Positions 1 to 64,000 of a stretch of 64,000 bases of DNA are shown in pieces. The notes beneath the pieces were generated by a model. The model was not told where the DNA came from and did not search any database. It worked only from the letters and a program-made list of their open reading frames with translations. The DNA is from Solimonas sp. K1W22B-7. GTDB taxonomy: Bacteria; Pseudomonadota; Gammaproteobacteria; Nevskiales; Nevskiaceae. Where the stretch lies: NCBI RefSeq assembly GCF_003428335.1, contig NZ_CP031704.1, positions 4,278,001 to 4,342,000 on the forward strand, read 5' to 3'. Numbering within the stretch: the stretch's first letter is position 1; each line of letters opens with the position of its first letter. The translations under genes were made by a program, and so were the position numbers.

Positions 1-186
1 GCCGGTGCTGCCACCCGGGCATTCCTCGAAGCGGGTGATGCCCACGACGCGGTTGTCCGCGGCCAGCGCGCCACAGGCGCGGAAGGCGGTGGTCAGGAAA
101 TCGATGCCGCCTTCGCGCAGCGCCGCGGCATGCGCGGGAATCTCCAGGCCCAGGGCATCGCCCGCCACCCAGCCGCGGTCGTTCAC
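1..186 (-). CDS. Phosphotransferase family protein, N-terminal part (runs off left edge)
   Basis: Only the first 62 codons are in the window. A GTG start follows the crotonase stop by 6 bases in the same frame, with AAGGA inside the crotonase end as a plausible ribosome site. The visible peptide ends in RFEECPGGSTG and carries LTTAFRACGAL. From memory this resembles the start of the aminoglycoside phosphotransferase/ecdysteroid-kinase-like proteins found in hydrocarbon and steroid degradation clusters. The kinase motifs themselves lie outside the window, so the family is an inference. It is the last visible gene of the P450 operon. Confidence 0.55.
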   Translation of the reverse strand, partial: MNDRGWVAGDALGLEIPAHAAALREGGIDFLTTAFRACGALAADNRVVGITRFEECPGGSTG

Positions 187-192
187 TGCAGC

Positions 193-987
193 CTAGTCCT
201 TGCCGAACACCGGCTTGCGCTTCTCCACCAGGGCCTGAATGCCCTCGCGGTGATCCGGAGAGCGCTGCGCCACCGCCTCGTAGGCGATGCCGGCGTCCAT
301 CACGGCGGTGGCGATGCGCTTGAGTTCCAGGTTGAGCAGCACCTTGGTCCAGCGGATCGCGTTGCGCGAGCCCGCCAGCAGGCGGTCGCAGAAGGCCTGC
401 ACCGCGGCATCCAGTTCGGCGGCCGGCAGGCAGTGGTTGATCAGGCCGATCTCCTCGGCCTTCTTCGCCGGAATCAGCTCGCCGGTCAGCAGGTATTCCT
501 TGGCGCGGCACAGGCCGACACGCTGCGGCCAGATGACGGCACCGCCGTCGCCGGCGACCAGGCCGATGGCCACGTGGGGGTCGCCGATCTTCGCCGTGTC
601 CGCGGCAAAGATGATGTCGGACAGCAGGGCCAGCGAGGCGCCGAGGCCGACCGCATGGCCGTTGAGGCGGCAGACCAGCGGCTTGTCCAGGTCCAGCATG
701 GCGAAGACGATGCGCTTGGCCAGCCGCACCTCGTTGTCGAAGAGATGCGGGTTGGCCGCGTTGTGGGCGACATGATCCAGGTCGCCCCCCGCCGAGAAGG
801 CGCGCCCGGCGCCGGTCAGCACGACCACGTCGGACTCCGGATCGGAGGCGGCGAAGACGAAGACCTCCGCCAGTTCCTCGTGCATCGCCAGGTTCACGGC
901 ATTGAGCGCCTCGGGACGGTTCAGCGTGATCGTCAGCAGTCGGCCCTGGCGCGACAGCGCGATGGTCTTGTAGTCGGGCAGCGGCAT
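193..987 (-). CDS. Crotonase-fold enoyl-CoA hydratase/isomerase family protein
   Basis: 264 residues, the usual crotonase length. The start is the ATG after AAGGACC rather than an upstream in-frame ATG. The oxyanion-hole loop AFSAGGDLD (about 64-72) and the core segment NGHAVGLGASLALLSD (about 109-124) are clear. The two glutamates that catalyse hydration in classical enoyl-CoA hydratase align with Ser118 and His138 (GDPHV) here. The protein is therefore more likely an isomerase, hydrolase or other CoA-thioester lyase than a simple hydratase. The VAGDGGAVIWP segment is typical of a recognisable subfamily. It sits 4 bases after the preceding small ORF in the P450/flavoprotein operon, consistent with CoA-ester processing. 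Confidence 0.85.
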   Translation of the reverse strand: MPLPDYKTIALSRQGRLLTITLNRPEALNAVNLAMHEELAEVFVFAASDPESDVVVLTGAGRAFSAGGDLDHVAHNAANPHLFDNEVRLAKRIVFAMLDLDKPLVCRLNGHAVGLGASLALLSDIIFAADTAKIGDPHVAIGLVAGDGGAVIWPQRVGLCRAKEYLLTGELIPAKKAEEIGLINHCLPAAELDAAVQAFCDRLLAGSRNAIRWTKVLLNLELKRIATAVMDAGIAYEAVAQRSPDHREGIQALVEKRKPVFGKD

Positions 988-991
988 GGTC

Positions 992-1198
992 TCAGGTCCT
1001 TGGCAATTCGGAGGGCGGAACCCTTTCCCCCTCCCAGAGGGCCGCGCGGTCGCGGAAGGCCTCAATCATACGGTCCCAGGAATTTTCGTCCTCACCCCTG
1101 AGTGCGATATTGCAGTGGGTGGCGTTGCGGAACGCCAGCACGTCCACCCCTTCGGGTCCCGCCCTGCGGGCATATCCACTGCCGGCGCGAATGAACAT
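992..1198 (-). CDS. Small protein of 68 residues, possible cupin C-terminal remnant
   Basis: A short ORF fills the gap between the flavoprotein stop and the crotonase start. It begins 27 bases after the flavoprotein TGA, in the same reading frame, and ends 4 bases before the crotonase ATG. The peptide has FIRAGSGYARRAGPEGVDVL, which resembles the last strands of a cupin barrel, then a charged helix ending WEGERVPPSEL. It could be a real small protein, the stump of a deleted cupin gene, or a former extension of the flavoprotein. No function is assigned. Its position and the tight spacing argue that it is translated. Confidence 0.4.
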   Translation of the reverse strand: MFIRAGSGYARRAGPEGVDVLAFRNATHCNIALRGEDENSWDRMIEAFRDRAALWEGERVPPSELPRT

Positions 1199-1225
1199 GC
1201 CGTCGCCCCGGCGGCGGGCTGCCGC

Positions 1226-2926
1226 TCAGCCCGCCTTCGCGCGGGCGGCGATGTCGCTGGCCGCCACGTAGCCGAAGGTCATGGCCGGGCCGATGGTGCC
1301 GCCGGCACCCGGGTAACAGTTGCCGAAGGGGCTGCCGGCGTTGTTGCCTGCCGCGTAGAGCCCCGGGATGACCTGGCCCTGCCTGTCCAGCACCCGTGCG
1401 CGGGCGTCGGCCTTGAGGCCGCCCTTGGTACCGAGGTCGCCGAGATTGATCGCCACGGCGTAGTACGGCGCCTGGTCGATCGGGCCCAGGCAGGGATTCG
1501 GCTTGACGTTGGCGTCGCCGAACATCTGGTCGTAGATGTTGCTGCCGCGACCGAACTCCGGATCCACACCGCTGACGGCGTACTGGTTCATGTTCGCGAC
1601 GGTCTTCTTCAGCGTATCGGCCGGCACGTGGATCTTCGCGGCCAAGGCCTCGATCGAGTCGGCACGGAAGAGGGTGTGATCCCACCAGTCCGGCGGAATC
1701 TTCGAGTCGGGCATCAGCAGCTTCGGCATGATGCCGCCGGCCGAGAACTTGACGCGAAAGCTCGCGTCGAACACCAGCCAGCAGGGCGTGTTGGCGCCGG
1801 TCTTGAGCTGGTCGGCGACCATGGCCTTGCCGAAGTCATCGTAGCCCGAAGCCTCGTCGACGAAACGCAGGCCCTTGCGGTTGACGGCGACGCTGTGCGG
1901 GCGGCCCACGTCGAAGGCGGCCTGGTGGATTTCCTCGAAGTTCGAGGCCTTCTGCATCGGCATCTGCATCGTCGGAATCCACCAGCCGGACTCCGTGTGC
2001 TCGGTGGCGGCCCCGATCTTCATGCCGGCAATCAGGGCCTCGCCGCGATTCGCGTCCTCCGGCGAACTGCTGTGCCGCGTCAGGCCGGGCACCGGGAAGA
2101 AGCGGTCGCGCAGCTCCTGGTTCCATTCGAATCCGCCGGCGCAGAGCACCACGCCATGGCGCGCTACGATCTCGTAGCCGCGCCCGAAGTGGCTGACCTT
2201 GACCCCCGTAACCTTGGCGCCGGACAGCAGCAGCTCATCCAGCCGCGTATCCAGCCGCACCTCGATCCTGCGGGCAAAGACCTGCTTGTAGAGCCAGCCC
2301 ATCAGGGCCGCACCCATGGTGAACCGGCGGTCGCGCGCGGTGAGCTTGCGCGTGCCGAAGTCTGTCCAGTAGCGGTAGAACATCTTCAGGAAGGTGATGA
2401 CCCAGCCTTTGGCGCGCGTGGACAGGGAGAAGAACTCCATCACGTCCATCGAATAGCGGCCGAAGACCTTGAAGCGGTTGTACTGCTCGCGCATCAGCGG
2501 GAACTGCTCGCCCAGTTCGCGTCCGTCGAAGGTGTCGCAGATCAGCGAGCGGTCGATGCGTGCTCCGGGCGCCTGCGGGTAGTAGTCCGGCCAGGCGGCC
2601 ACGCCCAGCGGGATGCCCTGGGCCTTGAGGAAGCGCGCCATCTCCGGCGCCTGGTCGAGATAGGCCGCGAGACGGTCGGCCTGCACCGGCCCGGTCATCA
2701 CGCTGGCCAGGTACTGCTCGACCTTTTCGCGGTTGTCGTCGTTCGAGGCCAGGCCGTGGTTGGGCACCCACAGCACGCCACCGGACGTCGCCGAGGTGCC
2801 GCCGTACTTGTGCGCCTTCTCGACCACCAGCACCGACAGGCCCCGCTCCGACGCCCGCAGCGCGGCGGTGGCACCGGCAGCGCCGGAGCCCACCACGACC
2901 ACGTCATAGGTTTCGGAAGCACTCAT
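1226..2926 (-). CDS. FAD-dependent dehydrogenase, 3-ketosteroid-1-dehydrogenase-like
   Basis: 566 residues, within the usual range for 3-ketosteroid-delta-1-dehydrogenases and related fumarate reductase-type flavoproteins. The N-terminal FAD-binding motif GSGAAG (13-18) is followed by VVEKAHKYGGTSATSGG. The C-terminus has YAAGNNAGSPFG and CYPGAGGTIGPAMTFGY. The Tyr and the Gly four residues later match the Tyr487/Gly491 pair described for Rhodococcus KstD1. The probable reaction is 1,2-dehydrogenation of a cyclic ketone; a steroid substrate is inferred only from similarity. GGAG lies 9 bases before the ATG. The gene is 35 bases downstream of the ferredoxin in a P450/SDR/ferredoxin operon. Confidence 0.82.
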   Translation of the reverse strand: MSASETYDVVVVGSGAAGATAALRASERGLSVLVVEKAHKYGGTSATSGGVLWVPNHGLASNDDNREKVEQYLASVMTGPVQADRLAAYLDQAPEMARFLKAQGIPLGVAAWPDYYPQAPGARIDRSLICDTFDGRELGEQFPLMREQYNRFKVFGRYSMDVMEFFSLSTRAKGWVITFLKMFYRYWTDFGTRKLTARDRRFTMGAALMGWLYKQVFARRIEVRLDTRLDELLLSGAKVTGVKVSHFGRGYEIVARHGVVLCAGGFEWNQELRDRFFPVPGLTRHSSSPEDANRGEALIAGMKIGAATEHTESGWWIPTMQMPMQKASNFEEIHQAAFDVGRPHSVAVNRKGLRFVDEASGYDDFGKAMVADQLKTGANTPCWLVFDASFRVKFSAGGIMPKLLMPDSKIPPDWWDHTLFRADSIEALAAKIHVPADTLKKTVANMNQYAVSGVDPEFGRGSNIYDQMFGDANVKPNPCLGPIDQAPYYAVAINLGDLGTKGGLKADARARVLDRQGQVIPGLYAAGNNAGSPFGNCYPGAGGTIGPAMTFGYVAASDIAARAKAG

Positions 2927-2961
2927 GGGTTTTTCTCCGGATCTTGTCGCGACGTAAAGGT

Positions 2962-3288
2962 TCAGAAGCTCGGGGCGACCGTGACCTGCAGGCCGTCCAG
3001 TTCATCGCGCAGCTGGATCTGGCAGCACAGGCGGCTCTGGCCGGGCAGCACGTCCGTCGCCATGTCCAGGGTCGAGGTCTCGATGTCGTCCGGCTCGCCG
3101 ACCACGGCGCGCCACGGCGCGCTCACGTAGACGTGGCAGGTGGCGCAGGCGCAGCTGCCGCCGCAGTCGCCGAGGATGCCTTCCACGTTGTTGAAGCGGC
3201 CGACCTCCATCAGGGACTGTCCCGTCGGAACGTCCTCGAAGGTCTTCTCGACCCCGTCGGCCTGCACGAATGTCAGCTTGATACCCAT
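2962..3288 (-). CDS. [2Fe-2S] ferredoxin, putidaredoxin/adrenodoxin type
   Basis: 108 residues with the cluster-binding pattern C-x5-C-x2-C in CGGSCACATCHVY and the final ligand in SRLCCQIQL. This pattern is typical of ferredoxins that pass electrons to bacterial class I P450s. An extra Cys lies inside the first loop. It is encoded two genes after a P450 and is the obvious electron donor for it. No ferredoxin reductase lies in this operon; the nearest is at 24280-25497. The start is the ATG of MGIKLTF. Confidence 0.92.
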   Translation of the reverse strand: MGIKLTFVQADGVEKTFEDVPTGQSLMEVGRFNNVEGILGDCGGSCACATCHVYVSAPWRAVVGEPDDIETSTLDMATDVLPGQSRLCCQIQLRDELDGLQVTVAPSF

Positions 3289-3360
3289 GACCCGCTGTCT
3301 CCACAGGGCGCCCGCCGCGGCGGGTCCGGCCCATAAATTCCCTGAAGCCTGTACGGCCGG

Positions 3361-4200
3361 TTACGACGCCATCGCCCTGGCGCGCGCGTCCATGATTTCC
3401 TGCAGGTGGTTGACCGGATCGCCGGCGGTGATACCGCCATCGATCGGCAGCACCACGCCGGTGATCTGTGCCGAGCGGTCCCCGGACAGGTACAGCACGG
3501 TCTGGGCAACGTCCTCCGGCCGGCCATGCCGCTTGAGCGGCTGGTTGGAATCGAACGCGGCACCCACTTCCTTCCTGATCCGCTCCGCCACTTCCGGACT
3601 CGTGCCCGGAGGGGCGAAGGAAGTCAGCGGCGTGCGGATATGGCCGGGCGCCAGGCAGTTCACGCGGATGCCGTACTCGGCCAGGTCGATCGCGATGGAT
3701 TTGCTGAAGCCGATGACCGCCGCCTTGGAGGCGCGGTAGCTCATCAGCGCATGCCCCGGCAGCACACCGGCGATGGAGGCGTTGTTGATGATGACGCCGC
3801 CACCGTTCTTCGACATGTGTCGACCCGCGGCCTGGGCGCCCACCATCACGCCCAGCAGGTTGACGCCGATGACCTTCTGGAAGTCCTTCAGGTCGTCATC
3901 GAGGAAGCGTGGAACCATCGCGCCGGCGATGCCGGCGTTGTTGAACATCACATGCAGGCCACCGAAATGGGACACGGCAAGATCGATCAGCGCGCGCACC
4001 TCGTCGGGGTTGGACACGTCGGTGCGCTGGAACAGCGCCGCCTCACCCAGCTGCGCCACCAGCGCCTCGCCCTGCGCGGCATCGATGTCGGCAATCACCA
4101 CCCGCGCGCCCTCGGCCACGAACAGCTCGGCCGTGGCGCGCCCGATGCCGCTGGCTGCGCCCGTGATCACCGCTACCTTGCCGACCAGTTCCTGACCCAC
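3361..4200 (-). CDS. Short-chain dehydrogenase/reductase (SDR)
   Basis: About 279 residues from a GTG start with a strong AGGAGAGG four bases upstream; an ATG 75 bases earlier would overlap the P450 gene and lacks this signal. Classical SDR motifs are present: TGAASGIG for the cofactor, NNAG, a catalytic Ser in NNASIAG and YRASK. It most likely oxidises or reduces an alcohol/ketone, fitting a pathway where the P450 hydroxylates and this enzyme makes the ketone. The C-terminal tail after the cofactor fold is somewhat long. It lies between the P450 and ferredoxin genes. Confidence 0.88.
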   Translation of the reverse strand: MGQELVGKVAVITGAASGIGRATAELFVAEGARVVIADIDAAQGEALVAQLGEAALFQRTDVSNPDEVRALIDLAVSHFGGLHVMFNNAGIAGAMVPRFLDDDLKDFQKVIGVNLLGVMVGAQAAGRHMSKNGGGVIINNASIAGVLPGHALMSYRASKAAVIGFSKSIAIDLAEYGIRVNCLAPGHIRTPLTSFAPPGTSPEVAERIRKEVGAAFDSNQPLKRHGRPEDVAQTVLYLSGDRSAQITGVVLPIDGGITAGDPVNHLQEIMDARARAMAS

Positions 4201-4271
4201 TTGCCTCTCCTGTAAACCGGCTCCGCCGCCGATCGAACCGGGGCAGGCCTGCGATGTCCCTGCCGCTTCCT

Positions 4272-5594
4272 TCAACGCTTGCGCGCGAGGGTCAGCGGCA
4301 GGCTCTCGATGGTGCGCACCGCCACCGTCGGCTGGTAGCGGATCTCCTCGGCCGGGATCGCCAGCTTGATGCTGTCCAGGCGCCGCACGATCTCGCGCGC
4401 CGCCACCTTGATCTCCATTCGCGACAGCGAGGCGCCGATGCAGCGATGCACGCCGATGCCGAAGGCGACGTGCTTGCCGAGATTGCTTCGATTCAGGTCG
4501 AAGTCGCGCGGACAGGGGAACTGGGTCTCGTCGTCGTTTCCCGAGGCGTACAGCACCAGCAGGTGCGCGTGCTCCGGCAGCTTCTGCCCCCCCAGCTCCA
4601 CTTCCTTCGTGGTCATCTTCGCCAGGCCGCGGACCGGCGGCTCGATGCGCAGCAGTTCCTCGACGAAGCGGTTCAGCAGGCGGTCGTCATCCACGGAGTC
4701 CCGCAGCGTCTGGGCCACTTCCGGCCGGGTGGCGAGCACGAACATCAGGTTGCCGATGGCGCTGGCCGTGGTGTCGTTGCCGGCAATGATCATGGCGCGG
4801 ACCAGCGACACCGCCTCGGCGAAGGTCAGCGTCCCGCCGTCTTCCGTACGGGCATACACCAGGTCGGAGATCATGTCCTCGCGCGGCTGTTCCTGCCGCG
4901 CCTTCATCTCCGCGATGATGAAATTCTGCAGCTCGCAGATCTGCGCGGCGTTGTCGAGCATCTGCTCGCGGTTCTGCATGCGGCCGATCTGCGCCGTGAC
5001 CGCCGACGACCAGCCCTTGATCTTGTCGGCATTGAACTGGCTGAAACCCAGCTGCTCGCAGATCACCGAGATGGTCAGCGGAATGGCGAAGTCGTTGACG
5101 CCGTCAACCACCTGGCCGTCGGCTGCCTTGTCGGCGAGCTTCTCGACCAGGTCCACGATGATCCTGGTGATGCCCGGCTCCAGCGTCACCACGCGGTGCG
5201 CGGTGAAGGCCTTGTCCATCAGGCGGCGCACACGCGTGTGGGCGGGCGGATCGTCCTTGATGACGTCGGGAAAGAAGCCGCCACCGTCACGCTCGAGAAT
5301 CTGCCTGAACTCCTCGAAGAAGCCGCTGGCGTACTGCGCGGCGTAGCCATGCTTGTCGGAGTAGGTCAGCGGGTCGCGCAGCACCGTGACGATGTCGTCG
5401 TAGCGCGACACCAGCCACATGCCGAGCTTGGCATCGAAGTACACCGGCTTCTCGGAGCGCAGCGCCTGGAAGAAGGCATGGGGCCGCGCCTGGATCTTCG
5501 GATCGCTCAGCGAAGCCTCGGTGAGCTGCGAGGCTCCATGGCCCATGGGGCACTTGCCGGCCGGGGTCTTTGCTTCACTCTGGGCCACATCCAT
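4272..5594 (-). CDS. Cytochrome P450 monooxygenase
   Basis: 440 residues from the ATG preceded by AAGGAG. All landmark motifs are present: I-helix AGNDTTAS for oxygen activation, ExxR in EELLR, and the heme loop FGIGVHRCIG with the Cys ligand near residue 385. The N-terminus carries KCPMGHG and there is no membrane anchor, so it is a soluble bacterial class I enzyme. Electrons probably come from the [2Fe-2S] ferredoxin in the same operon. It begins 25 bases after an AraC regulator stop, suggesting co-transcription with and control by that regulator. The hydroxylated substrate is unknown; flavoprotein and CoA-ester neighbours suggest an alicyclic or steroid-like compound. Confidence 0.95.
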   Translation of the reverse strand: MDVAQSEAKTPAGKCPMGHGASQLTEASLSDPKIQARPHAFFQALRSEKPVYFDAKLGMWLVSRYDDIVTVLRDPLTYSDKHGYAAQYASGFFEEFRQILERDGGGFFPDVIKDDPPAHTRVRRLMDKAFTAHRVVTLEPGITRIIVDLVEKLADKAADGQVVDGVNDFAIPLTISVICEQLGFSQFNADKIKGWSSAVTAQIGRMQNREQMLDNAAQICELQNFIIAEMKARQEQPREDMISDLVYARTEDGGTLTFAEAVSLVRAMIIAGNDTTASAIGNLMFVLATRPEVAQTLRDSVDDDRLLNRFVEELLRIEPPVRGLAKMTTKEVELGGQKLPEHAHLLVLYASGNDDETQFPCPRDFDLNRSNLGKHVAFGIGVHRCIGASLSRMEIKVAAREIVRRLDSIKLAIPAEEIRYQPTVAVRTIESLPLTLARKR

Positions 5595-5619
5595 CTTCCC
5601 GACTCCTTGGGGTTTAGCT

Positions 5620-6636
5620 CTAGTGCCGCGACTGGCCACCGTCGACGACGAGCGCCTGCGGCTCGCGCGACGATTGCGGCAGGCCGGCCGTGCGGTATTG
5701 CCGCGGGCTCAGCTTGAACTCACGCTTGAACATGCGGCTGAAATGCGCGGGGCTCTTGAAGCCCACGCGGTAGGCAATCTCGCTGATCGAGGCCTCGCCC
5801 GGCTTGGACGAGGTCAGCCACTGCCCGGCCGTCTTCAGGCGCTTGTCCCAGACCAGGGTCGAGAACGGCGTGCCGTGGGCCTTGAGCAGCAGCGACAGGT
5901 AGCGCGGCGAAATGCCGCAGCCCTTGGCGACCGTGGCGATGCTCAGCTTCGGATCGGACAGGTGCACTTCGATGAAGCGCAGCACGTCGTGCAGGCGCTT
6001 GTCCGACAGCGTCTGGCGCTGCGGCGAGCTGGACTCCTCGTCCTTCATCGCGTCGCTGAGCACCGACAGGGCGCTGTCGACCAGGACCTGCGCCACCGGT
6101 TCCCTGAACTCGCCGGCATCCTCGAAGATGTCCGTCAGGATGCGCTCGGCGATGGCGAACTTGCGGCCCTGGGCGGGCACGCAGAATCCGGTCTTCACAT
6201 CCTGCGGCACGAAGCGGCGCAGGATGTGCATCGGCACGATCAGGTGCAGCACCTCGTGCGTCGAATCCTCGCCCGGCTGGCACTCCACCGAGAACGGCGT
6301 CATCGACTTGGTGACCAGGAAATCGCCGGCCTTGGCCACGGTCTGGCCGCACTGGTGGGAGACCTGCAGGCGGCCGCGCTTGACGAACCACAGCACGGCC
6401 ACGTCGGTGGCGTCCTCGCGGATATGCGTCCAGCTGCGCCGGAAGAACAGCCGCGTCCTCGACCGCAGGCGGATGATCGAGCAGGGGCCCACCGCCTTGC
6501 GGTCGGCGCGCACGTCGATCACCGAGGCCGGCTCGATGGTGTAGTCGCCGGTGTAGTACTCGCGGTTGCGCGGCCCACGAAAGGCGCTCTGGCAATCGAG
6601 ATAATTACGCTTGTCGAATACGAATAGGGTTTCCAT
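5620..6636 (-). CDS. AraC-family transcriptional regulator
   Basis: 338 residues from an ATG preceded by GGAGAGG. The N-terminal part looks like a ligand-sensing AraC_binding domain. The C-terminal 100 residues hold two helix-turn-helix units, LSIATVAKGCGISPRYLSLL and ISEIAYRVGFKSPAHFSRMF, the second matching the AraC signature. It sits directly upstream of, and in the same direction as, the P450 operon and downstream of two CoA-transferase genes. The likely role is activation of one or both operons on sensing a pathway compound. Its own promoter must lie in 6637-6820. Confidence 0.9.
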   Translation of the reverse strand: METLFVFDKRNYLDCQSAFRGPRNREYYTGDYTIEPASVIDVRADRKAVGPCSIIRLRSRTRLFFRRSWTHIREDATDVAVLWFVKRGRLQVSHQCGQTVAKAGDFLVTKSMTPFSVECQPGEDSTHEVLHLIVPMHILRRFVPQDVKTGFCVPAQGRKFAIAERILTDIFEDAGEFREPVAQVLVDSALSVLSDAMKDEESSSPQRQTLSDKRLHDVLRFIEVHLSDPKLSIATVAKGCGISPRYLSLLLKAHGTPFSTLVWDKRLKTAGQWLTSSKPGEASISEIAYRVGFKSPAHFSRMFKREFKLSPRQYRTAGLPQSSREPQALVVDGGQSRH

Positions 6637-6820
6637 CACCGACCTCTCCGACCTGGCTTTTGGCTCGGGCGTGCTGCACGTTCCCGGTCGCATCCTTGCG
6701 CTCGAATCTCCAGCTGCTGGCATCGTATCGGCCGGGTTTTGCCCCGTCCCCGCAGTTAGCGCGGTCGCATATACATTTCGCGCATCGGCCCTGCCGGGCG
6801 ACGGAGAGGGGTAACAGGCC

Positions 6821-8017
6821 CTAACGGGTGATGCCGGCCGCGGCAAGCTGGCGCTGCTTTTCGGCCGAAAGGCCCAGGACTTCGCCGAAAACATAGGCGT
6901 TGTGCTCGCCCAGGCGCGGCGCGGCGTCAGTGACCCCGGCCTCCCGGGACAGGGTCCAGGAGGGGCCGACGATGCTGCGTCTGTTGCCTTCGCGGTCGCT
7001 GACCTCGCGGTAGAAGCCTCCCTCCCAGAGCTGGGGGTCGGCCACCAGGTCCACGGAACTCTGGCTCTTGCCGGCGGCGATGCCGCGCTGCTGCAGGCTG
7101 GCCGCCAATTCGCGGGCGTCCTGGCTGGCGGTCCAGGCCGCAAGCCGGCGGTCCAGCTCGGCTTCATGCGCCTTGCGGCTGGCCAGGGTCGTGAACAGAG
7201 AATCCGATGCGAGCCCCATGGCCCCGGCCAGGGCCTGCCAGCTCTCGTCCGAGGACACGGCGATGCTGATCCACTCCCCGTCGCGGCAGGGATAGAGGCC
7301 ATGCGGCGCCATGCCGGCATGACGGTTGCCGTCACATTCGCGCACGGCGCCATTGAGGCTGTAGTCCATGATCGTGTCGCCGATCATGCTGCTCATGCAC
7401 TCGACGGCGGAAACGTCGATGAACTGGCCGGCGCCGGTCCTGCGACGGTGCAACAGGGCCACGGCCGCGGCATAGGCCGCCGCCGCGCCGAAGCTGGAAT
7501 CCGCATAGCGCACGTTCATGCCGCCTGGCGCCCCACCCTCGTGACCGACCAGTAGGCTGACGCCGCCCAGGGCGGCGAAGCAGGGCGCGTAGCCGGTCTG
7601 GTAACTCAGCGGACCGTCACTGCCGAACATGCCCATGGAGACGTAGACGAGGTCCGGCTTCGCGGCCCTGGCCGCCTCGTAGCCCAGGCCCAGGCGCTTC
7701 ACCGCCCCCGGGCGCAGGTTCTCCACCAGCACGTCGGACTGGCGCAGCAGGTCCAGGATCAGCGCGATGCCCTCGGGCGTCTTCATGTCGATCTGCACGC
7801 TGAGCTTCTGCGGGTTCACCGCCTGGAAGCCCGGCGCCTTGTCGATGTCGGCGACGCCATAGGTGCGCGTGACGTCGAGCGATTCCATGCTTTCCACGCG
7901 AATGACCTCGGCGCCGAGAAAAGCCAGGAGCTTGCCGACATAGGGCCCGGCCCAGACCTTGGTCAGTTCCACCACCCGCAGGCCCTGCAGGGGACCCCCT
8001 CGCGTGCGCATCGTCAT
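6821..8017 (-). CDS. Class III (CaiB/BaiF) CoA-transferase, subunit with catalytic Asp
   Basis: 398 residues. The start overlaps the previous gene's stop as ATGA, so translation is probably coupled; a second ATG two codons on is an alternative. N-terminal LQGLRVVELTKVWAGPYVGK and the segment RYADSSFGAAAAY match the family. The Asp of YADSSFG aligns with the catalytic Asp of formyl-CoA transferase-type enzymes. The likely reaction is moving CoA from one acyl-CoA to a carboxylic acid. The adjacent paralogue lacks this Asp, so the two may form a heteromeric enzyme. Confidence 0.87.
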   Translation of the reverse strand: MTMRTRGGPLQGLRVVELTKVWAGPYVGKLLAFLGAEVIRVESMESLDVTRTYGVADIDKAPGFQAVNPQKLSVQIDMKTPEGIALILDLLRQSDVLVENLRPGAVKRLGLGYEAARAAKPDLVYVSMGMFGSDGPLSYQTGYAPCFAALGGVSLLVGHEGGAPGGMNVRYADSSFGAAAAYAAAVALLHRRRTGAGQFIDVSAVECMSSMIGDTIMDYSLNGAVRECDGNRHAGMAPHGLYPCRDGEWISIAVSSDESWQALAGAMGLASDSLFTTLASRKAHEAELDRRLAAWTASQDARELAASLQQRGIAAGKSQSSVDLVADPQLWEGGFYREVSDREGNRRSIVGPSWTLSREAGVTDAAPRLGEHNAYVFGEVLGLSAEKQRQLAAAGITR

Positions 8018-9201
8018 GTCGCCTGCTCCGCCGTGCCGCCCAGCTCCGCGAGGCGCTGCGTGTGCTGGCCCAGCAGCGGCGCCGGGCTGGCGATCCGCGC
8101 TGGCGTGGCGCTGAGCTTGTAGGGCACCGTTGGATACAGCGCCCTGCCCTGTGCCGGATGCTCCACCTCGGCGAAGAATCCGCGATGGGCGTACTGCGGC
8201 GAAGCCCGCAGGTCGCGCGCATGGTTCACCGCCACCAGCGTCAGGCCGAGCTTCTGCGCTTCGGCAGACACGGCGTCCTTGTCCTGCGTGCGCAGCCACT
8301 CGGCGATATGGCCGCGGCACTGCGCCACGCGCTCCGGCGTGCACTCGCGCTCCAGCCAGCGCTCCGGAAACGACTTCATCCAATCCGGATGACCCAGCAG
8401 CTTGCCCAGCGCATCCCAGTGCCCGGGCGCCGACATCCAGATGTAGGCATAGCCATCGCGGCAGGGAAAGATACCCGCCGGCCCGAACAGGTCGAAGGCC
8501 GTGCGCCGGGTACTGACGTCCATGTCGCCCGCCACCATCTGTCCGAGCACGTAATCGACGCGCGAGGCCAGCACCTCCTGCTTCGACACGCCGATGAAGC
8601 GGCCCTGGCCCGAGTCCTCGCGCTCGTACAGGGCGGCGACCACGCAGAGCGCGGCCTCCAGGCCGGCCTCGTAGCTGGCCAGGAAGCGTCCCGGGCCTTT
8701 CAGCGGCGGCTGCCCGTCGGCGGCGCCGCTGGGCGTGTGGTAGCCCCAGCCGCTGGCGTGGAACACCGTGAGGTCCTCGGCGTGCAGGCGATCCTCCGGC
8801 GGCAACTGGCCGAAGGCGGTGATCGAGCACAGCAGCAGCCGCGGCCAGCGCTCCGCGAAGGCCTGCGGATCCAGGCCGACGCTCCTGAGCCAGCCGGCAG
8901 GGTGGTCGTCGATGACCGCGTCGACCTTGTCCAGCAACTGCGCCAGCGTCTCGGTGCCGATGGCGCTTGCGACATCCAGCGCCACCGAGTGCTTGCCGGT
9001 ATTCAGGTAGGCGAACAGGCCGCTGTTCTCGCCGGCACCGCCCGCGGGCGCGAACGGCCCCATGGCACGGGTCGGGCTGCCGCTGCCCGGCCGCTCCAGC
9101 TTGATGACGTCGGCGCCAAAATCGGAGAGCAGCTTGCCGCAGTACTCGCCGGCAACGCCTTCCGCCAGTTCCAGCACCCGGAATCCCTTCAAGGCCGACA
9201 T
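8014..9201 (-). CDS. Class III CoA-transferase paralogue lacking the catalytic Asp
   Basis: 395 residues beginning LKGFRVLELAEGVAGEYCGK, clearly CaiB/BaiF family. Where active members have D in the GDxxGG-type motif, this protein reads LASYEAGLE, so the acyl-anhydride-forming Asp is missing. It overlaps the next family member by 4 bases (ATGA). This fits a non-catalytic partner of a heterodimeric CoA-transferase, an arrangement I recall for benzylsuccinate CoA-transferase. GGAG lies 6 bases before the ATG and the hyuA-like stop is 14 bases upstream, so all four genes form one operon. Confidence 0.82.
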   Translation of the reverse strand: MSALKGFRVLELAEGVAGEYCGKLLSDFGADVIKLERPGSGSPTRAMGPFAPAGGAGENSGLFAYLNTGKHSVALDVASAIGTETLAQLLDKVDAVIDDHPAGWLRSVGLDPQAFAERWPRLLLCSITAFGQLPPEDRLHAEDLTVFHASGWGYHTPSGAADGQPPLKGPGRFLASYEAGLEAALCVVAALYEREDSGQGRFIGVSKQEVLASRVDYVLGQMVAGDMDVSTRRTAFDLFGPAGIFPCRDGYAYIWMSAPGHWDALGKLLGHPDWMKSFPERWLERECTPERVAQCRGHIAEWLRTQDKDAVSAEAQKLGLTLVAVNHARDLRASPQYAHRGFFAEVEHPAQGRALYPTVPYKLSATPARIASPAPLLGQHTQRLAELGGTAEQAT

Positions 9202-9215
9202 GCGAAGCTCCAGGC

Positions 9216-11300
9216 TCAGCGCGACTTGCCGACGTGCGTCAGCTCGTAGTCGCCCGCGTCGTCCACCTGTGCCTTCCAGCCCGGGTAGACCACGATCGTG
9301 GTGAAGGTCTCCTCGATGATCGCCGGACCCGTGACCTCGTGGCCCGGCTTCAGCGCGGTGCCGCGGAACACCGGCGTGTCGCGGTAGCCGGTGCCCAGGT
9401 TGGTGCGGCGCGTGCTGCTGCCCTGCGCCGCGACGGTTGCCGCCGTGGTTCCGCGAATCACCCGCGGCGACGGCGTCTCGACACAGGTCACCAGGCGGAT
9501 GCCGGTCACCTCGGGCATCTCGCCCTCGCGTACGTGTCCGAACTCCTCGGTGTAGCGCTGGTTGAAGGCCGCGATCGCCTGCGCGGGCAGGCCGGCATCG
9601 ACGAAGGCCAGGTCGCCCAGGCCCTGGTTGACGCGGATGTCGAAGGCCAGCGCCCAGTTCTGCCCGGGGTACCGCATCTTCATCTGGTACTTCGACGTGA
9701 TGCGCTCGCGCGGCAGTTCGGCGTCGGCGAAGTATTTCTCCGCGCGCGCTTCCAGGTCCGCCCACAAGGCCTTGAGCCGGCCGACGTCGACCTGGTCGGC
9801 CGGCGCGATGTAGGAACGCTCCTCATCGATGCCGGGATTGGCCACCAGCGTGCCCAGCGCCGAGAACGTCGGCGAGGCCTTCGGCACCAGCACGCGGTCG
9901 ATGCCCAGGTCTTCGGCCTGCACCGCGGCGAACACCGGCCCGTTGCCGCCGTAGGCCAGCATCACCATGTCCTTGGGATCGATGCCCTTGCCGGCGACGG
10001 TGCGGCGCACCGCCTGGCTCATGTTGGCATTGACCACGCGCCAGCAGTCGAAGGCCGCGTCCTCGGCGCCATAGCCCATCTGCGTGCCGAGCTGCTGGAA
10101 GGCTTCCGCGACGCCGGCCCGCGACAGCGAAAAGCTGCCGCCGGCAAACTCGGCTTCCGCCGAGAGGATGCCCAGCATCAGCAGCGCATCGGTGATGGTC
10201 GGCTGCGTGCCGCCGCGGCCATAGCAGATCGGCCCCGGCTCCGAGCCGGCGGATGCCGGGCCCACGGCCAGGGCGCCGTTGTGGATATTGCAGATCGACC
10301 CGCCGCCGGCACCCAGCGTCTCCACCTTCACCATCGGCACACCCACCAGGTAGCGGTGGTGCATGTTCCAGCCAGCCTCCGCCGGCGCGGCACCGTTGAG
10401 CACCACCGACATGTCGTAGGACGTCCCGCCCATGTCCACGCACAGCAGGTTGGGATAGCCCTTGGCGGTACCGACATGGGCCGAGCCGATCACGCCGCCG
10501 GCCGGACCCGAGGCCAGGACACGGATCGGCGATCCGTCGATGTACTCACGCGTCATCACGCCGCCGCTGGCCTGCATCACCATCAGCTGCCGCCGGTATC
10601 CGCCGTCCTTCAGGCGGCCCACCAGCTTCTCGATGTAGGAGGTCACCCGCGGGGCGACGTAGGCATTGACCACGGTGGTGCTGGTGCGGTCGAACTCGGG
10701 GGCGCGCGGCAGGACCTGATGCGAGCAGGAGATATGCACGCCCGGCATTTCCTCCGCGACGATCTGCGCCACGCGCTGCTCGTGCGCCGGGTTGATGAAG
10801 GAGAAGATCAGCGAAATGGCGACGGACTCGACGTTCTGCTTGCGCAGCCGCCGGCAGCACTCGCGCACCGCGTCCTCGTCCAGCGCCTTGTACACCGAGC
10901 CGTCGAACAGCACGCGCTCCGGCACCGTCAGGCGGCGGCGGCGCGGCGCGATCTCCTTGGGCGGATCCAGGCGTACGTCCCAGATGTCCTCCTTGTAGCC
11001 GCGGCGGTACTCGATCTCATCACGGAAGCCTTCGGTAGTGATCAGGCCGGTGACCGCACCGTTCATCTCGATCAGGGTGTTGTCGGCCACGGTCGTGCCA
11101 TGCACGATGGCCTCGCAGCGCCCGAGGAACTCGCCCAGCTCGAGACCTTCGATCCCGGCGAGCTTCTTCAGGCCGGTCATCACGCCGATGGAACGGTCCT
11201 CCGGCGTGCTGAGATTCTTGTGCAGTACCACTTCCGCCCCCTTGAGCAGGGCAAAGTCGGTGAAGGTGCCGCCGACATCGATGCCAACGCGATAGCTCAC
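9216..11300 (-). CDS. Hydantoinase A/oxoprolinase family protein (HyuA-like)
   Basis: 694 residues from a GTG start after AGGAAG. The N-terminal ASKHA-type nucleotide motif GIDVGGTFTDF and the central DMGGTSYDMS are characteristic of HyuA, 5-oxoprolinase and the ATP-dependent acetone/acetophenone carboxylases. The partner HyuB-like subunit lies 10 bases upstream. No hydantoin-specific neighbours (amidohydrolase, carbamoylase, racemase) are present. Two CoA-transferases follow instead, so ketone carboxylation followed by CoA transfer is as plausible as hydantoin or lactam hydrolysis. The reaction cannot be decided from sequence. Confidence 0.9.
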   Translation of the reverse strand: MSYRVGIDVGGTFTDFALLKGAEVVLHKNLSTPEDRSIGVMTGLKKLAGIEGLELGEFLGRCEAIVHGTTVADNTLIEMNGAVTGLITTEGFRDEIEYRRGYKEDIWDVRLDPPKEIAPRRRRLTVPERVLFDGSVYKALDEDAVRECCRRLRKQNVESVAISLIFSFINPAHEQRVAQIVAEEMPGVHISCSHQVLPRAPEFDRTSTTVVNAYVAPRVTSYIEKLVGRLKDGGYRRQLMVMQASGGVMTREYIDGSPIRVLASGPAGGVIGSAHVGTAKGYPNLLCVDMGGTSYDMSVVLNGAAPAEAGWNMHHRYLVGVPMVKVETLGAGGGSICNIHNGALAVGPASAGSEPGPICYGRGGTQPTITDALLMLGILSAEAEFAGGSFSLSRAGVAEAFQQLGTQMGYGAEDAAFDCWRVVNANMSQAVRRTVAGKGIDPKDMVMLAYGGNGPVFAAVQAEDLGIDRVLVPKASPTFSALGTLVANPGIDEERSYIAPADQVDVGRLKALWADLEARAEKYFADAELPRERITSKYQMKMRYPGQNWALAFDIRVNQGLGDLAFVDAGLPAQAIAAFNQRYTEEFGHVREGEMPEVTGIRLVTCVETPSPRVIRGTTAATVAAQGSSTRRTNLGTGYRDTPVFRGTALKPGHEVTGPAIIEETFTTIVVYPGWKAQVDDAGDYELTHVGKSR

Positions 11301-11310
11301 GATTTCTTCC

Positions 11311-13131
11311 TCAGGCAGGCTGCGCTGCGCGCGCGGCCTGCAGTTTCCGGCGCGCCGCCGCGGTGGCCGCCACGTCGACCGCGAGGTCGTAGTTTTCCAG
11401 CGTGCCGGTCAGGATCACGCCGTACCTGTCCCGCGCCGCCGCGAGGCTGACCTTCTCGTCGAGCACGTCTTCCTTCACCGCCTCCGGGTCGCGCAGCAGA
11501 GCCGGCCCGAAGCCGCCGCCGCCGCCATGCTGATAGGCGATCACCGCCCCGCCCGGCAGCTGCGCCAGCGTCGACAGCTCGATCTTGCGCTCCTGCGCGG
11601 TGCCCACTTCGAAATGGTTCGAGTAGGCCCCGGCATCGTCGCCGCCGCAGAGGCCGCGCAGCGGGTGCGCCGACGACACCATCCAGGCCATCGCCATGGT
11701 CGGCTCGAGGATCTTCTTGACGTTGAGGCTGCCCGGCTGGCCACGCCACTGCCCGGCGCCACCGGTATCCGGCGTCATCTCGCGGCTGATGTTGAGGATC
11801 GGGAAACGGCTCTCCGCATCCTCCGCCTCCGACAGCAGCAGGTTGCCCAGGCCGACGCAGGAAGCACCCCAGCCATCGACGCCCTGCACCGCCGAGGAAT
11901 CCATCGAACGGGAGTCGACGCCCTGGTCCATCCACATCTGGCCATTCCTGAAGCCGATCACCGCGTTCGGCATGCCGATCTTGTAGACCTGCGGGCAGGA
12001 GCGCTCCGGCACCACCGGCGCCAGCGCCACGCAGATCGCCTCGATGATCTCGCAGGCCGGGTGGAAGGAACCCAATGCCGCCGGCTTGTTGATCGGCGGA
12101 TGCACGATCGTATTCTCGGGCAGCACGATCTCCACCGCGTGGAACAGTCCCTCGTTCTTGATGATGCCGGGATCGATCATCGAGGCCAGCTGCGTCATGG
12201 CATAGCCACGGCTGTTGGCGAAGGTGTTCCACACGCCGACCAGTTGCGGACGATCGTCGGAGCCGGTCAGGTCCACCGTCAGCTGGTCGCCATTGACGGT
12301 GCAGTTGACGTGCACCTTGACGTCCTTGGTGCCCTGGGTGTCGTGGTCGATGAAGACATCGGCGGCATAGGAGCCGTCCGGCCACTTCGCGATCTCCTCG
12401 CGGAAGCGCTGCTCGGTGTGCTCGATGTTGTGGTTGACGGCTGCCTTCACGGTCTCGGCACCCCACTTGCGGACAACGTCCTGCAGCAGCTTCACGCAGT
12501 GCTGCACCGCGCCAATCATCGCGGCGAGATCGCCGGCGAAGGAGGGAAAGCGGTTGTTGCGCTCCAGCAGCTTGATGACGTCGCGGCGCTTCTCGCCGCG
12601 GTGCACCAGCTTCAGGCAGGGAATCGCCAGGCCCTCGGTGAAGATGTCGGTGGCCTCCAGCGTGAAACCGCCGGGGTCCTTGCCGCCGGTATCGCCCTGG
12701 TGCGCCTGCAGGGCCTGGATCAGCACCAGCCTGCCGTCGTCGTCGAACACCGGCGCGTAGACGTTGTAGTCCGGCAGGTGGCCGCCGCCGAAGTCCGGGT
12801 CGTTGCCGACGAAGACATCGCCCGGACCCCAGTCGTAGTCCTCGTAGAACTTCAGCCCGTAGCGCACCGTCAGCTGCGAGATGAACAGCAGGTGCGGCGT
12901 ACCCACCGAAACGCCGGCCAGGCGGCCATGGGCGTCGATGATGCTGCCGTTGCGCTCGTTGGACTGGTTGATGATCGGCGAGGAAGCGGCCCGGCCCAGG
13001 TAAGTCGCCGCCTCGAAGCAGACCGTCTCGAAGGCACCGCGGATGATGCTGGCGGTGACCGGGTCGACGGTGGCCGTGGTCGGCAGCGGCGCGCGCTTCG
13101 CGGCCAGTTCCCGGTTCAGTTCGAATGACAT
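11311..13131 (-). CDS. Hydantoinase B/oxoprolinase family protein (HyuB-like)
   Basis: 606 residues from the ATG of MSFELNREL, preceded by GAGGGGA; an in-frame start 42 bases earlier lacks such a site. Family hallmarks include VGNDPDFGGGHLPDY near the middle of the N-terminal half, NKPAALGSFHPACE, and the glycine-rich GGGGGFGPALLRDPEAV near the C-terminus. Together with the HyuA-like subunit it forms the catalytic pair. It is the first gene of the four-gene HyuBA/CoA-transferase operon. The 270 bases upstream hold no convincing gene and should contain the promoter. Confidence 0.9.
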   Translation of the reverse strand: MSFELNRELAAKRAPLPTTATVDPVTASIIRGAFETVCFEAATYLGRAASSPIINQSNERNGSIIDAHGRLAGVSVGTPHLLFISQLTVRYGLKFYEDYDWGPGDVFVGNDPDFGGGHLPDYNVYAPVFDDDGRLVLIQALQAHQGDTGGKDPGGFTLEATDIFTEGLAIPCLKLVHRGEKRRDVIKLLERNNRFPSFAGDLAAMIGAVQHCVKLLQDVVRKWGAETVKAAVNHNIEHTEQRFREEIAKWPDGSYAADVFIDHDTQGTKDVKVHVNCTVNGDQLTVDLTGSDDRPQLVGVWNTFANSRGYAMTQLASMIDPGIIKNEGLFHAVEIVLPENTIVHPPINKPAALGSFHPACEIIEAICVALAPVVPERSCPQVYKIGMPNAVIGFRNGQMWMDQGVDSRSMDSSAVQGVDGWGASCVGLGNLLLSEAEDAESRFPILNISREMTPDTGGAGQWRGQPGSLNVKKILEPTMAMAWMVSSAHPLRGLCGGDDAGAYSNHFEVGTAQERKIELSTLAQLPGGAVIAYQHGGGGGFGPALLRDPEAVKEDVLDEKVSLAAARDRYGVILTGTLENYDLAVDVAATAAARRKLQAARAAQPA

Positions 13132-13401
13132 GCGGCAATCCCCTCTGGCGTTCCCTGGCGGAACGGCAGGCAACTGGCTCCTGCAAATGGCTGACTTCCC
13201 GCTCGCCCGTCAGGCTGAGCAGGAGGAAACGGCAAGAAAGGGGGCTGGCCTGTGCCCGAAGGCCTGGGGCGATGGCCGATCCTCGTCACCGTTCCCGGCT
13301 AGAGTCCACCCGGGGCGGGCCTGGAGTCTCGATAAAAGCTGCAAATCCTTCGACAGTGCCCCGGCGGGGCACGCGTTCCAAGCCGTCGAAAGGGGGCTGG
13401 G

Positions 13402-14049
13402 CTACTCCTGCGGGAGGTAGCCTTCGCGGTTCGCCCTGACGTGGCGCAGTTGGAAGCTGTCCGGGCACTGCCCTTCCAGGTCGAGCGCGCAGCGCTGGAA
13501 GCGGAAATCGGCATCGACGCAGACCAGCACCTCGCGCAGCCACTTGCCCTTGCATACGAGCAGCATCTGCTCAGGCTGCAGTTCCGGATTTTCGCGCCTG
13601 AAGGCGCCCAGGAAGGCCTCGCGCGTAACGCTCAGCGGCTTCTTGCGAACGGCGGCGTACTCCTCCGGCACCGTCAGCCGGCGCCCGGCGCGATCCACCG
13701 CGATCATGTACTCCGGCTGGCCCAGGCCACTGCAGGCGCCCTGCGTCCGCCAGATCTTGCGCGCCAGGGTCTTGTTGGCAACGGTGCCGAAGATCCGGTC
13801 CAGGGACTCCGGGGACAGCGCCCCGGATTCGCAGTCAGGGCCGGCGCCGGCACTGAAGCGCGGCTGCAGCCCGCCCAGTTCGAAGTAGCGCTCCTGCAGG
13901 CACTGCGGCTCCTTCAGGCCCAGGTTGGCGTTGCAATACTCCGGCGACCACAGCAGGGAGATCGTCCATCCGTCCGGCGCCTGGGCGCGGCCGGGCAGCG
14001 ACCACAGCAGCAGGGCAGCCAACAGCCATCCACGGGATTTCCTGATCAT
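13402..14049 (-). CDS. Secreted RNase T2-fold protein with substituted active site
   Basis: 215 residues with a signal peptide (about 1-24, cleavage after GRAQA). The frame WTISLLWSPEYC, a Cys-rich body and the C-terminal LREVLVCVDADFRFQRC are strongly RNase T2-like. The catalytic segments are altered: the usual HGLWP (CAS I) reads GGLQP at 59-63, and HEWxKHGTC (CAS II) reads KIWRTQGAC at 98-106. The catalytic His, Glu, Lys and His are all replaced while flanking Cys, CSGL and the fold are kept. It is probably a non-catalytic, disulfide-stabilised periplasmic or extracellular protein. It lies alone between the HyuBA operon and a TonB-like gene. Confidence 0.75.
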   Translation of the reverse strand: MIRKSRGWLLAALLLWSLPGRAQAPDGWTISLLWSPEYCNANLGLKEPQCLQERYFELGGLQPRFSAGAGPDCESGALSPESLDRIFGTVANKTLARKIWRTQGACSGLGQPEYMIAVDRAGRRLTVPEEYAAVRKKPLSVTREAFLGAFRRENPELQPEQMLLVCKGKWLREVLVCVDADFRFQRCALDLEGQCPDSFQLRHVRANREGYLPQE

Positions 14050-14205
14050 GTGCGGGTCTCCGGCTCCGGCATGGGACGCACCCGCGCAGCAGCATGAATC
14101 GAGAGGGCGCCATGGCCGATACCATATCGCCAGGACGAGTCCCTGGCCATCGCATCGGCGCGCGCCTGTCCGGCAGACTCCGTCGATGGTCGCCTGGGGC
14201 AGACC

Positions 14206-14958
14206 CTAGTTCAGCTTCCAGGCAAACCGCACGATGGCGCCAGCGGCCTGCGCCACGCCATCAACAGTGGCGGGCCTGAAATCGCATCTTTCGATGGCGC
14301 GCTGCGCCACCACGTCGAGCTGCCGGTGGCCGCTGCTCTCGGCGATGCGGCTGGCTTTCACCTTGCCGCTGGCATCCAGGTCGACGCTGACCGAGACCGC
14401 GCCTTCTTCGCGGCGATCGATGGACATCGAGGGATACTGCGGGCGACGGCAGCTGCTCCAGTCGATGGTGGGCTCGACGCGCACCGCGGCCCTGGCCGCT
14501 GCAACCGGCGGCGGCGGGCGGGCGGCGGCTACCGGCAGCGGCTCGGGCCGCTTGCGCTCCGCCGCAGCAGCCGCCTCGCGCGCCCGTTGCTGCTCCTGCT
14601 CCGCCGCGGCGCGCTCGGCCCGCAGCGTTTCCTGGCGCTGGCGCTCGCGCGCCGCCGCTTCATCGCTGGCGCGCCGCTGCTGCTGTTCGATCTGCTTGAA
14701 GTCTCCCTGGAGCTGCTGGTTCCAGCCTTCCAGCGCGGCCTTCTCTTCAGCCTCCGCCAGCACCGGCTCCTTCTGCGCCGCTGCAGGCACCGCCGCCGGG
14801 GCATCCGCGGTCTTGCTGCCGCCATCGAGCAGCAGCAGCGCCCCCCCGACGACGATGCAGACCACGATCAGCCCCAGGGCGATCGAGTATTCCGCCGAAT
14901 GCGCCAGCGTGGCCGCCAGGCGCTTCAGCCCGGATTCCGCGTTCCCCTGTTCGGGCAT
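14206..14958 (-). CDS. TonB/TolA-like energy transducer with coiled-coil stalk
   Basis: 250 residues: a cytoplasmic N-terminus, one membrane helix (about 26-45), a long Ala/Glu/Gln/Arg stalk (about 70-140) that should be helical, then a Pro-rich stretch. The C-terminal domain has PQYPSMSIDRREEGAVSVSVDL and AIERCDFRPA, the TonB C-terminal pattern. It would span the periplasm and contact an outer-membrane partner. No ExbB/ExbD lie beside it; the complete set at 19171-22694 has its own TonB. It follows the response regulator gene by about 56 bases. Confidence 0.75.
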   Translation of the reverse strand: MPEQGNAESGLKRLAATLAHSAEYSIALGLIVVCIVVGGALLLLDGGSKTADAPAAVPAAAQKEPVLAEAEEKAALEGWNQQLQGDFKQIEQQQRRASDEAAARERQRQETLRAERAAAEQEQQRAREAAAAAERKRPEPLPVAAARPPPPVAAARAAVRVEPTIDWSSCRRPQYPSMSIDRREEGAVSVSVDLDASGKVKASRIAESSGHRQLDVVAQRAIERCDFRPATVDGVAQAAGAIVRFAWKLN

Positions 14959-15014
14959 CGTCCTGTCCCCCTAGTCACCGTTGTTGGACCCTGCGGGGGA
15001 CCGTCCCCCGACCG

Positions 15015-15938
15015 TCATGCCCGCAGGGCGCGCTTGATCCGCGCGAGCAGCCCCAGGCGCTCCGGGGGCTGAACGACCGGTTGGCGCGGGGCTTCAGGAG
15101 CCGCACGCTGGACCTGGTCGGGATGCTGCCGCAGCATCTCATAGCGCCTGCTGGCAATGTTGATCGTGCCGCGCAGCAGGCTCTCGGCGACCGGCTTGAG
15201 CAGCAGCCGGTAGATCTGCCCCTGGTTGATCAGGGTGACGCTGTGCCCGGCATCAGCATGCGCGGTCAGGACCACCACCACCAGCGCCGGATGGTGCTCC
15301 CGCAGAGAGGTCAGCAGGTGGGTCAGGACTTCGCCGCCCACGACCAGCTCGGTCACGATCACGCCGATGGGGTATTGCTCCAGCAGCGACAGGGCCTGGT
15401 CCACCGATCCGGCCTCGTACACCTGGCGATCGTTTTCCAGGGCCTGCTTCAGCACGCCGCGCGAGCCGATGTCCTCGTCCAGCAGCAGCACGCCGACGCT
15501 GGAAGCCGCCGCCTTGGCCCCGGTCACCGCCACGGGCGGCGGCAGATTGAGCGGCATCACGTCCGAGGCAGCCACCGCCGCCGCGATCGTGGCGCGCAAC
15601 TCGGCGTTCGCCCAGGGCTTGGACACGAAGCGGAAGATTTCGCCCTCGTTGATCGAGCCGATGATCGCGGAAAGGTCGGAGTAGCCGGTCAGCAGCAGCC
15701 GCACCGCCCGCGGCCGCAGTTCACGCGCCGTGCGCAGCACGTCCACGCCGGTCACATCCGGCATGCGCTGGTCGCTGACGATGACGTCGAATTCCTGCTT
15801 CCTGATCTGCTCGATGCCCTCGGCGCCACCCAGTGCCGTCACCACTTCATAGTCGTTCCTGAAGATCGCCTTGAGCGACAGCAGGATGCGCGGTTCGTCA
15901 TCCACGAACAGGATACGGGGAGGTGTCGCTTGGCTCAT
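15015..15938 (-). CDS. Response regulator with two receiver domains, the second degenerate
   Basis: 307 residues. Receiver 1 has the acidic pocket FVDDEP, phospho-acceptor Asp56 in VIVSDQRMP, Thr84 and Lys107. A second receiver-like unit (about 148-260) keeps LLLDED, VVVLTAH and LLLKP, but the acceptor position reads VIVTEL with Glu197 instead of Asp. There is no DNA-binding or enzymatic output domain; the tail is basic. It starts 2 bases after the histidine kinase stop, so the two are a cognate pair. Output is probably by protein-protein contact, and the Glu may mimic a phosphorylated state. Confidence 0.85.
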   Translation of the reverse strand: MSQATPPRILFVDDEPRILLSLKAIFRNDYEVVTALGGAEGIEQIRKQEFDVIVSDQRMPDVTGVDVLRTARELRPRAVRLLLTGYSDLSAIIGSINEGEIFRFVSKPWANAELRATIAAAVAASDVMPLNLPPPVAVTGAKAAASSVGVLLLDEDIGSRGVLKQALENDRQVYEAGSVDQALSLLEQYPIGVIVTELVVGGEVLTHLLTSLREHHPALVVVVLTAHADAGHSVTLINQGQIYRLLLKPVAESLLRGTINIASRRYEMLRQHPDQVQRAAPEAPRQPVVQPPERLGLLARIKRALRA

Positions 15939-15940
15939 GT

Positions 15941-17761
15941 TTACAATCCGGACAGAACGGGGCTCGACAGGGAGATGGGCTCTTCGAACAGCACCGGCGC
16001 GACTTCAACCGCACGCGGCGCGGGGGCGGCAGCAGCACCGCTGGGCAGCAGGATCGTGAACTCGGTTCCCTGCCCCAGGGCCGAGCGAACCTGGATCGAC
16101 CCCTGGTGATCCTCGAGGATGCGATAGACGATCGACAAGCCGAGGCCCGTGCCCTTGCCGACATCCTTGGTGGTGAAGAAAGGCTCGAAGATGTGCTGCT
16201 GGGTCTGCTCGTCCATGCCGCAGCCGTTGTCGGCGATGGCGATCTCGATCCTGTCGCCGAGGTCGCGGGTGCGCAGACGGATCCAGCCTGGGCCATCGAT
16301 GGCCTGCGCCGCGTTGGTGATCAGGTTCAGGAAGACCTGGTTGAGCTGCGAGGGCGCGCAGGGGATCTTCGGCAACTCGCCATACTCGCGCTGGACTTCG
16401 ATGCGATGCTTGAGCTGTCCCTGGCAGATCTTCAGCGCGTTATCCAGGCCATCGTTGATGCTGGAGCGTTCGTTCAGCGAGCGATCCACGCGCGAGAAGT
16501 CCTTGAGGCTGATCACCAGGTCGGAGATCTGTACCAGGCCATGCTCCGCGTCGGCCAGCAGCACATCGATCTCCTCGGGGCCCTCCTCCGGGTGCCAGCG
16601 CCGCTTGGCCTCCTGCAGCTGGCCGAGCGCATCGCCCGCCTGCGGGCCGGCCAGCGGCAACATCGCCTCGTAGGCCTGGATCAGTCCACGCAGGCCCGGC
16701 AGGCCCTCGCGCACGGTCTCGACATTGCTGCGTGCATAACCCAGCGGCGTATTGATTTCGTGCGCCACGCCCGCCACCAGCTGGCCCAGCGAGGCCATCT
16801 TCTCCGACTGGATCAGCTGCACCTGCTGCGTGCGCAGCTCGTCCATGGCCTTGCGCAGTTCCTGCGTGCGGACCTCCACCAGTTCCTCCAGGTGGGAGTT
16901 GGCGGCATCCAGCTCGGCATAGCTGCGGCGCAGGCGCCAGCCACCGAGGCCGAAGACCGAGAGCAGCGCCAGGGCGTAGATCGCCAGCGCCAGGCGGTAG
17001 CGCGCCACCGCCGCCTCGTTCGCGGCGTAGTGCGCCTGGTAGACGCTCATGGCCCGGTTCAGGGCCGGCGTGGTCGGGATTTCGCTCAAGGCCGCCATGC
17101 GGCCGCGGAGTCCGTCCTTGGTCGCGCGGACGCTGTCGGCACTGTCCAGCAGGCTGTCCACCGCCTGCACCAGCGATGCATCCGGCAAGCGGCGCACGTC
17201 CGTGCTGATCGCCCCCAGCAGCGCCACGATCTCCGGGCGGTTGGCGGGATTGGACTGGATGCTGTAGGTCGTCAGCTCGCTGAGCAGGCTCATGACCTTG
17301 CGCTGCAGCGCTGCGGCGCCCTCGCTGCTCAGGCCCTTGAGCACCGGGTCGGCCTGGCGGCGCAGCTGCTTGAAGGCGGAGAAGAACTGCTGCAGGTCGC
17401 CGCGATAGAGATCCAGCTCCGCCTGCTTGTCTTCGGCCAGCCGGAAGTAGTCGCGCACCGCCTTGTCGATCTGCGGCGGCAGCTTGTCCTTGGGCAGCCA
17501 GCTCTGCCGCAGGGCCTGCCGGGCGGTCGTCAGCTGCCCCACCGTCTCTTTCAGGGTCTCCGGCTCCGCATCCAGTGCCAGTCGCGAGCGCGCGACCTCC
17601 TGGTCCAGGCTGGTCTCCAGCTCCATGACCCGTTGCAGGTGTCCTAAACGCTCGGTATGTCGCCGCAGGTCCATGGGCGGGGCCTGCGTCTTGAGCAAGA
17701 GCAGACCCAGGACCGCCAGAGCCATGAATACGGCCACGAACACGATGATTCGGCGGAGCAT
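15941..17761 (-). CDS. Membrane sensor histidine kinase (HisKA/HATPase)
   Basis: 606 residues from the ATG of MLRRIIVF, after a GGGG-rich ribosome site. A first membrane helix (about 4-25), a large helical periplasmic domain and a second helix (about 265-285) flank a sensor. A coiled coil leads to the phospho-acceptor motif VAGVAHEINTPLG. The ATP-binding domain has the N-box NLITNAAQA, G1 DNGCGMD and GKGTGLGLSIV. The architecture resembles four-helix-bundle sensor kinases. The response regulator gene follows immediately. The signal is unknown. Confidence 0.93.
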   Translation of the reverse strand: MLRRIIVFVAVFMALAVLGLLLLKTQAPPMDLRRHTERLGHLQRVMELETSLDQEVARSRLALDAEPETLKETVGQLTTARQALRQSWLPKDKLPPQIDKAVRDYFRLAEDKQAELDLYRGDLQQFFSAFKQLRRQADPVLKGLSSEGAAALQRKVMSLLSELTTYSIQSNPANRPEIVALLGAISTDVRRLPDASLVQAVDSLLDSADSVRATKDGLRGRMAALSEIPTTPALNRAMSVYQAHYAANEAAVARYRLALAIYALALLSVFGLGGWRLRRSYAELDAANSHLEELVEVRTQELRKAMDELRTQQVQLIQSEKMASLGQLVAGVAHEINTPLGYARSNVETVREGLPGLRGLIQAYEAMLPLAGPQAGDALGQLQEAKRRWHPEEGPEEIDVLLADAEHGLVQISDLVISLKDFSRVDRSLNERSSINDGLDNALKICQGQLKHRIEVQREYGELPKIPCAPSQLNQVFLNLITNAAQAIDGPGWIRLRTRDLGDRIEIAIADNGCGMDEQTQQHIFEPFFTTKDVGKGTGLGLSIVYRILEDHQGSIQVRSALGQGTEFTILLPSGAAAAPAPRAVEVAPVLFEEPISLSSPVLSGL

Positions 17762-17872
17762 CCCAACCCCCTTTCCCCTGCAGCGTCGCACGTCTTCCGG
17801 GCCAAGTCCCCACCCTGGCCCTGAAGGTCTGGCCAGGCGCCGATCAAGGCGGCGCCTGCGGCCTTTGCGACC

Positions 17873-19174
17873 TCAGAGATTCCCGACGGCTTCCCGTCGC
17901 GCAATCTCCTGGTCGACGAATTTGATCCAGTTGCCCGCGGCCTGTGCCAGCGCCGGCGACTCGGCCGCCGACACGAAGTGCTGCCGGGCCTCGGCGTAGT
18001 GGTTGGCGTTGAACAGCGCGGTGCCCAGCTGCATGTGCGCGTCGGCGCGCTTGTCCAGGTTCCTGGCCTTCAGGGCCTCCTTGAATGCATCGGCCGCGCT
18101 GTCCCAGTCGCCGACCTCGTTGTAGGCCTGGCCCAGGTAAACGTAGTGCTTGGCCTCGCCGCTCATGCCGGCCACTTTCTTCAGGATCGGAATCTGCTGC
18201 TTGAACTCCCGGGACAGGGCCAGCGCCTGCGCGTAGAGCTGCAGGTTTTCCACATTCATCCGGATCGTCTTGTTCTTGAATCCCTGCGTCATGACGCGGA
18301 CCGCGGGGAACGGCGCCTGCTGCACCATGTACAGGCGCGCCAGGTTCAGCAGATCGGACTCCCGGCTGATGAGCTTGCCCCGGTACGCGGCATGCAGCAG
18401 GTTGACCTGCTCCAGCTGCTGGTCCATCAGGCCGCGCATGCCGGCGAGCTGCTGCCAGTAGGTGTCCTTGCCGGGCTGCAGGCGCACCAGGATTTCCAGC
18501 ACCTTGGCGGCCTTCGCGTATTCCTTGCGCTCGTAGTAGATCGCGCGCAGCAATGCCAGGGCGGCTTCCTTCGGCGCCTGGCCACGCTCGGTGGAAATCC
18601 TGATCGAGGTCGTCAGGGCCTTCTCGGCTTCAGGGAACTTCTGCGTCTGGTAGTAGGCCTGGGCCAGCAGGGCGTAGCCCTCGGGGCTGGGTTCGGCCAC
18701 CACCGACAACCACTTGTTCACCACCGCGATCGCGCGCGGATAGTCCTCGACGATGAAGTAGAGCTGCGACATCGCGTAGAGGCTGTTGTCGCGCAGCCCC
18801 TCCGGCAGGTTCGGCTGCTTCAGCACCGTGGCGTAGGACTCGATGGCCTTCGGCACATTGTCCATCGAGTAGTACGTGGCGGCGTAGAGGTTGTACAGCG
18901 TCGCCCGCTCGTAGTCGTTGAGCTTGGCCTCGCCAGCCCGCAGGCCCTCGAGCGCCGCCAGCGAACCCTTGTAGTCCTTGGCCTCGAAGGCCTTCTGCGC
19001 GGCCTCCATCTTCTTGTAGGTCTCGGCGCGGATGACCTGCGTCTGCTTGGTCGGCGGAGGCACAGGCTTGCCCTTGTCCTTCTCCTTGGCATCGGCTGCG
19101 ACCAGGGTCAGGGCGACGGCGGCCGCCATCAGGCCGGCGAGGAAATTCTTGCGGAAAGTCACGGCGCGCCTCAC
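17873..19174 (-). CDS. Periplasmic TPR protein of the TonB operon
   Basis: About 433 residues with a signal peptide (ALTLVAADA) and repeated TPR helices from about 50 to 420. The listed GTG start overlaps the TonB stop as GTGA. A GTG 12 bases further in (19162) has a better GAGG site and also gives a good signal peptide, so the exact start is uncertain. TPR proteins of this kind close TtpC-type TonB operons in marine and other gammaproteobacteria, where they are thought to stabilise or couple the complex in the periplasm. Confidence 0.85.
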   Translation of the reverse strand: MRRAVTFRKNFLAGLMAAAVALTLVAADAKEKDKGKPVPPPTKQTQVIRAETYKKMEAAQKAFEAKDYKGSLAALEGLRAGEAKLNDYERATLYNLYAATYYSMDNVPKAIESYATVLKQPNLPEGLRDNSLYAMSQLYFIVEDYPRAIAVVNKWLSVVAEPSPEGYALLAQAYYQTQKFPEAEKALTTSIRISTERGQAPKEAALALLRAIYYERKEYAKAAKVLEILVRLQPGKDTYWQQLAGMRGLMDQQLEQVNLLHAAYRGKLISRESDLLNLARLYMVQQAPFPAVRVMTQGFKNKTIRMNVENLQLYAQALALSREFKQQIPILKKVAGMSGEAKHYVYLGQAYNEVGDWDSAADAFKEALKARNLDKRADAHMQLGTALFNANHYAEARQHFVSAAESPALAQAAGNWIKFVDQEIARREAVGNL

Positions 19175-19926
19175 TTCTTGTCCAGCTCGAAGCGGATCAG
19201 GTGCTGCACGTTCGGCACCGCGATCGGCCTGCCGCTTTCGACGCGCGGCTTGTATTTGAACTTCGTCACCGCCTTCTTGGCGGCCTCATCGAATACGCCG
19301 GGCGGCGAAGACTCGAGCACGACCGGATCGACGACCGTGCCCGCTTCCGTCACCGTGAACTTCAGCAGCACCCAGCCCTCGATGCCCTGCGTCTGGGCGC
19401 GCGCCGGGTACATCGGCGCGACCTTGACGATCGGCAGGTATTCACCATCGGTGGACGACAGGCCGAAGTTGGCCTTGACCTGCGTCGTGTTCTCCAGCGA
19501 CATGTTGATGGCGATGTTGTTGTTCACCGGTCCCTGGATCTGCTGGCTTTGCACCGGGACCTCCGGTGGCGCCTCCGGGCGGTCCGGCATTTCCGGTGGC
19601 TTGCGCTCGCGGGTCTCGATCTCGAAATTCTTCGCCAGGCGCAGGAAGTCCACCGTGGGCAGGATTTCGCTGGTTCCCCCCGCGCCGGTAGTGCCGGAGA
19701 TCAGGGCGTGCAGGGTCCAGAACAGGCCGAACATCGCCACGCAAGCCAGGACCATCGCCGGGATGAAACGGAAGATGCTGAGCTGGAAGCCGGCCGCGCC
19801 AGCACCACCGCCATTGCCACCGGTCTTGCCGCGAGCGGGGCCAGAGGGCGGCGGGGGAACGCCATGCTTTCGGTCGGCAATGAACAACGGCACGCCGCCG
19901 GATTCGATCGGAGCGGAATTCGCCAT
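19171..19926 (-). CDS. tonB: TonB energy-transducing protein
   Basis: 251 residues: a Gly-rich cytoplasmic tail of about 45 residues, one membrane helix (about 52-77), a proline-rich periplasmic segment (PPEMPDRPEAPPEVPVQ) and a C-terminal TonB domain with YPARAQTQGIEGWVLLKFTV and FKYKP. It transmits proton-motive force from the ExbB/ExbD motor to outer-membrane transporters. The cytoplasmic extension is longer than in E. coli TonB. The start overlaps the ExbD stop by one base (TGATG). Confidence 0.93.
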   Translation of the reverse strand: MANSAPIESGGVPLFIADRKHGVPPPPSGPARGKTGGNGGGAGAAGFQLSIFRFIPAMVLACVAMFGLFWTLHALISGTTGAGGTSEILPTVDFLRLAKNFEIETRERKPPEMPDRPEAPPEVPVQSQQIQGPVNNNIAINMSLENTTQVKANFGLSSTDGEYLPIVKVAPMYPARAQTQGIEGWVLLKFTVTEAGTVVDPVVLESSPPGVFDEAAKKAVTKFKYKPRVESGRPIAVPNVQHLIRFELDKK

Positions 19927-20336
19927 CAGCCACCCTCCCCTTTGGTTGCCACCGACACGCTCTGCACGCCACCGGCACGGACCTGGTCCATCACCTGGGC
20001 CATGACCCCGCTCTCCGACATCCGGTCGGCCAGGATCACGACCGTGTCCTCGGGCCTTTCGGCATGCATGCGCTCCACCAGCGCGCGCACCTCCGGCATA
20101 TTGACCTTCTTGCGGTCCATCCAGACCTCGCCGTTGGGCTTGATCGCGATCAGGATGTTGCCGGAGACCTTGGCCTCTGCCGTCTCCGCCTGCTCCTTGT
20201 CGACCTTGACGCCGGCCTGCTTGACGAAGGAGGTGATGATGATGAAAAAGATCAGCAGGTTCAGGACGAAATCCAGCATCGGCGCAAGGTCGATGCCGTG
20301 ATGTCCATCATCCTGTGCGTGGCGGCGGGCTAGCAT
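19926..20336 (-). CDS. exbD: ExbD/TolR biopolymer transport protein
   Basis: 136 residues with one N-terminal membrane helix. The conserved proton-path Asp is in APMLDFVLNLLIFF, followed by a periplasmic domain with VVILADRMSESG. It forms the inner-membrane motor with ExbB. This is the second of two adjacent exbD genes; the pair may supply an asymmetric or alternative stator. It overlaps tonB by one base. Confidence 0.93.
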   Translation of the reverse strand: MLARRHAQDDGHHGIDLAPMLDFVLNLLIFFIIITSFVKQAGVKVDKEQAETAEAKVSGNILIAIKPNGEVWMDRKKVNMPEVRALVERMHAERPEDTVVILADRMSESGVMAQVMDQVRAGGVQSVSVATKGEGG

Positions 20337-20362
20337 GGGTTTCTCCTCGGCGCGCTTTTGTT

Positions 20363-20788
20363 TTACTTGCTCGTGGTCGGCTGCAGCAGCACGTTCATCG
20401 CGCCACCGGCCCTGGCCTGGTCCATGGCCTTGACCACCACGCCCGTCGGGGCCTTGGTGTTGGCCACGACGATCACCGGGCCATCGGGCTTCTCGCCACG
20501 GAAGCGCTCGACGTTGGCACGGATCGAGGCCGCATCGATCAGGCGCTGGTCGATCGAGATGTCACCGCTCTTGTGCACGGCGATGAACAGCGTGCCCTTG
20601 TCGTCCTCTTCCTGCTTCTGGTTCTGCGGCGTTGGAGGCGGCGTGTTGAGGCTCAGGCCGACTTCCTTGACGAAGACCGCGGTGATGATGAAGAAGATCA
20701 GCAGGTTCAGGACGAAGTCGAGCATCGGCGCGAGGTCGATGGCCTCTTCGTCGTGCTCTACGTGCTGGCGGCGGTGGCGCATTCCCAT
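20363..20788 (-). CDS. exbD: ExbD/TolR biopolymer transport protein, second copy
   Basis: 141 residues, clearly related to the next gene: the same APMLDFVLNLLIFFI helix with the functional Asp, then a more charged linker (QNQKQEEDDKG) and a periplasmic domain with VIVVANTKAP. Two different ExbD proteins in one operon are usual in TtpC-type TonB systems. The stop is 26 bases before the second exbD start. Confidence 0.93.
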   Translation of the reverse strand: MGMRHRRQHVEHDEEAIDLAPMLDFVLNLLIFFIITAVFVKEVGLSLNTPPPTPQNQKQEEDDKGTLFIAVHKSGDISIDQRLIDAASIRANVERFRGEKPDGPVIVVANTKAPTGVVVKAMDQARAGGAMNVLLQPTTSK

Positions 20789-20800
20789 GGGAAGTCTGTC

Positions 20801-21325
20801 CTAGAACGTGAAGCGGTCGGCCAGCAATTCCGTCTGCTTGCGGATCGCCGACTGGAAATGAAACACCGGGTACATGCCGGTGACGCTCACCGCCAGGCCG
20901 GTCATGGTGCAGTTCATGGCCTTGGACACACCGGAAGCCATGGTCCTTGCGTCTGCCGACCCCAGGATCGCCATGCTGTCGAACACCTCGAGCATGCCGT
21001 GGACCGTCCCCACCAGGCCCAACAGCGGGCACATGGGAATCAACACCTTGAGCACCGGCATGTTCTCGGCCATCGCGCCGTTCAGGCGCGAGATCATGGC
21101 CTTGCGCACCTGGTGCGAAGCCCAGGACTGGTGCTCCGGACGGCCCTTCCAGTCGGCCAGCAGGCCCGTGACCATCGGCGACAGCTGGGTCTGGAAGAAC
21201 CACAGGCGCTCGAAGATCAGGGTCCACATGAGGATCCCCGCCAGCAGGATCCACAGGACCAGCGGGCCGCCCGCGATGATCAGCTGGCCGACCGCGTGGA
21301 ACGGGGCGAGCAGGACTTCAGGCAT
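20801..21325 (-). CDS. exbB: ExbB/TolQ-type proton channel protein
   Basis: 174 residues with three membrane segments and the MotA/TolQ/ExbB signature PLLGLVGTVHGMLEVF, then MNCTMTGLAVSVTGMYPVF. It forms the proton channel with ExbD. GAGAAG lies upstream of the ATG. The start overlaps the stop of the larger MotA/TolQ/ExbB gene by 8 bases, so translation is probably coupled. Confidence 0.93.
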   Translation of the reverse strand: MPEVLLAPFHAVGQLIIAGGPLVLWILLAGILMWTLIFERLWFFQTQLSPMVTGLLADWKGRPEHQSWASHQVRKAMISRLNGAMAENMPVLKVLIPMCPLLGLVGTVHGMLEVFDSMAILGSADARTMASGVSKAMNCTMTGLAVSVTGMYPVFHFQSAIRKQTELLADRFTF

Positions 21326-22694
21326 GGGTGCGCTTCTCGATCAGCTCGGCCAGCAGGCCCGTGCTCTGCTCGTCGAGAATCTGGGTGATGCGCTTGGAAC
21401 GGCTCTGCAGGGCGGAGTTGGCGAACAGCAGCGGGATCGCGATGCCCAGGCCCAGCAGCGTGGCGATCATGGCCATGGAAATACCGGCGGCCATCAGCTT
21501 CGGATCACCCGAGCCGGACTCGGTGATGACCTGGAAGGTGTGGATCATGCCGACGACGGTGCCGACCAGGCCCAGCAACGGACCGGCCGCCACGGCGAGC
21601 TTGAGGAAGGACTGGCCGCGTTCCAGCGGCGGCAGTTCCTTCAGCACGGCTTCGGAGATGCGCAGTTCCACCACTTCGGCATCCTCGGTGGCCTTCGGCG
21701 CGTTGCCGCCCTTGAAGGACAGCAGCACGCGCCCCAACGGGTTGTCCGCAGCCAGGTTCGACAGGTTGCCGAGCTGGCGGTTGACCTTGGCGCTGGTGAT
21801 GGTCAGGTAGATGAACTGGTAGATCGCAACCAGGGTACCGATCAGGCCCAGGGCGATGATGATGTAGCCCACCGCTTCGCCTTCGACGACGCGATCCACC
21901 ATGCTCGGACGCTGCGAGAACAGCGACAGCAGCACGCCACGGGTGGGATCGACGACCATGGCGTGATAGCCCGAGCCCTCCTCTTCGAAGTCCCCGGCGA
22001 TGCCACCGAAATTGCTCGGTGGCTGCTTGGGGGGCGTGGAGAAGGTGCCGCCGCCGTACTCCAGGAACTGGCCCTCGGAGATCGCGACGAAGGGACCGAC
22101 ACGCAGGACGGTCTTCTCGGTCTGGCCGCCGTCCGGTGCGGTGACCTTGGCCTGGATGCGGCTGATCTTGCCGCCCTCGGTCATTTCGCGCTGCATCTCG
22201 AACCAGAAGCGGTTCAGGTCTTCCATCGGCGGCATGGTCTTGGTCTGCGCCAGGCGGTCGATCTGCGGTACGCGATCCGGAAACTGCGCCGTGAGCATGC
22301 TGTTGCGGGCGACGGTGGCAAAATCGCCGGCGGTCTGGCGCATGACGCCGAACAGTTCGCCGAGGTTGCCAGCCTTGATGTCGCGGGCCTTGGTCAGCTC
22401 GCCGATCTGCGAGTCGTTCGCTTCGAATTGTCGGGCCAGCGCCGCGGCCTGGTTCTCCAGGGCGGTCTTCTCGGCATTGGCCTCGCCCAGCAGCTTGCCC
22501 TGCTGGTCGCGGGCGGCAGCAAAGCGGGCTTCGCGATCGGTATTGGCCTTGGCGTCGCGGGCGTCGGCGGTACGGACCTGCTCGAGCAGTTCGTCCAGGG
22601 TCTTGGCAGTGGCCGGGGCCTGCTGGGCGAGGGCCGGCAGGCCGATGACGCCAAGGGTCAGGGCGGCGGTGAGCTTGAGGGTTTTGAAGTTCAT
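21318..22694 (-). CDS. TtpC-like MotA/TolQ/ExbB protein with periplasmic coiled-coil domain
   Basis: 458 residues: a signal peptide (about 1-23, cleavage after PALA), a coiled-coil periplasmic region (about 30-110), a folded periplasmic part, then three membrane helices in the C-terminal 180 residues with PLLGLVGTVVGMIHTF. This is the layout of TtpC, the extra inner-membrane component required by the Vibrio TonB2 system. It should assemble with ExbB and the two ExbD proteins. It begins 3 bases after the DUF3450 gene. Confidence 0.9.
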   Translation of the reverse strand: MNFKTLKLTAALTLGVIGLPALAQQAPATAKTLDELLEQVRTADARDAKANTDREARFAAARDQQGKLLGEANAEKTALENQAAALARQFEANDSQIGELTKARDIKAGNLGELFGVMRQTAGDFATVARNSMLTAQFPDRVPQIDRLAQTKTMPPMEDLNRFWFEMQREMTEGGKISRIQAKVTAPDGGQTEKTVLRVGPFVAISEGQFLEYGGGTFSTPPKQPPSNFGGIAGDFEEEGSGYHAMVVDPTRGVLLSLFSQRPSMVDRVVEGEAVGYIIIALGLIGTLVAIYQFIYLTITSAKVNRQLGNLSNLAADNPLGRVLLSFKGGNAPKATEDAEVVELRISEAVLKELPPLERGQSFLKLAVAAGPLLGLVGTVVGMIHTFQVITESGSGDPKLMAAGISMAMIATLLGLGIAIPLLFANSALQSRSKRITQILDEQSTGLLAELIEKRTHA

Positions 22695-22697
22695 GGC

Positions 22698-23462
22698 TTA
22701 CTTGCTCGCGGCGGCCTGGATGGGGACGATCAGCAGGTTCGGGGAGGTCTGCTTCTTGGCGACCTTCAGGCCTTCCTTGACGCCTTCGGTGTAGTCGTCA
22801 TCGGCCGTCCAGTCCTTCTTGTCGCGGTCCCAGTAGCCGGTCTCGGCGCCATCGGGGGTCTGGTAGAACAGGCCGACGCGGCCCACGCGCAGGAAGTCCA
22901 CTTCCTTGTCGGCCAGCTTGCCCTTGTAGGCTTCGATCGTGCGGCCGTATTCCATCTCGATCTGGTAGGCCTCGACGATGCGGCGGTACTTTTCAGAGAC
23001 CGTGACGTCGGCGCGCGGCATCATTTCCTTGAGCTTCTCGACGCGACCGGCGCGCTCCTGCTTCAGGAACGGCACGTCCAGCGCCACGAACTGCTCGAGG
23101 GAGTCCAGCATGCGCACCATCAGCGGCTGGATCTCGATGTTGGTGCGGTCCAGCTCGGCCGATTCCTGGCGGATCGCCTCCATCTCCTCTTCCTGCGACT
23201 TGAGCTGCGCGCGCAGCTGCTGCAGGTAGAGCTTCAGGCCTTCGCTTTCGCGCAGGGTGGTGCGGTACTGGTCGGCGATGTCGCGACCTTCGTCGGCCAT
23301 GGCGTCGACGCGCTTCTGGGACTCGACCTGGGCGACCAGCCATTGGTTGCCCGTTGCAGTCACGTCCTTCACCGTGGCCGCGGAGGCCGCGACGACAAAG
23401 AACGTCACGGCCAGAGGAATCGCCACGCGGGCAACCCGTTTTGCTGTCTTGAACACGTACAT
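22698..23462 (-). CDS. DUF3450 family periplasmic coiled-coil protein
   Basis: 254 residues from the ATG after GGAGGAG. A signal peptide (to about residue 28, VVAASA), a long coiled coil (about 50-100, rich in E, Q, R and L) and a C-terminal domain with FLRVGRVGLFYQTPDG and WDRDKKDW match DUF3450. The family is almost always the first gene of TtpC-type TonB operons, as here. The function is unknown but it probably contacts the periplasmic coiled coil of the TtpC-like protein. The promoter should be in the 80 bases upstream. Confidence 0.9.
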   Translation of the reverse strand: MYVFKTAKRVARVAIPLAVTFFVVAASAATVKDVTATGNQWLVAQVESQKRVDAMADEGRDIADQYRTTLRESEGLKLYLQQLRAQLKSQEEEMEAIRQESAELDRTNIEIQPLMVRMLDSLEQFVALDVPFLKQERAGRVEKLKEMMPRADVTVSEKYRRIVEAYQIEMEYGRTIEAYKGKLADKEVDFLRVGRVGLFYQTPDGAETGYWDRDKKDWTADDDYTEGVKEGLKVAKKQTSPNLLIVPIQAAASK

Positions 23463-23542
23463 CGTTGGTCTCCTCCGTAATACGGTTTGATCGCGCCCGG
23501 GACCGACCCGGTTCGACCAGTAAGCAATGCCCGGATGCCGCT

Positions 23543-24283
23543 TCAGACGCCCTGCATGCTGGCCAGGGGCCGGAGGATCACGTCCTCCATCACCGACCTG
23601 CGGGACATCTGGTATGCATCCACGAAAACATTCGCGATATCGGCGGCCGACATCAGCTTCTCGAGATCGACGCCGGTACCGGCCCAGGACGGCGATTCCG
23701 TCGGGCCCGGGTAGACGCAGCACACGCGGATACCCCGGCTCGCGACTTCCGCGCGCAATGCCTTGGAGAACCCCGCGACGCCATGCTTGGCGGCACAGTA
23801 GGCCGCGTTGTTGGCCAGGCCCGTCAGCCCGGAGGTCGAGGACATCAGGAAGATGTCGCCGCTGCCGCGGGCCAGCATGGCCGCCAGGAAAGCGCGGGTC
23901 ACCGCGAACATGCTGACCAGGTTGTCCTGCAGCACCTGCAGGAACTCCGATACCTGCATTTCATGGGCCGCGCCGCCGCGCCAGCGCCCGGCATTGTTGA
24001 TCAGCACGTCCACATGCCCGAAGCGGCCGTGAACCTCGGCGGCCATGCGTTCGACCTGGACGTTGTCGTTGAGATCGGCCGGCAGGGCCTCGACCTCCGC
24101 ACCCGCCTGCCGACAGCGCTCGGCGATCGCGCCCAAGTGCTTGGGATTCGTTGCGACCAGCGCCAAGCGCGCGCCGGGAATGCGGTTCGCAAAACACTCG
24201 GCAATGGCCGCACCGATGCCCTGCGATGCACCGGTGACGACCACCACCGGACCCTGGGCTGGCTGGGCGCTCTTCACGGTCAT
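23543..24283 (-). CDS. Short-chain dehydrogenase/reductase (SDR)
   Basis: 246 residues with TGASQGIG, NNAG, SSTSG and YCAAK. Its ATG overlaps the ferredoxin reductase stop as ATGA, so the two are co-translated. The C-terminus is short and lacks an extra domain. It is a probable NAD(P)-dependent alcohol/ketone oxidoreductase of the Region C pathway; the substrate is unknown. Confidence 0.88.
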   Translation of the reverse strand: MTVKSAQPAQGPVVVVTGASQGIGAAIAECFANRIPGARLALVATNPKHLGAIAERCRQAGAEVEALPADLNDNVQVERMAAEVHGRFGHVDVLINNAGRWRGGAAHEMQVSEFLQVLQDNLVSMFAVTRAFLAAMLARGSGDIFLMSSTSGLTGLANNAAYCAAKHGVAGFSKALRAEVASRGIRVCCVYPGPTESPSWAGTGVDLEKLMSAADIANVFVDAYQMSRRSVMEDVILRPLASMQGV

Positions 24284-25497
24284 GCCACCAGTGACTTCAG
24301 CGCAACGGATTCATCGGCCAGCAGGGCCGGGTCCGAGCGCAGCCGGCCGGCCACCATCTTCTTGCCCAGCATGAATTCCTGCGGCCGGTTGACCGCATCC
24401 ACGGCGATCACGATGCCGTCCTGCAGGTAGAACGCCGCAAAGCTGTCGGCCTCCATCGAACCGCGGACGACCACGCGGTCGTGGCCGTTCGACAAGCCGA
24501 CCATCTGCAGCTTGAGGTGATACTGGTCCGACCAGAACCAGGGCACGCCCGCATGGGCGAGCTGCTTGCCGCAGATCGTGGCCGCGGCCACCCGCGCCTG
24601 CTCACTGGCGTTGGGCACCGACTCCAGGCGCATGCGCCGCCCGAAGAAACCGTTCTCGTGATTGGTGCAGTCGCCGGCGGCGAGGATGTCTGGATCGCTG
24701 GTCTGCGAGTACAGGTCGACGATGATGCCGTTGTCGACCGCCAGCCCGCAGCGCTCCGCCAGCTCCGTGTTCGGGATCAGGCCGATGCCGACGATGATGA
24801 CGTCCGCGGGCAGGCGCGTGCCATCCTGCAGGATCACCGCCTCCGCCTGCGCATCGCCTTCCAGCGCCTGCACGCCCACGCCCAGGCGGATATCCACGCC
24901 TTTGCGCCGGTGCACGGAGTCGTAGTACTGCGACAGCTCGGGTCCGGTGACACGGGCCAGTAGCCGCGGCAGTGCCTCGACCAGGGTGACCTTCAGTCCG
25001 GTCTTGATGCCGACCGCGGCAACTTCCAGGCCGATGTAGCCGCCGCCGATGATCACCAGCCGCTGTTCCGGCCTGAACTGATCGCGGAGCCGGCGGATAT
25101 CGTCGATGGTGCGGACGTAGTGCACGTTCGGCTTGTCGGCGCCCGGCAGTGTCAGGCGCCGCGCGCGTCCACCGGTGGTGAGCGCGAGCTTGTCGTAGCC
25201 GACGGTTTCGCCGTCCGCCAGCGTCAGGGCATGCGCCGCACGATCGATCGAGCTCACGCTCACGCCGGTGCGCAATTCGATGTCGTGCTTGGCGTAGGCT
25301 TCGCGGGTCTTGATGTACAAGCCTTCCTCGCCCATCTCGCCCGACAGAAACGCCTTGGACAGGGGCGGACGGCGGTAGGGCACGGAAGTTTCGTCGCCGA
25401 TCAGGACGATGCGGCCGCCGTAGCCCGCCTGGCGCAGCGCGCTGGCCAGATCGCTGCCCGCCTGGCCCGCACCGACGATGACCGTGGTGCCGCTCAT
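24280..25497 (-). CDS. FAD-dependent ferredoxin reductase (putidaredoxin/rhodocoxin reductase type)
   Basis: 405 residues. FAD-binding GAGQAGSDLA at the N-terminus, YRRPPLSKAFL, the NADH-binding GGGYIGLEVAAVG and ILAAGDCTNHEN are diagnostic of the family that reduces [2Fe-2S] ferredoxins. It is the only ferredoxin reductase in the window, so it is the likely partner of the P450 ferredoxin at 2962-3288. It could instead serve the small ferredoxin at 49424-49618. A copy of the shared operator lies about 220 bases upstream of the start. Confidence 0.92.
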   Translation of the reverse strand: MSGTTVIVGAGQAGSDLASALRQAGYGGRIVLIGDETSVPYRRPPLSKAFLSGEMGEEGLYIKTREAYAKHDIELRTGVSVSSIDRAAHALTLADGETVGYDKLALTTGGRARRLTLPGADKPNVHYVRTIDDIRRLRDQFRPEQRLVIIGGGYIGLEVAAVGIKTGLKVTLVEALPRLLARVTGPELSQYYDSVHRRKGVDIRLGVGVQALEGDAQAEAVILQDGTRLPADVIIVGIGLIPNTELAERCGLAVDNGIIVDLYSQTSDPDILAAGDCTNHENGFFGRRMRLESVPNASEQARVAAATICGKQLAHAGVPWFWSDQYHLKLQMVGLSNGHDRVVVRGSMEADSFAAFYLQDGIVIAVDAVNRPQEFMLGKKMVAGRLRSDPALLADESVALKSLVA

Positions 25498-25898
25498 GAC
25501 TGCAGATCCCTCAGGTCTGCCATGACGGGGGCGCAAGCACAGGCGCGGCGGGCAAGCCTTGCGGCTGCCGCAGCACACTGCCGCTGGTTCCCGTCGATAT
25601 GGGTCACTTGCGCCATCCTCAGTCCTGCTGCCGCCGGCCTTGAGCCGTGTTATGGCGCATCCGCTCCGGGCGATGTCCCGATCCCGCGCGCGCTGCGCTC
25701 TCCTCGAAACCTATGTAATCAACAACGTTGTCTATACTACGCTGCTCCCATCCAGATGCAAGTTCAGCGGGGAACCCGCCGCTCAGGGCACGCAACGCAA
25801 CGAAAACAGGCCGATCACATTCCAGTATCGATCTGCATACTAAGTGAGCCCGGCAGCGCCACAACGCGGCAAGCGCTCAAGGTCAAATCTGGCTGCAG
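25498..25898. other. 401-base intergenic region upstream of the ferredoxin reductase
   Basis: The GC content drops visibly around 25690-25860. No ORF with convincing codon use or homology is seen; an 81-codon minus ORF here spans the operator and looks accidental. The region holds one copy of the CAACANTGTTG operator (25720-25730) with TAGTAT three bases upstream of it on the minus strand, a reasonable -10 for the reductase/SDR operon. That implies a leader of about 200 bases. Confidence 0.6.
25720..25730 (-). promoter_or_regulatory. Regulon operator site 1 (CAACANTGTTG family)
   Basis: The core reads CAACAACGTTG and contains the perfect palindrome ACAACGTTGT (with the next base), in AT-rich flanks. 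On the minus strand TAGTAT lies 3 bases upstream of the core. The downstream gene is the ferredoxin reductase. It is one of eight aligned sites between 25.7 and 49.8 kb. Confidence 0.7.
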
Positions 25899-26726
25899 CT
25901 AGGGTATCGAGCAGGCCGGGTTCCAGTCTTCGCCGAAGACCTCGGCGCAGACGCGCCGGACCAGTCGATCGAGCGTCGCGGTGTCAGCCGGGTCCACACG
26001 CGGCTTCCAGCCGTAGCCATTCAGCATCACCTGCATGTGCCGGAACATCGCCCGATGCGGATCGCGCAGCCCGGCAGCCTCGTGGATCCCCTGCGCATTG
26101 GCCAGCTTCTGGATGCCGGTGGCCAGCGCCCAGAAGCCCGCGGCCAGCTCCTGCGCCGAAATCGCCTGCAGCAGCAGGTCACCCGCCTGCACGCCCTCGT
26201 CGACGATCGCCACGACCAGTTCTCCGAGTGGCTGGTTGAGCCGGAGGAACTCGCGGCGGCGCTCCACGGTGGCGGCGCGCCAGACCACCTCGGTCAGCAC
26301 GTACTGGATCAGGCGAAAGTACTCGGGGTAGCGCTGCCCGGAGATCATGTGGGCAACGCCGAGCGCGAACATCCTGTCCCGCGGTCGCGCATGCCAGCGG
26401 CTCACGCGCTGGAACAGGCCCACATGCTGACGCGTGTAGTGCGCCGTCAGCGCCAGCAGCAGGTCTTCCTTCGAGGCGAAGTGCCGGTAGACCGTGCCGA
26501 CCGCGTACTCGCACCTCTCCGCGATACGCGTCATCTGCAGGTTCAGCAGCCCCTCCTCGACGATGAGCTGGCGCGCGCAATCCATGAACAGGCGCTCCCG
26601 CCGGTCGAACTCGCGCTGCTGGCGCTCGCGGATCTTCACGGCGCCGAAGCTCCTGCCGCCCGCGGAGGACAGGCCCTCACCCGCAGCGGGCTGCCGCAGC
26701 GGCCGCCGGCCCAGGCTCTCAGACAC
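25899..26726 (-). CDS. TetR-family transcriptional regulator
   Basis: 275 residues. The helix-turn-helix MTRIAERCEYAVGTVYRHFA begins near residue 65 after an unusually long basic N-terminal extension; a later start cannot be excluded. The C-terminal ligand domain is all-helical. The ATG overlaps the preceding SDR stop by 8 bases, so the regulator is co-transcribed with that SDR from the operator-bearing divergent region at 27483. It is a candidate, alongside the TetR at 33139-33825, for the protein that reads the shared operator. Confidence 0.9.
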   Translation of the reverse strand: MSESLGRRPLRQPAAGEGLSSAGGRSFGAVKIRERQQREFDRRERLFMDCARQLIVEEGLLNLQMTRIAERCEYAVGTVYRHFASKEDLLLALTAHYTRQHVGLFQRVSRWHARPRDRMFALGVAHMISGQRYPEYFRLIQYVLTEVVWRAATVERRREFLRLNQPLGELVVAIVDEGVQAGDLLLQAISAQELAAGFWALATGIQKLANAQGIHEAAGLRDPHRAMFRHMQVMLNGYGWKPRVDPADTATLDRLVRRVCAEVFGEDWNPACSIP

Positions 26727-27408
26727 GCCCGGAAACCGGGATCAACGCACCGGTGACGGCGGCGGCGCGATCGCCGAGCAGGAACAGGATCACGTCCGCC
26801 AGGGCCTGCGGCGTGACCCAGCGCGAGAAATCGGCGTCCGGCATGTCGGCACGGTTGGCCGGCGTGTCGATGATGCTGGGCAGCACGGCGTTGACCGTGA
26901 TGTCGCGCGCCTTCAGTTCCTCGGACAGCGCCTCGGTGAGGCGCGCCACGCCGGCCTTGGAGGCCGCGTAGGCGCCCATGCCGGCGGCCGCCTTCACCGC
27001 GCCCGCCGCACCGATGTTGACGATGCGCCCGCCCTGCGCCGGAAAGTGCGGCAGCGCCGCGCGGCAGGCATTGACCGCGGTGCGCAGGTTGATCTGGTAG
27101 AGCTGGTCCCAGGTGTCGAGCGAGCCATCGGCCAGCGTCTCCCAGCGGAAGCCGCCGGCGATGTTGACCAGCGCGTCGATGCGCCCGTGGCGCGCGGCGA
27201 TAGCCGCGAATGCCGCCTGCGTGTCCTGGGTGCTGCCCAGGTCCAGCGGCGGCGCGGCCTCGGCCCCCCGCGGCGGCGTACCGGCAATGCGATCCACGGC
27301 CACCACCGTGGCGCCGGCGGCAGCGGCCGCTTCCGCAACCGCCCTGCCCAGCGAGCCCAGCGCACCCGTGACCACCACCCGCTTGCCTTTCAGTTCCATG
27401 TAACTCAT
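26719..27408 (-). CDS. Short-chain dehydrogenase/reductase (SDR)
   Basis: 229 residues from the ATG after AGGAAG; a second ATG three codons on is possible. The motifs are slightly variant: VTGALGSLGRAV for the cofactor, NIAGG instead of NNAG, and YAASK intact. The acidic VAVDR after strand 2 suggests NAD preference. It overlaps the TetR gene and is transcribed divergently from an acyl-CoA ligase, with an operator between them. Confidence 0.85.
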   Translation of the reverse strand: MSYMELKGKRVVVTGALGSLGRAVAEAAAAAGATVVAVDRIAGTPPRGAEAAPPLDLGSTQDTQAAFAAIAARHGRIDALVNIAGGFRWETLADGSLDTWDQLYQINLRTAVNACRAALPHFPAQGGRIVNIGAAGAVKAAAGMGAYAASKAGVARLTEALSEELKARDITVNAVLPSIIDTPANRADMPDADFSRWVTPQALADVILFLLGDRAAAVTGALIPVSGRV

Positions 27409-27482
27409 CCGCTTCCTATGACCGGGACAGGGGTCGCCGCACATTCACTTCCTGCACCGGCGCGATGTACACTTATTGTATA

Positions 27483-27493
27483 CAACACTGTTG
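27483..27493 (+). promoter_or_regulatory. Regulon operator site 2 (CAACANTGTTG family)
   Basis: The core CAACACTGTTG is an exact match to the consensus and is identical to site 7. It lies between the divergent SDR/TetR operon and the ligase gene, so one site could control both. The flanks TTGTATA and ATTTTCTAT are AT-rich. Confidence 0.75.
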
Positions 27494-27571
27494 ATTTTCT
27501 ATCAGGGATGGAGCGGAAGTAAAGGCTGCCCCCGCCATGAGCGGGCCGGACCTTCCCGCAGGGAGCCAGAC

Positions 27572-27625
27572 ATGAGCGCAAGCCTTCACTACGACATCCA
27601 GGGCGGTTGGTTCAGGCTGCGATGA
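27572..27625 (+). CDS. 17-codon leader ORF coupled to the acyl-CoA ligase
   Basis: ATG preceded by GGGAGCC, encoding MSASLHYDIQGGWFRLR and ending at a TGA that overlaps the ligase ATG (ATGA). Ribosomes finishing this ORF could restart at the ligase, which has no strong ribosome site of its own. No attenuation hairpin is seen. It may be a coupling leader or coincidence. Confidence 0.35.
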   Translation: MSASLHYDIQGGWFRLR

Positions 27626-29088
27626 GCGCACTCCAGGACCTGGTCGCGGCCGCGCTGGCACGTCCGGCCTCCCAACCCGCCCTCGAATTCGAAGGCTGCT
27701 GGTCCAGCTGGGGCCATCTGCAGCAACTGGCCGGCCGCGTCGCCGCGCTGCTGCAAGCCAGCGGCGCGGCGAGCCCGGCACCGGTCGCCTTCGTGCCGCG
27801 CAACCGTCCTTCATCCGTCGCCGCCCTGCTCGGGCTGCTCGCCGGCGGGCGCAGCATCCGCATGATCTACGCCTTCCAGTCCACAGCGGCCATCGCACGC
27901 GACCTGGAGCGGCTGCGGCCCGCGGCGGTGGTCGCCGATGCGCAGGACTTCTCGCCCGAGGTCCGTGCCGTGCTCGCGGCACAGGGCAGCGCCGCTATCA
28001 TGCTGACGCAGGACGACGCCACGGCGCTGCCGGGCCTCGAATGCTCGCAGGTCACCAGCCCTGCGCAGGCATCCGCGCAGCCACAGATCGAGATCCTGAC
28101 CAGCGGCACCACCGGCCCACCCAAGGCCTTCACGATCAGCTACGAGCTGATCGCCCGTCACCTGGTGGGCGCGCCCGCCAGCGACCTGTCCACGCTGTCG
28201 CCCACCCTGCTGTTCTTCCCGCTGGGCAACATCTCCGGCATCTATTCCACGCTGCCGGCACTGCTGCGGGGACAGCGCGCCGTGCTGCTGGAGCGCTTCA
28301 GCGTCGCCGGCTGGCACGACTACGTGCGGCGCTACCGTCCGAAGGTCAGCGGCCTGCCGCCAGCGGGCGTGCAGATGGTGCTGGACGCCAACATCCCCGT
28401 CGCGGACCTCGCCAGCATCCGACGCCTCGGCACCGGCGCCGCACCGCTGGACCCCAGCGTGCAGCGCGCCTTCGAAGAGCGCTACGGCATTCCCATCCTG
28501 CTGTCCTATGGCGCCACGGAATTCGGCGGACCGGTGACCGCGATGACGCCGGAGCTGCACGCGCAATGGGGACAGCAGAAGTTCGGCAGCGTCGGGCGCA
28601 CACTGCCGGGTGCCCGCCTGCGCATCGTCGATCCGGACAGCGGCGCCGTCCTCCCGCCAGGGCTAGAGGGACTGCTCGAAGTGATTTCCCCGCGCATCGG
28701 GCCGGACTGGATCCGCACCTCGGACATCGCCGTGATCGACGAGGACGGCTTCCTGTTCCATCGCGGCCGCGCCGATGGCGCGATCATGCGCGGCGGGTTC
28801 AAGCTGCTGCCGGAAACGATCGAGCGCGCACTGATGCTGCACCCGGCGATTTCAGCGGTGTCGGTCGTGGGCCTCGGCGATACACGGCTGGGCCAGGTGC
28901 CCGCGGCCGCCATCCAGCTCAAGCCGGACGTGGCGCCACCAAGCGTGGCCGAACTGGAAGCCCATCTGCGTGACCAGGTCTACACGACGCACATTCCTGT
29001 CATCTGGCGCTTCGTGCAGGAGCTGCCCCGGACACCCTCGCTGAAGGTCGACCGGCCAGCGCTGCGCCGCTTGTTTTATGCTGAATGA
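27622..29088 (+). CDS. AMP-dependent acyl-CoA synthetase/ligase
   Basis: 488 residues. The ATP-binding loop ILTSGTTGPPKAF, the adenine/substrate motif LSYGATEFGG, the hinge region ending in MRGGFKLLPETIE and the C-terminal catalytic Lys in PSLKVDR are all present. It activates a carboxylic acid to its CoA thioester; the substrate is unknown. The chosen ATG overlaps the leader ORF stop; the frame also opens 15 bases earlier. A strong terminator follows immediately. Confidence 0.88.
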   Translation: MSALQDLVAAALARPASQPALEFEGCWSSWGHLQQLAGRVAALLQASGAASPAPVAFVPRNRPSSVAALLGLLAGGRSIRMIYAFQSTAAIARDLERLRPAAVVADAQDFSPEVRAVLAAQGSAAIMLTQDDATALPGLECSQVTSPAQASAQPQIEILTSGTTGPPKAFTISYELIARHLVGAPASDLSTLSPTLLFFPLGNISGIYSTLPALLRGQRAVLLERFSVAGWHDYVRRYRPKVSGLPPAGVQMVLDANIPVADLASIRRLGTGAAPLDPSVQRAFEERYGIPILLSYGATEFGGPVTAMTPELHAQWGQQKFGSVGRTLPGARLRIVDPDSGAVLPPGLEGLLEVISPRIGPDWIRTSDIAVIDEDGFLFHRGRADGAIMRGGFKLLPETIERALMLHPAISAVSVVGLGDTRLGQVPAAAIQLKPDVAPPSVAELEAHLRDQVYTTHIPVIWRFVQELPRTPSLKVDRPALRRLFYAE

Positions 29089-29118
29089 AAAAAGCCTCGG
29101 CAATATCGAGGCTTTTTT
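29088..29118. terminator. Bidirectional intrinsic terminator
   Basis: A perfect 12-bp stem, AAAAAAGCCTCG paired with CGAGGCTTTTTT, with a 7-base loop. The A and T runs on either side let it work for the ligase on the plus strand and the SDR on the minus strand. A 16-bp GC palindrome (29123-29138) spans the SDR stop next to it. Confidence 0.93.
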
Positions 29119-29128
29119 AACTGCCGCG

Positions 29129-29908
29129 CTAGCGCGGCTGCATGCGGATCGCGCCATCCAGGCGCAGGGTCTCGCCATTGATGTAGCCGTTGCGCACGAT
29201 CTCCAGCGCCAGGCTGGCGTACTCGTCGGCATGGCCGAGCCGTGGCGGGAACGGCACCATCTTGCCGAGGGCGTCGAGCATCTCCGGCGTCGCCCGCGAC
29301 ATCGCCGGGGTATCGAAGATGCCCGGCTGGATCGTGTTGACGCGGATGCCCTCGCGCGACAGATCACGCGCAATGGTCAGCGTCATGCCGACGATGGCCG
29401 CCTTGGCCGCCGAGTAGGCCGCCTGCCCCATCTGGCCCTCGGTGGCGGCGGCCGAAGCCGTGCTGATCAGCACGCCGCGCTCGCCGTTGACCGGCTCCAG
29501 CGTCATCATGCCGGCCGCCGCGCGCGTGATGCAGCGGAAGGTGCCGACGGTGTTGAGCTTCAGCACCCACTCGAACTTGTCGGTGGGGAATATGTTGATC
29601 GCGCCGGTCGTCTTGTCCCGGCGGGCAGTCGGGATCGCATTGCCGCCACCGGCGCAGCACACCAGCACCCGCTCCTGGCCCTGCGCCGCACGCGCCTTGG
29701 CGAAGGCCTGGTCGACGCTCTCGTCCGACAGCACGTCGCAGCGGCAGAAGATCGCGCCCGTCCCGGCAGCGGCCTTTTCGCCAACTTCTTCATTGAGATC
29801 AAAGATCGCGACCTTCACGCCGGCCGCCCGCAAAGCCTTTACGGTGGCCAGGCCAAGGCCCGAAGCGCCACCGGTTACCACGGCGGCCAGAGAGGGTTCG
29901 ATCTTCAT
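29129..29908 (-). CDS. SDR, 3-hydroxyacyl-CoA dehydrogenase type II-like
   Basis: 259 residues. TGGASGLGLATVKAL, FDLNEEVG (Asp favouring NAD), the insert after CCAGGGNAIPTAR and YSAAK resemble the HSD17B10/type II 3-hydroxyacyl-CoA dehydrogenase group. The probable role is oxidising a 3-hydroxyacyl-CoA or hydroxysteroid-CoA intermediate before thiolysis. It is transcribed divergently from a CoA-transferase, with operator site 3 between them. Confidence 0.87.
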   Translation of the reverse strand: MKIEPSLAAVVTGGASGLGLATVKALRAAGVKVAIFDLNEEVGEKAAAGTGAIFCRCDVLSDESVDQAFAKARAAQGQERVLVCCAGGGNAIPTARRDKTTGAINIFPTDKFEWVLKLNTVGTFRCITRAAAGMMTLEPVNGERGVLISTASAAATEGQMGQAAYSAAKAAIVGMTLTIARDLSREGIRVNTIQPGIFDTPAMSRATPEMLDALGKMVPFPPRLGHADEYASLALEIVRNGYINGETLRLDGAIRMQPR

Positions 29909-29959
29909 TTTTCTCCCGATGGGTATGAGTCAGTCGGTCATTTCTAACGCAGGGACCGA

Positions 29960-29965
29960 TACTAT
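29960..29965 (+). promoter_or_regulatory. Probable -10 element of the CoA-transferase promoter
   Basis: TACTAT lies 4 bases upstream of operator site 3, the same spacing as at the WS/DGAT promoter. The -35 region is not convincing. A TATGAT on the opposite strand at the other side of the operator may serve the divergent SDR. Confidence 0.5.
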
Positions 29966-29969
29966 GCAA

Positions 29970-29980
29970 CAACGATGTTG
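29970..29980 (+). promoter_or_regulatory. Regulon operator site 3 (CAACANTGTTG family)
   Basis: The core CAACGATGTTG has one mismatch to the consensus. The longer CAACA...TGTTG arms around 29967-29980 also pair. It lies in the 122-base divergent promoter between the SDR and the CoA-transferase. Confidence 0.72.
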
Positions 29981-30030
29981 ATTAGTATCATAGCCCGGAT
30001 GTCTTTGCGGTGCGTGACGGAGGAACGAGT

Positions 30031-31257
30031 ATGACGCAGGTAATGAAGGGCGTAAGAGTCCTGGAAGTGGCGCAGTTCACCTTTGTCCCGGCCGCCGGGG
30101 CCATCCTCGCGGACTGGGGCGCCGACGTCATCAAGATCGAGCACCCGGTGCGCGGCGACACGCAGCGCGGCTTCGTCAACCTCGGCGGCATCGCCGTCAA
30201 CCCGCTGCGCAGCCCCTTCGTGGAGCACCCCAACCGCGGCAAGCGCAGCGTCGGCGTCGACATCTCCACCCCCGAGGGCATGGAAGTGATCTACGAACTG
30301 GCCAGGACCGCCGATGTCTTCCTCACCAACTACCTGCCCTCGCAGCGGCAGAAGATGAAGTTCGACATCGAGCACATCCGCGCGGTGAACCCGAAGATCA
30401 TCTATGCACGCGGCAGCGCCTACGGCGACAAGGGCCCCGAGCGCGACACCGGCGGCTTCGACGGTACGGCGTTCTGGTCGCGCAGCGGCATCGGCCACAC
30501 CATGTCGCCGCCGGAACTGGGCGGCCCGCTGGCGCAGGCCATCCCCGCCTTCGGCGACTCGATCGGCGGCATGAACATCGCCGGCGGCATCGCGGCGGCG
30601 CTGTTCCATCGCGAGAAGACCGGCGCAGCCGTGGAGCTCGACGTCTCCCTGCTCAGCACCGCCTGGTGGGCCTCGGGAACGTCCATCGACATGGGCATCG
30701 ACACCGGCAAGGTCATGCGCAACCGCATGCCGTCCGCCGGCGGCAACCCGGGCAACCCACTGGCCGGCAACTACACCACGTCCGACGGCGGCACCATCAA
30801 CCTCTGCGTGCTCACGCCGGGGCCGCTGATCCGCGACACCTTCACCCACCTGGGCATACCCGAGGCCGCCGACGACCCGCGCTTCGCCGACGCCAAGGCG
30901 CTGATGCAGCACTGGAAGGAAGCCGGCGAGCTGATCGCCGAGGCCTTCAGGAAGCAGCCCTTCGAGTACTGGCGCCAGCACCTGAAGACCATGAAGGGCC
31001 AGTGGGCACCGGTGCAGAGCCTGCTCGACATCGCCACCGACGAACAGGCCCTGGCCAACGACATGCTGTTCGAGGTGGAAGCCTCCGACGGCGGCGCGCC
31101 GATCAAGCTGGTGCGCGGCCCGGTGCAGTTCAACCACGCGCCGGTGCAGACCACCCGCGCCCCGCAGGCCTCCGAGCACACCGAGATCGTGCTGATGGAA
31201 CTGGGCCTGGAGTGGGATCGCATCGAGAAGCTGAAAGCATCGGGCGCGATCGCCTGA
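30031..31257 (+). CDS. Class III (CaiB/BaiF) CoA-transferase
   Basis: 408 residues with GGAGGA before the ATG. MKGVRVLEVAQFTFVPAAGA starts the family fold, and AFGDSIGGMNIAGGIAAAL contains the catalytic Asp. It may transfer CoA onto a pathway acid or act as an acyl-CoA racemase; 2-methylacyl-CoA epimerisation is a common job for this fold in steroid side-chain degradation. It heads a three-gene operon with a small protein and an acyl-CoA ligase. Confidence 0.88.
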   Translation: MTQVMKGVRVLEVAQFTFVPAAGAILADWGADVIKIEHPVRGDTQRGFVNLGGIAVNPLRSPFVEHPNRGKRSVGVDISTPEGMEVIYELARTADVFLTNYLPSQRQKMKFDIEHIRAVNPKIIYARGSAYGDKGPERDTGGFDGTAFWSRSGIGHTMSPPELGGPLAQAIPAFGDSIGGMNIAGGIAAALFHREKTGAAVELDVSLLSTAWWASGTSIDMGIDTGKVMRNRMPSAGGNPGNPLAGNYTTSDGGTINLCVLTPGPLIRDTFTHLGIPEAADDPRFADAKALMQHWKEAGELIAEAFRKQPFEYWRQHLKTMKGQWAPVQSLLDIATDEQALANDMLFEVEASDGGAPIKLVRGPVQFNHAPVQTTRAPQASEHTEIVLMELGLEWDRIEKLKASGAIA

Positions 31258-31273
31258 CGCACACGAGGAATCC

Positions 31274-31564
31274 ATGAAACCTGGAAGGAAACTGAAAAGC
31301 GCCGCCTGCGACACCGAGGTGATGGTGATCCGCGGCAGCGACTTCGTCGTCGAATGCGGTGGCGCCCCGATGGGCGAGGAACGCCCGGCCACACGCGCCG
31401 CACTCGATCCCGCTTTCTCCGAGGGCACGAAGATCGGCAAGCGCTACACCGACGCCGCGGGCAACATCGAACTGCTCTGTGTGAAAGCCGGGCCGGGATC
31501 GCTGTCGATCGCCGGCGTCGCCCTGCAGCCCAAGGACGCCAAACCGCTGCCCTCGTCCGACTAG
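31274..31564 (+). CDS. Small conserved-looking protein of 96 residues, unknown function
   Basis: GAGGAA precedes the ATG and codon use matches the neighbours, so it is very probably a real gene. It has CDTEVMVIRG, CGGAPM and a C-terminal LCVKAGPGSLSIAGV. There are three Cys and no membrane helix or signal peptide. The ligase start lies 3 bases after its stop. Similar small proteins next to CoA ligases are familiar to me from other catabolic clusters, but I cannot name a function. A CoA-ligase accessory or metal-binding protein are possibilities. Confidence 0.7.
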   Translation: MKPGRKLKSAACDTEVMVIRGSDFVVECGGAPMGEERPATRAALDPAFSEGTKIGKRYTDAAGNIELLCVKAGPGSLSIAGVALQPKDAKPLPSSD

Positions 31565-31567
31565 CCG

Positions 31568-33067
31568 ATGAACATCTCGCTGATCCTGCAGATGGCCGCC
31601 GATGCCGAGCCGGACCGTATCGGCCTGGTCTGCGACGGACGCCGCTGGTCCTACGGCGCCCTGCTGTCCGCTGCCCGCGGTGCCGCCGTGAACATCGTCA
31701 GGAGCGGCTGCACCCACGTGGCCCTGCTCGACGAAAGCAGCGAGGCCGCCGCCATCGCGCTGTTCGGCGCCGCGATCGCCGGCGTACCCTATGTGCCGCT
31801 CAACTATCGCCTCGCCGACGCCGACCTCGCCGCCCTGCTCCAGCGCGTCGCGCCGGCCTGCGTCATCGGCGACGTCGAGCGCGTGCAGCGCCTGAACCCC
31901 GATGGCGGGCATGTGGTGCAGACCCGCGCGGAGTTCGTCGCCCAGTCCGAAAACACGCCGGGCAGCGATGACGAGCCGGCTGAAGCCGGCATCGCCGTCC
32001 AGATCTTCACCAGCGGCACCACGGCAGCGCCCAAGGCCGCGCTGCTGCGCCATGCCAACCTGCTGTCCTACATCCTTGGCACCGTCGAGTTCGGCTCTGC
32101 GCCGCCGGAAGAGGCGGCGCTGGTCTGCGTGCCGCCGTACCACATCGCCGGCATCGCCGCGCTGATGAGCTCGATCTACGCCATGCGCCGCATCCTGCTG
32201 CTGCCGGCCTTCGAACCCGACGCCTGGCTGGCGCTGGCGGCCGCGGAGCGTGCCAGCAATGCCTTCGTGGTACCGACGATGCTGTCGCGCATCATCGCGC
32301 GCATCGACGCCGGCGCGGCAGCCGAGCTGCCGGGGCTGCAGGCCATCGCCTATGGTGGCGGCCGCATGCCCCTGGAGCTGATCGACCGGGCACTGGAACT
32401 GTTCCCCGGCACCGACTTCACCAATGCCTACGGCCTGACCGAAACCAGCTCGACCATCGCCCTGCTGGGCCCGGAAGAGCATCGCGCCGCCAAGGGCTCG
32501 GACGATCCGCAGGCGCGCGCGCGCCTGGGTTCGGTCGGGCGGCCGCTGCCCACCGTCGAAATCGAGATCCGCGACGAGGAAGGCCGGCCGCTGCCGGCCG
32601 GCGAGCGTGGCGAAATCTACGTGCGCGGCGAACAGGTCTCCGGCGAGTACCGCGAGCGCAGCGCGCTCGACGCGCAGGGCTGGTTCCCCACCCGCGACGC
32701 CGGCTGGCTCGACGCCGAGGGCTACCTGTTCCTCGCCGGGCGTGCGGACGACGTCATCGTGCGCGGCGGCGAGAACATCTCGCCGGGCGAAATCGAGGAC
32801 CTGCTGATGTCGCACCCGGCCATCGCCGACGCGGCGGCGGTCGCCGTGCCTTCGATCGAATGGGGCGAAGCGGTCGGCATCGCGGTGGTGGCGCGGCCGC
32901 AGCATGCGGCGCCCAGCGAGGAAGAGCTGCGCACACTGATCCGCAGCCGCCTGCGATCCTCGCGCGTGCCGGAGCGCATCGCGGTGCTGCAGGAACTGCC
33001 CTACAACGAAATGGGCAAGCTGCTGCGGCGCGAAGTACGCAAGCTGTTCACCCCTCCTGCGGCCTGA
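31568..33067 (+). CDS. AMP-dependent acyl-CoA synthetase/ligase
   Basis: 499 residues. Motifs: FTSGTTAAPKAALLRH (P-loop), YGLTETSST, DAGWLDAEGYLFLAGRADD (core motif), IVRGGENISPGEIED (hinge) and the catalytic Lys in NEMGKLLRRE. It forms an acyl-adenylate and then the CoA ester of a carboxylic acid. It is the last gene of the CoA-transferase operon and is followed by a strong hairpin. It is clearly distinct from the ligase at 27622-29088. Confidence 0.92.
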   Translation: MNISLILQMAADAEPDRIGLVCDGRRWSYGALLSAARGAAVNIVRSGCTHVALLDESSEAAAIALFGAAIAGVPYVPLNYRLADADLAALLQRVAPACVIGDVERVQRLNPDGGHVVQTRAEFVAQSENTPGSDDEPAEAGIAVQIFTSGTTAAPKAALLRHANLLSYILGTVEFGSAPPEEAALVCVPPYHIAGIAALMSSIYAMRRILLLPAFEPDAWLALAAAERASNAFVVPTMLSRIIARIDAGAAAELPGLQAIAYGGGRMPLELIDRALELFPGTDFTNAYGLTETSSTIALLGPEEHRAAKGSDDPQARARLGSVGRPLPTVEIEIRDEEGRPLPAGERGEIYVRGEQVSGEYRERSALDAQGWFPTRDAGWLDAEGYLFLAGRADDVIVRGGENISPGEIEDLLMSHPAIADAAAVAVPSIEWGEAVGIAVVARPQHAAPSEEELRTLIRSRLRSSRVPERIAVLQELPYNEMGKLLRREVRKLFTPPAA

Positions 33068-33085
33068 GAAACGGGCCTGGAAAGC

Positions 33086-33121
33086 GAAAACCCCAGCCCC
33101 CGCGAGGGGACTGGGGTTTTC
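33086..33121. terminator. Intrinsic terminator hairpin
   Basis: An 11-bp outer stem, GAAAACCCCAG with CTGGGGTTTTC, and an inner CCCC/GGGG extension around GCGA. The T run on one side and the A run on the other suit both the ligase operon and the convergent TetR gene. Confidence 0.92.
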
Positions 33122-33138
33122 GATGACCGCAGGGCAGG

Positions 33139-33825
33139 CTACTTGGTCTTCTTGCGGGCGCTGATGCTCTTCTTCATGCGCGCATCGAGTTCCGGAAACT
33201 TCTCCGGGCGCACCGTGCCGTAGAGGCTCAGGCGGATCATCTCGCTGGAGAAACGCCTGGCCATCTGCTGGCGGTCCTTGGCGGTGCGCGTCTGGGCGCG
33301 GGCGAACACCGGCCAGAGGAAGGCACCGATCAGCATGATCACGGAATGGACCTCGGCGTCGATGCCCGGCTGCGCCAGGTCCGACTGCGCGAACTTCTCG
33401 AACGACGACCAGTACTGGTTCCAGAACGGATCGTTGTCCGGCCGGCTGGAGCTGAGCACCTCGAACAGCCAGACACGGCCCAGTTCGGGGTTCTCCATTG
33501 CGAATTCGGCCATGTGCTCCGCGATCGACTGCGGATCCATCAGGCCGATGGCCTGGTCATGCTGCTCGCCGAAGACCGCCAGGCGCAGTCTTTCGCTGAC
33601 CCAGGCCGTGGTCGCCTCGAGCAGTTGCTCGCGAGTGGGAAAATGCTGGTAGGCAGTGCCTCGGTTGACGCCCGCCAGCTGCGCCACCTGGGATACGCTC
33701 AAGCCTTCGGGACCATCCTTCGCCAGCAGCTTGCCGGCCGCCTCAAGGATTGCCGCGCGCGTTCCATCCGGGTCCCGCTTGCGTCTCCGCATCTTCTTGT
33801 CCGAAATGTTAACTCCGTCCAGCAT
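33139..33825 (-). CDS. TetR-family transcriptional regulator, candidate regulon repressor
   Basis: 228 residues from the ATG of MLDGVNISDKK, which has GGAG about 10 bases upstream; an ATG 33 bases further in is also possible, and a TTG farther upstream falls inside the operator and is unlikely. The helix-turn-helix SVSQVAQLAGVNRGTAYQHF is preceded by a basic arm (MRRRKRDPDG). The ligand domain is about 150 residues and the tail is Lys-rich. Operator site 4 lies 55 bases before the start, the arrangement of an autoregulated repressor. It is the best candidate for controlling all eight sites. Confidence 0.9.
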   Translation of the reverse strand: MLDGVNISDKKMRRRKRDPDGTRAAILEAAGKLLAKDGPEGLSVSQVAQLAGVNRGTAYQHFPTREQLLEATTAWVSERLRLAVFGEQHDQAIGLMDPQSIAEHMAEFAMENPELGRVWLFEVLSSSRPDNDPFWNQYWSSFEKFAQSDLAQPGIDAEVHSVIMLIGAFLWPVFARAQTRTAKDRQQMARRFSSEMIRLSLYGTVRPEKFPELDARMKKSISARKKTK

Positions 33826-33879
33826 ATTGTCCGACTCCGGATGGTTTGCCAATATTAGTCGCTTTTGACGGTTTTTGCA

Positions 33880-33890
33880 CAACTATGTTG
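33880..33890 (-). promoter_or_regulatory. Regulon operator site 4, upstream of the TetR gene
   Basis: The core CAACTATGTTG lies within an ACAAC-TAT-GTTGT palindrome. On the minus strand TTAAAT lies about 3 bases upstream of the core, a plausible -10 for the TetR gene. It has one mismatch to the consensus. Confidence 0.72.
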
Positions 33891-33932
33891 TTCATTTAAT
33901 GGACGATGGCGGCCGGACGGCCATCGCCGCCC

Positions 33933-34676
33933 TCAACCGAATTCGCAGGTCTCCAGCCACTCGGCGATCGCGCGCACGAAACGGGCCGCATCCGCACCAT
34001 TGATCACGCGGTGGTCGTAGCTCAGGGACAGGGGCAAGAGCTGCCGCAGCACCGGGCGGCCTTCCTCGTCCGGCAGGAAGCGGTCCTGCGTACGGCAGAT
34101 GCCGAGGATCGCCACTTCGGGCGCATTGATGATCGGCGTGAAGCCGGTCCCGCCGATATGCCCCAGCGACGACAGGGTGAAGCAGCCGCCGGACATTTCC
34201 GCCACCGACAGGCCCTTGGTCCGCGCCTTTTCCGAAATGCGCGAGGTCTCGCCGGCAATCTCGTCGATGCTCTTGGCGTCGCAATCCCGCAGCACCGGCA
34301 CCAGCAGGCCATTGGGCACGTCCACCGCGATGCCGATGTGGTAATGCTGCCGTGCGGTCAGCGTCGAGCCGTCGGCATTCAGGGCACTGTTGAAGCGCGG
34401 ATAGCGCTGCAGCGCCGCCACAGAAGCCTTGACCAGCACCGGCAGCAGCGTGCGCTTGTGCTCCGGGTTCGCGGCGTTCCACTGCTTGCGGCGCCGCTCG
34501 AAGCCCGTGATGTCCGCATCGTCGTGATGGGTGACATGCGGGATCGACAGCCAGTTGCGGTGCATGACCCGCCCGACGTAATGCTGCGTGCGTCCCACGG
34601 CCTTGGCCTCCACCGGCCCATAGCTGGACAAATCGTCCGCCGGCCAGGGCAGCATGGATTGGGTCTTGTCGTTCAT
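33933..34676 (-). CDS. 2-oxoacid dehydrogenase E2 acyltransferase, free catalytic domain
   Basis: 247 residues that correspond only to the catalytic domain of dihydrolipoamide acyltransferases, most like PDH E2 (MHRNWLSIPHVTHHDDADIT, GGCFTLSSLGHIGGTGF, INAPEVAILG). The catalytic motif reads DHRVING, with Asn where many E2 proteins have Asp, a form I recall from some PDH E2s. The usual lipoyl and peripheral-subunit-binding domains are absent from the N-terminus. A free lipoyl protein is encoded at 37994-38224 beside E1 alpha and E1 beta. It lies 21 bases downstream of the thiolase. Confidence 0.88.
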   Translation of the reverse strand: MNDKTQSMLPWPADDLSSYGPVEAKAVGRTQHYVGRVMHRNWLSIPHVTHHDDADITGFERRRKQWNAANPEHKRTLLPVLVKASVAALQRYPRFNSALNADGSTLTARQHYHIGIAVDVPNGLLVPVLRDCDAKSIDEIAGETSRISEKARTKGLSVAEMSGGCFTLSSLGHIGGTGFTPIINAPEVAILGICRTQDRFLPDEEGRPVLRQLLPLSLSYDHRVINGADAARFVRAIAEWLETCEFG

Positions 34677-34697
34677 TTCCGGGTTCCCGCGCAGGCG

Positions 34698-35951
34698 CTA
34701 CACACGTTCGATGATGATCGCGGGTGCCATGCCGCCCGCGGCGCACATGGTGATCAGCGCACGCTTCTTGTCGCGACGCTCCAGCTCGTCGAGCACGGTG
34801 CCGATCAGCACGGCACCGGTCGCGCCGATGGGATGCCCCAGCGCGATCGCACCGCCGTTGACGTTGACCTTCTCGCGATCGAGCCTGAGGTCGCGGATGA
34901 ACTTTTCCACGACCACTGCGAAGGCCTCGTTGACCTCCCAGAGATCGATGTCGCTGGTGCTCAGGCCGGCCTTGGCCAGCACCTTGTTCGCGGCCGGCAC
35001 CGGCGCATTCAGCATCAGCGTCGGATCGTCGCCGACGTTGGCGGTGGCAACGATGCGCGCGCGCGCCTTCAGGCCGCGCTTGCGCGCATAGCCCTCGGAG
35101 GCGAGCAGCAGCGCCGCGGCGCCGTCGACCACGCCGGAGGAACTGCCGGCGTGGTGGAAGTGCTCGATCTTCAGGTCCGGGTAGCGGCTGTTGATCAGCT
35201 TGCGGAAGGTCGTGCCGCTGGCGTCGATCGGCATGTCGGCCACCTGGATGAAGCTCGGCTTGAGGCCTGCCAGGTCTTCGGCCGTGGTCTGCGGACGCGG
35301 GTACTCTTCCTGGTCCAGCACGACCTTGCCCGCGTCATCCACCACCGGGATCAGCGAGCGGGCGAAGCGTCCTTCCTGCAGCGCACGCGCGGCGCGCTTC
35401 TGGCTTTCCAGCGAGAAGGCATCGAGCGCCTCGCGGCCGATGCCCTCCATCGAGGCGATCGCATCGGCGCAGACACCCTGGTGCGATTGCGGGTGCCGTG
35501 CCTGCAGGCGCGCATTGCCCGAGCCCATCATCAGCGACTTGAGACCCGCGGCCCTCTCCTGCTCCGACATCGCCGTGATCAGCGACATCATCTCGGTGCC
35601 GCCGGCGATGACCAGGTCTTCCATGCCGGAGCGGATCTGCGCCGCTGCGAAGCTGGTAGCGGTGATGCCGCTGCCGCAGAAGCGGTCCAGCGTCACGCCA
35701 CTGACGCGCACGTCGAAGCCGGCGTCGAGCGCGGCCATGCGGCCCATGTCGCCGCCCTGCATGCCCTTCTGCGCACTGGTGCCCCAGATCACGTCGTCGA
35801 TGTCGGCCGTCTGCAGGTCGTTGCGCTGCTGCAGGGCCTTGAGGACCGTGGCGGCCAGGTGCTGCGGATGCATGCCCGAATAGGCGCCCTTGCCGGGCTT
35901 GCCCAGTGCACGAGGGGTACGGACTGCATCGATGATCAGGGCTTCGGCCAT
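34698..35951 (-). CDS. Acetyl-CoA acyltransferase (thiolase)
   Basis: 417 residues with a complete thiolase active site: nucleophile Cys in DRFCGSG, NEAFA, the His in GGAIALGHPIGATG, and the second Cys in TMCAAGGMAPA. It cleaves 3-ketoacyl-CoA or condenses acyl-CoAs; in this context degradation is likely. It is the first gene after operator site 5 and is co-directional with the free E2 domain. Confidence 0.93.
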   Translation of the reverse strand: MAEALIIDAVRTPRALGKPGKGAYSGMHPQHLAATVLKALQQRNDLQTADIDDVIWGTSAQKGMQGGDMGRMAALDAGFDVRVSGVTLDRFCGSGITATSFAAAQIRSGMEDLVIAGGTEMMSLITAMSEQERAAGLKSLMMGSGNARLQARHPQSHQGVCADAIASMEGIGREALDAFSLESQKRAARALQEGRFARSLIPVVDDAGKVVLDQEEYPRPQTTAEDLAGLKPSFIQVADMPIDASGTTFRKLINSRYPDLKIEHFHHAGSSSGVVDGAAALLLASEGYARKRGLKARARIVATANVGDDPTLMLNAPVPAANKVLAKAGLSTSDIDLWEVNEAFAVVVEKFIRDLRLDREKVNVNGGAIALGHPIGATGAVLIGTVLDELERRDKKRALITMCAAGGMAPAIIIERV

Positions 35952-36034
35952 GGGGCTCCTCGGCGAACGCGATGGGGCGGCCGATCGGACGACCGCGTAC
36001 TCCTTCGAGTATAACCGCGGGTTTCTATTTTAGT

Positions 36035-36045
36035 CGACAGTGTTG
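36035..36045 (-). promoter_or_regulatory. Regulon operator site 5, upstream of the thiolase
   Basis: The core CGACAGTGTTG has one mismatch. It is flanked by the AT-rich palindrome GCCTATTAAATAGGC, within which TTTAAT or TATTTA on the minus strand could be the -10. The thiolase start is 84 bases away. Confidence 0.65.
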
Positions 36046-36066
36046 CCTATTAAATAGGCCTGCCGC

Positions 36067-37737
36067 TCAGGGCGGCAGCAAGGGCGTGTGCTCACCGCTG
36101 TGGTCGGGCGTATCGGCGTGCCAGCGCACCGAACCGAAGGGCCGCTCCAGCCTGCGCCGCACGCGGGAACCACCCGTCGGCGTATGGAACCCGTCGATCC
36201 GCAGCTGCAGGTCCCGGTCCGCGTTCGTGTAGCGGCTGCGCTGGCGCAGGTAGTCGCCCCAGGTGGGACAGTGATAGCGCTCCGTCCACAGCTCCGGATC
36301 GGCGATATCGCGCGACAGCGACCACTCGAAGGCGCCGTTGCGCAGGCGCGTACGCTGCATCCCCAGCATCACCTCGTAGAACTGCCGCGCCCGCTCCGGA
36401 TCCACGCGATAGTCGATCTCGATCACGACCGGCCCGCTGCGCGCCGTGATCGGCAGCGCCACTTCCGGCTCATGCGTCAGCTCCACCTGCTCGGCATCGG
36501 AGCGGGAGATGCGCGGCATCGGCAGCAGCAGGCCGATCAGCGGTGTCAGGATCAGCAGCCCACCCGAAACCATCAGCGCCACCTGCAGGCCGTGGTCGGC
36601 GGTCACGCTGCCCCAGAACCAGGCGCCGATGGCGATGCCGCCCGTCAGCGAAGACTGGAACCAGGACAGCGCGCGCGCCGCCACCCAGCGCGGCGCGGAC
36701 AGCTGCACGCCGACACTCAGCAAGGTGACCAGCAGCATGTAGCCGGCGCCGGCCACCATGAAGCAGGCAGCGCTCGCCAGCAGGCTGTGACTGAAGCCCA
36801 GCAGCAGGATCATCAGGCCCGACAGCGGCGCACACAGCAGGAAGGCCTGCTCCGGCTTGAGCCGCTCGCGAACCTCGCTGACCGCAAAGGCACCCACGAC
36901 CGCGCCGATGCCGCTGGCGCCCAGCAGCAGGCCGTAGGTGCGGGCATCGCCATGCAGCAGATTGCGCGCGATCAGGGGCGTCAGCGCGACCGTGGAGGCA
37001 CCGGCAAAGCCGGTGGCGAAGGCTCGCACCATGACGTTGCGGATCGGCGGCGAATGGATCGCGTAACGCGCCCCCGAAACGATGGCGCGATACATCCGCT
37101 CGGGCGGCAGGCGCGGCGGCACATGCTTGCGCCGCCAGAAATAGAAGGCTGCCAGCAAGGGCAGGTAGAACAGGGCGTTGATCGCGAATGCCGCCATCGC
37201 TCCCGCGGCCATCACCACCACACCGCCGATCGCCGGGCCGAAGCTGCGCGCGATGTTGTAGCTCACCGAGGCCAGCCCTACCGCGGCGGGCAACAGTTCC
37301 GGCCTGACCTGCTCGCTCACCGAGGCCTGCCAGGCCGGGCCATAGAGCGCGACGCCGGCCCCGATCAGCGCGCAGGACGCCAGCAGTACCCAGGGCGTGG
37401 TGAGTCCCAGTGCCGCCAGCACCGTCAGGCTGGCGGCGCTCAGCGTGGCGAAGGCCAAACCGAGCATGGCGATCTTGCGCCGGTCGAACATGTCGGCGAC
37501 GGCACCGGCCGGAACGGCCACCAGCATCAGCGGCAGCATCAGGGCTGTCTGCACCAGCGCCACCATGCCGGGCGAAGAGGTCAGCCGCGTCATCTCCCAG
37601 GCCGCGCCCACGCCCTGGATCAGTTGTCCGAAGTTGGACAGCAGGCTGGCCGACCAGATCGTCAGGAAGGTCCGCTCGCGCAGCGGCTCCAGCGCAGCCC
37701 AGCCGCGGCGCGGCGGCGCATTCAGCGGGTCAGACAT
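36067..37737 (-). CDS. MFS transporter fused to a C-terminal dimeric alpha/beta-barrel domain
   Basis: 556 residues. The first 400 or so form a 12-helix MFS exporter of the enterobactin-exporter (MFS_3) type, with GAVADMFDRRKIA in the loop between helices 2 and 3. The C-terminal part (from about 430) has VVIEIDYRVDPERARQFYEVM and DPELWTERYHCPTWGDYLRQ. This resembles an antibiotic-biosynthesis-monooxygenase-like ferredoxin fold and is a known fusion. It probably exports a pathway compound or toxic analogue. A 34-codon ORF overlaps its start. Confidence 0.87.
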   Translation of the reverse strand: MSDPLNAPPRRGWAALEPLRERTFLTIWSASLLSNFGQLIQGVGAAWEMTRLTSSPGMVALVQTALMLPLMLVAVPAGAVADMFDRRKIAMLGLAFATLSAASLTVLAALGLTTPWVLLASCALIGAGVALYGPAWQASVSEQVRPELLPAAVGLASVSYNIARSFGPAIGGVVVMAAGAMAAFAINALFYLPLLAAFYFWRRKHVPPRLPPERMYRAIVSGARYAIHSPPIRNVMVRAFATGFAGASTVALTPLIARNLLHGDARTYGLLLGASGIGAVVGAFAVSEVRERLKPEQAFLLCAPLSGLMILLLGFSHSLLASAACFMVAGAGYMLLVTLLSVGVQLSAPRWVAARALSWFQSSLTGGIAIGAWFWGSVTADHGLQVALMVSGGLLILTPLIGLLLPMPRISRSDAEQVELTHEPEVALPITARSGPVVIEIDYRVDPERARQFYEVMLGMQRTRLRNGAFEWSLSRDIADPELWTERYHCPTWGDYLRQRSRYTNADRDLQLRIDGFHTPTGGSRVRRRLERPFGSVRWHADTPDHSGEHTPLLPP

Positions 37738-37834
37738 GGCTGGGCTGGCCCCCGAGGATGTCCAAGGGGCCCGCGGCGTCAGCGGCCAGATCGACGCCGG
37801 AGGCCTTGATCGTCAGTCGCTCGACATGTTCCAT
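37730..37834 (-). pseudogene. 34-codon ORF, possible stump of an alpha/beta-hydrolase gene
   Basis: ATG preceded by GGGGATC, with a stop inside the start region of the MFS gene. The peptide VERLTIKASGVDLAADAAGP looks like the first strands of an alpha/beta hydrolase, but it then jumps to LGGQPSHV, as if the segment leading to the HGGGQ oxyanion loop had been deleted and the rest lost. It may now only serve as a leader coupling translation to the transporter. Confidence 0.35.
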
Positions 37835-37993
37835 TCAGATCCCCTGGAATGGCGCCCACGATGCAATCGCGCACTACGGATATCGCGAGGCAGGAGGAGG
37901 AGGCAGAGAAGCGCGGCGCCGGGCTCCAAGCTTACACAAGCGCCGCAGCCCGGCCCCCACCCTCCCGCGGAGCGTCGACAGCCTATGCCGCGC

Positions 37994-38224
37994 TCACAGG
38001 ATCTCCGCGATGAGCGCCCCGATGGGATAGACCTCACCGGTAGCCGCATGGACCTTGAGCATGCCCGAGGCCGGCGCCTCGACCTCCTGCACCGACTTGT
38101 CCAGCTCCAGGGTGTAGAGCGGCTTGCCCGCCTCCACCTGGCCGCCGTCGGGCACCAGCCATTCGGTCAAGGTGCCTTCCTGGGCGGAGAACCCGATCTG
38201 CGGGATGCGGACTTCGGTGCTCAT
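37994..38224 (-). CDS. Free-standing lipoyl-domain protein of 2-oxoacid dehydrogenase
   Basis: 76 residues, a single biotinyl/lipoyl fold. The lipoylation site is Lys43 in ELDKSVQEVEAPASG, at the usual hairpin tip; the IPQIGF start and the tail are also typical. Normally this domain is fused to E2; here it stands alone, with an ATG overlapping the E1 beta stop (ATGA). It should carry acyl groups from E1 to the free E2 domain at 33933-34676. Confidence 0.92.
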   Translation of the reverse strand: MSTEVRIPQIGFSAQEGTLTEWLVPDGGQVEAGKPLYTLELDKSVQEVEAPASGMLKVHAATGEVYPIGALIAEIL

Positions 38225-39243
38225 CGGCGGCCCTTCCCGTTCAGGGTCTGGCGGATCGAAGCCTCGATCGCGCTGGGTTTGTAGAGGTATTCCTGCTCCA
38301 GCACCTTGGCGAAGGGCACGGTGACGTCGCGCGAGGCCACGCGCAGCACCGGGGCCTTGAGTTCGCTGTACAGGTGCTCCTGGATGCGGGCGGCGACTTC
38401 GGCACCGGCGCCGAAGCTGCGGGGAGCTTCGTGGACCACGACCGCTCTTTGGGTCTTGGCCACCGATTTGAGGATGCTGTCGGTGTCCAGCGGCGAGACG
38501 GTGCGCAGGTCCAGGACTTCGACGGAGATGCCTTCGGCGGCGAGCTTCTCTGCGATGACCAGGGTGTCGCGCAGGGGGCGGCCGTAGCCGATGACGGTGA
38601 CATCCGTTCCCTCTCTTGCGACGTTGGCCTGGCCCAAGGGGATGATCCTGCCCTTCTCCGGCTCGGGGCCGGTCTGGGTGCGGGTCATGGCATCTTCGAT
38701 GAACAGGCAAGGGTCTTCATCGAAGATGCAGCCCAGCAGCAGGCCGTAGGCGTCCGCGGGGCTGGAGGGGATGACGACCTTCATGCCGGCGACGTGGGCG
38801 AACCAGGCTTCCAGCATGTCGGAGTGCTGGCCGGCGGTGCCGGCCCCGGCGCCGGTGCGGGTGCGGATGGTGATCGGGACGTGGGTCTGGCCGCCGGACA
38901 TGAAGCGCAGCTTGGCGGCGTGGTTGACGATCTGGTCCATCGGTACGGTGATGAAGTTCATCAGCATGATCTCGGCCACGGGACGCAGGCCGGCCAGGGC
39001 GGCGCCGACGGCGGCGCCGACGATGGCCTGTTCGGAGATCGGGGTGGTGCGGACTCTGGATCCAAACTTGGTGGACAGGCCCTTGGTGACCTTGAACACG
39101 CCGCCGCCCTCTTCGTCGGCGATGTCTTCGCCCAGCATGATGACGCGGGGGTCCATCTCCATGGCGTCATGCAGGGCGCGGGAGTAGGCCTCGGTGAAGC
39201 TGATGGTTTTCGTGGCGGTGGTGGCGGCAGTGGGGGCGTTCAT
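38221..39243 (-). CDS. 2-oxoacid dehydrogenase E1 component, beta subunit
   Basis: 340 residues with the transketolase-like fold: GEDIADEEGGGVFKVTKGL, TPISEQAIVGAAVGAALAG and VEVLDLRTVSPLDTDSI. It works with E1 alpha in TPP-dependent decarboxylation of a 2-oxoacid (branched-chain, acetoin or pyruvate-like). It overlaps both E1 alpha and the lipoyl protein by ATGA junctions, so the three proteins are co-translated. Confidence 0.93.
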   Translation of the reverse strand: MNAPTAATTATKTISFTEAYSRALHDAMEMDPRVIMLGEDIADEEGGGVFKVTKGLSTKFGSRVRTTPISEQAIVGAAVGAALAGLRPVAEIMLMNFITVPMDQIVNHAAKLRFMSGGQTHVPITIRTRTGAGAGTAGQHSDMLEAWFAHVAGMKVVIPSSPADAYGLLLGCIFDEDPCLFIEDAMTRTQTGPEPEKGRIIPLGQANVAREGTDVTVIGYGRPLRDTLVIAEKLAAEGISVEVLDLRTVSPLDTDSILKSVAKTQRAVVVHEAPRSFGAGAEVAARIQEHLYSELKAPVLRVASRDVTVPFAKVLEQEYLYKPSAIEASIRQTLNGKGRR

Positions 39244-40235
39244 GCCGGGGCTCCCGTGGGGTCTGCGTAGATGTCGCGGTTGATTTCGTCCAGATCCGGC
39301 ACGGGGCTGTCGAGGGCGAACTGCAGGGCGTCGTCGATGTCGGCTTCGATCTGCTTTTTCAGGTCTTCCAGCTCGGCTTCGCTGACGCCGCTGGCCAGGA
39401 CGGCGGCGCGGGTGGCGGGCATGGGGTCCTTGGCCAGGGCGGCGTCGTATTCGGCCTTGGGGATGTAGGCGCCGGGGTCGCCGAAGTAGTGGCCCATGAA
39501 GCGGAAGGTCTTGGCTTCCAGGAGCGTGGGGCCTTCGCCGGACCTTGCGCGGGCGACGGCGGCGGCAGAGGCGGTCCACATGGCTTCTGGGTCGTTGCCG
39601 TCGACGGTGACGCCCCGCATGTTGGGGCCGTAGGCGGCGGCACGATCGGAGATGCGGGCGGAGGCGGTGGCCTTGCCGTACGGGGTGCATTCGCCGTAGC
39701 CGTTGTTCTGGCACAGGAAGATCACCGGCAGTTTCCACAGGGCGGCCAGGTTGAGGGCTTCGTGGAAGGCGCCGATGTTGGAGGCGCCATCACCGAAGCA
39801 GCACAGGGTGACCCGGTCCTCGCCCTTGAGCTGGCTGGCCCAGGCCAGGCCGTTGGCGATCGGCAGGCCGCTGCCCACGACACCCGTCGTGACCATCACG
39901 CCCGATGCGGGGTGGGTGATGTGCATGGCGCCGCCCTTGCCCTTGCAGGCGCCGGTGGCCTTGCCGTAGTACTCGGCGAACAGGGACCGTAGCGGGATCC
40001 CCTTGGCCAGCTGGTCGTGGATGCCGCGGTAGGTGGTCACCAGGTAGTCGCGGGCATTCAGGTGTACGCCCATCGCCGCCGCCAGGATCTCCTGGCCGCG
40101 CGGGGAGTAGTACACCGCCGCCAGGCGGCCCGACCGCAGCAGGCCGCGGAAGCGCTCGTCCACCAGGTGAATGCGCAGAGCGAGGGTGTAGACGGCCAGC
40201 AGCGTGGCCGGAGAAAAATCCTGCTTCGAAGTCAT
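39240..40235 (-). CDS. 2-oxoacid dehydrogenase E1 component, alpha subunit
   Basis: 331 residues with the thiamine-diphosphate motif starting GDGASNIGAFHEALN and ending LCQNN, and the family segment GKATGACKGKGGAMH. It binds TPP and decarboxylates the 2-oxoacid together with E1 beta. The length and the CKGKGGAMH region resemble acetoin/pyruvate dehydrogenase E1 alpha more than branched-chain E1. It follows mmsA by 12 bases. Confidence 0.93.
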   Translation of the reverse strand: MTSKQDFSPATLLAVYTLALRIHLVDERFRGLLRSGRLAAVYYSPRGQEILAAAMGVHLNARDYLVTTYRGIHDQLAKGIPLRSLFAEYYGKATGACKGKGGAMHITHPASGVMVTTGVVGSGLPIANGLAWASQLKGEDRVTLCCFGDGASNIGAFHEALNLAALWKLPVIFLCQNNGYGECTPYGKATASARISDRAAAYGPNMRGVTVDGNDPEAMWTASAAAVARARSGEGPTLLEAKTFRFMGHYFGDPGAYIPKAEYDAALAKDPMPATRAAVLASGVSEAELEDLKKQIEADIDDALQFALDSPVPDLDEINRDIYADPTGAPA

Positions 40236-40247
40236 GTCAGTTTCGCC

Positions 40248-41771
<1,524 letters not shown>

Positions 41772-41840
41772 GGTGAACCTTGAATAGGAGTTGAACGGCT
41801 TCAGGCAACGTCACACGCTAAGGACCCGCCCGTTATAAGT

Positions 41841-41851
41841 CAACAGCGTTG
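41841..41851 (-). promoter_or_regulatory. Regulon operator site 6, upstream of mmsA
   Basis: The core CAACAGCGTTG has one mismatch, in AT-rich flanks (TTATAAGT and TTCATATAT). ATATAT lies 3 bases upstream of the core on the minus strand. The mmsA start is 70 bases away. Confidence 0.72.
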
Positions 41852-42081
41852 TTCATATATTGATCAATGGGGCCGCCTCCGAGACCCCGCCTGCCGGCAC
41901 CCCGCAAGCGCCCTACCGCAGCCTGGCGCGCCGGATCAAGCATGAATGCGTGCAGGATCAACCGGCCCCTCTGCCGGAAATCCATGATCCCTCCCAGGAT
42001 GATCGGCCAGGCGCCCCGGCAGGGTCCAGCCGGGATTGCGTACCTGCACGGCAGGAGCGCAAAGCCCCCCAAAAGCGGGCG

Positions 42082-42110
42082 TTGCGCGCCGGATGGTCCT
42101 GGACTATATT
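42082..42110 (+). promoter_or_regulatory. Sigma-70-type promoter of the WS/DGAT operon
   Basis: TTGCGC and TATATT are separated by exactly 17 bases. Transcription would start near 42117, inside operator site 7, so a bound repressor would block initiation. Confidence 0.7.
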
Positions 42111-42114
42111 AAAT

Positions 42115-42125
42115 CAACACTGTTG
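42115..42125 (+). promoter_or_regulatory. Regulon operator site 7, upstream of the WS/DGAT operon
   Basis: The core CAACACTGTTG is exact and lies in the longest symmetric context of all sites, TAAAT on the left and TTTATTA on the right. It is 4 bases downstream of the -10 TATATT. The first start codon is 22 bases further on. Confidence 0.8.
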
Positions 42126-42146
42126 TTTATTAAACAGGCGATCGCC

Positions 42147-42368
42147 ATGCTAGCCGACTACCTGATCCACCTGGAGCATCACCGCGTCGGCCGCAGGGTC
42201 GCCCTGCAGCTCTGCGTCTGCGGCATCAGGCTGCCCCGCATCCCGGCCGCACTTACTCCCCTCCTCGCTCTCCTGTTCAACGTTCCGGCCCAGGATTTGA
42301 GGGAGACAGGCCTTCCAGGCATCGCACATACCCATTCACCGGAAACGAAGGCGAACACCGCGTCATGA
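42147..42368 (+). CDS. 73-residue protein or leader coupled to the WS/DGAT gene
   Basis: ATG about 8 bases after AGGCGA, only 22 bases past operator site 7. The stop overlaps the acyltransferase ATG as ATGA. The first 50 codons have high third-position GC like real genes; the last 20 less so. The peptide has a hydrophobic middle (IPAALTPLLALLFNV) and no recognised domain. It may be a genuine small protein or a translated leader. Confidence 0.42.
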   Translation: MLADYLIHLEHHRVGRRVALQLCVCGIRLPRIPAALTPLLALLFNVPAQDLRETGLPGIAHTHSPETKANTAS

Positions 42369-43738
42369 AAAGACTGGCCATGGTCGACGACACCTTCCTG
42401 CGCTTCGAAAGCCGCCGGCAGCCGCTGCACATCGGCATGCTGATGCTGTTCGAGCCGCCGGCCGGCGCAGGGAAGGAGTTTCCGGCGCAGGTGGCCGAGC
42501 GCCTGAAGCAGTCCACCCGGGCCGCCCCGCCCTTCAACCAGCGCCTGGTGCGCCGCGGCGGCCTGCACTACTGGGAGCAGGACGATGAGTTCGACCTCGC
42601 CCACCATTTCGTCCACCTGTCGCTGCCGCAGCCGGGCCGCATCCGCGAACTGCTGGCGATGGTGTCGCGCGTGCACGGCGGGCACCTCGACCGCGCCTAT
42701 CCCCTGTGGCGCATCTACCTGATCGAGGGCCTCGAGGACGGACGCTTCGCCGTCTACCTGAAGATCCACCACTCCGTGGTCGACGGCGTGGCCGGCATCC
42801 GCATGCTGATCAACATGATGTCCACCGACGCCGAGGCCTCCAGGCAGCTGCCGCCGCCCTGGGAAGTGGGCACCCGCAGGTCCGAAACCAATCCCCTGCC
42901 GATACCGACGCGCACCGCCGGCGGCCTGTCCGCCCTGCGCTCGCTGACCCGCGAAGGCCTGAAGGCCTTCACCCCGGTGCTGCGCGAACTGCGCAGCAGC
43001 TTCCAGGACTTCCGCGCGAAGAACGCCGACCTGGTCGTCGGCGGCCAGGCCCCGCGCTGCCTGCTCAACCAGCAGGTCAGCGGCACACGGCGCTTCGCCG
43101 CGCAGTCCTATGCCACGCCGCGCATGAAGGCCGTGGCCAAGGCCTACAACGCCACGCTCAACGACGTGATCCTGGCGATGTGCGGCGGTGCCCTGCGCCG
43201 CTACCTGCAGGACCTCGACGAACTGCCCGACAAGCCCCTGGTCGCCGCGGTGCCGGTGTCGGTGCGCCGCGACCACACTGCACTGGGCAACGAAGTCGCC
43301 TTCACCCTGGCGCACCTGGCCACGCACCTCGACGATCCGGCCGCGCGGATCGTCGCGATCAAGAGCTGCATGGACTACAACAAGGAGCGCATCCGCCGCC
43401 TGTCGCCCGCACAACTGGTGACCTACGCCTCGCTGATGCTGATGCCCGGCGCGGTGAATGCCCTGCTCGGCCTGACGCCGGACAAGGCCCTGGGCAACAT
43501 CGTGATCTCGCACGTTCCCGGCCCGCGTCAGACGATGTACTGGCAGGGCGCGCGGCTCAGCGGCCTCTACCCCGCCTCCCTGCTGATCGACAGCGCCGCG
43601 CTGAACATCACCATCATCAGCCGCCACGACACGGTCGACTTCGGCCTGATCGCCTGCCGCAAGACCGTGCCGCACATGCAACGGCTGCTGGAGTATCTCG
43701 AAGACGCCCTGACGGAGCTGGAAGGCACGATCAAGTGA
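42365..43738 (+). CDS. Wax-ester synthase/diacylglycerol acyltransferase-like protein (WS/DGAT)
   Basis: 457 residues. The catalytic HHxxxDG motif appears as KIHHSVVDGVAG, with PLWRIYLIEGL before it and the C-terminal LNITIISRHDTVDFGLI typical of the family. These enzymes esterify an acyl-CoA to an alcohol or diacylglycerol at the membrane. It is placed next to an esterase, so storage and release of esters, or conjugation of a pathway alcohol, are possible roles. Expression should follow operator site 7. Confidence 0.9.
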   Translation: MKRLAMVDDTFLRFESRRQPLHIGMLMLFEPPAGAGKEFPAQVAERLKQSTRAAPPFNQRLVRRGGLHYWEQDDEFDLAHHFVHLSLPQPGRIRELLAMVSRVHGGHLDRAYPLWRIYLIEGLEDGRFAVYLKIHHSVVDGVAGIRMLINMMSTDAEASRQLPPPWEVGTRRSETNPLPIPTRTAGGLSALRSLTREGLKAFTPVLRELRSSFQDFRAKNADLVVGGQAPRCLLNQQVSGTRRFAAQSYATPRMKAVAKAYNATLNDVILAMCGGALRRYLQDLDELPDKPLVAAVPVSVRRDHTALGNEVAFTLAHLATHLDDPAARIVAIKSCMDYNKERIRRLSPAQLVTYASLMLMPGAVNALLGLTPDKALGNIVISHVPGPRQTMYWQGARLSGLYPASLLIDSAALNITIISRHDTVDFGLIACRKTVPHMQRLLEYLEDALTELEGTIK

Positions 43739-43765
43739 AGCCCCTCCCTTCCGCCGGAATCCACC

Positions 43766-44761
43766 ATGAAAGCTGAACTCATCCAGACGGACCGCCTGAC
43801 CCCGATCGCGGCTTCGGCGGCGGAGATCGTCTACCGCGACATCCCGATCGGCCTGCGCAGCCGCATCCGTGTCCGCCTCCTGCGGCTCATCCTGAAGCCG
43901 CTGGTGGGCCGGATCGTGAATGCCAGCCATTCGAAGATCGCAAAAACCCAGCTGCGCGTGGCAGCGATGCCCTGCCCCGATAGCGCCGGCCTTTCGCTCG
44001 ACTACCAGATCGTCGGCCGCGTGCCCGGCCACGTCATCGGCAGCCTGAAGGACACGAGCCGTCCGGTCGTGCTCTGGCTGCACGGCGGCGGCTTCGTCCT
44101 GCCCGCCGCTCCCGGCGCTCACATGGTCATGGTGGCGAAGATCTGCCGCGAACTCGACGCCGACGGATTCCTGCCCGACTACCGCCTCGCCCCGTTCAAC
44201 CGCTTCCCGGCCTCCCTCGACGACTGCGAGCGTGCTTATCGCGCCCTGCTGGACAAGGGCTATGCGCCATCGAAGATCGTGCTCGGCGGCGACTCGGCCG
44301 GCGGCAATCTTGCACTGGGCGTGTTGCAGCGGATTCGCAAGGCGGGCCTGCCGATGCCCTGCTGCACCGTGGCGGTATCGCCCGTGACCGAGATGGGTCG
44401 CCTCCATAGTCCGCCGTCACGCACGCGGTTGATGAAGCAGGACCCGCTGCTGCCGATCGCCGCGATGCAGCGCATCGACGAACTCTATGCCGGCGGCTGG
44501 GACGCCTCCGATCCCGAGCTTTCGCCCCTGTACATGGATTGCTGCGGCCTGCCGCCGATGTACTTCCTGGCCAGCGACAACGAGGTCCTGCTCGACGAGA
44601 CCATCCTGCTGGCGCAGCGGGTGCATGAGGCCGGCGTGCCGATGACCTGCCACGTCTGGCCGCTGCTGCCGCACGCCTTTCCCCTTTTCGAGCTGCAGTT
44701 TCCCGAAGTCCGCCAGGCGCGGCAGGAGATCGCCGGGTTCGCGAAGCGCCATCTCGGATGA
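43766..44761 (+). CDS. Alpha/beta hydrolase, hormone-sensitive-lipase family esterase
   Basis: 331 residues. The oxyanion motif HGGGF, nucleophile Ser in GDSAGG, Asp in ASDNEVLLDE and His in LPHAFP make a complete HSL-type catalytic triad. It hydrolyses short or bulky carboxylic esters. It is 27 bases downstream of the acyltransferase on the same strand, and its stop is 3 bases from the convergent SDR stop with no terminator between. Confidence 0.92.
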   Translation: MKAELIQTDRLTPIAASAAEIVYRDIPIGLRSRIRVRLLRLILKPLVGRIVNASHSKIAKTQLRVAAMPCPDSAGLSLDYQIVGRVPGHVIGSLKDTSRPVVLWLHGGGFVLPAAPGAHMVMVAKICRELDADGFLPDYRLAPFNRFPASLDDCERAYRALLDKGYAPSKIVLGGDSAGGNLALGVLQRIRKAGLPMPCCTVAVSPVTEMGRLHSPPSRTRLMKQDPLLPIAAMQRIDELYAGGWDASDPELSPLYMDCCGLPPMYFLASDNEVLLDETILLAQRVHEAGVPMTCHVWPLLPHAFPLFELQFPEVRQARQEIAGFAKRHLG

Positions 44762-44764
44762 GCG

Positions 44765-45565
44765 TTACACCGCGAAGCTGTACCCGCCGTTGACCGGATA
44801 GGTCTGCCCGGTGATCCAGCCCGATGCCTCCGAGCACAGGAACAGCGCCATGGCGGCGACATCGTCGGGTTGGCCGAAGCGGCGGACCACATAGCGCGCG
44901 ACATGCGCCTTGGCCTGCTCGCTGGCCATGAACTCGCTCTTCGCCGGTTCATCCAGTGCCGGCTCCAGCGTCGACAGCGAGATGCAGTTCGCCGTGATGC
45001 CGTAGCGGCCCGTCTCGCGGGCAATGGCGCGCATGAAACCCGCGGCGCCGGCCTTGGCCGCCGAATACGCCGCCAGCCGTGCTTCGCCGACGCGACCGGC
45101 ATCGGACACGATCGTCACGATGCGCCCACGCTGCTGCGCCACCATGCCCGGCAGCGCGGCATGGCAGCAGTTCATCACGCCCTGCAGGTTGGTGCGCAGG
45201 AAACGGTCCCAGTCGGCCGGCCCGGTCTCCCAGAACAGCGGCGACAGGCGCATGGCCTGGTTCGGCCCGGCGTTGCCGGCATTGTTGACCAGGATCGTCA
45301 CCGGCCCCAGCGTCGCGGCACTGTCCATCGCCGCGCTCACCGCGGCGTGGTCGCCTACATCGGCGGGCACGGCGATCGCGGGCACGCCCAGCGCCCTGAT
45401 CTCGGCAGCCACCGCCTCGGCGCGTACCGCGACGAAGTCGTTGACCGCGATGCCACCGGCATTGTGCCGCGCGAAAGCCAGTGCCATGGCGCGGCCCGCA
45501 CCCTGCCCGGCCCCGGTGACGAAGGCCACCTGGCCGCCCAGGTCCAGCAGGCCTGCGTCACTCAT
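44765..45565 (-). CDS. Short-chain dehydrogenase/reductase (SDR)
   Basis: 266 residues from the ATG of MSDAGLL, with GGAG about 10 bases upstream; another in-frame ATG lies 24 bases earlier. TGAGQGAGRAMA, NNAGNAG and YSAAK are present. The loop after NNAG (MRLSPLFWETG) is longer than usual. It is the last gene of the operon that begins with the small ferredoxin. Confidence 0.88.
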   Translation of the reverse strand: MSDAGLLDLGGQVAFVTGAGQGAGRAMALAFARHNAGGIAVNDFVAVRAEAVAAEIRALGVPAIAVPADVGDHAAVSAAMDSAATLGPVTILVNNAGNAGPNQAMRLSPLFWETGPADWDRFLRTNLQGVMNCCHAALPGMVAQQRGRIVTIVSDAGRVGEARLAAYSAAKAGAAGFMRAIARETGRYGITANCISLSTLEPALDEPAKSEFMASEQAKAHVARYVVRRFGQPDDVAAMALFLCSEASGWITGQTYPVNGGYSFAV

Positions 45566-45629
45566 CGGCCGCGCACTCCATATCGGCACTCGCGCGGGGA
45601 GCCTTGCGCCCCCACGCGAGCGCCGGTCG

Positions 45630-46943
45630 TCAGGCCGCCTTCGAGTGATGCGAGAACATCTTCATCAAGTCGCCCGAGGTCACCGGACGGGCTTCCTCGC
45701 CCTCGGCCAGCGGCTTGGCGCCGCCGGAAGACTTGGGCGACACGTCCACGCCATCGGCCGCGGCCCTGGCGCGCAGCGCGCCCACCGTCAGGTCCTCGCG
45801 CCTGTGGTGCTTGAACGGGTCGAAGTTGAAGAAGCGCATCGCGTTGAGGTGGGTCACCTTGTCGATCTGCGCCTGGGTCAGGTGCGCGACGCTCTTCCAC
45901 AGGTACTCCGGCACCTCCGGCCACAGGCTGTCCGAATGCGGGTAGTCGCACTCGTAGGCCACCAGGTCCTCGTTCAGCGAGTCGAGGTTCTTCAGGCCGA
46001 AGGAATCGTCGATGAAGCAGTTCAGGAAATGGCGGCGGAAGATCTCGCTGGGCTTGGTGACGCCGAACTTCGAGTGCGTCCAGGCCTTGTGCCGCTCATG
46101 GCTGAAATCGGCGCGCTCGAGGAAGTAGGGAATCCAGCCGATGCCGCCCTCCGACAAGGCGATCTTCATCTTCGGATAGCGGTGCAGCGCATCCAGGTTC
46201 AACCAGTCGGCGGCACCGACGGAGATGGACATGGGCATGGTGGTGATCCAGGCCTCGATCGGCGACTCCATCGAAGCATGCGGCGCCGGGTTGCCGGCAC
46301 CGATGTGCAGGCAGATGGCCATGTCGTGATCGACCAGGGCCTTCCACATCGGCTCCCAGTAGGCATTGTGGATGCTCGGCAGACCCTGCACGGTCGGGTT
46401 CTCGTTGATCGAGACCGCCGTGCAGCCCTTCTTCGCGATGCGCTTGATCTCTTCCACCACGGCCTTCATGTCCCAGGTGGGCAGCAAGGCGCAGGGAATG
46501 AAGCGACCGGGGTGAGACCCGCACCACTCATCGATATGCCAGTCGTTGTAGCCGCGCATGTGGATCAGCGACAGGTTCTTGTCCGGCACCTTGTGGAAGC
46601 GGCCGCCGTCGAACCCGGGGAAACTGCCGAAGTTGAGCGACGCGGCGATGCCGTTGACGTTCATGTCGCCGACACGGGCCTTGTGGTCGTAGCAGCCGGG
46701 ACGCAGCTGCTCGAAGGAGGTCGGCTCCATGCCGTACTCATCCAGCGGGCGGCCGACCACGGCATTGAGGCCTACCGAGGGCATCTTCAGGCCCTGGTAT
46801 TCCCAGTAGGTGGTGCCGTTCTCGTTCACCAGCAGCTGCGGCGCGGTCTTCAGGTCGTTGCCGGACAGGTGCTTCTGGTACATGTCCGGCGGCTCGCTGA
46901 TGTGATCGTCGACGCTGATCAGCACCATGTCGTTCATCTTCAT
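45630..46943 (-). CDS. Amidohydrolase-2 family metal-dependent hydrolase
   Basis: 437 residues with a TIM-barrel amidohydrolase pattern: SVDDHISEPPDMY at the N-terminus (D-x-H in place of the usual H-x-H), LHIGAG in the middle and YECDYPHSDSLWP near the C-terminus with metal-ligand candidates. Relatives of this long subgroup (ACMSD-like decarboxylases and hydrolases) are frequent in steroid and terpenoid degraders. It may hydrolyse or decarboxylate a ring-opened intermediate. Confidence 0.85.
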   Translation of the reverse strand: MKMNDMVLISVDDHISEPPDMYQKHLSGNDLKTAPQLLVNENGTTYWEYQGLKMPSVGLNAVVGRPLDEYGMEPTSFEQLRPGCYDHKARVGDMNVNGIAASLNFGSFPGFDGGRFHKVPDKNLSLIHMRGYNDWHIDEWCGSHPGRFIPCALLPTWDMKAVVEEIKRIAKKGCTAVSINENPTVQGLPSIHNAYWEPMWKALVDHDMAICLHIGAGNPAPHASMESPIEAWITTMPMSISVGAADWLNLDALHRYPKMKIALSEGGIGWIPYFLERADFSHERHKAWTHSKFGVTKPSEIFRRHFLNCFIDDSFGLKNLDSLNEDLVAYECDYPHSDSLWPEVPEYLWKSVAHLTQAQIDKVTHLNAMRFFNFDPFKHHRREDLTVGALRARAAADGVDVSPKSSGGAKPLAEGEEARPVTSGDLMKMFSHHSKAA

Positions 46944-46976
46944 GAAATTCTCCTGCCTGCTTGAATGCTTGAGTGC

Positions 46977-48137
46977 TCAATCCCGCGTCAGCAGCAGGGC
47001 GGTGGCCAGAGGCCCGCCGCCCGACGTGCAGACCGCCACGCGCGGATCACCTGGAATCTGGCGTTCGCCGCCCTTGCCTCTGAGCTGCACGACCGACTCG
47101 TGCGCAAACCCGAACCCATGCAGGCGCCCGGCACCGATCTGTCCGCCGAAGGTGTTGAGCGGCAGCTCGCCGTTCAGCGCAATGCGCTGGCCGCCTTCGA
47201 TGAATTTTCCGCCCTCGCCGACACCACAGAAGCCCAGGGCCTCCAGCCAGGCCACGGCCTGGAAGCTGAAGCCGTCGTAGAGCTGCACCGTGTCCACATC
47301 GGCAGGCTTGTAGTCCGTGCGCTTCCACAGATCGGCGCCGGTGGCATAGCAGGCCATCCATTCGGCCTGGTCCCAGCTGTGGCGCTCGACCGTGCCGGCC
47401 ATGGCGGCAATGCGCACCGGCGTGCAGCGGACCTCGTCCAGCGCGTCGCCGGCCGAAACGATCAACACGGTCGAGGCATCGGTGAAGCGGTCGCAGTCAT
47501 AGAGGCACAGCGGCGAAGAAATCATCCGCGCCGACAGGTACTCCTCCATCGTCAGCGGCTCGCGCACCAGGGCGCGCGGATTGAGCGCGGCATGGGCGCG
47601 GCCGGTCAGCGCGATCTGCGCCAGCTGCTCGCGGGTCATGCCGTAGCGCTTGACGTGACGCATCGCGTACTGCGCGGTCCAGTTGGCCGCGGACAGTGCA
47701 TTGAACGGGGCGAACCACTGCGAGTAGCCGTCGACGCGATCGCGCCGCTGCACCGGGTATTCCTCGGGCCGCGCCAAGGCAGCAGCCTCGTAGACCGTGC
47801 GGTAGCAGATCACGTGGCGCGCCTGGCCGGTGCGCACGGCCGCCGCCGCGGCCACCACGGCACCCAGCTGCGAGGTGATCTCGCCGCCGCCGGCATGCCA
47901 GGTGGCGCGAATGCCCAGCGCGTCGATCAGTTCGTCTGCACCCACCGGCGAGAAGCCGAGCAGGGCCGGCACGCGCCCGGGATAGGTGGACACACCGTCG
48001 ACCTGGCCGATCGTCAGGCCGGCCTCGTCCAGCGCCTCGCGGATCGCATCCAGCGTCAGCAGCAGCGGATGGCGCGTCAGCTTCACGCCGATCCGGGACT
48101 GGCCGACGCCGCTGATATAGGCTTCGTTCGCGGACAT
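46977..48137 (-). CDS. SCP2/lipid-transfer-type thiolase-fold protein (Ltp-like)
   Basis: 386 residues of the SCP-x/lipid-transfer thiolase group (AYISGVGQSRIG, YDGFSFQAVAWLEALGFCGVGEGGKF, GFAHESVVQLRG). The usual nucleophile Cys of thiolases is absent from the segment ATWHAGGGEITSQLG. This matches Ltp2-type proteins, which work with a DUF35 partner as retro-aldolases that shorten steroid side chains. The DUF35 protein is encoded directly upstream with a one-base overlap (TGATG). Thiolase activity is less likely but not excluded. Confidence 0.85.
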   Translation of the reverse strand: MSANEAYISGVGQSRIGVKLTRHPLLLTLDAIREALDEAGLTIGQVDGVSTYPGRVPALLGFSPVGADELIDALGIRATWHAGGGEITSQLGAVVAAAAAVRTGQARHVICYRTVYEAAALARPEEYPVQRRDRVDGYSQWFAPFNALSAANWTAQYAMRHVKRYGMTREQLAQIALTGRAHAALNPRALVREPLTMEEYLSARMISSPLCLYDCDRFTDASTVLIVSAGDALDEVRCTPVRIAAMAGTVERHSWDQAEWMACYATGADLWKRTDYKPADVDTVQLYDGFSFQAVAWLEALGFCGVGEGGKFIEGGQRIALNGELPLNTFGGQIGAGRLHGFGFAHESVVQLRGKGGERQIPGDPRVAVCTSGGGPLATALLLTRD

Positions 48138-48541
48138 CAGGCAAGCTTCTCGAACAGCGGAAAATAAATCTCGCCCTGCTGCTCGAACTTCACTCTCACC
48201 CGGTCACCGATATCGACCTCTTCCACCGGGCAGCCCACGATATTGGTCGTGAGATACACGCCCGGGGCGCCGTCGATGGCCACGCGCGCGATGACATACG
48301 GCACCTCGAGCGCCGGATGCCATTTCTGGTGATTGACGGTAAAGGTATCCACCACGCCGGTCCCGGCCACCGCGACCGGCCTGACCTGCTCCGACAGGCA
48401 GCTGCGGCACACCGGGCGCGGCGGGTGGATAAAGGTCTTGCAGTCCTGGCACTGCATCAGGCGCAACTCGCCTTCCGCGCCGCCCGTCCAGAACGGGCGG
48501 TTGTCGGCATCCAGGCGCGGCATCGGACGTGGTGCGGCCAT
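48137..48541 (-). CDS. DUF35 zinc-ribbon/OB-fold protein, partner of the Ltp-like protein
   Basis: 134 residues. The N-terminal zinc ribbon has Cys31, Cys34, Cys45 and Cys48 (CQDC and CRSC), followed by an OB-fold with VAIDGAPGVYLTTNIVG. DUF35 proteins bind acyl-CoA and form an obligate complex with Ltp/SCP2-thiolase partners. The one-base overlap with the partner gene supports a stable complex. Confidence 0.92.
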   Translation of the reverse strand: MAAPRPMPRLDADNRPFWTGGAEGELRLMQCQDCKTFIHPPRPVCRSCLSEQVRPVAVAGTGVVDTFTVNHQKWHPALEVPYVIARVAIDGAPGVYLTTNIVGCPVEEVDIGDRVRVKFEQQGEIYFPLFEKLA

Positions 48542-48554
48542 CCCTGTGCCTGCC

Positions 48555-49370
48555 TCAGGAAGCGTTGGCCATCAGGCTGCGCGGATCGATCTGGCCCGTG
48601 GCGATGCCGCCCATGAAGCCACCGTCCACCGCCAGCGCAACGCCGTTGATGTAGCTCGCCGCCGGGCTGTTGAGGAACAGCAGCGGGCCGGCCTGCTCGT
48701 CCGGGGTCGAACGGCGGTTGATCGGCTGCATCGCTGCATCCAGCACCGAGGCCTTGGTGGCCTGTTCGAAGTGGCTCATCATCGGCGTCTGCGTCGGGCC
48801 GGGCATGGTGCAGTTGATGCGGATGCCCTGCTTGATCAGGCGGAAGGAGCTCACCATGGTCCACAGGATGATCGCCTCCTTGGAGAAGGCATAGCCCTCC
48901 CTGACCTGCTCGGCATTGTCCTGGCACCACTTGATGGACGCTTCGTAGTCGGTGATCTGCAGCAGCTGCATCAGCACCGGAATGCGACGGCTCCAGCCCA
49001 TGCCGCCATTGGAGGAGATGCTGACGATGGCGCCGCCCTCGGACATCAGCGGCAGCACGGCTTCGGTCACGCGGCGCGTGCCGGCGTAGTTGACCTTCAT
49101 CACGTCCAGCGCCGGCGAGGTCTGCGGCAGACCGGCACAGTTGAACAGCGCATCGACCTTGCCGCCGATCCTGGCGATGGTGGCGTCGATGGCCGCAGGG
49201 TCGCGCAGGTCCACCTGGTTGAACGAAGCCAGGCTCAGCTGGGTCGGCTTGTAGTCGATGCCATGCACTTCGGCGCCCTGCTCCAGCAGCTTGCGGGCCG
49301 TGGCCTCGCCCATGCCGGAGAAACAGCCGCTGACGACCACACGCTTGTTCTTGTAACCCAGAAAGTCCAT
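48555..49370 (-). CDS. SDR, hydroxysteroid-dehydrogenase-like
   Basis: 271 residues. The cofactor motif is VSGCFSGMGEAT and the catalytic pair reads YAFSKEA. FNCAGLP replaces NNAG. An extended segment between the catalytic Ser region and Tyr resembles 3-alpha-hydroxysteroid dehydrogenase/carbonyl reductase-type SDRs. NAD(P) and a hydroxysteroid-like substrate are plausible. It lies between the small ferredoxin and the DUF35/Ltp pair. Confidence 0.85.
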   Translation of the reverse strand: MDFLGYKNKRVVVSGCFSGMGEATARKLLEQGAEVHGIDYKPTQLSLASFNQVDLRDPAAIDATIARIGGKVDALFNCAGLPQTSPALDVMKVNYAGTRRVTEAVLPLMSEGGAIVSISSNGGMGWSRRIPVLMQLLQITDYEASIKWCQDNAEQVREGYAFSKEAIILWTMVSSFRLIKQGIRINCTMPGPTQTPMMSHFEQATKASVLDAAMQPINRRSTPDEQAGPLLFLNSPAASYINGVALAVDGGFMGGIATGQIDPRSLMANAS

Positions 49371-49423
49371 CTCACTCCTCCAAAGCTTGTTCTATGCAGG
49401 CGACCTGACGGGCCGCGCCGGAA

Positions 49424-49618
49424 TCACTCTTCCACAACGACGATGATGCGCTCGGGGCAGGCCCGCGCTCCGCGCCGGGCCAGCGCCTCCATGCCCTCGG
49501 GCACGTCGATTTCCTCGACGGCGATATAGCCGTCCTCGTTCAGCGGAAACAGCTCCGCCGACACGGCCGCGCAGCGCGCGTTGCCGACGCAGGACGCCTT
49601 GTCTATCCGAATTTTCAT
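49424..49618 (-). CDS. Small ferredoxin, [3Fe-4S]-type
   Basis: 64 residues with Cys10 and Cys16 in CVGNARC and Cys54 in RACPERII; the middle Cys of a [4Fe-4S] motif is absent, which indicates a [3Fe-4S] cluster. Such ferredoxins usually serve P450s. No P450 lies in this operon, so the partner may be the P450 at 4272-5594 or one outside the window. It is the first gene of a six-gene operon controlled from operator site 8. Confidence 0.9.
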   Translation of the reverse strand: MKIRIDKASCVGNARCAAVSAELFPLNEDGYIAVEEIDVPEGMEALARRGARACPERIIVVVEE

Positions 49619-49751
49619 GTCTTCCTCCTGCGACGGCGGCTCGCCCCCGGCGCCCCGGATAGGCCGTGCCTGGGTGCCGCCACCGCGAACGGTTCCCGGG
49701 CGCGAAACGGTGCGCCCCGGAAAACTTTATCTCACAAATCCAGATAACATA

Positions 49752-49762
49752 CAACAGTGATG
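49752..49762 (-). promoter_or_regulatory. Regulon operator site 8, upstream of the ferredoxin/Ltp operon
   Basis: The core CAACAGTGATG has one mismatch. On the minus strand the perfect -10 TATAAT (49766-49771) ends 3 bases before the core. The ferredoxin start is 134 bases downstream. Confidence 0.72.
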
Positions 49763-49765
49763 TTT

Positions 49766-49771
49766 ATTATA
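49766..49771 (-). promoter_or_regulatory. -10 element TATAAT of the ferredoxin operon
   Basis: A consensus TATAAT on the minus strand, immediately upstream of operator site 8. No good -35 is seen at 17 bases, so an activator or a weak -35 may be involved. Confidence 0.6.
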
Positions 49772-49959
49772 GACCGAGAGCCGGACAGCGCAGCGGCGCG
49801 GTGGCGCAATCCGGGTCCGCGAGCAAATAAACCGACAGTCAGTAGTGCCACCCCGCGCGACCGCCTGACGACTGCATCACACTGGCTGCCCCCGAATGCC
49901 CTCTGGCGTATTGCATGCATCGCCCCCGCTAGGCAGTGTGATGACAGGGGGATGTACCC

Positions 49960-50046
49960 ATGAATGCTGAAGGGAATTGCCGGACAGGCAGGTGCGCGGG
50001 CTTTCGCCGGGCAGGCGGAGGTTCGCACATCGTCGCGCCGCCATGA
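49960..50046 (+). CDS. 28-codon leader ORF coupled to the cyclase-like gene
   Basis: ATG after GGGGGAT, with the stop overlapping the next ATG as ATGA. The cyclase-like gene has no ribosome site of its own close to its ATG, so reinitiation from this ORF is plausible. The peptide is Arg- and Gly-rich with no recognised motif. Confidence 0.35.
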   Translation: MNAEGNCRTGRCAGFRRAGGGSHIVAPP

Positions 50047-51740
50047 ACCTGCGCGAGCGCCTCGGCGGCTTCATCGACTGGCCCATGAGCCAGCGGCTGT
50101 TCCTGCTCGGATCGGTAGGCGTGTTCGCCTCCGTCTTCGCCGCGCTGGTCAATGCCCTGCTGTTCAGCGTCGCCTATCCCACGGCGATGAACCTGCAGTT
50201 GCTCAACGGCTTCATCTACGTCTGGATCGTCGCGCAGGTGCTGGTCACCATTGCCGCGATTCCGGCGGCGCGGGCGGGTCGCGACGGCAAGCTGCCGGCG
50301 CGCCTGTTCGTGATGGTGCAATCGCCTTTCATCGTCGGCCTGCTGCAGCTCTACGGCACCATGGGCACGCCGCTGGTGGCGATCTACCCGGCCATCGTGA
50401 TCCTGTGGACCCTGGTACTGGACGAGGACCTCGGCCTGTTCGGCTTCTGCAACCTGATGGCCTGGATGCTGCTGGTCGGCGTGCTCGAGGCCAGCGGCTG
50501 GCTGCCCTATGCGCCGATGATGCTGGAACGCTCGATCGATGCGCAGAACAACCCGGTCTGGTTCACCGCCGTGTCCCTGCATATCCTGGTGCTGCTGGGC
50601 TTCTGCGTGTCGCTGTGCATCCTGTTCCAGCGCACCCAGCACAGCCAGCGCGCCCGCGTGCGCCAGGCCCATGAATCCCTGGAGCGCGCCAACCGCCTGA
50701 TCCGCCGCTACGTGCCCGCGCGCCTGGCCGAGCAGATCGCCTCCGGCGCGCACCTGGAGTCGACCAAGCCGGAGCGCCGCAAGCTGACCATCGTCTTCGT
50801 CGGCGTCGAAGGCTTCATCGGCGCCGCGGAAGAACTGGAGGCCGAGGACCTCGCGGCGATCCTCGGCGAGTACCTGTCGGAGATGGTCGCCATCGCCGAT
50901 CGCCACGACGGCACCGTGGCCCATGTGCTGGGCGACAGCATGCTGATCCTGTTCGGCGCGCCGCACTTCACCGACGACCGCGACCACGCCCTGCGCGCGA
51001 TCCGCATGGCGCTGGAAATGCAGCAGCGGGTCGACGGCCTGCGCGACATGTGGTCGCGCCACGGCCTCAACCAGCCCTTCCGGATCCGCATCGGCATCAA
51101 CAGCGGCTATGCCAGCGTCGGCGACTTCGGCTCGCAAGAGCGCAAGCTGTACTCCGGCATCGGCCTGCAGACCCACGTCGCCGAGAGCATCCAGGAGCAC
51201 TGCGGCCCGGGCCAGGTCCTGATCAGCCACCCGACCTGGGCGCTGGTGCAGGACGAGGTCAGCTGCCCCTCCTGCGCCGACATCGCGGTGAAGGGGCTGG
51301 GCTACCCGCTGCGGGTCTATGCCCTGCCGGACGACCGCGCGGTGCTGCCGCAGGCCCTGCAGCCGCAGCCGGCCGAGCCCCAGGCGGGTCCTGCAGGCAG
51401 CGTGGAGGTCTGGAACTTCGGCCACGCCAGCTTCGACGAAGGCAGCCTGGTGCTGAGCTTTGCCGGCGCGCCGGTGGAACTGGAGCGCAAGCCGCTGGAG
51501 GTGCTGCGCTACCTGCTACGCCACGCCGGCAAGGTGGTGACCAAGGACGAGCTGTTCACCGCCATCTGGCCCGGCCGCATCCCCAGTGAAACGGTCGTCG
51601 CCAAATGCATCAGCCGCCTGCGCGAGGTCCTGCACGACGACCAGCAGGGCATCATCAAGACCGTGCACGGCTACGGCTACCGCTTCGTCGCCGAACTCAG
51701 GCCCGAAGCGCCCAGGTTCCCCGCGGCGGCGGTGCACTGA
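50043..51740 (+). CDS. Membrane protein: degenerate class III cyclase domain plus C-terminal winged-helix domain
   Basis: 565 residues. About six membrane helices (18-196) are followed by the signalling helix RRYVPARLAEQIASG, a cyclase homology domain (about 246-430) and an OmpR/PhoB-type winged helix (about 455-550, ending GYGYRFVAEL). Aligned with the mycobacterial cyclase Rv1625c, metal Asp256 is Gly254, base-selecting Lys296 is His294 and Asp365 is Ser371, transition-state Asn372 is His378 and Arg376 is Ser382. Only metal Asp298 remains, so cyclase activity is unlikely. It looks like a membrane-anchored transcription factor using the cyclase fold as dimeriser or nucleotide sensor. Its target may be the divergent small membrane protein gene. 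Confidence 0.87.
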   Translation: MNLRERLGGFIDWPMSQRLFLLGSVGVFASVFAALVNALLFSVAYPTAMNLQLLNGFIYVWIVAQVLVTIAAIPAARAGRDGKLPARLFVMVQSPFIVGLLQLYGTMGTPLVAIYPAIVILWTLVLDEDLGLFGFCNLMAWMLLVGVLEASGWLPYAPMMLERSIDAQNNPVWFTAVSLHILVLLGFCVSLCILFQRTQHSQRARVRQAHESLERANRLIRRYVPARLAEQIASGAHLESTKPERRKLTIVFVGVEGFIGAAEELEAEDLAAILGEYLSEMVAIADRHDGTVAHVLGDSMLILFGAPHFTDDRDHALRAIRMALEMQQRVDGLRDMWSRHGLNQPFRIRIGINSGYASVGDFGSQERKLYSGIGLQTHVAESIQEHCGPGQVLISHPTWALVQDEVSCPSCADIAVKGLGYPLRVYALPDDRAVLPQALQPQPAEPQAGPAGSVEVWNFGHASFDEGSLVLSFAGAPVELERKPLEVLRYLLRHAGKVVTKDELFTAIWPGRIPSETVVAKCISRLREVLHDDQQGIIKTVHGYGYRFVAELRPEAPRFPAAAVH

Positions 51741-52122
51741 GCGCGAACGCCGGCTCCGCCGGTACGGCCGCACGCAGCGGCACCACCTTCCGGGCCACCG
51801 GCAGCGGCTCCTGCGCGGCGCGCGGCTGCGGCTCCGGAACGGCGACAGCCGGCACCTGCACCGCCACCGCGTCCTGCGGCTGCCGCAGCAACAGCACCAG
51901 GGCGGCAAAGCAAAGGAAGGTCAGCAGCAGCACCGAGGCCCAGATCAGCACCGCGCCGCCGCCATAGCCGCCCGCCTCCATCATCGCCACGCCCGGCACA
52001 TAGGCCGGAGCTACCGGCACGCCCGCCTGTACCGCCGCCTGCGCCTGCCCGAGGCCGCCGGCCAGCAGCGCTGCCGCCGCAACACCCTGATTTCCCAGGT
52101 TCTTCCAAGCCGAGTAGTTCAT
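51697..52122 (-). CDS. Small membrane protein of 141 residues, unknown function
   Basis: ATG about 8 bases after AAGGGG. There is an Ala-rich hydrophobic N-terminus (GVAAAALLAGGLGQAQA, possible signal peptide), a strong membrane helix (about 52-75, LIWASVLLLTFLCFAALVLLL) and a Pro/Ala/Val-rich tail. Its 3' end overlaps the convergent cyclase-like gene by 44 bases. No family is recognised. The promoter region carries 11-bp-phased direct repeats, so it may be the target of that regulator. Confidence 0.65.
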   Translation of the reverse strand: MNYSAWKNLGNQGVAAAALLAGGLGQAQAAVQAGVPVAPAYVPGVAMMEAGGYGGGAVLIWASVLLLTFLCFAALVLLLRQPQDAVAVQVPAVAVPEPQPRAAQEPLPVARKVVPLRAAVPAEPAFALSAPPPRGTWALRA

Positions 52123-52192
52123 TGCCGAAACCCCTTGTTGGTGGAACGCACCGCATGCGGTGGATGGTTCCAATCTGGGCTCCGCGGCACCG

Positions 52193-52251
52193 GAAGTCTT
52201 AACGAAGTCCTGAAATCCGCCTGAATTCTTCTTGAGCAAGTCTTGAATCCA
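52193..52251 (-). repeat. Phased direct repeats AAGTCYTGAA upstream of the 141-residue membrane protein
   Basis: AAGTCTTAA (52194), AAGTCCTGAA (52205) and AAGTCTTGAA (52238) start 11 and 33 bases apart, so all lie on one face of the helix; a looser CTGAAGTCC lies at 52283. Direct repeats with about 11-bp spacing are typical binding sites for OmpR/PhoB-type winged-helix proteins. Confidence 0.5.
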
Positions 52252-52369
52252 GGCGCTTTTGTGACGTGGGTCGCGGGAATTCCTGAAGTCCGGCCGGCTC
52301 CTGCCGGGGTTGAGCCCGGCCGCGTTCGCCGCTAGGCTGCGCCCCTTTCCCAGGCCACCCTCCCCCGCC

Positions 52370-53029
52370 ATGTCCGCTGTCCGCCCCCTGATGCTGGCCA
52401 TCCAGCAACGCGATCTCGAAGCCGCCAAGGCTGCCCTGGAGCGCGACGCCTCCCAGGCCACCGACGCCATCCCCGGCGGCCTGTCGCCGCTGATGTTCGC
52501 GCTCTACAACGGCGCCCTCGACATCGCCCAGCTGCTCAAGGGCTTCCGCCCGCTGGACGTGTTCGAGGCCGCCGCATGCAACGACGCCCGCCGCGTCGCC
52601 GAACTGGTCGCGGCGCAGCCGGCGCTGACCACCGAATACAGCCCCGACGGCTGGACCCCGCTGCACCTCGCCGCCTTCCTCGGCTCGCGCGAGGCCGTGT
52701 TCGTATTGCTGGGCCTGTCCGCGCCGATGGAAGCGGTCTCGCAGAACCCCATGGCCAACACGCCGATGCACGCCGCCATCGCCGGCCCCGCCGGCGAAGC
52801 GCTGGCGCCGCTGCTGATCGGTTTCGGGGCAGACGTGAAATACGTCGGCGGCAGCGGCGTCAGCGCCCTGCACCTGGCCGCCTCGCGCGGCTTCGAGGGC
52901 CTGTGCAAGCTGCTGCTGTCGCGCGGCGCCGACCGCCAGGGCCGCACCGAAGACGGCAAGACCGCCGCCGAGATCGCGCGTGAGCGCGGGCACCTGAATA
53001 CCGCGGCGATGCTGGACCTGGCGGTCTAG
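52370..53029 (+). CDS. Ankyrin-repeat protein
   Basis: 219 residues made of about six ankyrin units, the clearest being DGWTPLHLAAFLGSREAVFVL and SGVSALHLAASRGFEGLCKLL followed by DGKTAAEIARERGH. There is no signal peptide or catalytic domain. It is a protein-interaction module of unknown partner. The ribosome site is weak. Confidence 0.88.
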   Translation: MSAVRPLMLAIQQRDLEAAKAALERDASQATDAIPGGLSPLMFALYNGALDIAQLLKGFRPLDVFEAAACNDARRVAELVAAQPALTTEYSPDGWTPLHLAAFLGSREAVFVLLGLSAPMEAVSQNPMANTPMHAAIAGPAGEALAPLLIGFGADVKYVGGSGVSALHLAASRGFEGLCKLLLSRGADRQGRTEDGKTAAEIARERGHLNTAAMLDLAV

Positions 53030-53047
53030 AAGGTTAGCTTGCTTTAC

Positions 53048-53104
53048 GTGGGAGCGGCTTTAGCCGCGATCTTTGGGCTTCATCGCGGCTAAAGCCGCTC
53101 CCAC
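53048..53104. repeat. REP-like inverted repeat (GTGGGAGCGGCTTTAGCCGC type)
   Basis: Two perfect 23-bp arms separated by 11 bases, between ankyrin and tadA 3' ends. The sequence belongs to a repeat type scattered through intergenic regions of pseudomonads and relatives. It may end both convergent transcripts. Confidence 0.88.
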
Positions 53105-53124
53105 AAAAAGAAGTCCAGGCCCAG

Positions 53125-53664
<540 letters not shown>

Positions 53665-53675
53665 TCAGCGGGCGC

Positions 53676-54713
53676 TCAGCCGGGCACCGCCACCGGGCTG
53701 CGCTCGCTGAACTGGCCGTTCCAGTACGGGTAGTAGGGATACGGCGGCGTCACCCGGCTGGCCGCGTCGAGCCGCGCCATCTGGTCCGCGTTCAGCTGCC
53801 AGCCCAGCGCGCCCAGGTTCTCCTGCAGCTGCGCCTCGTCGCGCGCGCCGATCAGCACGCTGGATACGGTCGGCCGCTGCAGCAGCCAGTTGATCGCGAT
53901 CTGCGGCAGGGTCTTGCCGGTCTCGGCCGCCACCTCCTCCATCGCGTCGATCACGCGGTACAGTTGCTCATCGCTCACCGGCGGCGCGAAGCCTGCGGTC
54001 TCGTGCAGGCGGCTGCCCTCCGGCAGCGGCTGGCCACGGCGAATCTTGCCGGTCAGGCGCCCCCAGCCCAGCGGGCTCCAGACCAGCGCGCCCAGGCCCT
54101 GATCCTGACCCAGCGGCATCAGTTCCCACTCGTAGTCGCGGCCAACCAGCGAGTAATAGGCCTGGTTGGCGACGTAGCGCTCCAGGCCCAGGCGGTCGGC
54201 GGCGGCCAGCGACTTCATCAGCTGCCAGCCGGAGAAATTGGATACGCCGAGATAACGCAGCTTGCCCTGGCGCACCAGATTGTCGAGCGTGGTCAGCACC
54301 TGCTCCACCGGCGTCTTCGCGTCGAAGGAATGCAGCTGCAGGATATCGATGTGATCGGTGTCCAGGCGCCGGAGCGCTGCATGCACGCCCTCGATGAGGT
54401 GGTGGCGCGAGGAGCCGATGTCATTGGGACCCTCGCCGACGCGCAGCGAAATCTTGGTGGAGATCAGCGCGCGCTCGCGGCGCCCCTTGAGCGCGGTGCC
54501 GAGGATCGTCTCGGAGGCACCGCTGGAATAGGCATCGGCGGTGTCGAACAGCGTGACGCCGGCATCCAGGCAGATATCGACGATGCGCCGCGCGGCGGCG
54601 ACGTCGGTATTGCCCCAGGCACTGAACAGCGGGCCCACGCCGCCGAAGGTGCCGGCACCGAAGCCGAGGGCGGGCACTTTGAAACCCGAGTTGCCGAGAT
54701 AGCGGTATTCCAT
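53676..54713 (-). CDS. Aldo/keto reductase
   Basis: 345 residues. YRYLGNSGFKVPALGFG at the start, catalytic Asp and Tyr in LFDTADAYSSGASE, the Lys in LISTKIS and the His in ILQLHSFD complete the family tetrad. It is an NADPH-dependent carbonyl reductase of the AKR group that includes YghZ and IolS-like enzymes. It is co-directional with the MFS exporter, 35 bases downstream. Confidence 0.93.
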   Translation of the reverse strand: MEYRYLGNSGFKVPALGFGAGTFGGVGPLFSAWGNTDVAAARRIVDICLDAGVTLFDTADAYSSGASETILGTALKGRRERALISTKISLRVGEGPNDIGSSRHHLIEGVHAALRRLDTDHIDILQLHSFDAKTPVEQVLTTLDNLVRQGKLRYLGVSNFSGWQLMKSLAAADRLGLERYVANQAYYSLVGRDYEWELMPLGQDQGLGALVWSPLGWGRLTGKIRRGQPLPEGSRLHETAGFAPPVSDEQLYRVIDAMEEVAAETGKTLPQIAINWLLQRPTVSSVLIGARDEAQLQENLGALGWQLNADQMARLDAASRVTPPYPYYPYWNGQFSERSPVAVPG

Positions 54714-54748
54714 GATCTTGCTCCTGTGGGGAAACGGGATGGCCGCGC

Positions 54749-55927
54749 TCAGGCGGCGATGTCGCAGGGCGCCGCGCGGCGCCGCTGCAGCGACCGGCCG
54801 GCCAAGGCCAGCGCCAGGCCCGCCACGGTGAACAGCAGGGCCACGCCGCCCAGCGCCCGCAGGCCGAATCCCTGTGCGATCGTCAGGCTGCCGGCGGCCG
54901 CGCCCAGCGCGTTGCCGAGATTGAAGGCGGCGATGTTGAGGCTGGAGGCCAGTGTCTGGCCTGCACCCGAGGCCGCCTCCAGCACGCTCAGCTGCAGCGG
55001 CGCCACCGTGGCGAAAGCGGCGATGCCGAGCACGCCGAAGAACAGCGCGGCGGCCCAGGGCGTGCCGATGGCCAGCGGCATCGCGGCGAACACCAGGGCC
55101 AGCAGCGCCAGCGTGGCAGGCACGGCCCGCGTCGGCGCCCGGTCCGCCAGGCGCCCGCCCCAGACATTGCCGAAGGCCAGGCCCAGGCCGAACAGCAACA
55201 GGATCGCCGACACCGCCTCGGCCGAGACGCCGGTGACGTCGATCAGCAGCGGCTGCACATAGGTATAGACCGCGAACACGCCGGCAAAGCCCAGCACCGT
55301 AATCCCCAGCCCCAGCAGCACCTGCGGCCGCGCCAGCACCTCGAACTCCTCGCGCAGCGGCGCCAGCTTGCCGCGCGGCGCGGCATCCGCCGGCACGAAC
55401 AGCGCGATGATCGCCAGCGCCAGCAGGCCGATCACCATCACCGCCCAGAAGGTCGCGCGCCAGCCGAAGTGCAGACCCAGCCAGGCGCCGGCCGGCACCC
55501 CTAGCAGCGTCGCCGCGGTCAGGCCGGTGAACATGATCGCGATGGCCGATGCGCGGCGCTCCACCGGCACCAGGCCGGTGGCCACGATCGAGCCGACGCC
55601 GAAGAAGGTGCCATGGGCCAGCGCGGTGACCACGCGCGCCGCCATCAGCCAGCCGTAGTCCGGCGCCAGGGCGCAGGCCAGGTTGCCCAGCGTGAAGATC
55701 GCCATCAGGCCCAGCAGCACCCGCTTCTTCGGCAGCGTGCGGGTGGCGATGGTCAGCAGCGGCGCGCCGACGGTGACGCCCAGCGCGTAGCCGGAGATCA
55801 GCAGGCCGGCGTCCTCCACCGACACCTGCAAGTCGGCGGCGACCTGCTGCAGCAGGCCCATGATGACGAATTCGGTGGTGCCGATCCCGAAGGCGCCGGC
55901 GGTCAAGGCAAGAAGTGCGATTGGCAT
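54749..55927 (-). CDS. MFS drug/metabolite exporter (DHA1 type)
   Basis: 392 residues with 12 predicted helices. GTTEFVIMGLLQQVAADL and YALGVTVGAPLLTIATRTLPKK match the AraJ/YdhP-like proton-driven exporters. It is divergent from a LysR gene with an inverted repeat between them, so its expression is probably LysR-controlled. Confidence 0.92.
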   Translation of the reverse strand: MPIALLALTAGAFGIGTTEFVIMGLLQQVAADLQVSVEDAGLLISGYALGVTVGAPLLTIATRTLPKKRVLLGLMAIFTLGNLACALAPDYGWLMAARVVTALAHGTFFGVGSIVATGLVPVERRASAIAIMFTGLTAATLLGVPAGAWLGLHFGWRATFWAVMVIGLLALAIIALFVPADAAPRGKLAPLREEFEVLARPQVLLGLGITVLGFAGVFAVYTYVQPLLIDVTGVSAEAVSAILLLFGLGLAFGNVWGGRLADRAPTRAVPATLALLALVFAAMPLAIGTPWAAALFFGVLGIAAFATVAPLQLSVLEAASGAGQTLASSLNIAAFNLGNALGAAAGSLTIAQGFGLRALGGVALLFTVAGLALALAGRSLQRRRAAPCDIAA

Positions 55928-55987
55928 AGTGGGCGCACTGTAGGCGCCGCCGCCCTGGATGAATATCCGGACGCATGGACATACACT

Positions 55988-56004
55988 TGTGACTTCAAAT
56001 CACA
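55988..56004 (+). promoter_or_regulatory. LysR-type inverted repeat TGTGA-N7-TCACA
   Basis: A symmetric site in the 89-base divergent region between the MFS and LysR genes, 12 bases before the LysR ATG. The position fits LysR autoregulation and control of the exporter. The half-sites also resemble CRP, but the spacer is 7 rather than 6. Confidence 0.6.
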
Positions 56005-56016
56005 GGATCAGACGCC

Positions 56017-56964
56017 ATGCCGCGCATCGAGATCAACCGCTCCGGCGAGATGGAGGCCTTCGTGCTGGTGGTGGACCGCGGCGGCTTCTCCGCGGCGGCA
56101 CGGGCCCTGGGCATGACGCCCTCGGCGATCAGCAAGCTGGTCGCCCGCCTGGAAGCGCGCCTCGGCACGCAGCTGGTGCACCGCTCCACCCGCAAGCTGC
56201 AGCTCACCGCCGAGGGCCAGCAGTTCTACGACGCCAGCCAGCGCGTGCTGGGCGACCTGGACGAAGCCGAGCGCGGCGTCGCCGCCGACACCACGCCGCG
56301 CGGCCGCGTGTCGATCAACACCAGCACCTCCTTCGGCACGCAGGTGCTGCTGCCGCTGGTGCCGCGCTTCATGGAGCTGTACCCGCAGCTGGCACTGGAC
56401 ATCGCCCTGACCGACCGCGTCGTTGACCTGATCGACGAGCGCGCCGACATCGCCGTGCGCTGGGGACCGCTGCCCTCCTCCGCCCTGGTCGCAAGACACC
56501 TGGGCGAAACCACGCAGGCCATCGTCGCCTCACCGGCCTATCTCAAGCGGCACGGCACGCCACTGAAGCCGCAGGACCTCGCCGCGCACCAGCAACTGGA
56601 TTTCAGCTACCGCCGCCGCGTGCCCGACTGGCCGCTGCGGGTCGGCGGCAAGCCACTCGACGTGCCCGTGCGCGGCCACATCCGCAGCAGCGACGGCGAG
56701 GCGCTACGCCATCTCGCCGTCGCCGGCATCGGCCTCGCGCGGCTGTCACGCTACCACGTGCAGGCCGACCTGGACGCAGGGCGGCTGGTGGCGGTGCTGG
56801 AGAAGTACAACCCGATGGAAACAGAACCCATCCACGCCTTGTACCTCGGCAAGCCCGGCAGGCTGCCGTCACGCGTCAGGGTGGTGCTGGACTTCCTGGT
56901 GGCGCGGCTGGCGGAGGATGCGCGGCTCAGGGGGACGGCGGTGCCACGCAGCACGAAGCGCTAG
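56017..56964 (+). CDS. LysR-family transcriptional regulator
   Basis: 315 residues. The N-terminal HTH has GGFSAAARALGMTPSAISKLVARLE and a substrate-binding domain follows, with AFVLVVDRGGFS near the start and typical FSYRRRVPDW. Divergent transcription from the MFS/aldo-keto reductase pair indicates that those are its targets. Confidence 0.93.
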   Translation: MPRIEINRSGEMEAFVLVVDRGGFSAAARALGMTPSAISKLVARLEARLGTQLVHRSTRKLQLTAEGQQFYDASQRVLGDLDEAERGVAADTTPRGRVSINTSTSFGTQVLLPLVPRFMELYPQLALDIALTDRVVDLIDERADIAVRWGPLPSSALVARHLGETTQAIVASPAYLKRHGTPLKPQDLAAHQQLDFSYRRRVPDWPLRVGGKPLDVPVRGHIRSSDGEALRHLAVAGIGLARLSRYHVQADLDAGRLVAVLEKYNPMETEPIHALYLGKPGRLPSRVRVVLDFLVARLAEDARLRGTAVPRSTKR

Positions 56965-56981
56965 CGGGATGATTCGCGACG

Positions 56982-57845
56982 CTACTCTGAAGGGAAATCG
57001 GGCAGTGGCCCCTCGGAAGCAATATCCGTCCATGCGCTTACATTCTGCCACCGCTCAGCAGCAGCATTTCTCGCCGCGTCAGCTCCAAGTGCTCCCTGGA
57101 ATGCATCTGAGCCGAGGAGGATGTGGGGCGGCAGACGATCAGCTCCAGCGACACCGATGACAACCCGCGCGACCTTTTCAGGATCGCTGGGTTCATTGCC
57201 CCAATAGGCTTCCAGTTGCCGAACAGTTTCCCCAACCGAGGCATCATAGTCCGGCAACATGGGGGGCACGCTTCCAAACGCTCGCTTACCCCAATTGGTG
57301 CGCATGCCGCCTGGTTCGAGTGCGGTCACTTTGACCCCAAACGGTGCGGCTTCAAGAGCGATTGTCTCGGCAAAGCCACCCACCGCCCACTTGGAAGCAA
57401 TATAAGCAGCGTTACCCGCCAAGGCAGATCGACCACCGACGGACGAGATCTGGATGATATGACCGCTCCTCTGTCGGCGCATCCCAGGAAGGGCGGCCCG
57501 GGTGAGGTTCACGACACCAAAGAAATTGGTTTCCACAACACGGCGAAAGTCATTCGATGAAACCTCCTCAAATGGCCGCGTTTCACCAAACCCTGCATTG
57601 TTCACGAGAACATCAAGGCGTCCGAAAGCCGAGATGGCAGCGTCTACGGCTGTGATGCTCTCTCGCTCATCGGTAACATCGAGACGGACCGGTACTACGC
57701 GAGAACCATAAGACCTAACCAAGTCATCCAACTGGTTCACGTCGCGCGCAGTCGCGACGACACGATGGCCCGCCTCCAGCGCTTTTGCTGTGATTGCCCG
57801 GCCCAAGCCGGAGCCACTACCTGTAACAAGCCATACCTTAGACAT
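56982..57845 (-). CDS. SDR of lower-GC origin
   Basis: About 287 residues from MSKVWLVTG; an ATG six codons earlier is possible. VTGSGSGLGRAI, NNAGFGE, SSVGG and YIASK are intact, and the cofactor loop TARDVNQLDDL is typical of classical SDRs. Codon use is visibly less GC-rich than in the flanking genes, with many A/T third positions. It is divergent from an AraC regulator of similar composition. Confidence 0.9.
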   Translation of the reverse strand: MSKVWLVTGSGSGLGRAITAKALEAGHRVVATARDVNQLDDLVRSYGSRVVPVRLDVTDERESITAVDAAISAFGRLDVLVNNAGFGETRPFEEVSSNDFRRVVETNFFGVVNLTRAALPGMRRQRSGHIIQISSVGGRSALAGNAAYIASKWAVGGFAETIALEAAPFGVKVTALEPGGMRTNWGKRAFGSVPPMLPDYDASVGETVRQLEAYWGNEPSDPEKVARVVIGVAGADRLPPHILLGSDAFQGALGADAARNAAAERWQNVSAWTDIASEGPLPDFPSE

Positions 57846-57995
57846 ACTCGATCTCGTATCCATCAGTTCGTGATGGATCCAACTCTATGCATGGCTGCAG
57901 GTGGCCGTTAGCCCGATCCTTCCCAATTATTGCCTGATCGTCTTGCCGGGCGCGGATTCCTTGTCCGAGCAACAGCCCCGGGGCACAATGACTCC

Positions 57996-58964
57996 ATGGT
58001 TCTGATGAACAACGCCCGGCCTCAGCCGGCTTGGCCCGATGAAGACCCCGAGAGCGCGTCGCTGCGCACGCGCCTTCGCTCATATCTGTTGGCGCACTTG
58101 CCTGAAGCTGGCGACCACGTATCCGCGTTGCCCGGCCTGACCCTGTATCGTCGCGATGGACCCACCGAACCCGCGTCGATGCTTTACGAGCCCAGCGTCG
58201 GCTTCGTCGTTCAGGGCCGCAAGCGTGTCGTCTTGGGCTCGGATGCCTATGAGTATGACGCGGCCAAATTTGTTCTGACGGCGGTGGATTTACCCACGAT
58301 CTCGCATGTGCTGGAGGCCAGTCCCAGCCGACCCTGCCTGTCCATGATGCTGAAGCTGGACTTTGCCATGGCGCAGGCAATCGGAGGGGAGATCGACCTG
58401 CAAGGCATCGCCGCGACGAGCAACGCCGAATCCGGCATGACTTTTGGGCATATGACCACGGAACTGCTTGACGCTTTCGTGCGATTTTCCGCGCTTGCCG
58501 ACAAGCCTCAGGACATTGCGATCATGGCGCCGCTGGTGCTGCGCGAAATTACATATCGTCTGCTGATGGGGCCGTCGGGCGGCCATCTTCGTCGCATTGC
58601 CAGACAAGACCCCCGGCGCGACAGAATCCTGGCTGCAATCGCTTGGCTACGCGAGCATTACGCTGAAGCGATCCGCATCGAGGATTTGGCGGAAATGGCT
58701 GCAATGGGGGTTTCGACTCTGCACCATCACTTCAGCGCCATCACGCACATGAGTCCGCTGCAGTATCAGAAGCACATTCGGCTCCATGAAGCGCGACGTC
58801 TGCTATTGACCGAGGGGCTGGACGCAACCTCTGCCGCGTATCGTGTCGGCTATGAAAGCGTGACCCAGTTCAGTCGCGAGTACAGGCGACTGTTCGGCAA
58901 TCCCCCCATTCGCGACATCTTGCTGCTACGCGGCGGCTTGAATGAACAGCCTGACAGTCCCTGA
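57996..58964 (+). CDS. AraC-family transcriptional regulator
   Basis: 322 residues from the ATG of MVLMNN; the second ATG three codons on is an alternative. The N-terminal AraC_N domain (LYEPSVGFVVQGRKRVVLG) is of the YqhC-like type. The C-terminal double HTH has IEDLAEMAAMGVSTLHHHF and AAYRVGYESVTQFSREYRRL. YqhC-type regulators commonly control adjacent oxidoreductases, here the divergent SDR. Composition is similarly lower in GC. Confidence 0.92.
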   Translation: MVLMNNARPQPAWPDEDPESASLRTRLRSYLLAHLPEAGDHVSALPGLTLYRRDGPTEPASMLYEPSVGFVVQGRKRVVLGSDAYEYDAAKFVLTAVDLPTISHVLEASPSRPCLSMMLKLDFAMAQAIGGEIDLQGIAATSNAESGMTFGHMTTELLDAFVRFSALADKPQDIAIMAPLVLREITYRLLMGPSGGHLRRIARQDPRRDRILAAIAWLREHYAEAIRIEDLAEMAAMGVSTLHHHFSAITHMSPLQYQKHIRLHEARRLLLTEGLDATSAAYRVGYESVTQFSREYRRLFGNPPIRDILLLRGGLNEQPDSP

Positions 58965-59025
58965 AATCCATTGCGCTGGCCTCGCTGAAGAACCTATCGA
59001 CGGGCGGCCATCACGGACATTGAGC

Positions 59026-59925
59026 TCACAGGAGCGGTTTTACTTTCGTCATTTCGATCGAGAGATCCCAGAGCCGTTTGGCGACATCGGGATTCTTTGC
59101 ACGCTGATCGATATGAGCACGGGTTGCGGGTCCCGCGCTCTCCCCCCTTCGCGAAGGCCCATAGTACTCCCCACCCCGTGCGCGCTCGTCCGTGGCGGCC
59201 AGCAGTGTCGGCCACGCACCGCTGGCGGCACTATTGACCAGGGGACGCAGCACAGGGAGAAAGATCCGGACCCACTTGGGTAAATAACGGCTCAGCTCCG
59301 TATCCGCCAAACCCGGATGGGCGGCAACGCAGATCGCCTTGGTGTCGAGGGTGGCCAGTCGGGCGTTCAGGTCCAGGGAAAAGACCAGGTTGGCGAGCTT
59401 GCTGGAACCATACTGCTTGAAGGCATCGTAGTGCGTATGAGCGTTGATGTCTTCGAAGTTGATGAAGCCCATCTTGTGCGCGTTCGAGGACAGGACCACG
59501 ATTCGCGTGCCGTCGGCCATCAGCTTGGGCAGCAATCGGCCGGTGAGGGCGAAGTGCCCGAAGTGATTCACCCCCATCTGGCTTTCGAAGCCCTGTCGGG
59601 TTCGCTGCAGTGGCGGAACCATCAGCCCCGCGTTGTTGATCAGCACGTCGATCTTCGGCTCGCGCGACAGCACATCGGCCGCCGCGGCCACGGAGTCCAG
59701 GTCCGCCAGGTCCAGCGCTACGAACTTCAGGTCGGCCGTGGGGGCATGCTTGCGGATGGCGTCCATTGCGCCGCGCGCAAGGGCTTCCGAGCGGCACATC
59801 AGGATGACCCTCCCGCCCTTCATGGCCAAGGCGCGCGCCGTCTGAAAGCCGAGGCCGGTGTTGGCGCCCGTAATGGCGAAAGTCTTGCCAGACTGATTGC
59901 CCAGGTTCTGTTCGGTAAAGCCCAT
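59026..59925 (-). CDS. SDR, retinol dehydrogenase/protochlorophyllide reductase-like
   Basis: 299 residues. ITGANTGLGFQTARAL, NNAGLMVPP, VNHFGHFALTGRLLPKL and YGSSKLAN place it in the RDH/POR-like SDR group. The substrate is unknown. The AraC gene at 57996 is convergent to it; the DsbA-like gene lies upstream on the same strand. Confidence 0.9.
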   Translation of the reverse strand: MGFTEQNLGNQSGKTFAITGANTGLGFQTARALAMKGGRVILMCRSEALARGAMDAIRKHAPTADLKFVALDLADLDSVAAAADVLSREPKIDVLINNAGLMVPPLQRTRQGFESQMGVNHFGHFALTGRLLPKLMADGTRIVVLSSNAHKMGFINFEDINAHTHYDAFKQYGSSKLANLVFSLDLNARLATLDTKAICVAAHPGLADTELSRYLPKWVRIFLPVLRPLVNSAASGAWPTLLAATDERARGGEYYGPSRRGESAGPATRAHIDQRAKNPDVAKRLWDLSIEMTKVKPLL

Positions 59926-60030
59926 TGCGATCTCTCTTTCTGTTGATGGGGGTGCTAGGAGGCCGATGCGGCGGTCGCTTGAACGACGCCGGCGCAGGGC
60001 ATGAGGGAATGTGAGTCGCGGTGGATCACG

Positions 60031-60681
60031 TTAAGCGGCCCTCTCCGACGCAAGCTGCCTCAGAGTGCTCTCGTACTGTTCGGGCGATTGCGAGCCGCTG
60101 ATCACATGGCTGCCGTTGATCATGATGAAAGGGACAGCTTTCACGCCACGACATCGCCAGAGCTGCTCGTCCGCGCGGACGTCTTCGTCATGTCGTCCGC
60201 TCGAAAGGACCTCGCGAGCCGCCTGTGGATCGAGGCCAGCCTCGACGGCGGCGGCGATCAGGACACCGTGCTCCGAGGGATTCAGTCCCTTTGAGAAGTA
60301 CGCGGCGAAGAGCAGGCGCTTCAGCTCCAGCTGGCGGCCCTGGAGCCCCGCCCAATGCAGCAGACGATGCGCGTCGTGGGTGTTGTAGATGCCCGAGGCA
60401 TCGCTGTAGTTCATCGTGAAGCCGAGCCCCGCCACCTGCCGGGTTCCCTGGGCGCAGCCATTGCGGACATCCGCGGCCGAGATACCGAATTTGCGGTTCA
60501 GGTTGGCCGCAAGGCTCTCGCCCTCGGGCGGCAGGTCCGGATTCAGCTGATACGGGTGAAAACGCAACGTAGTTGCGATCACGTCGCTCGTCCGCTCAAG
60601 GGCGATCTCGAGCGCGAGAAGGCCTGCGAGGCAAAAGGGACAGGAAACGTCCGACACGAAGTCGATGGTCATCTTGGTCAT
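60031..60681 (-). CDS. DsbA/FrnE-family thiol oxidoreductase
   Basis: 216 residues with thioredoxin-fold motif SCPFC (about 13-17), an all-helical insert and the cis-Pro loop KAVPFIMING. The IDFVSDVSCPFC start and ISGSQSPEQY end are typical of FrnE-like cytoplasmic polyketide or stress oxidoreductases. There is no signal peptide. It is divergent from a LysR gene and probably controlled by it. Confidence 0.93.
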   Translation of the reverse strand: MTKMTIDFVSDVSCPFCLAGLLALEIALERTSDVIATTLRFHPYQLNPDLPPEGESLAANLNRKFGISAADVRNGCAQGTRQVAGLGFTMNYSDASGIYNTHDAHRLLHWAGLQGRQLELKRLLFAAYFSKGLNPSEHGVLIAAAVEAGLDPQAAREVLSSGRHDEDVRADEQLWRCRGVKAVPFIMINGSHVISGSQSPEQYESTLRQLASERAA

Positions 60682-60805
60682 GGCTCAGCTCACGCATCGC
60701 GAGAAAGGGGGTCCCGCTTTGGAAGTGGACCGCTTGTGCGGTGGAATGGATTGGAGCTTAGGCGCCTTGATTGAAGAAATAATCGTTAGCACGGGACCAG
60801 GGTCT

Positions 60806-60820
60806 TGAACTTCAAGTTCA
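60806..60820 (+). promoter_or_regulatory. LysR-type palindrome TGAACTTCAAGTTCA
   Basis: Near-perfect inverted repeat with a single central base, 33 bases before the LysR ATG, in the divergent region with the DsbA-like gene. The likely operator of that LysR. Confidence 0.65.
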
Positions 60821-60853
60821 CAAACCGCTTCGAGAATCGGCTATGGTCATCGC

Positions 60854-61792
60854 ATGAAGCGCGACCTGTTCGACGGATTGACCCATTTCCTGGCCGTGGC
60901 GCGGCACGGGGGCTTTACCCCTGCCGCCGAAGCGCTGGACATGACGCCGACCGCGATGAGCAAGGCGATCCGGGTACTGGAGGCGCGCTATCAGACCAAG
61001 CTGTTCCAGCGCACAACACGCCGCGTCCGGTTGACCGAGGCGGGAGCGGAGCTCTATCAGCGCCTGGAGCGCGCGGCCAACGAGGTCAGCGAAGCGCTGC
61101 AGGCCCTCAGCGTGGCCCAACTCGTGCCGACCGGCACGTTACGGCTTACTGTGCCGCACATGGCCATGGAGCGCATGATCGAGCCCATCCTGGAGCGGTT
61201 TCAGGAGCTGTATCCCATGGTCAAGCTCGACATCTCGCTCAACGATGTGCTCGTGGACCTCGTCGCTGAAGGCTTCGACGCCGGCGTCCGGCTCGGCGAG
61301 TCGATCGACCAGGACATGGTCGCCATCCGCCTGACGCCGGAGAACCGCTGGGCCATCGCCGCGAGCCCTGCCTATCTGGCGAAGGCCGGACGGCCGAAGC
61401 GGCTTGAAGACCTGCCGCGGCACAAGGCGGTCCTGTACCGCTTTCCGACGAACCGGTCGCTCTACGTCTGGGAGTTCGAACGCAACGGCAAGACCATCAA
61501 GGTCCGGATGCCCGAGCAGTTGATCGTCGACGACCGGCTGGCGGCTGTCCGGCTCGCGAAGCGCGGCCTTGGCCTCGCCTTCGTGGGAGAGATGGAGGTG
61601 GCAGAGGAAGTCGAGCGTGGCGAGCTTGAGCTGATGTTCGAGGAGTTCATCCCGCGCGACGCCGGGTTGTTTCTTTACTTTCCAGCTGCGATGCAGAGTC
61701 AGCCGAAGCTGCGGGCCTTCATCGATCTCGCGAAGAGCCTGGCGACGACCACGAAGGCAAGGCGGCCGCGCGGCGGCCGCTCAGCCTCATGA
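60854..61792 (+). CDS. LysR-family transcriptional regulator
   Basis: 312 residues. The HTH has GGFTPAAEALDMTPTAMSKAIRVLE, followed by TTRRVRLTEAGAELY and a substrate-binding domain with LVDLVAEGFDAGVRLGESIDQDM. It belongs to the common LysR group acting on neighbouring oxidoreductases; the likely targets are the divergent DsbA-like gene and the SDR behind it. Confidence 0.93.
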   Translation: MKRDLFDGLTHFLAVARHGGFTPAAEALDMTPTAMSKAIRVLEARYQTKLFQRTTRRVRLTEAGAELYQRLERAANEVSEALQALSVAQLVPTGTLRLTVPHMAMERMIEPILERFQELYPMVKLDISLNDVLVDLVAEGFDAGVRLGESIDQDMVAIRLTPENRWAIAASPAYLAKAGRPKRLEDLPRHKAVLYRFPTNRSLYVWEFERNGKTIKVRMPEQLIVDDRLAAVRLAKRGLGLAFVGEMEVAEEVERGELELMFEEFIPRDAGLFLYFPAAMQSQPKLRAFIDLAKSLATTTKARRPRGGRSAS

Positions 61793-61830
61793 TGTTTGGC
61801 GATTGAACCAGTCGGTCCGCGCGAGAAAGA

Positions 61831-63402
<1,572 letters not shown>

Positions 63403-63412
63403 GCCGGAGGGA

Positions 63413-63622
63413 TCAGGTACGACGTTGTGCGGCTCGCGCCGCCAGTTGTGCAAGAAGACGGCCCTGGGATTCCAGGGCATGCAGCTTTTCGGCGAAATTC
63501 ATGGCACCGAAGCGCCGCCGCCGCTCTTCCTCTTCGGCACGGTTGTGCGCCGCCCAGGCCTCTCGTTCAGCCGCGCTCAGGGGCTTAACGGTCGATGATG
63601 GATTCGAGGAAGAGGATGTCAT
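63413..63622 (-). CDS. Small charged protein of 69 residues
   Basis: The ORF overlaps the end of the nucleotidyltransferase-like gene by 38 bases and ends 10 bases before guaA. It has an Arg/Glu-rich helix ([22 protein letters not shown]), then a hydrophobic-charged tail. No domain is assigned. It may be the partner protein of the upstream gene. Confidence 0.5.
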
Positions 63623-64000
63623 TTTGATCCTTTGCGCGATTGGCCAGACGCTTCATCGCCAGGAGGGTTTCGGCTCGGGGGAAGCGCAAGGCCAAGCCGG
63701 GAAAACTCTCATCCGTGAGGGCAGCGTCGTACTCCGTATCGAAATCGAAGGGCTCCGCGACGAAAACATCCAGCCGCGTTTCACGGTACGCCTCTGACCA
63801 GAAGTTCAGGACGACCATGCCCTTGTCCCGTATCAGGGCTCCGCGCCGGTCGGCATCGGAAAACTGCTCCACGCCCACTGGCACCGCTGGACGGTAACCG
63901 GCACGCTCCAGCGCGGCGAACGCCTTCTGGATATTGCCAGCCTCCAGCTGCACTACAAGATCGACGTCGTAAGTCACGCGATCAAAGCCGTGTGCCTGCA
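63585..64000 (-). CDS. Nucleotidyltransferase-like protein, C-terminal part (runs off right edge)
   Basis: The frame is open to the window end, so the true start lies outside; the GTG at 63977 is probably internal. The visible part reads HGFDRVTYDVDLVVQLEAGN, then LERAGYRP and [19 protein letters not shown], a pattern seen in minimal nucleotidyltransferases of the AbiEii/MNT type (RxTxDxDLxV). It could be half of a toxin-antitoxin or HEPN/MNT pair, or a housekeeping nucleotidyltransferase. Confidence 0.6.
   Translation of the reverse strand, partial: QAHGFDRVTYDVDLVVQLEAGNIQKAFAALERAGYRPAVPVGVEQFSDADRRGALIRDKGMVVLNFWSEAYRETRLDVFVAEPFDFDTEYDAALTDESFPGLALRFPRAETLLAMKRLANRAKDQNDILFLESIIDR

What the first reader, a model, noticed from the sequence alone, without database searches (positions are those of the whole stretch)
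25720..49762. Eight-site regulon with operator CAACANTGTTG in a 24-kb catabolic block
Reading the intergenic regions gives eight sites that align without gaps: 25720, 27483, 29970, 33880, 36035, 41841, 42115 and 49752. Two are exact matches and six carry one mismatch. All lie in AT-rich promoter regions, none of the eight inside a gene. The consensus is a palindrome, CAACA-N-TGTTG, with weaker outer TATTA-like arms. It differs from the KstR, KstR2 and PsrA motifs as I recall them. It links a ferredoxin reductase, SDRs, ligases, CoA-transferase, thiolase, mmsA/E1, WS/DGAT and the Ltp/DUF35 operon into one probable regulon. Genes of the P450 block (1-13 kb) have none.
Basis: partly seen in the sequence, partly recalled or inferred. 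Interest (0 to 1): 0.86.

Follow-up and report, generated by a model that had tools for sequence, protein, structure and literature searches.

The report
TetR repressor regulon for ring-compound breakdown
Eight matching DNA switches in front of gene groups for breaking down ring-shaped organic compounds are real, and comparison with related bacteria points to one particular repressor protein encoded in the same block as the one that reads them; a useful, testable but not exotic finding.

Summary
CAACANTGTTG (≤1 mismatch) occurs 8 times in the window at the stated coordinates; 0.73 are expected and 0 of 100 shuffles reach 8. A weight matrix built from sites upstream of TetR2 homologues in other genomes ranks the eight sites as the eight best distinct places in the window. 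DNA around 80 TetR2 homologues holds 19 exact copies of the 11-mer and none of its nine rearrangements. In 21 of 27 Novosphingobium loci a site lies 40-118 bp before the TetR2 match. None of 19 TetR1 homologue loci in other genomes has a site before the gene. The operator is about 21 bp, TAAW-CAACA-N-TGTTG-WTTA. The regulon extends outside the window: 12 further strong ≤1-mismatch sites and two with two mismatches, one of them before a TetR2 paralogue. Five promoters are well conserved in relatives, mmsA partly; the ligase at 27.6 kb and WS/DGAT are not or poorly conserved. Repression, inducer and substrate (steroid- or terpenoid-like) are inferred. New member of a known kind.

The parts
25720..25730 (.). 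operator 1, upstream of ferredoxin reductase-SDR operon (25578 to 23543)
   Evidence: 1 mismatch; matrix score 26.1; site also upstream of the two closest orthologues, 78-79% identical (L178, L179), but of 0 of 12 more distant homologues read
27483..27493 (.). operator 2, between SDR-TetR1 operon (minus) and acyl-CoA ligase (plus)
   Evidence: exact; score 22.3; no site at 4 of 4 ligase orthologues nor at the 1 SDR orthologue
29970..29980 (.). operator 3, between SDR (minus) and CoA-transferase III-ligase operon (plus)
   Evidence: 1 mismatch; score 25.2; site at 5 of 6 CoA-transferase and 3 of 5 SDR orthologues
33880..33890 (.). operator 4, upstream of the TetR2 gene (autoregulatory)
   Evidence: 1 mismatch; score 23.5; site upstream of both same-genus TetR2 orthologues (L017, L018) and before the TetR2 match in 21 of 27 Novosphingobium loci
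36035..36045 (.). operator 5, upstream of thiolase-E2-(TetR2) genes
   Evidence: 1 mismatch; score 23.3; site at 5 of 6 thiolase orthologues
41841..41851 (.). operator 6, upstream of mmsA-E1alpha-E1beta
   Evidence: 1 mismatch; score 21.3; site at 2 of 5 mmsA orthologues
42115..42125 (.). operator 7, upstream of WS/DGAT
   Evidence: exact; score 29.4, best in window; site at 1 of 1 orthologue, 0 of 14 homologue loci read
49752..49762 (.). operator 8, upstream of ferredoxin-SDR-DUF35-Ltp-amidohydrolase-SDR genes; also divergent from cyclase-wHTH gene 49992
   Evidence: 1 mismatch; score 25.6; sites upstream in the 4 relatives (of 7 searched) that carry the operon's SDR (L206-L209) and in L043
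33139..33825 (-). TetR2, 228 aa, proposed cognate repressor
   Evidence: TetR_N 5.4e-13; VNRGTAY of the recognition helix invariant in 30 aligned homologues (the scan used VNRGTAYQ as one of two seeds, so this is partly by selection); AlphaFold2 model pLDDT 86.9, TetR fold
25899..26726 (-). TetR1, 275 aa; probably a regulon member, not the reader of the motif
   Evidence: TetR_N 1.1e-13; homologues in 24 of 37 genomes; no site before the gene in 19 of 19 homologue loci outside this genome
23543..25578 (-). SDR and ferredoxin reductase
26719..27444 (-). SDR (operon with TetR1)
27622..29088 (+). acyl-CoA ligase
29129..29908 (-). SDR
30010..33067 (+). CoA-transferase III, 96-aa unknown, acyl-CoA ligase
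33933..35951 (-). 2-oxoacid dehydrogenase acyltransferase (catalytic domain only) and thiolase
38221..41771 (-). E1beta, E1alpha, methylmalonate-semialdehyde dehydrogenase-type ALDH
42365..44761 (+). WS/DGAT acyltransferase and alpha/beta hydrolase
44765..49618 (-). SDR, amidohydrolase, Ltp-type thiolase, DUF35 (ChsH2-like OB/zinc ribbon), SDR, 4Fe-4S ferredoxin

Best explanation
The eight sites are operators of the TetR-family protein encoded at 33139-33825 (TetR2). A TetR2 dimer binds the ~21-bp palindrome TAAW-CAACA-N-TGTTG-WTTA in the promoters of several catabolic operons and of its own gene and, as most TetR proteins do, blocks transcription. A pathway metabolite, plausibly an acyl-CoA thioester or the parent steroid- or terpenoid-like compound, releases it, so that monooxygenase electron-transfer, CoA-ligation, side-chain thiolase and 2-oxoacid dehydrogenase modules are induced together. 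The same operator serves loci outside the window, including that of a TetR2 paralogue, so two related repressors may share one operator set. Shown here by sequence: the operator, its link to TetR2 homologues, autoregulatory placement, and conservation at several promoters. Inferred: binding, repression, inducer and substrate.
For: Site count against chance. A matrix trained on 15 distinct sites 20-250 bp upstream of TetR2 homologues, none from this genome, ranks the eight window sites first (21.3-29.4; maximum of 10 Markov-shuffled windows 17.0). In 1.45 Mb around 80 homologues: 19 exact 11-mers, 0 for each of nine rearrangements; 108 against 7 for the reversed control at <=1 mismatch. In an enumeration of palindromes with 5-base halves in the 300 bp before TetR2 homologues, CAACA-N1-TGTTG is first in the mainly sphingomonad set (19 of 35 non-redundant loci; next 12) and first overall (24 of 68; next 17). 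Autoregulatory sites in both same-genus relatives that carry TetR2, with different centres, and in 21 of 27 Novosphingobium loci. Conservation: 17 of 29 operon-lead orthologues have a site scoring >=19 against 6 of 37 other genes; the divergent SDR and CoA-transferase share one site and count twice. Ferredoxin operon 4 of 4; ferredoxin reductase 2 of 2 closest orthologues and 0 of 12 more distant homologues. Same-family genomes with a close TetR2 (7) hold 31 exact sites (control 5), those without (30) hold 36 (control 15); one-sided rank test p=0.006. The TetR2 paralogue has its own site (1578473, score 23.6).
Against: No binding or expression data. The matrix training sites were chosen with the core pattern, so only their position and outer arms are independent. 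Among the 33 remaining loci the palindrome is not in the top 12 (TetR2 there often sits inside an operon), and GC-rich palindromes reach 20-25 of 68 in control regions 3 kb away, so the raw count of 24 is striking only beside AT/GC make-up and the next-ranked upstream palindromes. Six of 27 Novosphingobium loci lack a site before TetR2. The ligase and WS/DGAT sites are not or poorly conserved, mmsA only in 2 of 5. Over all 61 genomes the association is weaker: 8 with TetR2 hold 35 (control 5), 53 without hold 88 (control 32), and some genomes without a TetR2 hit have excess sites (G042: 15 against 3; G039: 7 against 2; G043: 5 against 0). Only one of the eight sites overlaps a sigma-70-like element, which is at chance level. 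TetR family membership does not prove repression.
Confidence: 0.85

Rival explanations
1. TetR1 (25899-26726) is the regulator that binds the motif.
For: TetR1 is in the block and its operon has an exact site upstream at 27483.
Against: TetR1 homologues occur in 24 of 37 genomes, many without excess sites, and none was found in G014, which has 8 exact sites against 1 control. Of 19 homologue loci outside this genome none has a site before the gene; two have something downstream, one matrix hit (18.7, L165) and one weak core match (L163). No TetR1 homologue (E<=1e-15, 60% coverage) among the ORFs called in the 80 TetR2 loci.
Confidence: 0.05
2. The operators are shared by TetR2 and its paralogue at G000:C1:1578563-1579249, with the paralogue doing part or most of the repression.
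For: 67% identical, same recognition-helix residues, own operator 1578473 and two sites (1574503, 1574574) near a P450 gene 4 kb away; G001 and G002 also carry two close copies.
Against: Not exclusive of the main reading; G014, G021, G024, G013 and G048 have one close homologue only.
Confidence: 0.4
3. TetR2 is an activator or dual regulator rather than a repressor.
For: Site centres lie 44-245 bp from start codons and only one overlaps a sigma-70-like element.
Against: Most characterised TetR proteins repress (general knowledge); autoregulatory placement about 60 bp from the start fits repression.
Confidence: 0.1
4. The eight sites are a coincidence or a structural repeat without regulatory role.
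For: At 11-mer level 21 of the 29 low-scoring genome places lie inside called genes, and 4 of the 12 high-scoring outside places fall in the 5' ends of called ORFs.
Against: Chance test, external matrix, conservation by promoter, rearrangement control.
Confidence: 0.02

Closest known systems
KstR / KstR2 (mycobacterial cholesterol repressors)
   Same: TetR-family protein with a multi-operon catabolic regulon whose inducers are CoA thioesters (PMC6678751, passages); KstR2 (4w1u) is among the fold matches
   Different: Different operator: no window match to KstR or KstR2 consensi as recalled; no NCBIfam KstR hit for TetR2; 16% identity to KstR2 in the structural alignment
EdcR of Caenibius tardaugens (PMC8700777, abstract and passages read)
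   Same: TetR-family repressor of steroid catabolic operons in a proteobacterium; operator-like sequence also at its own promoter
   Different: Published putative operator TnnCnnTACnAnTnGTAnnGnnA is not this motif; one match within 2 mismatches in the window, at 53719, away from the eight sites
TetR EGO55_16300 of C. tardaugens bsd I bile-salt cluster (PMC12882949, passages read)
   Same: TetR gene beside an amidohydrolase in a side-chain cluster
   Different: Proposed operator-like sequences ATAGGGCCATTG and GCATGCGGGATGC do not resemble this motif; protein sequence not compared
Acyl-CoA-responsive TetR proteins (B. subtilis FadR, T. thermophilus FadR, AibR)
   Same: Fold match, solved with acyl-CoA ligands according to the entry titles
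   Different: 16-21% identity only; ligand not tested here
Zur boxes of Desulfovibrio (PMC545781, passages read)
   Same: Candidate site ATGCAACagtGTTGCAT shares the CAAC-N3-GTTG core letters
   Different: Different regulator class (zinc regulator), other arms (ATG/CAT); a chance look-alike

Membership tests
TetR family of regulators | TetR_N helix-turn-helix domain | tested here: met
   PF00440 48.9 bits, cut-off 24
TetR family of regulators | all-helical fold of nine or more helices | tested here: met
   AlphaFold2 model, ten helices, pLDDT 86.9; Foldseek probability 1.00 to the 50 listed chains, TetR-type by title
TetR family of regulators | dimer binding a palindromic operator | tested here: inconclusive
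   palindrome tied to the family by sequence; dimer and binding not testable here
KstR | matches the curated KstR model | tested here: not met
   no NF033703 hit for TetR2 at E<=1e-5; TetR1 32.8 bits against cut-off 280
KstR | operator TnnAACnnGTTnnA (consensus recalled) | tested here: not met
   0 exact matches in window
KstR2 | operator AnCAAGnnCTTGnT (consensus recalled) | tested here: not met
   0 exact matches in window
EdcR | operator TnnCnnTACnAnTnGTAnnGnnA | tested here: not met
   1 place within 2 mismatches, at 53719; 0.26 expected, 23 of 100 shuffles reach 1
PsrA / FadR fatty-acid regulators | operator and orthology | not tested
   FadR proteins appear only as distant fold matches; PsrA motif not scanned

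The most novel reading that the evidence does not exclude
TetR2 defines an undescribed repressor family that acts in Solimonadaceae and relatives, and in simpler form in sphingomonads and Steroidobacter, as a Gram-negative functional counterpart of KstR: one conserved operator co-ordinating scattered steroid- or terpenoid-degradation modules (P450s, KstD-like dehydrogenases, CoA ligases, Ltp/DUF35 side-chain enzymes), with duplicated repressors sharing it.
Probability: 0.35. Interest if true: 0.65.

Novelty: new member of a known kind. Interest (0 to 1): 0.45.

Why it matters
Regulation of steroid and terpenoid breakdown in Gram-negative bacteria is poorly known; [quoted passage not shown] A defined operator tied to one regulator makes the regulon predictable in many genomes, groups unassigned enzymes into one pathway, and gives a ready biosensor part if the inducer is found.

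Tried and rejected
TetR1 as reader of the motif: rejected. KstR, KstR2 and EdcR operators: absent, or one match not near the sites (the first two consensi are recalled, the third is from PMC8700777). PheR of Sphingobium (PMC13273656, passages) is an IclR protein with core GCAACG and was set aside. Promoter and terminator scans gave little: one promoter-like match, at 36035, with 0.6 expected. Known steroid ring genes: KshA_C gives 6 places over the cut-off in this genome; extradiol dioxygenase TIGR03213 gives 4 matches, none over the cut-off. No strong operator among the listed places lies near the best of these, except a borderline site (1830615, score 20.7) before a KshA-like gene; so the ring-cleavage core seems outside the regulon and the substrate stays open. 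The 96-aa ORF 31274-31564 has no Pfam hit even at E 0.1. Plasmid collection: 2 of 72,556 records hold a TetR2 homologue at E<=1e-20; one was read. Papers on steroid degraders (PMC4810484, PMC5790920, PMC8399759, PMC6678751; passages only) name no such operator in the passages seen. Paper searches. One search was badly set (min_terms 1) and says nothing. One search (TetR with CAACATTGTTG) found 3 papers and (two or more of TetR and three other spellings) 3 papers; by title 5 of these 6 are unrelated, and the sixth (PMC545781) holds the string as a Zur box, 'tetr' there being tetratricopeptide. No held paper describing this operator was found in these searches; subscription papers and preprints are not held, and a motif printed only in a figure would be missed.
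Full report
The observation. The 11-mer CAACANTGTTG with at most one mismatch occurs exactly eight times in the 64-kb window, at the eight coordinates given, two exact and six with one mismatch; dinucleotide shuffles give 0.73 on average and never more than 4 in 100. Gene calls with Pfam and NCBIfam names put all eight between named genes and upstream of at least one; centres lie 44-245 bp from the assigned start codons. Two short low-scoring mechanical ORFs overlap the 41841 and 42115 sites and were discounted without a library search.

Genome-wide. The window is G000:C1:4278001-4342000 of a 5.37-Mb genome. The 11-mer at ≤1 mismatch has 55 places against 15 for the reversed control; exact copies are 7 against 0. 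With AT arms added (WNWNW on each side, ≤2 mismatches) there are 18 against 2. One search listed 50 of the 55 places: 8 in the window and 42 outside; I scored 41 of those 42 (1926475 was not fetched, and 5 were never listed). Scores fall in two groups: 12 of 41 outside places score 19.6 or more, the other 29 score 14.1 or less, and 21 of those 29 lie inside called genes. High scorers outside the window: 4239587, 4242413, 4250852, 4259287 and 4268239 in an island to the left; 1574503 and 1574574; 1655863 and 1657193; 755213; 361059; and the borderline 1830615. Two more with two mismatches score well: 4250909 and 1578473. Four of the 12 (4259287, 4242413, 1574574, 4268239) fall in the 5' ends of mechanically called ORFs. 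For 4259287 and 1574574 I think the called starts are too long (the E1 domain match begins about 30 residues later than in the window's E1). The sites 4242413 and 4268239 overlap the called start codons, and 4268239 sits at a junction of same-strand genes, so they need direct tests.

Which regulator. The block encodes two TetR proteins. TetR2 (33139-33825) has a site at its own promoter. Close homologues were found in 8 of 61 genomes searched (this one included; 11 of 61 at E≤1e-10, three of them weak). In both same-genus genomes carrying it, the TetR2 promoter keeps the site with a different centre. A scan of bacterial genomes with the family alignment kept the best 80 of 127 confirmed loci, in Solimonas, Sinimarinibacterium, Nevskia, Hydrocarboniphaga, Steroidobacter, Zhongshania, Novosphingobium, Sphingobium and others. 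That 1.45 Mb holds 19 exact 11-mers and none of each of the nine other palindromes with rearranged halves; 108 against 7 at ≤1 mismatch. In 21 of 27 Novosphingobium loci a site lies 40-118 bp before the TetR2 match, in most 40-75 bp. Without assuming the motif, enumeration of palindromes with 5-base halves ranks CAACA-N1-TGTTG first in 35 mainly sphingomonad upstream regions (19) and first in all 68 non-redundant regions (24), but not within the top 12 for the 33 others, where TetR2 often lies inside an operon; regions 3 kb away show only GC-rich palindromes, at 20-25 of 68. TetR1 homologues are in 24 of 37 genomes, and 19 of 19 homologue loci outside this genome lack a site before the gene; two have a hit downstream.

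External matrix. A 23-bp matrix from 15 distinct sites upstream of TetR2 homologues in other genomes gives the eight window sites as the eight best distinct places (21.3-29.4). A shifted overlap of site 3 scores 21.5, shifts of other sites score lower, and the next independent place scores 13.5; ten Markov-shuffled windows reach at most 17.0. The training sites were selected by the core, so the independent evidence is their position and their arms.

Conservation by promoter. At orthologues (60% identity or more) in the TetR2 loci, a site scoring ≥19 lies upstream of 17 of 29 operon-lead genes and 6 of 37 other genes. By promoter: CoA-transferase 5 of 6, its divergent SDR 3 of 5 (one shared site), thiolase 5 of 6, mmsA 2 of 5, WS/DGAT 1 of 1, ferredoxin 1 of 1, ligase-27622 0 of 4, SDR-26719 0 of 1. 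In seven relatives searched further, the ferredoxin operon has sites in 4 of the 4 genomes that carry its SDR, ferredoxin reductase in the 2 closest of 14 loci read (15 matches), and WS/DGAT in 0 of 14 loci read (32 matches).

Genome association. Among same-family genomes, the 7 with a close TetR2 hold 31 exact sites (control 5) and the 30 without hold 36 (control 15), p=0.006; over all 61, 8 with TetR2 hold 35 (control 5) and 53 without hold 88 (control 32). Some genomes without TetR2 (G042, G039, G043) have an unexplained excess.

What it controls. In the window: ferredoxin and ferredoxin reductase, SDRs, two acyl-CoA ligases, CoA-transferase III, thiolase, E1 and E2 components, an MMSDH-type dehydrogenase, WS/DGAT, and a ferredoxin-SDR-DUF35-Ltp-amidohydrolase operon. 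Outside, near or behind strong sites: two P450s (L134 and the gene across L131/L132, whose C-terminal half matches Pfam p450 and whose N-terminal half has no hit), Rieske proteins, acyl-CoA dehydrogenases, enoyl-CoA hydratases, further ligases, E1, a KstD-like FAD dehydrogenase, an Rv0768-type aldehyde dehydrogenase and AraC regulators. In sphingomonads the common neighbours are an MDR oxidoreductase, a ligase, an aldehyde dehydrogenase and an SDR. This fits oxidation and CoA-dependent shortening of an alicyclic compound such as a steroid or terpenoid; Hydrocarboniphaga is a predicted steroid degrader (PMC4810484, passages). The substrate is not settled: the steroid equivalogs hit do not reach their cut-offs and ring-cleavage candidates lie away from the listed strong sites, apart from a KshA-like gene at the borderline site.

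Mechanism. The TetR2 model is a normal TetR fold (pLDDT 86.9); the 50 fold matches shown include acyl-CoA-binding repressors (KstR2, FadR, AibR) but also others, at 10-24% identity, so the ligand class is only suggested. I infer repression with autoregulation and release by a pathway CoA thioester or substrate. The paralogue 67% identical to TetR2, with its own operator, suggests overlapping control.

Verdict. A real regulon with a well-defined operator and a well-supported candidate regulator; a new member of a known kind. I found no description of this operator in the searches, which cover open-licence papers only.

Noticed in passing
L134:8569-9258 (G000:C1:1578569-1579258): A TetR2 paralogue, 67% identical, with its own operator at 1578473 and two more sites (1574503, 1574574) between a KstD-like FAD dehydrogenase and a P450.
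   Followed up: partly
L132:852 and 909; L134:4503 and 4574; L206:2668 and 2737; L207:1063 and 1132: Operators come in pairs 57-71 bp apart at some promoters (near P450 genes and the ferredoxin operon), which may mean two dimers or looping.
   Followed up: no
33933-34676: The E2-type acyltransferase has the catalytic domain only (Pfam match 24-244 of 247 aa) and no lipoyl or subunit-binding domain was hit; the 96-aa ORF at 31274 has no Pfam hit to fill the gap.
   Followed up: partly
genomes G042, G039, G043: Excess exact sites (15 vs 3, 7 vs 2, 5 vs 0) without a TetR2 hit at E<=1e-10; perhaps a more distant homologue or other composition.
   Followed up: no
1-13200: The P450 block without operators: enoyl-CoA hydratase, FAD dehydrogenase, 2Fe-2S ferredoxin, SDR, P450, a 577-aa AraC-type regulator and a hydantoinase A/B pair; possibly under the AraC protein.
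   Followed up: partly
49992-51740: A protein joining a nucleotidyl cyclase (Guanylate_cyc) domain with a C-terminal winged-helix DNA-binding domain, divergent from operator 8.
   Followed up: no
L131:8413 and L132:18239: Two strong sites overlap the called start codons of an enoyl-CoA hydratase and an acyl-CoA dehydrogenase.
   Followed up: no
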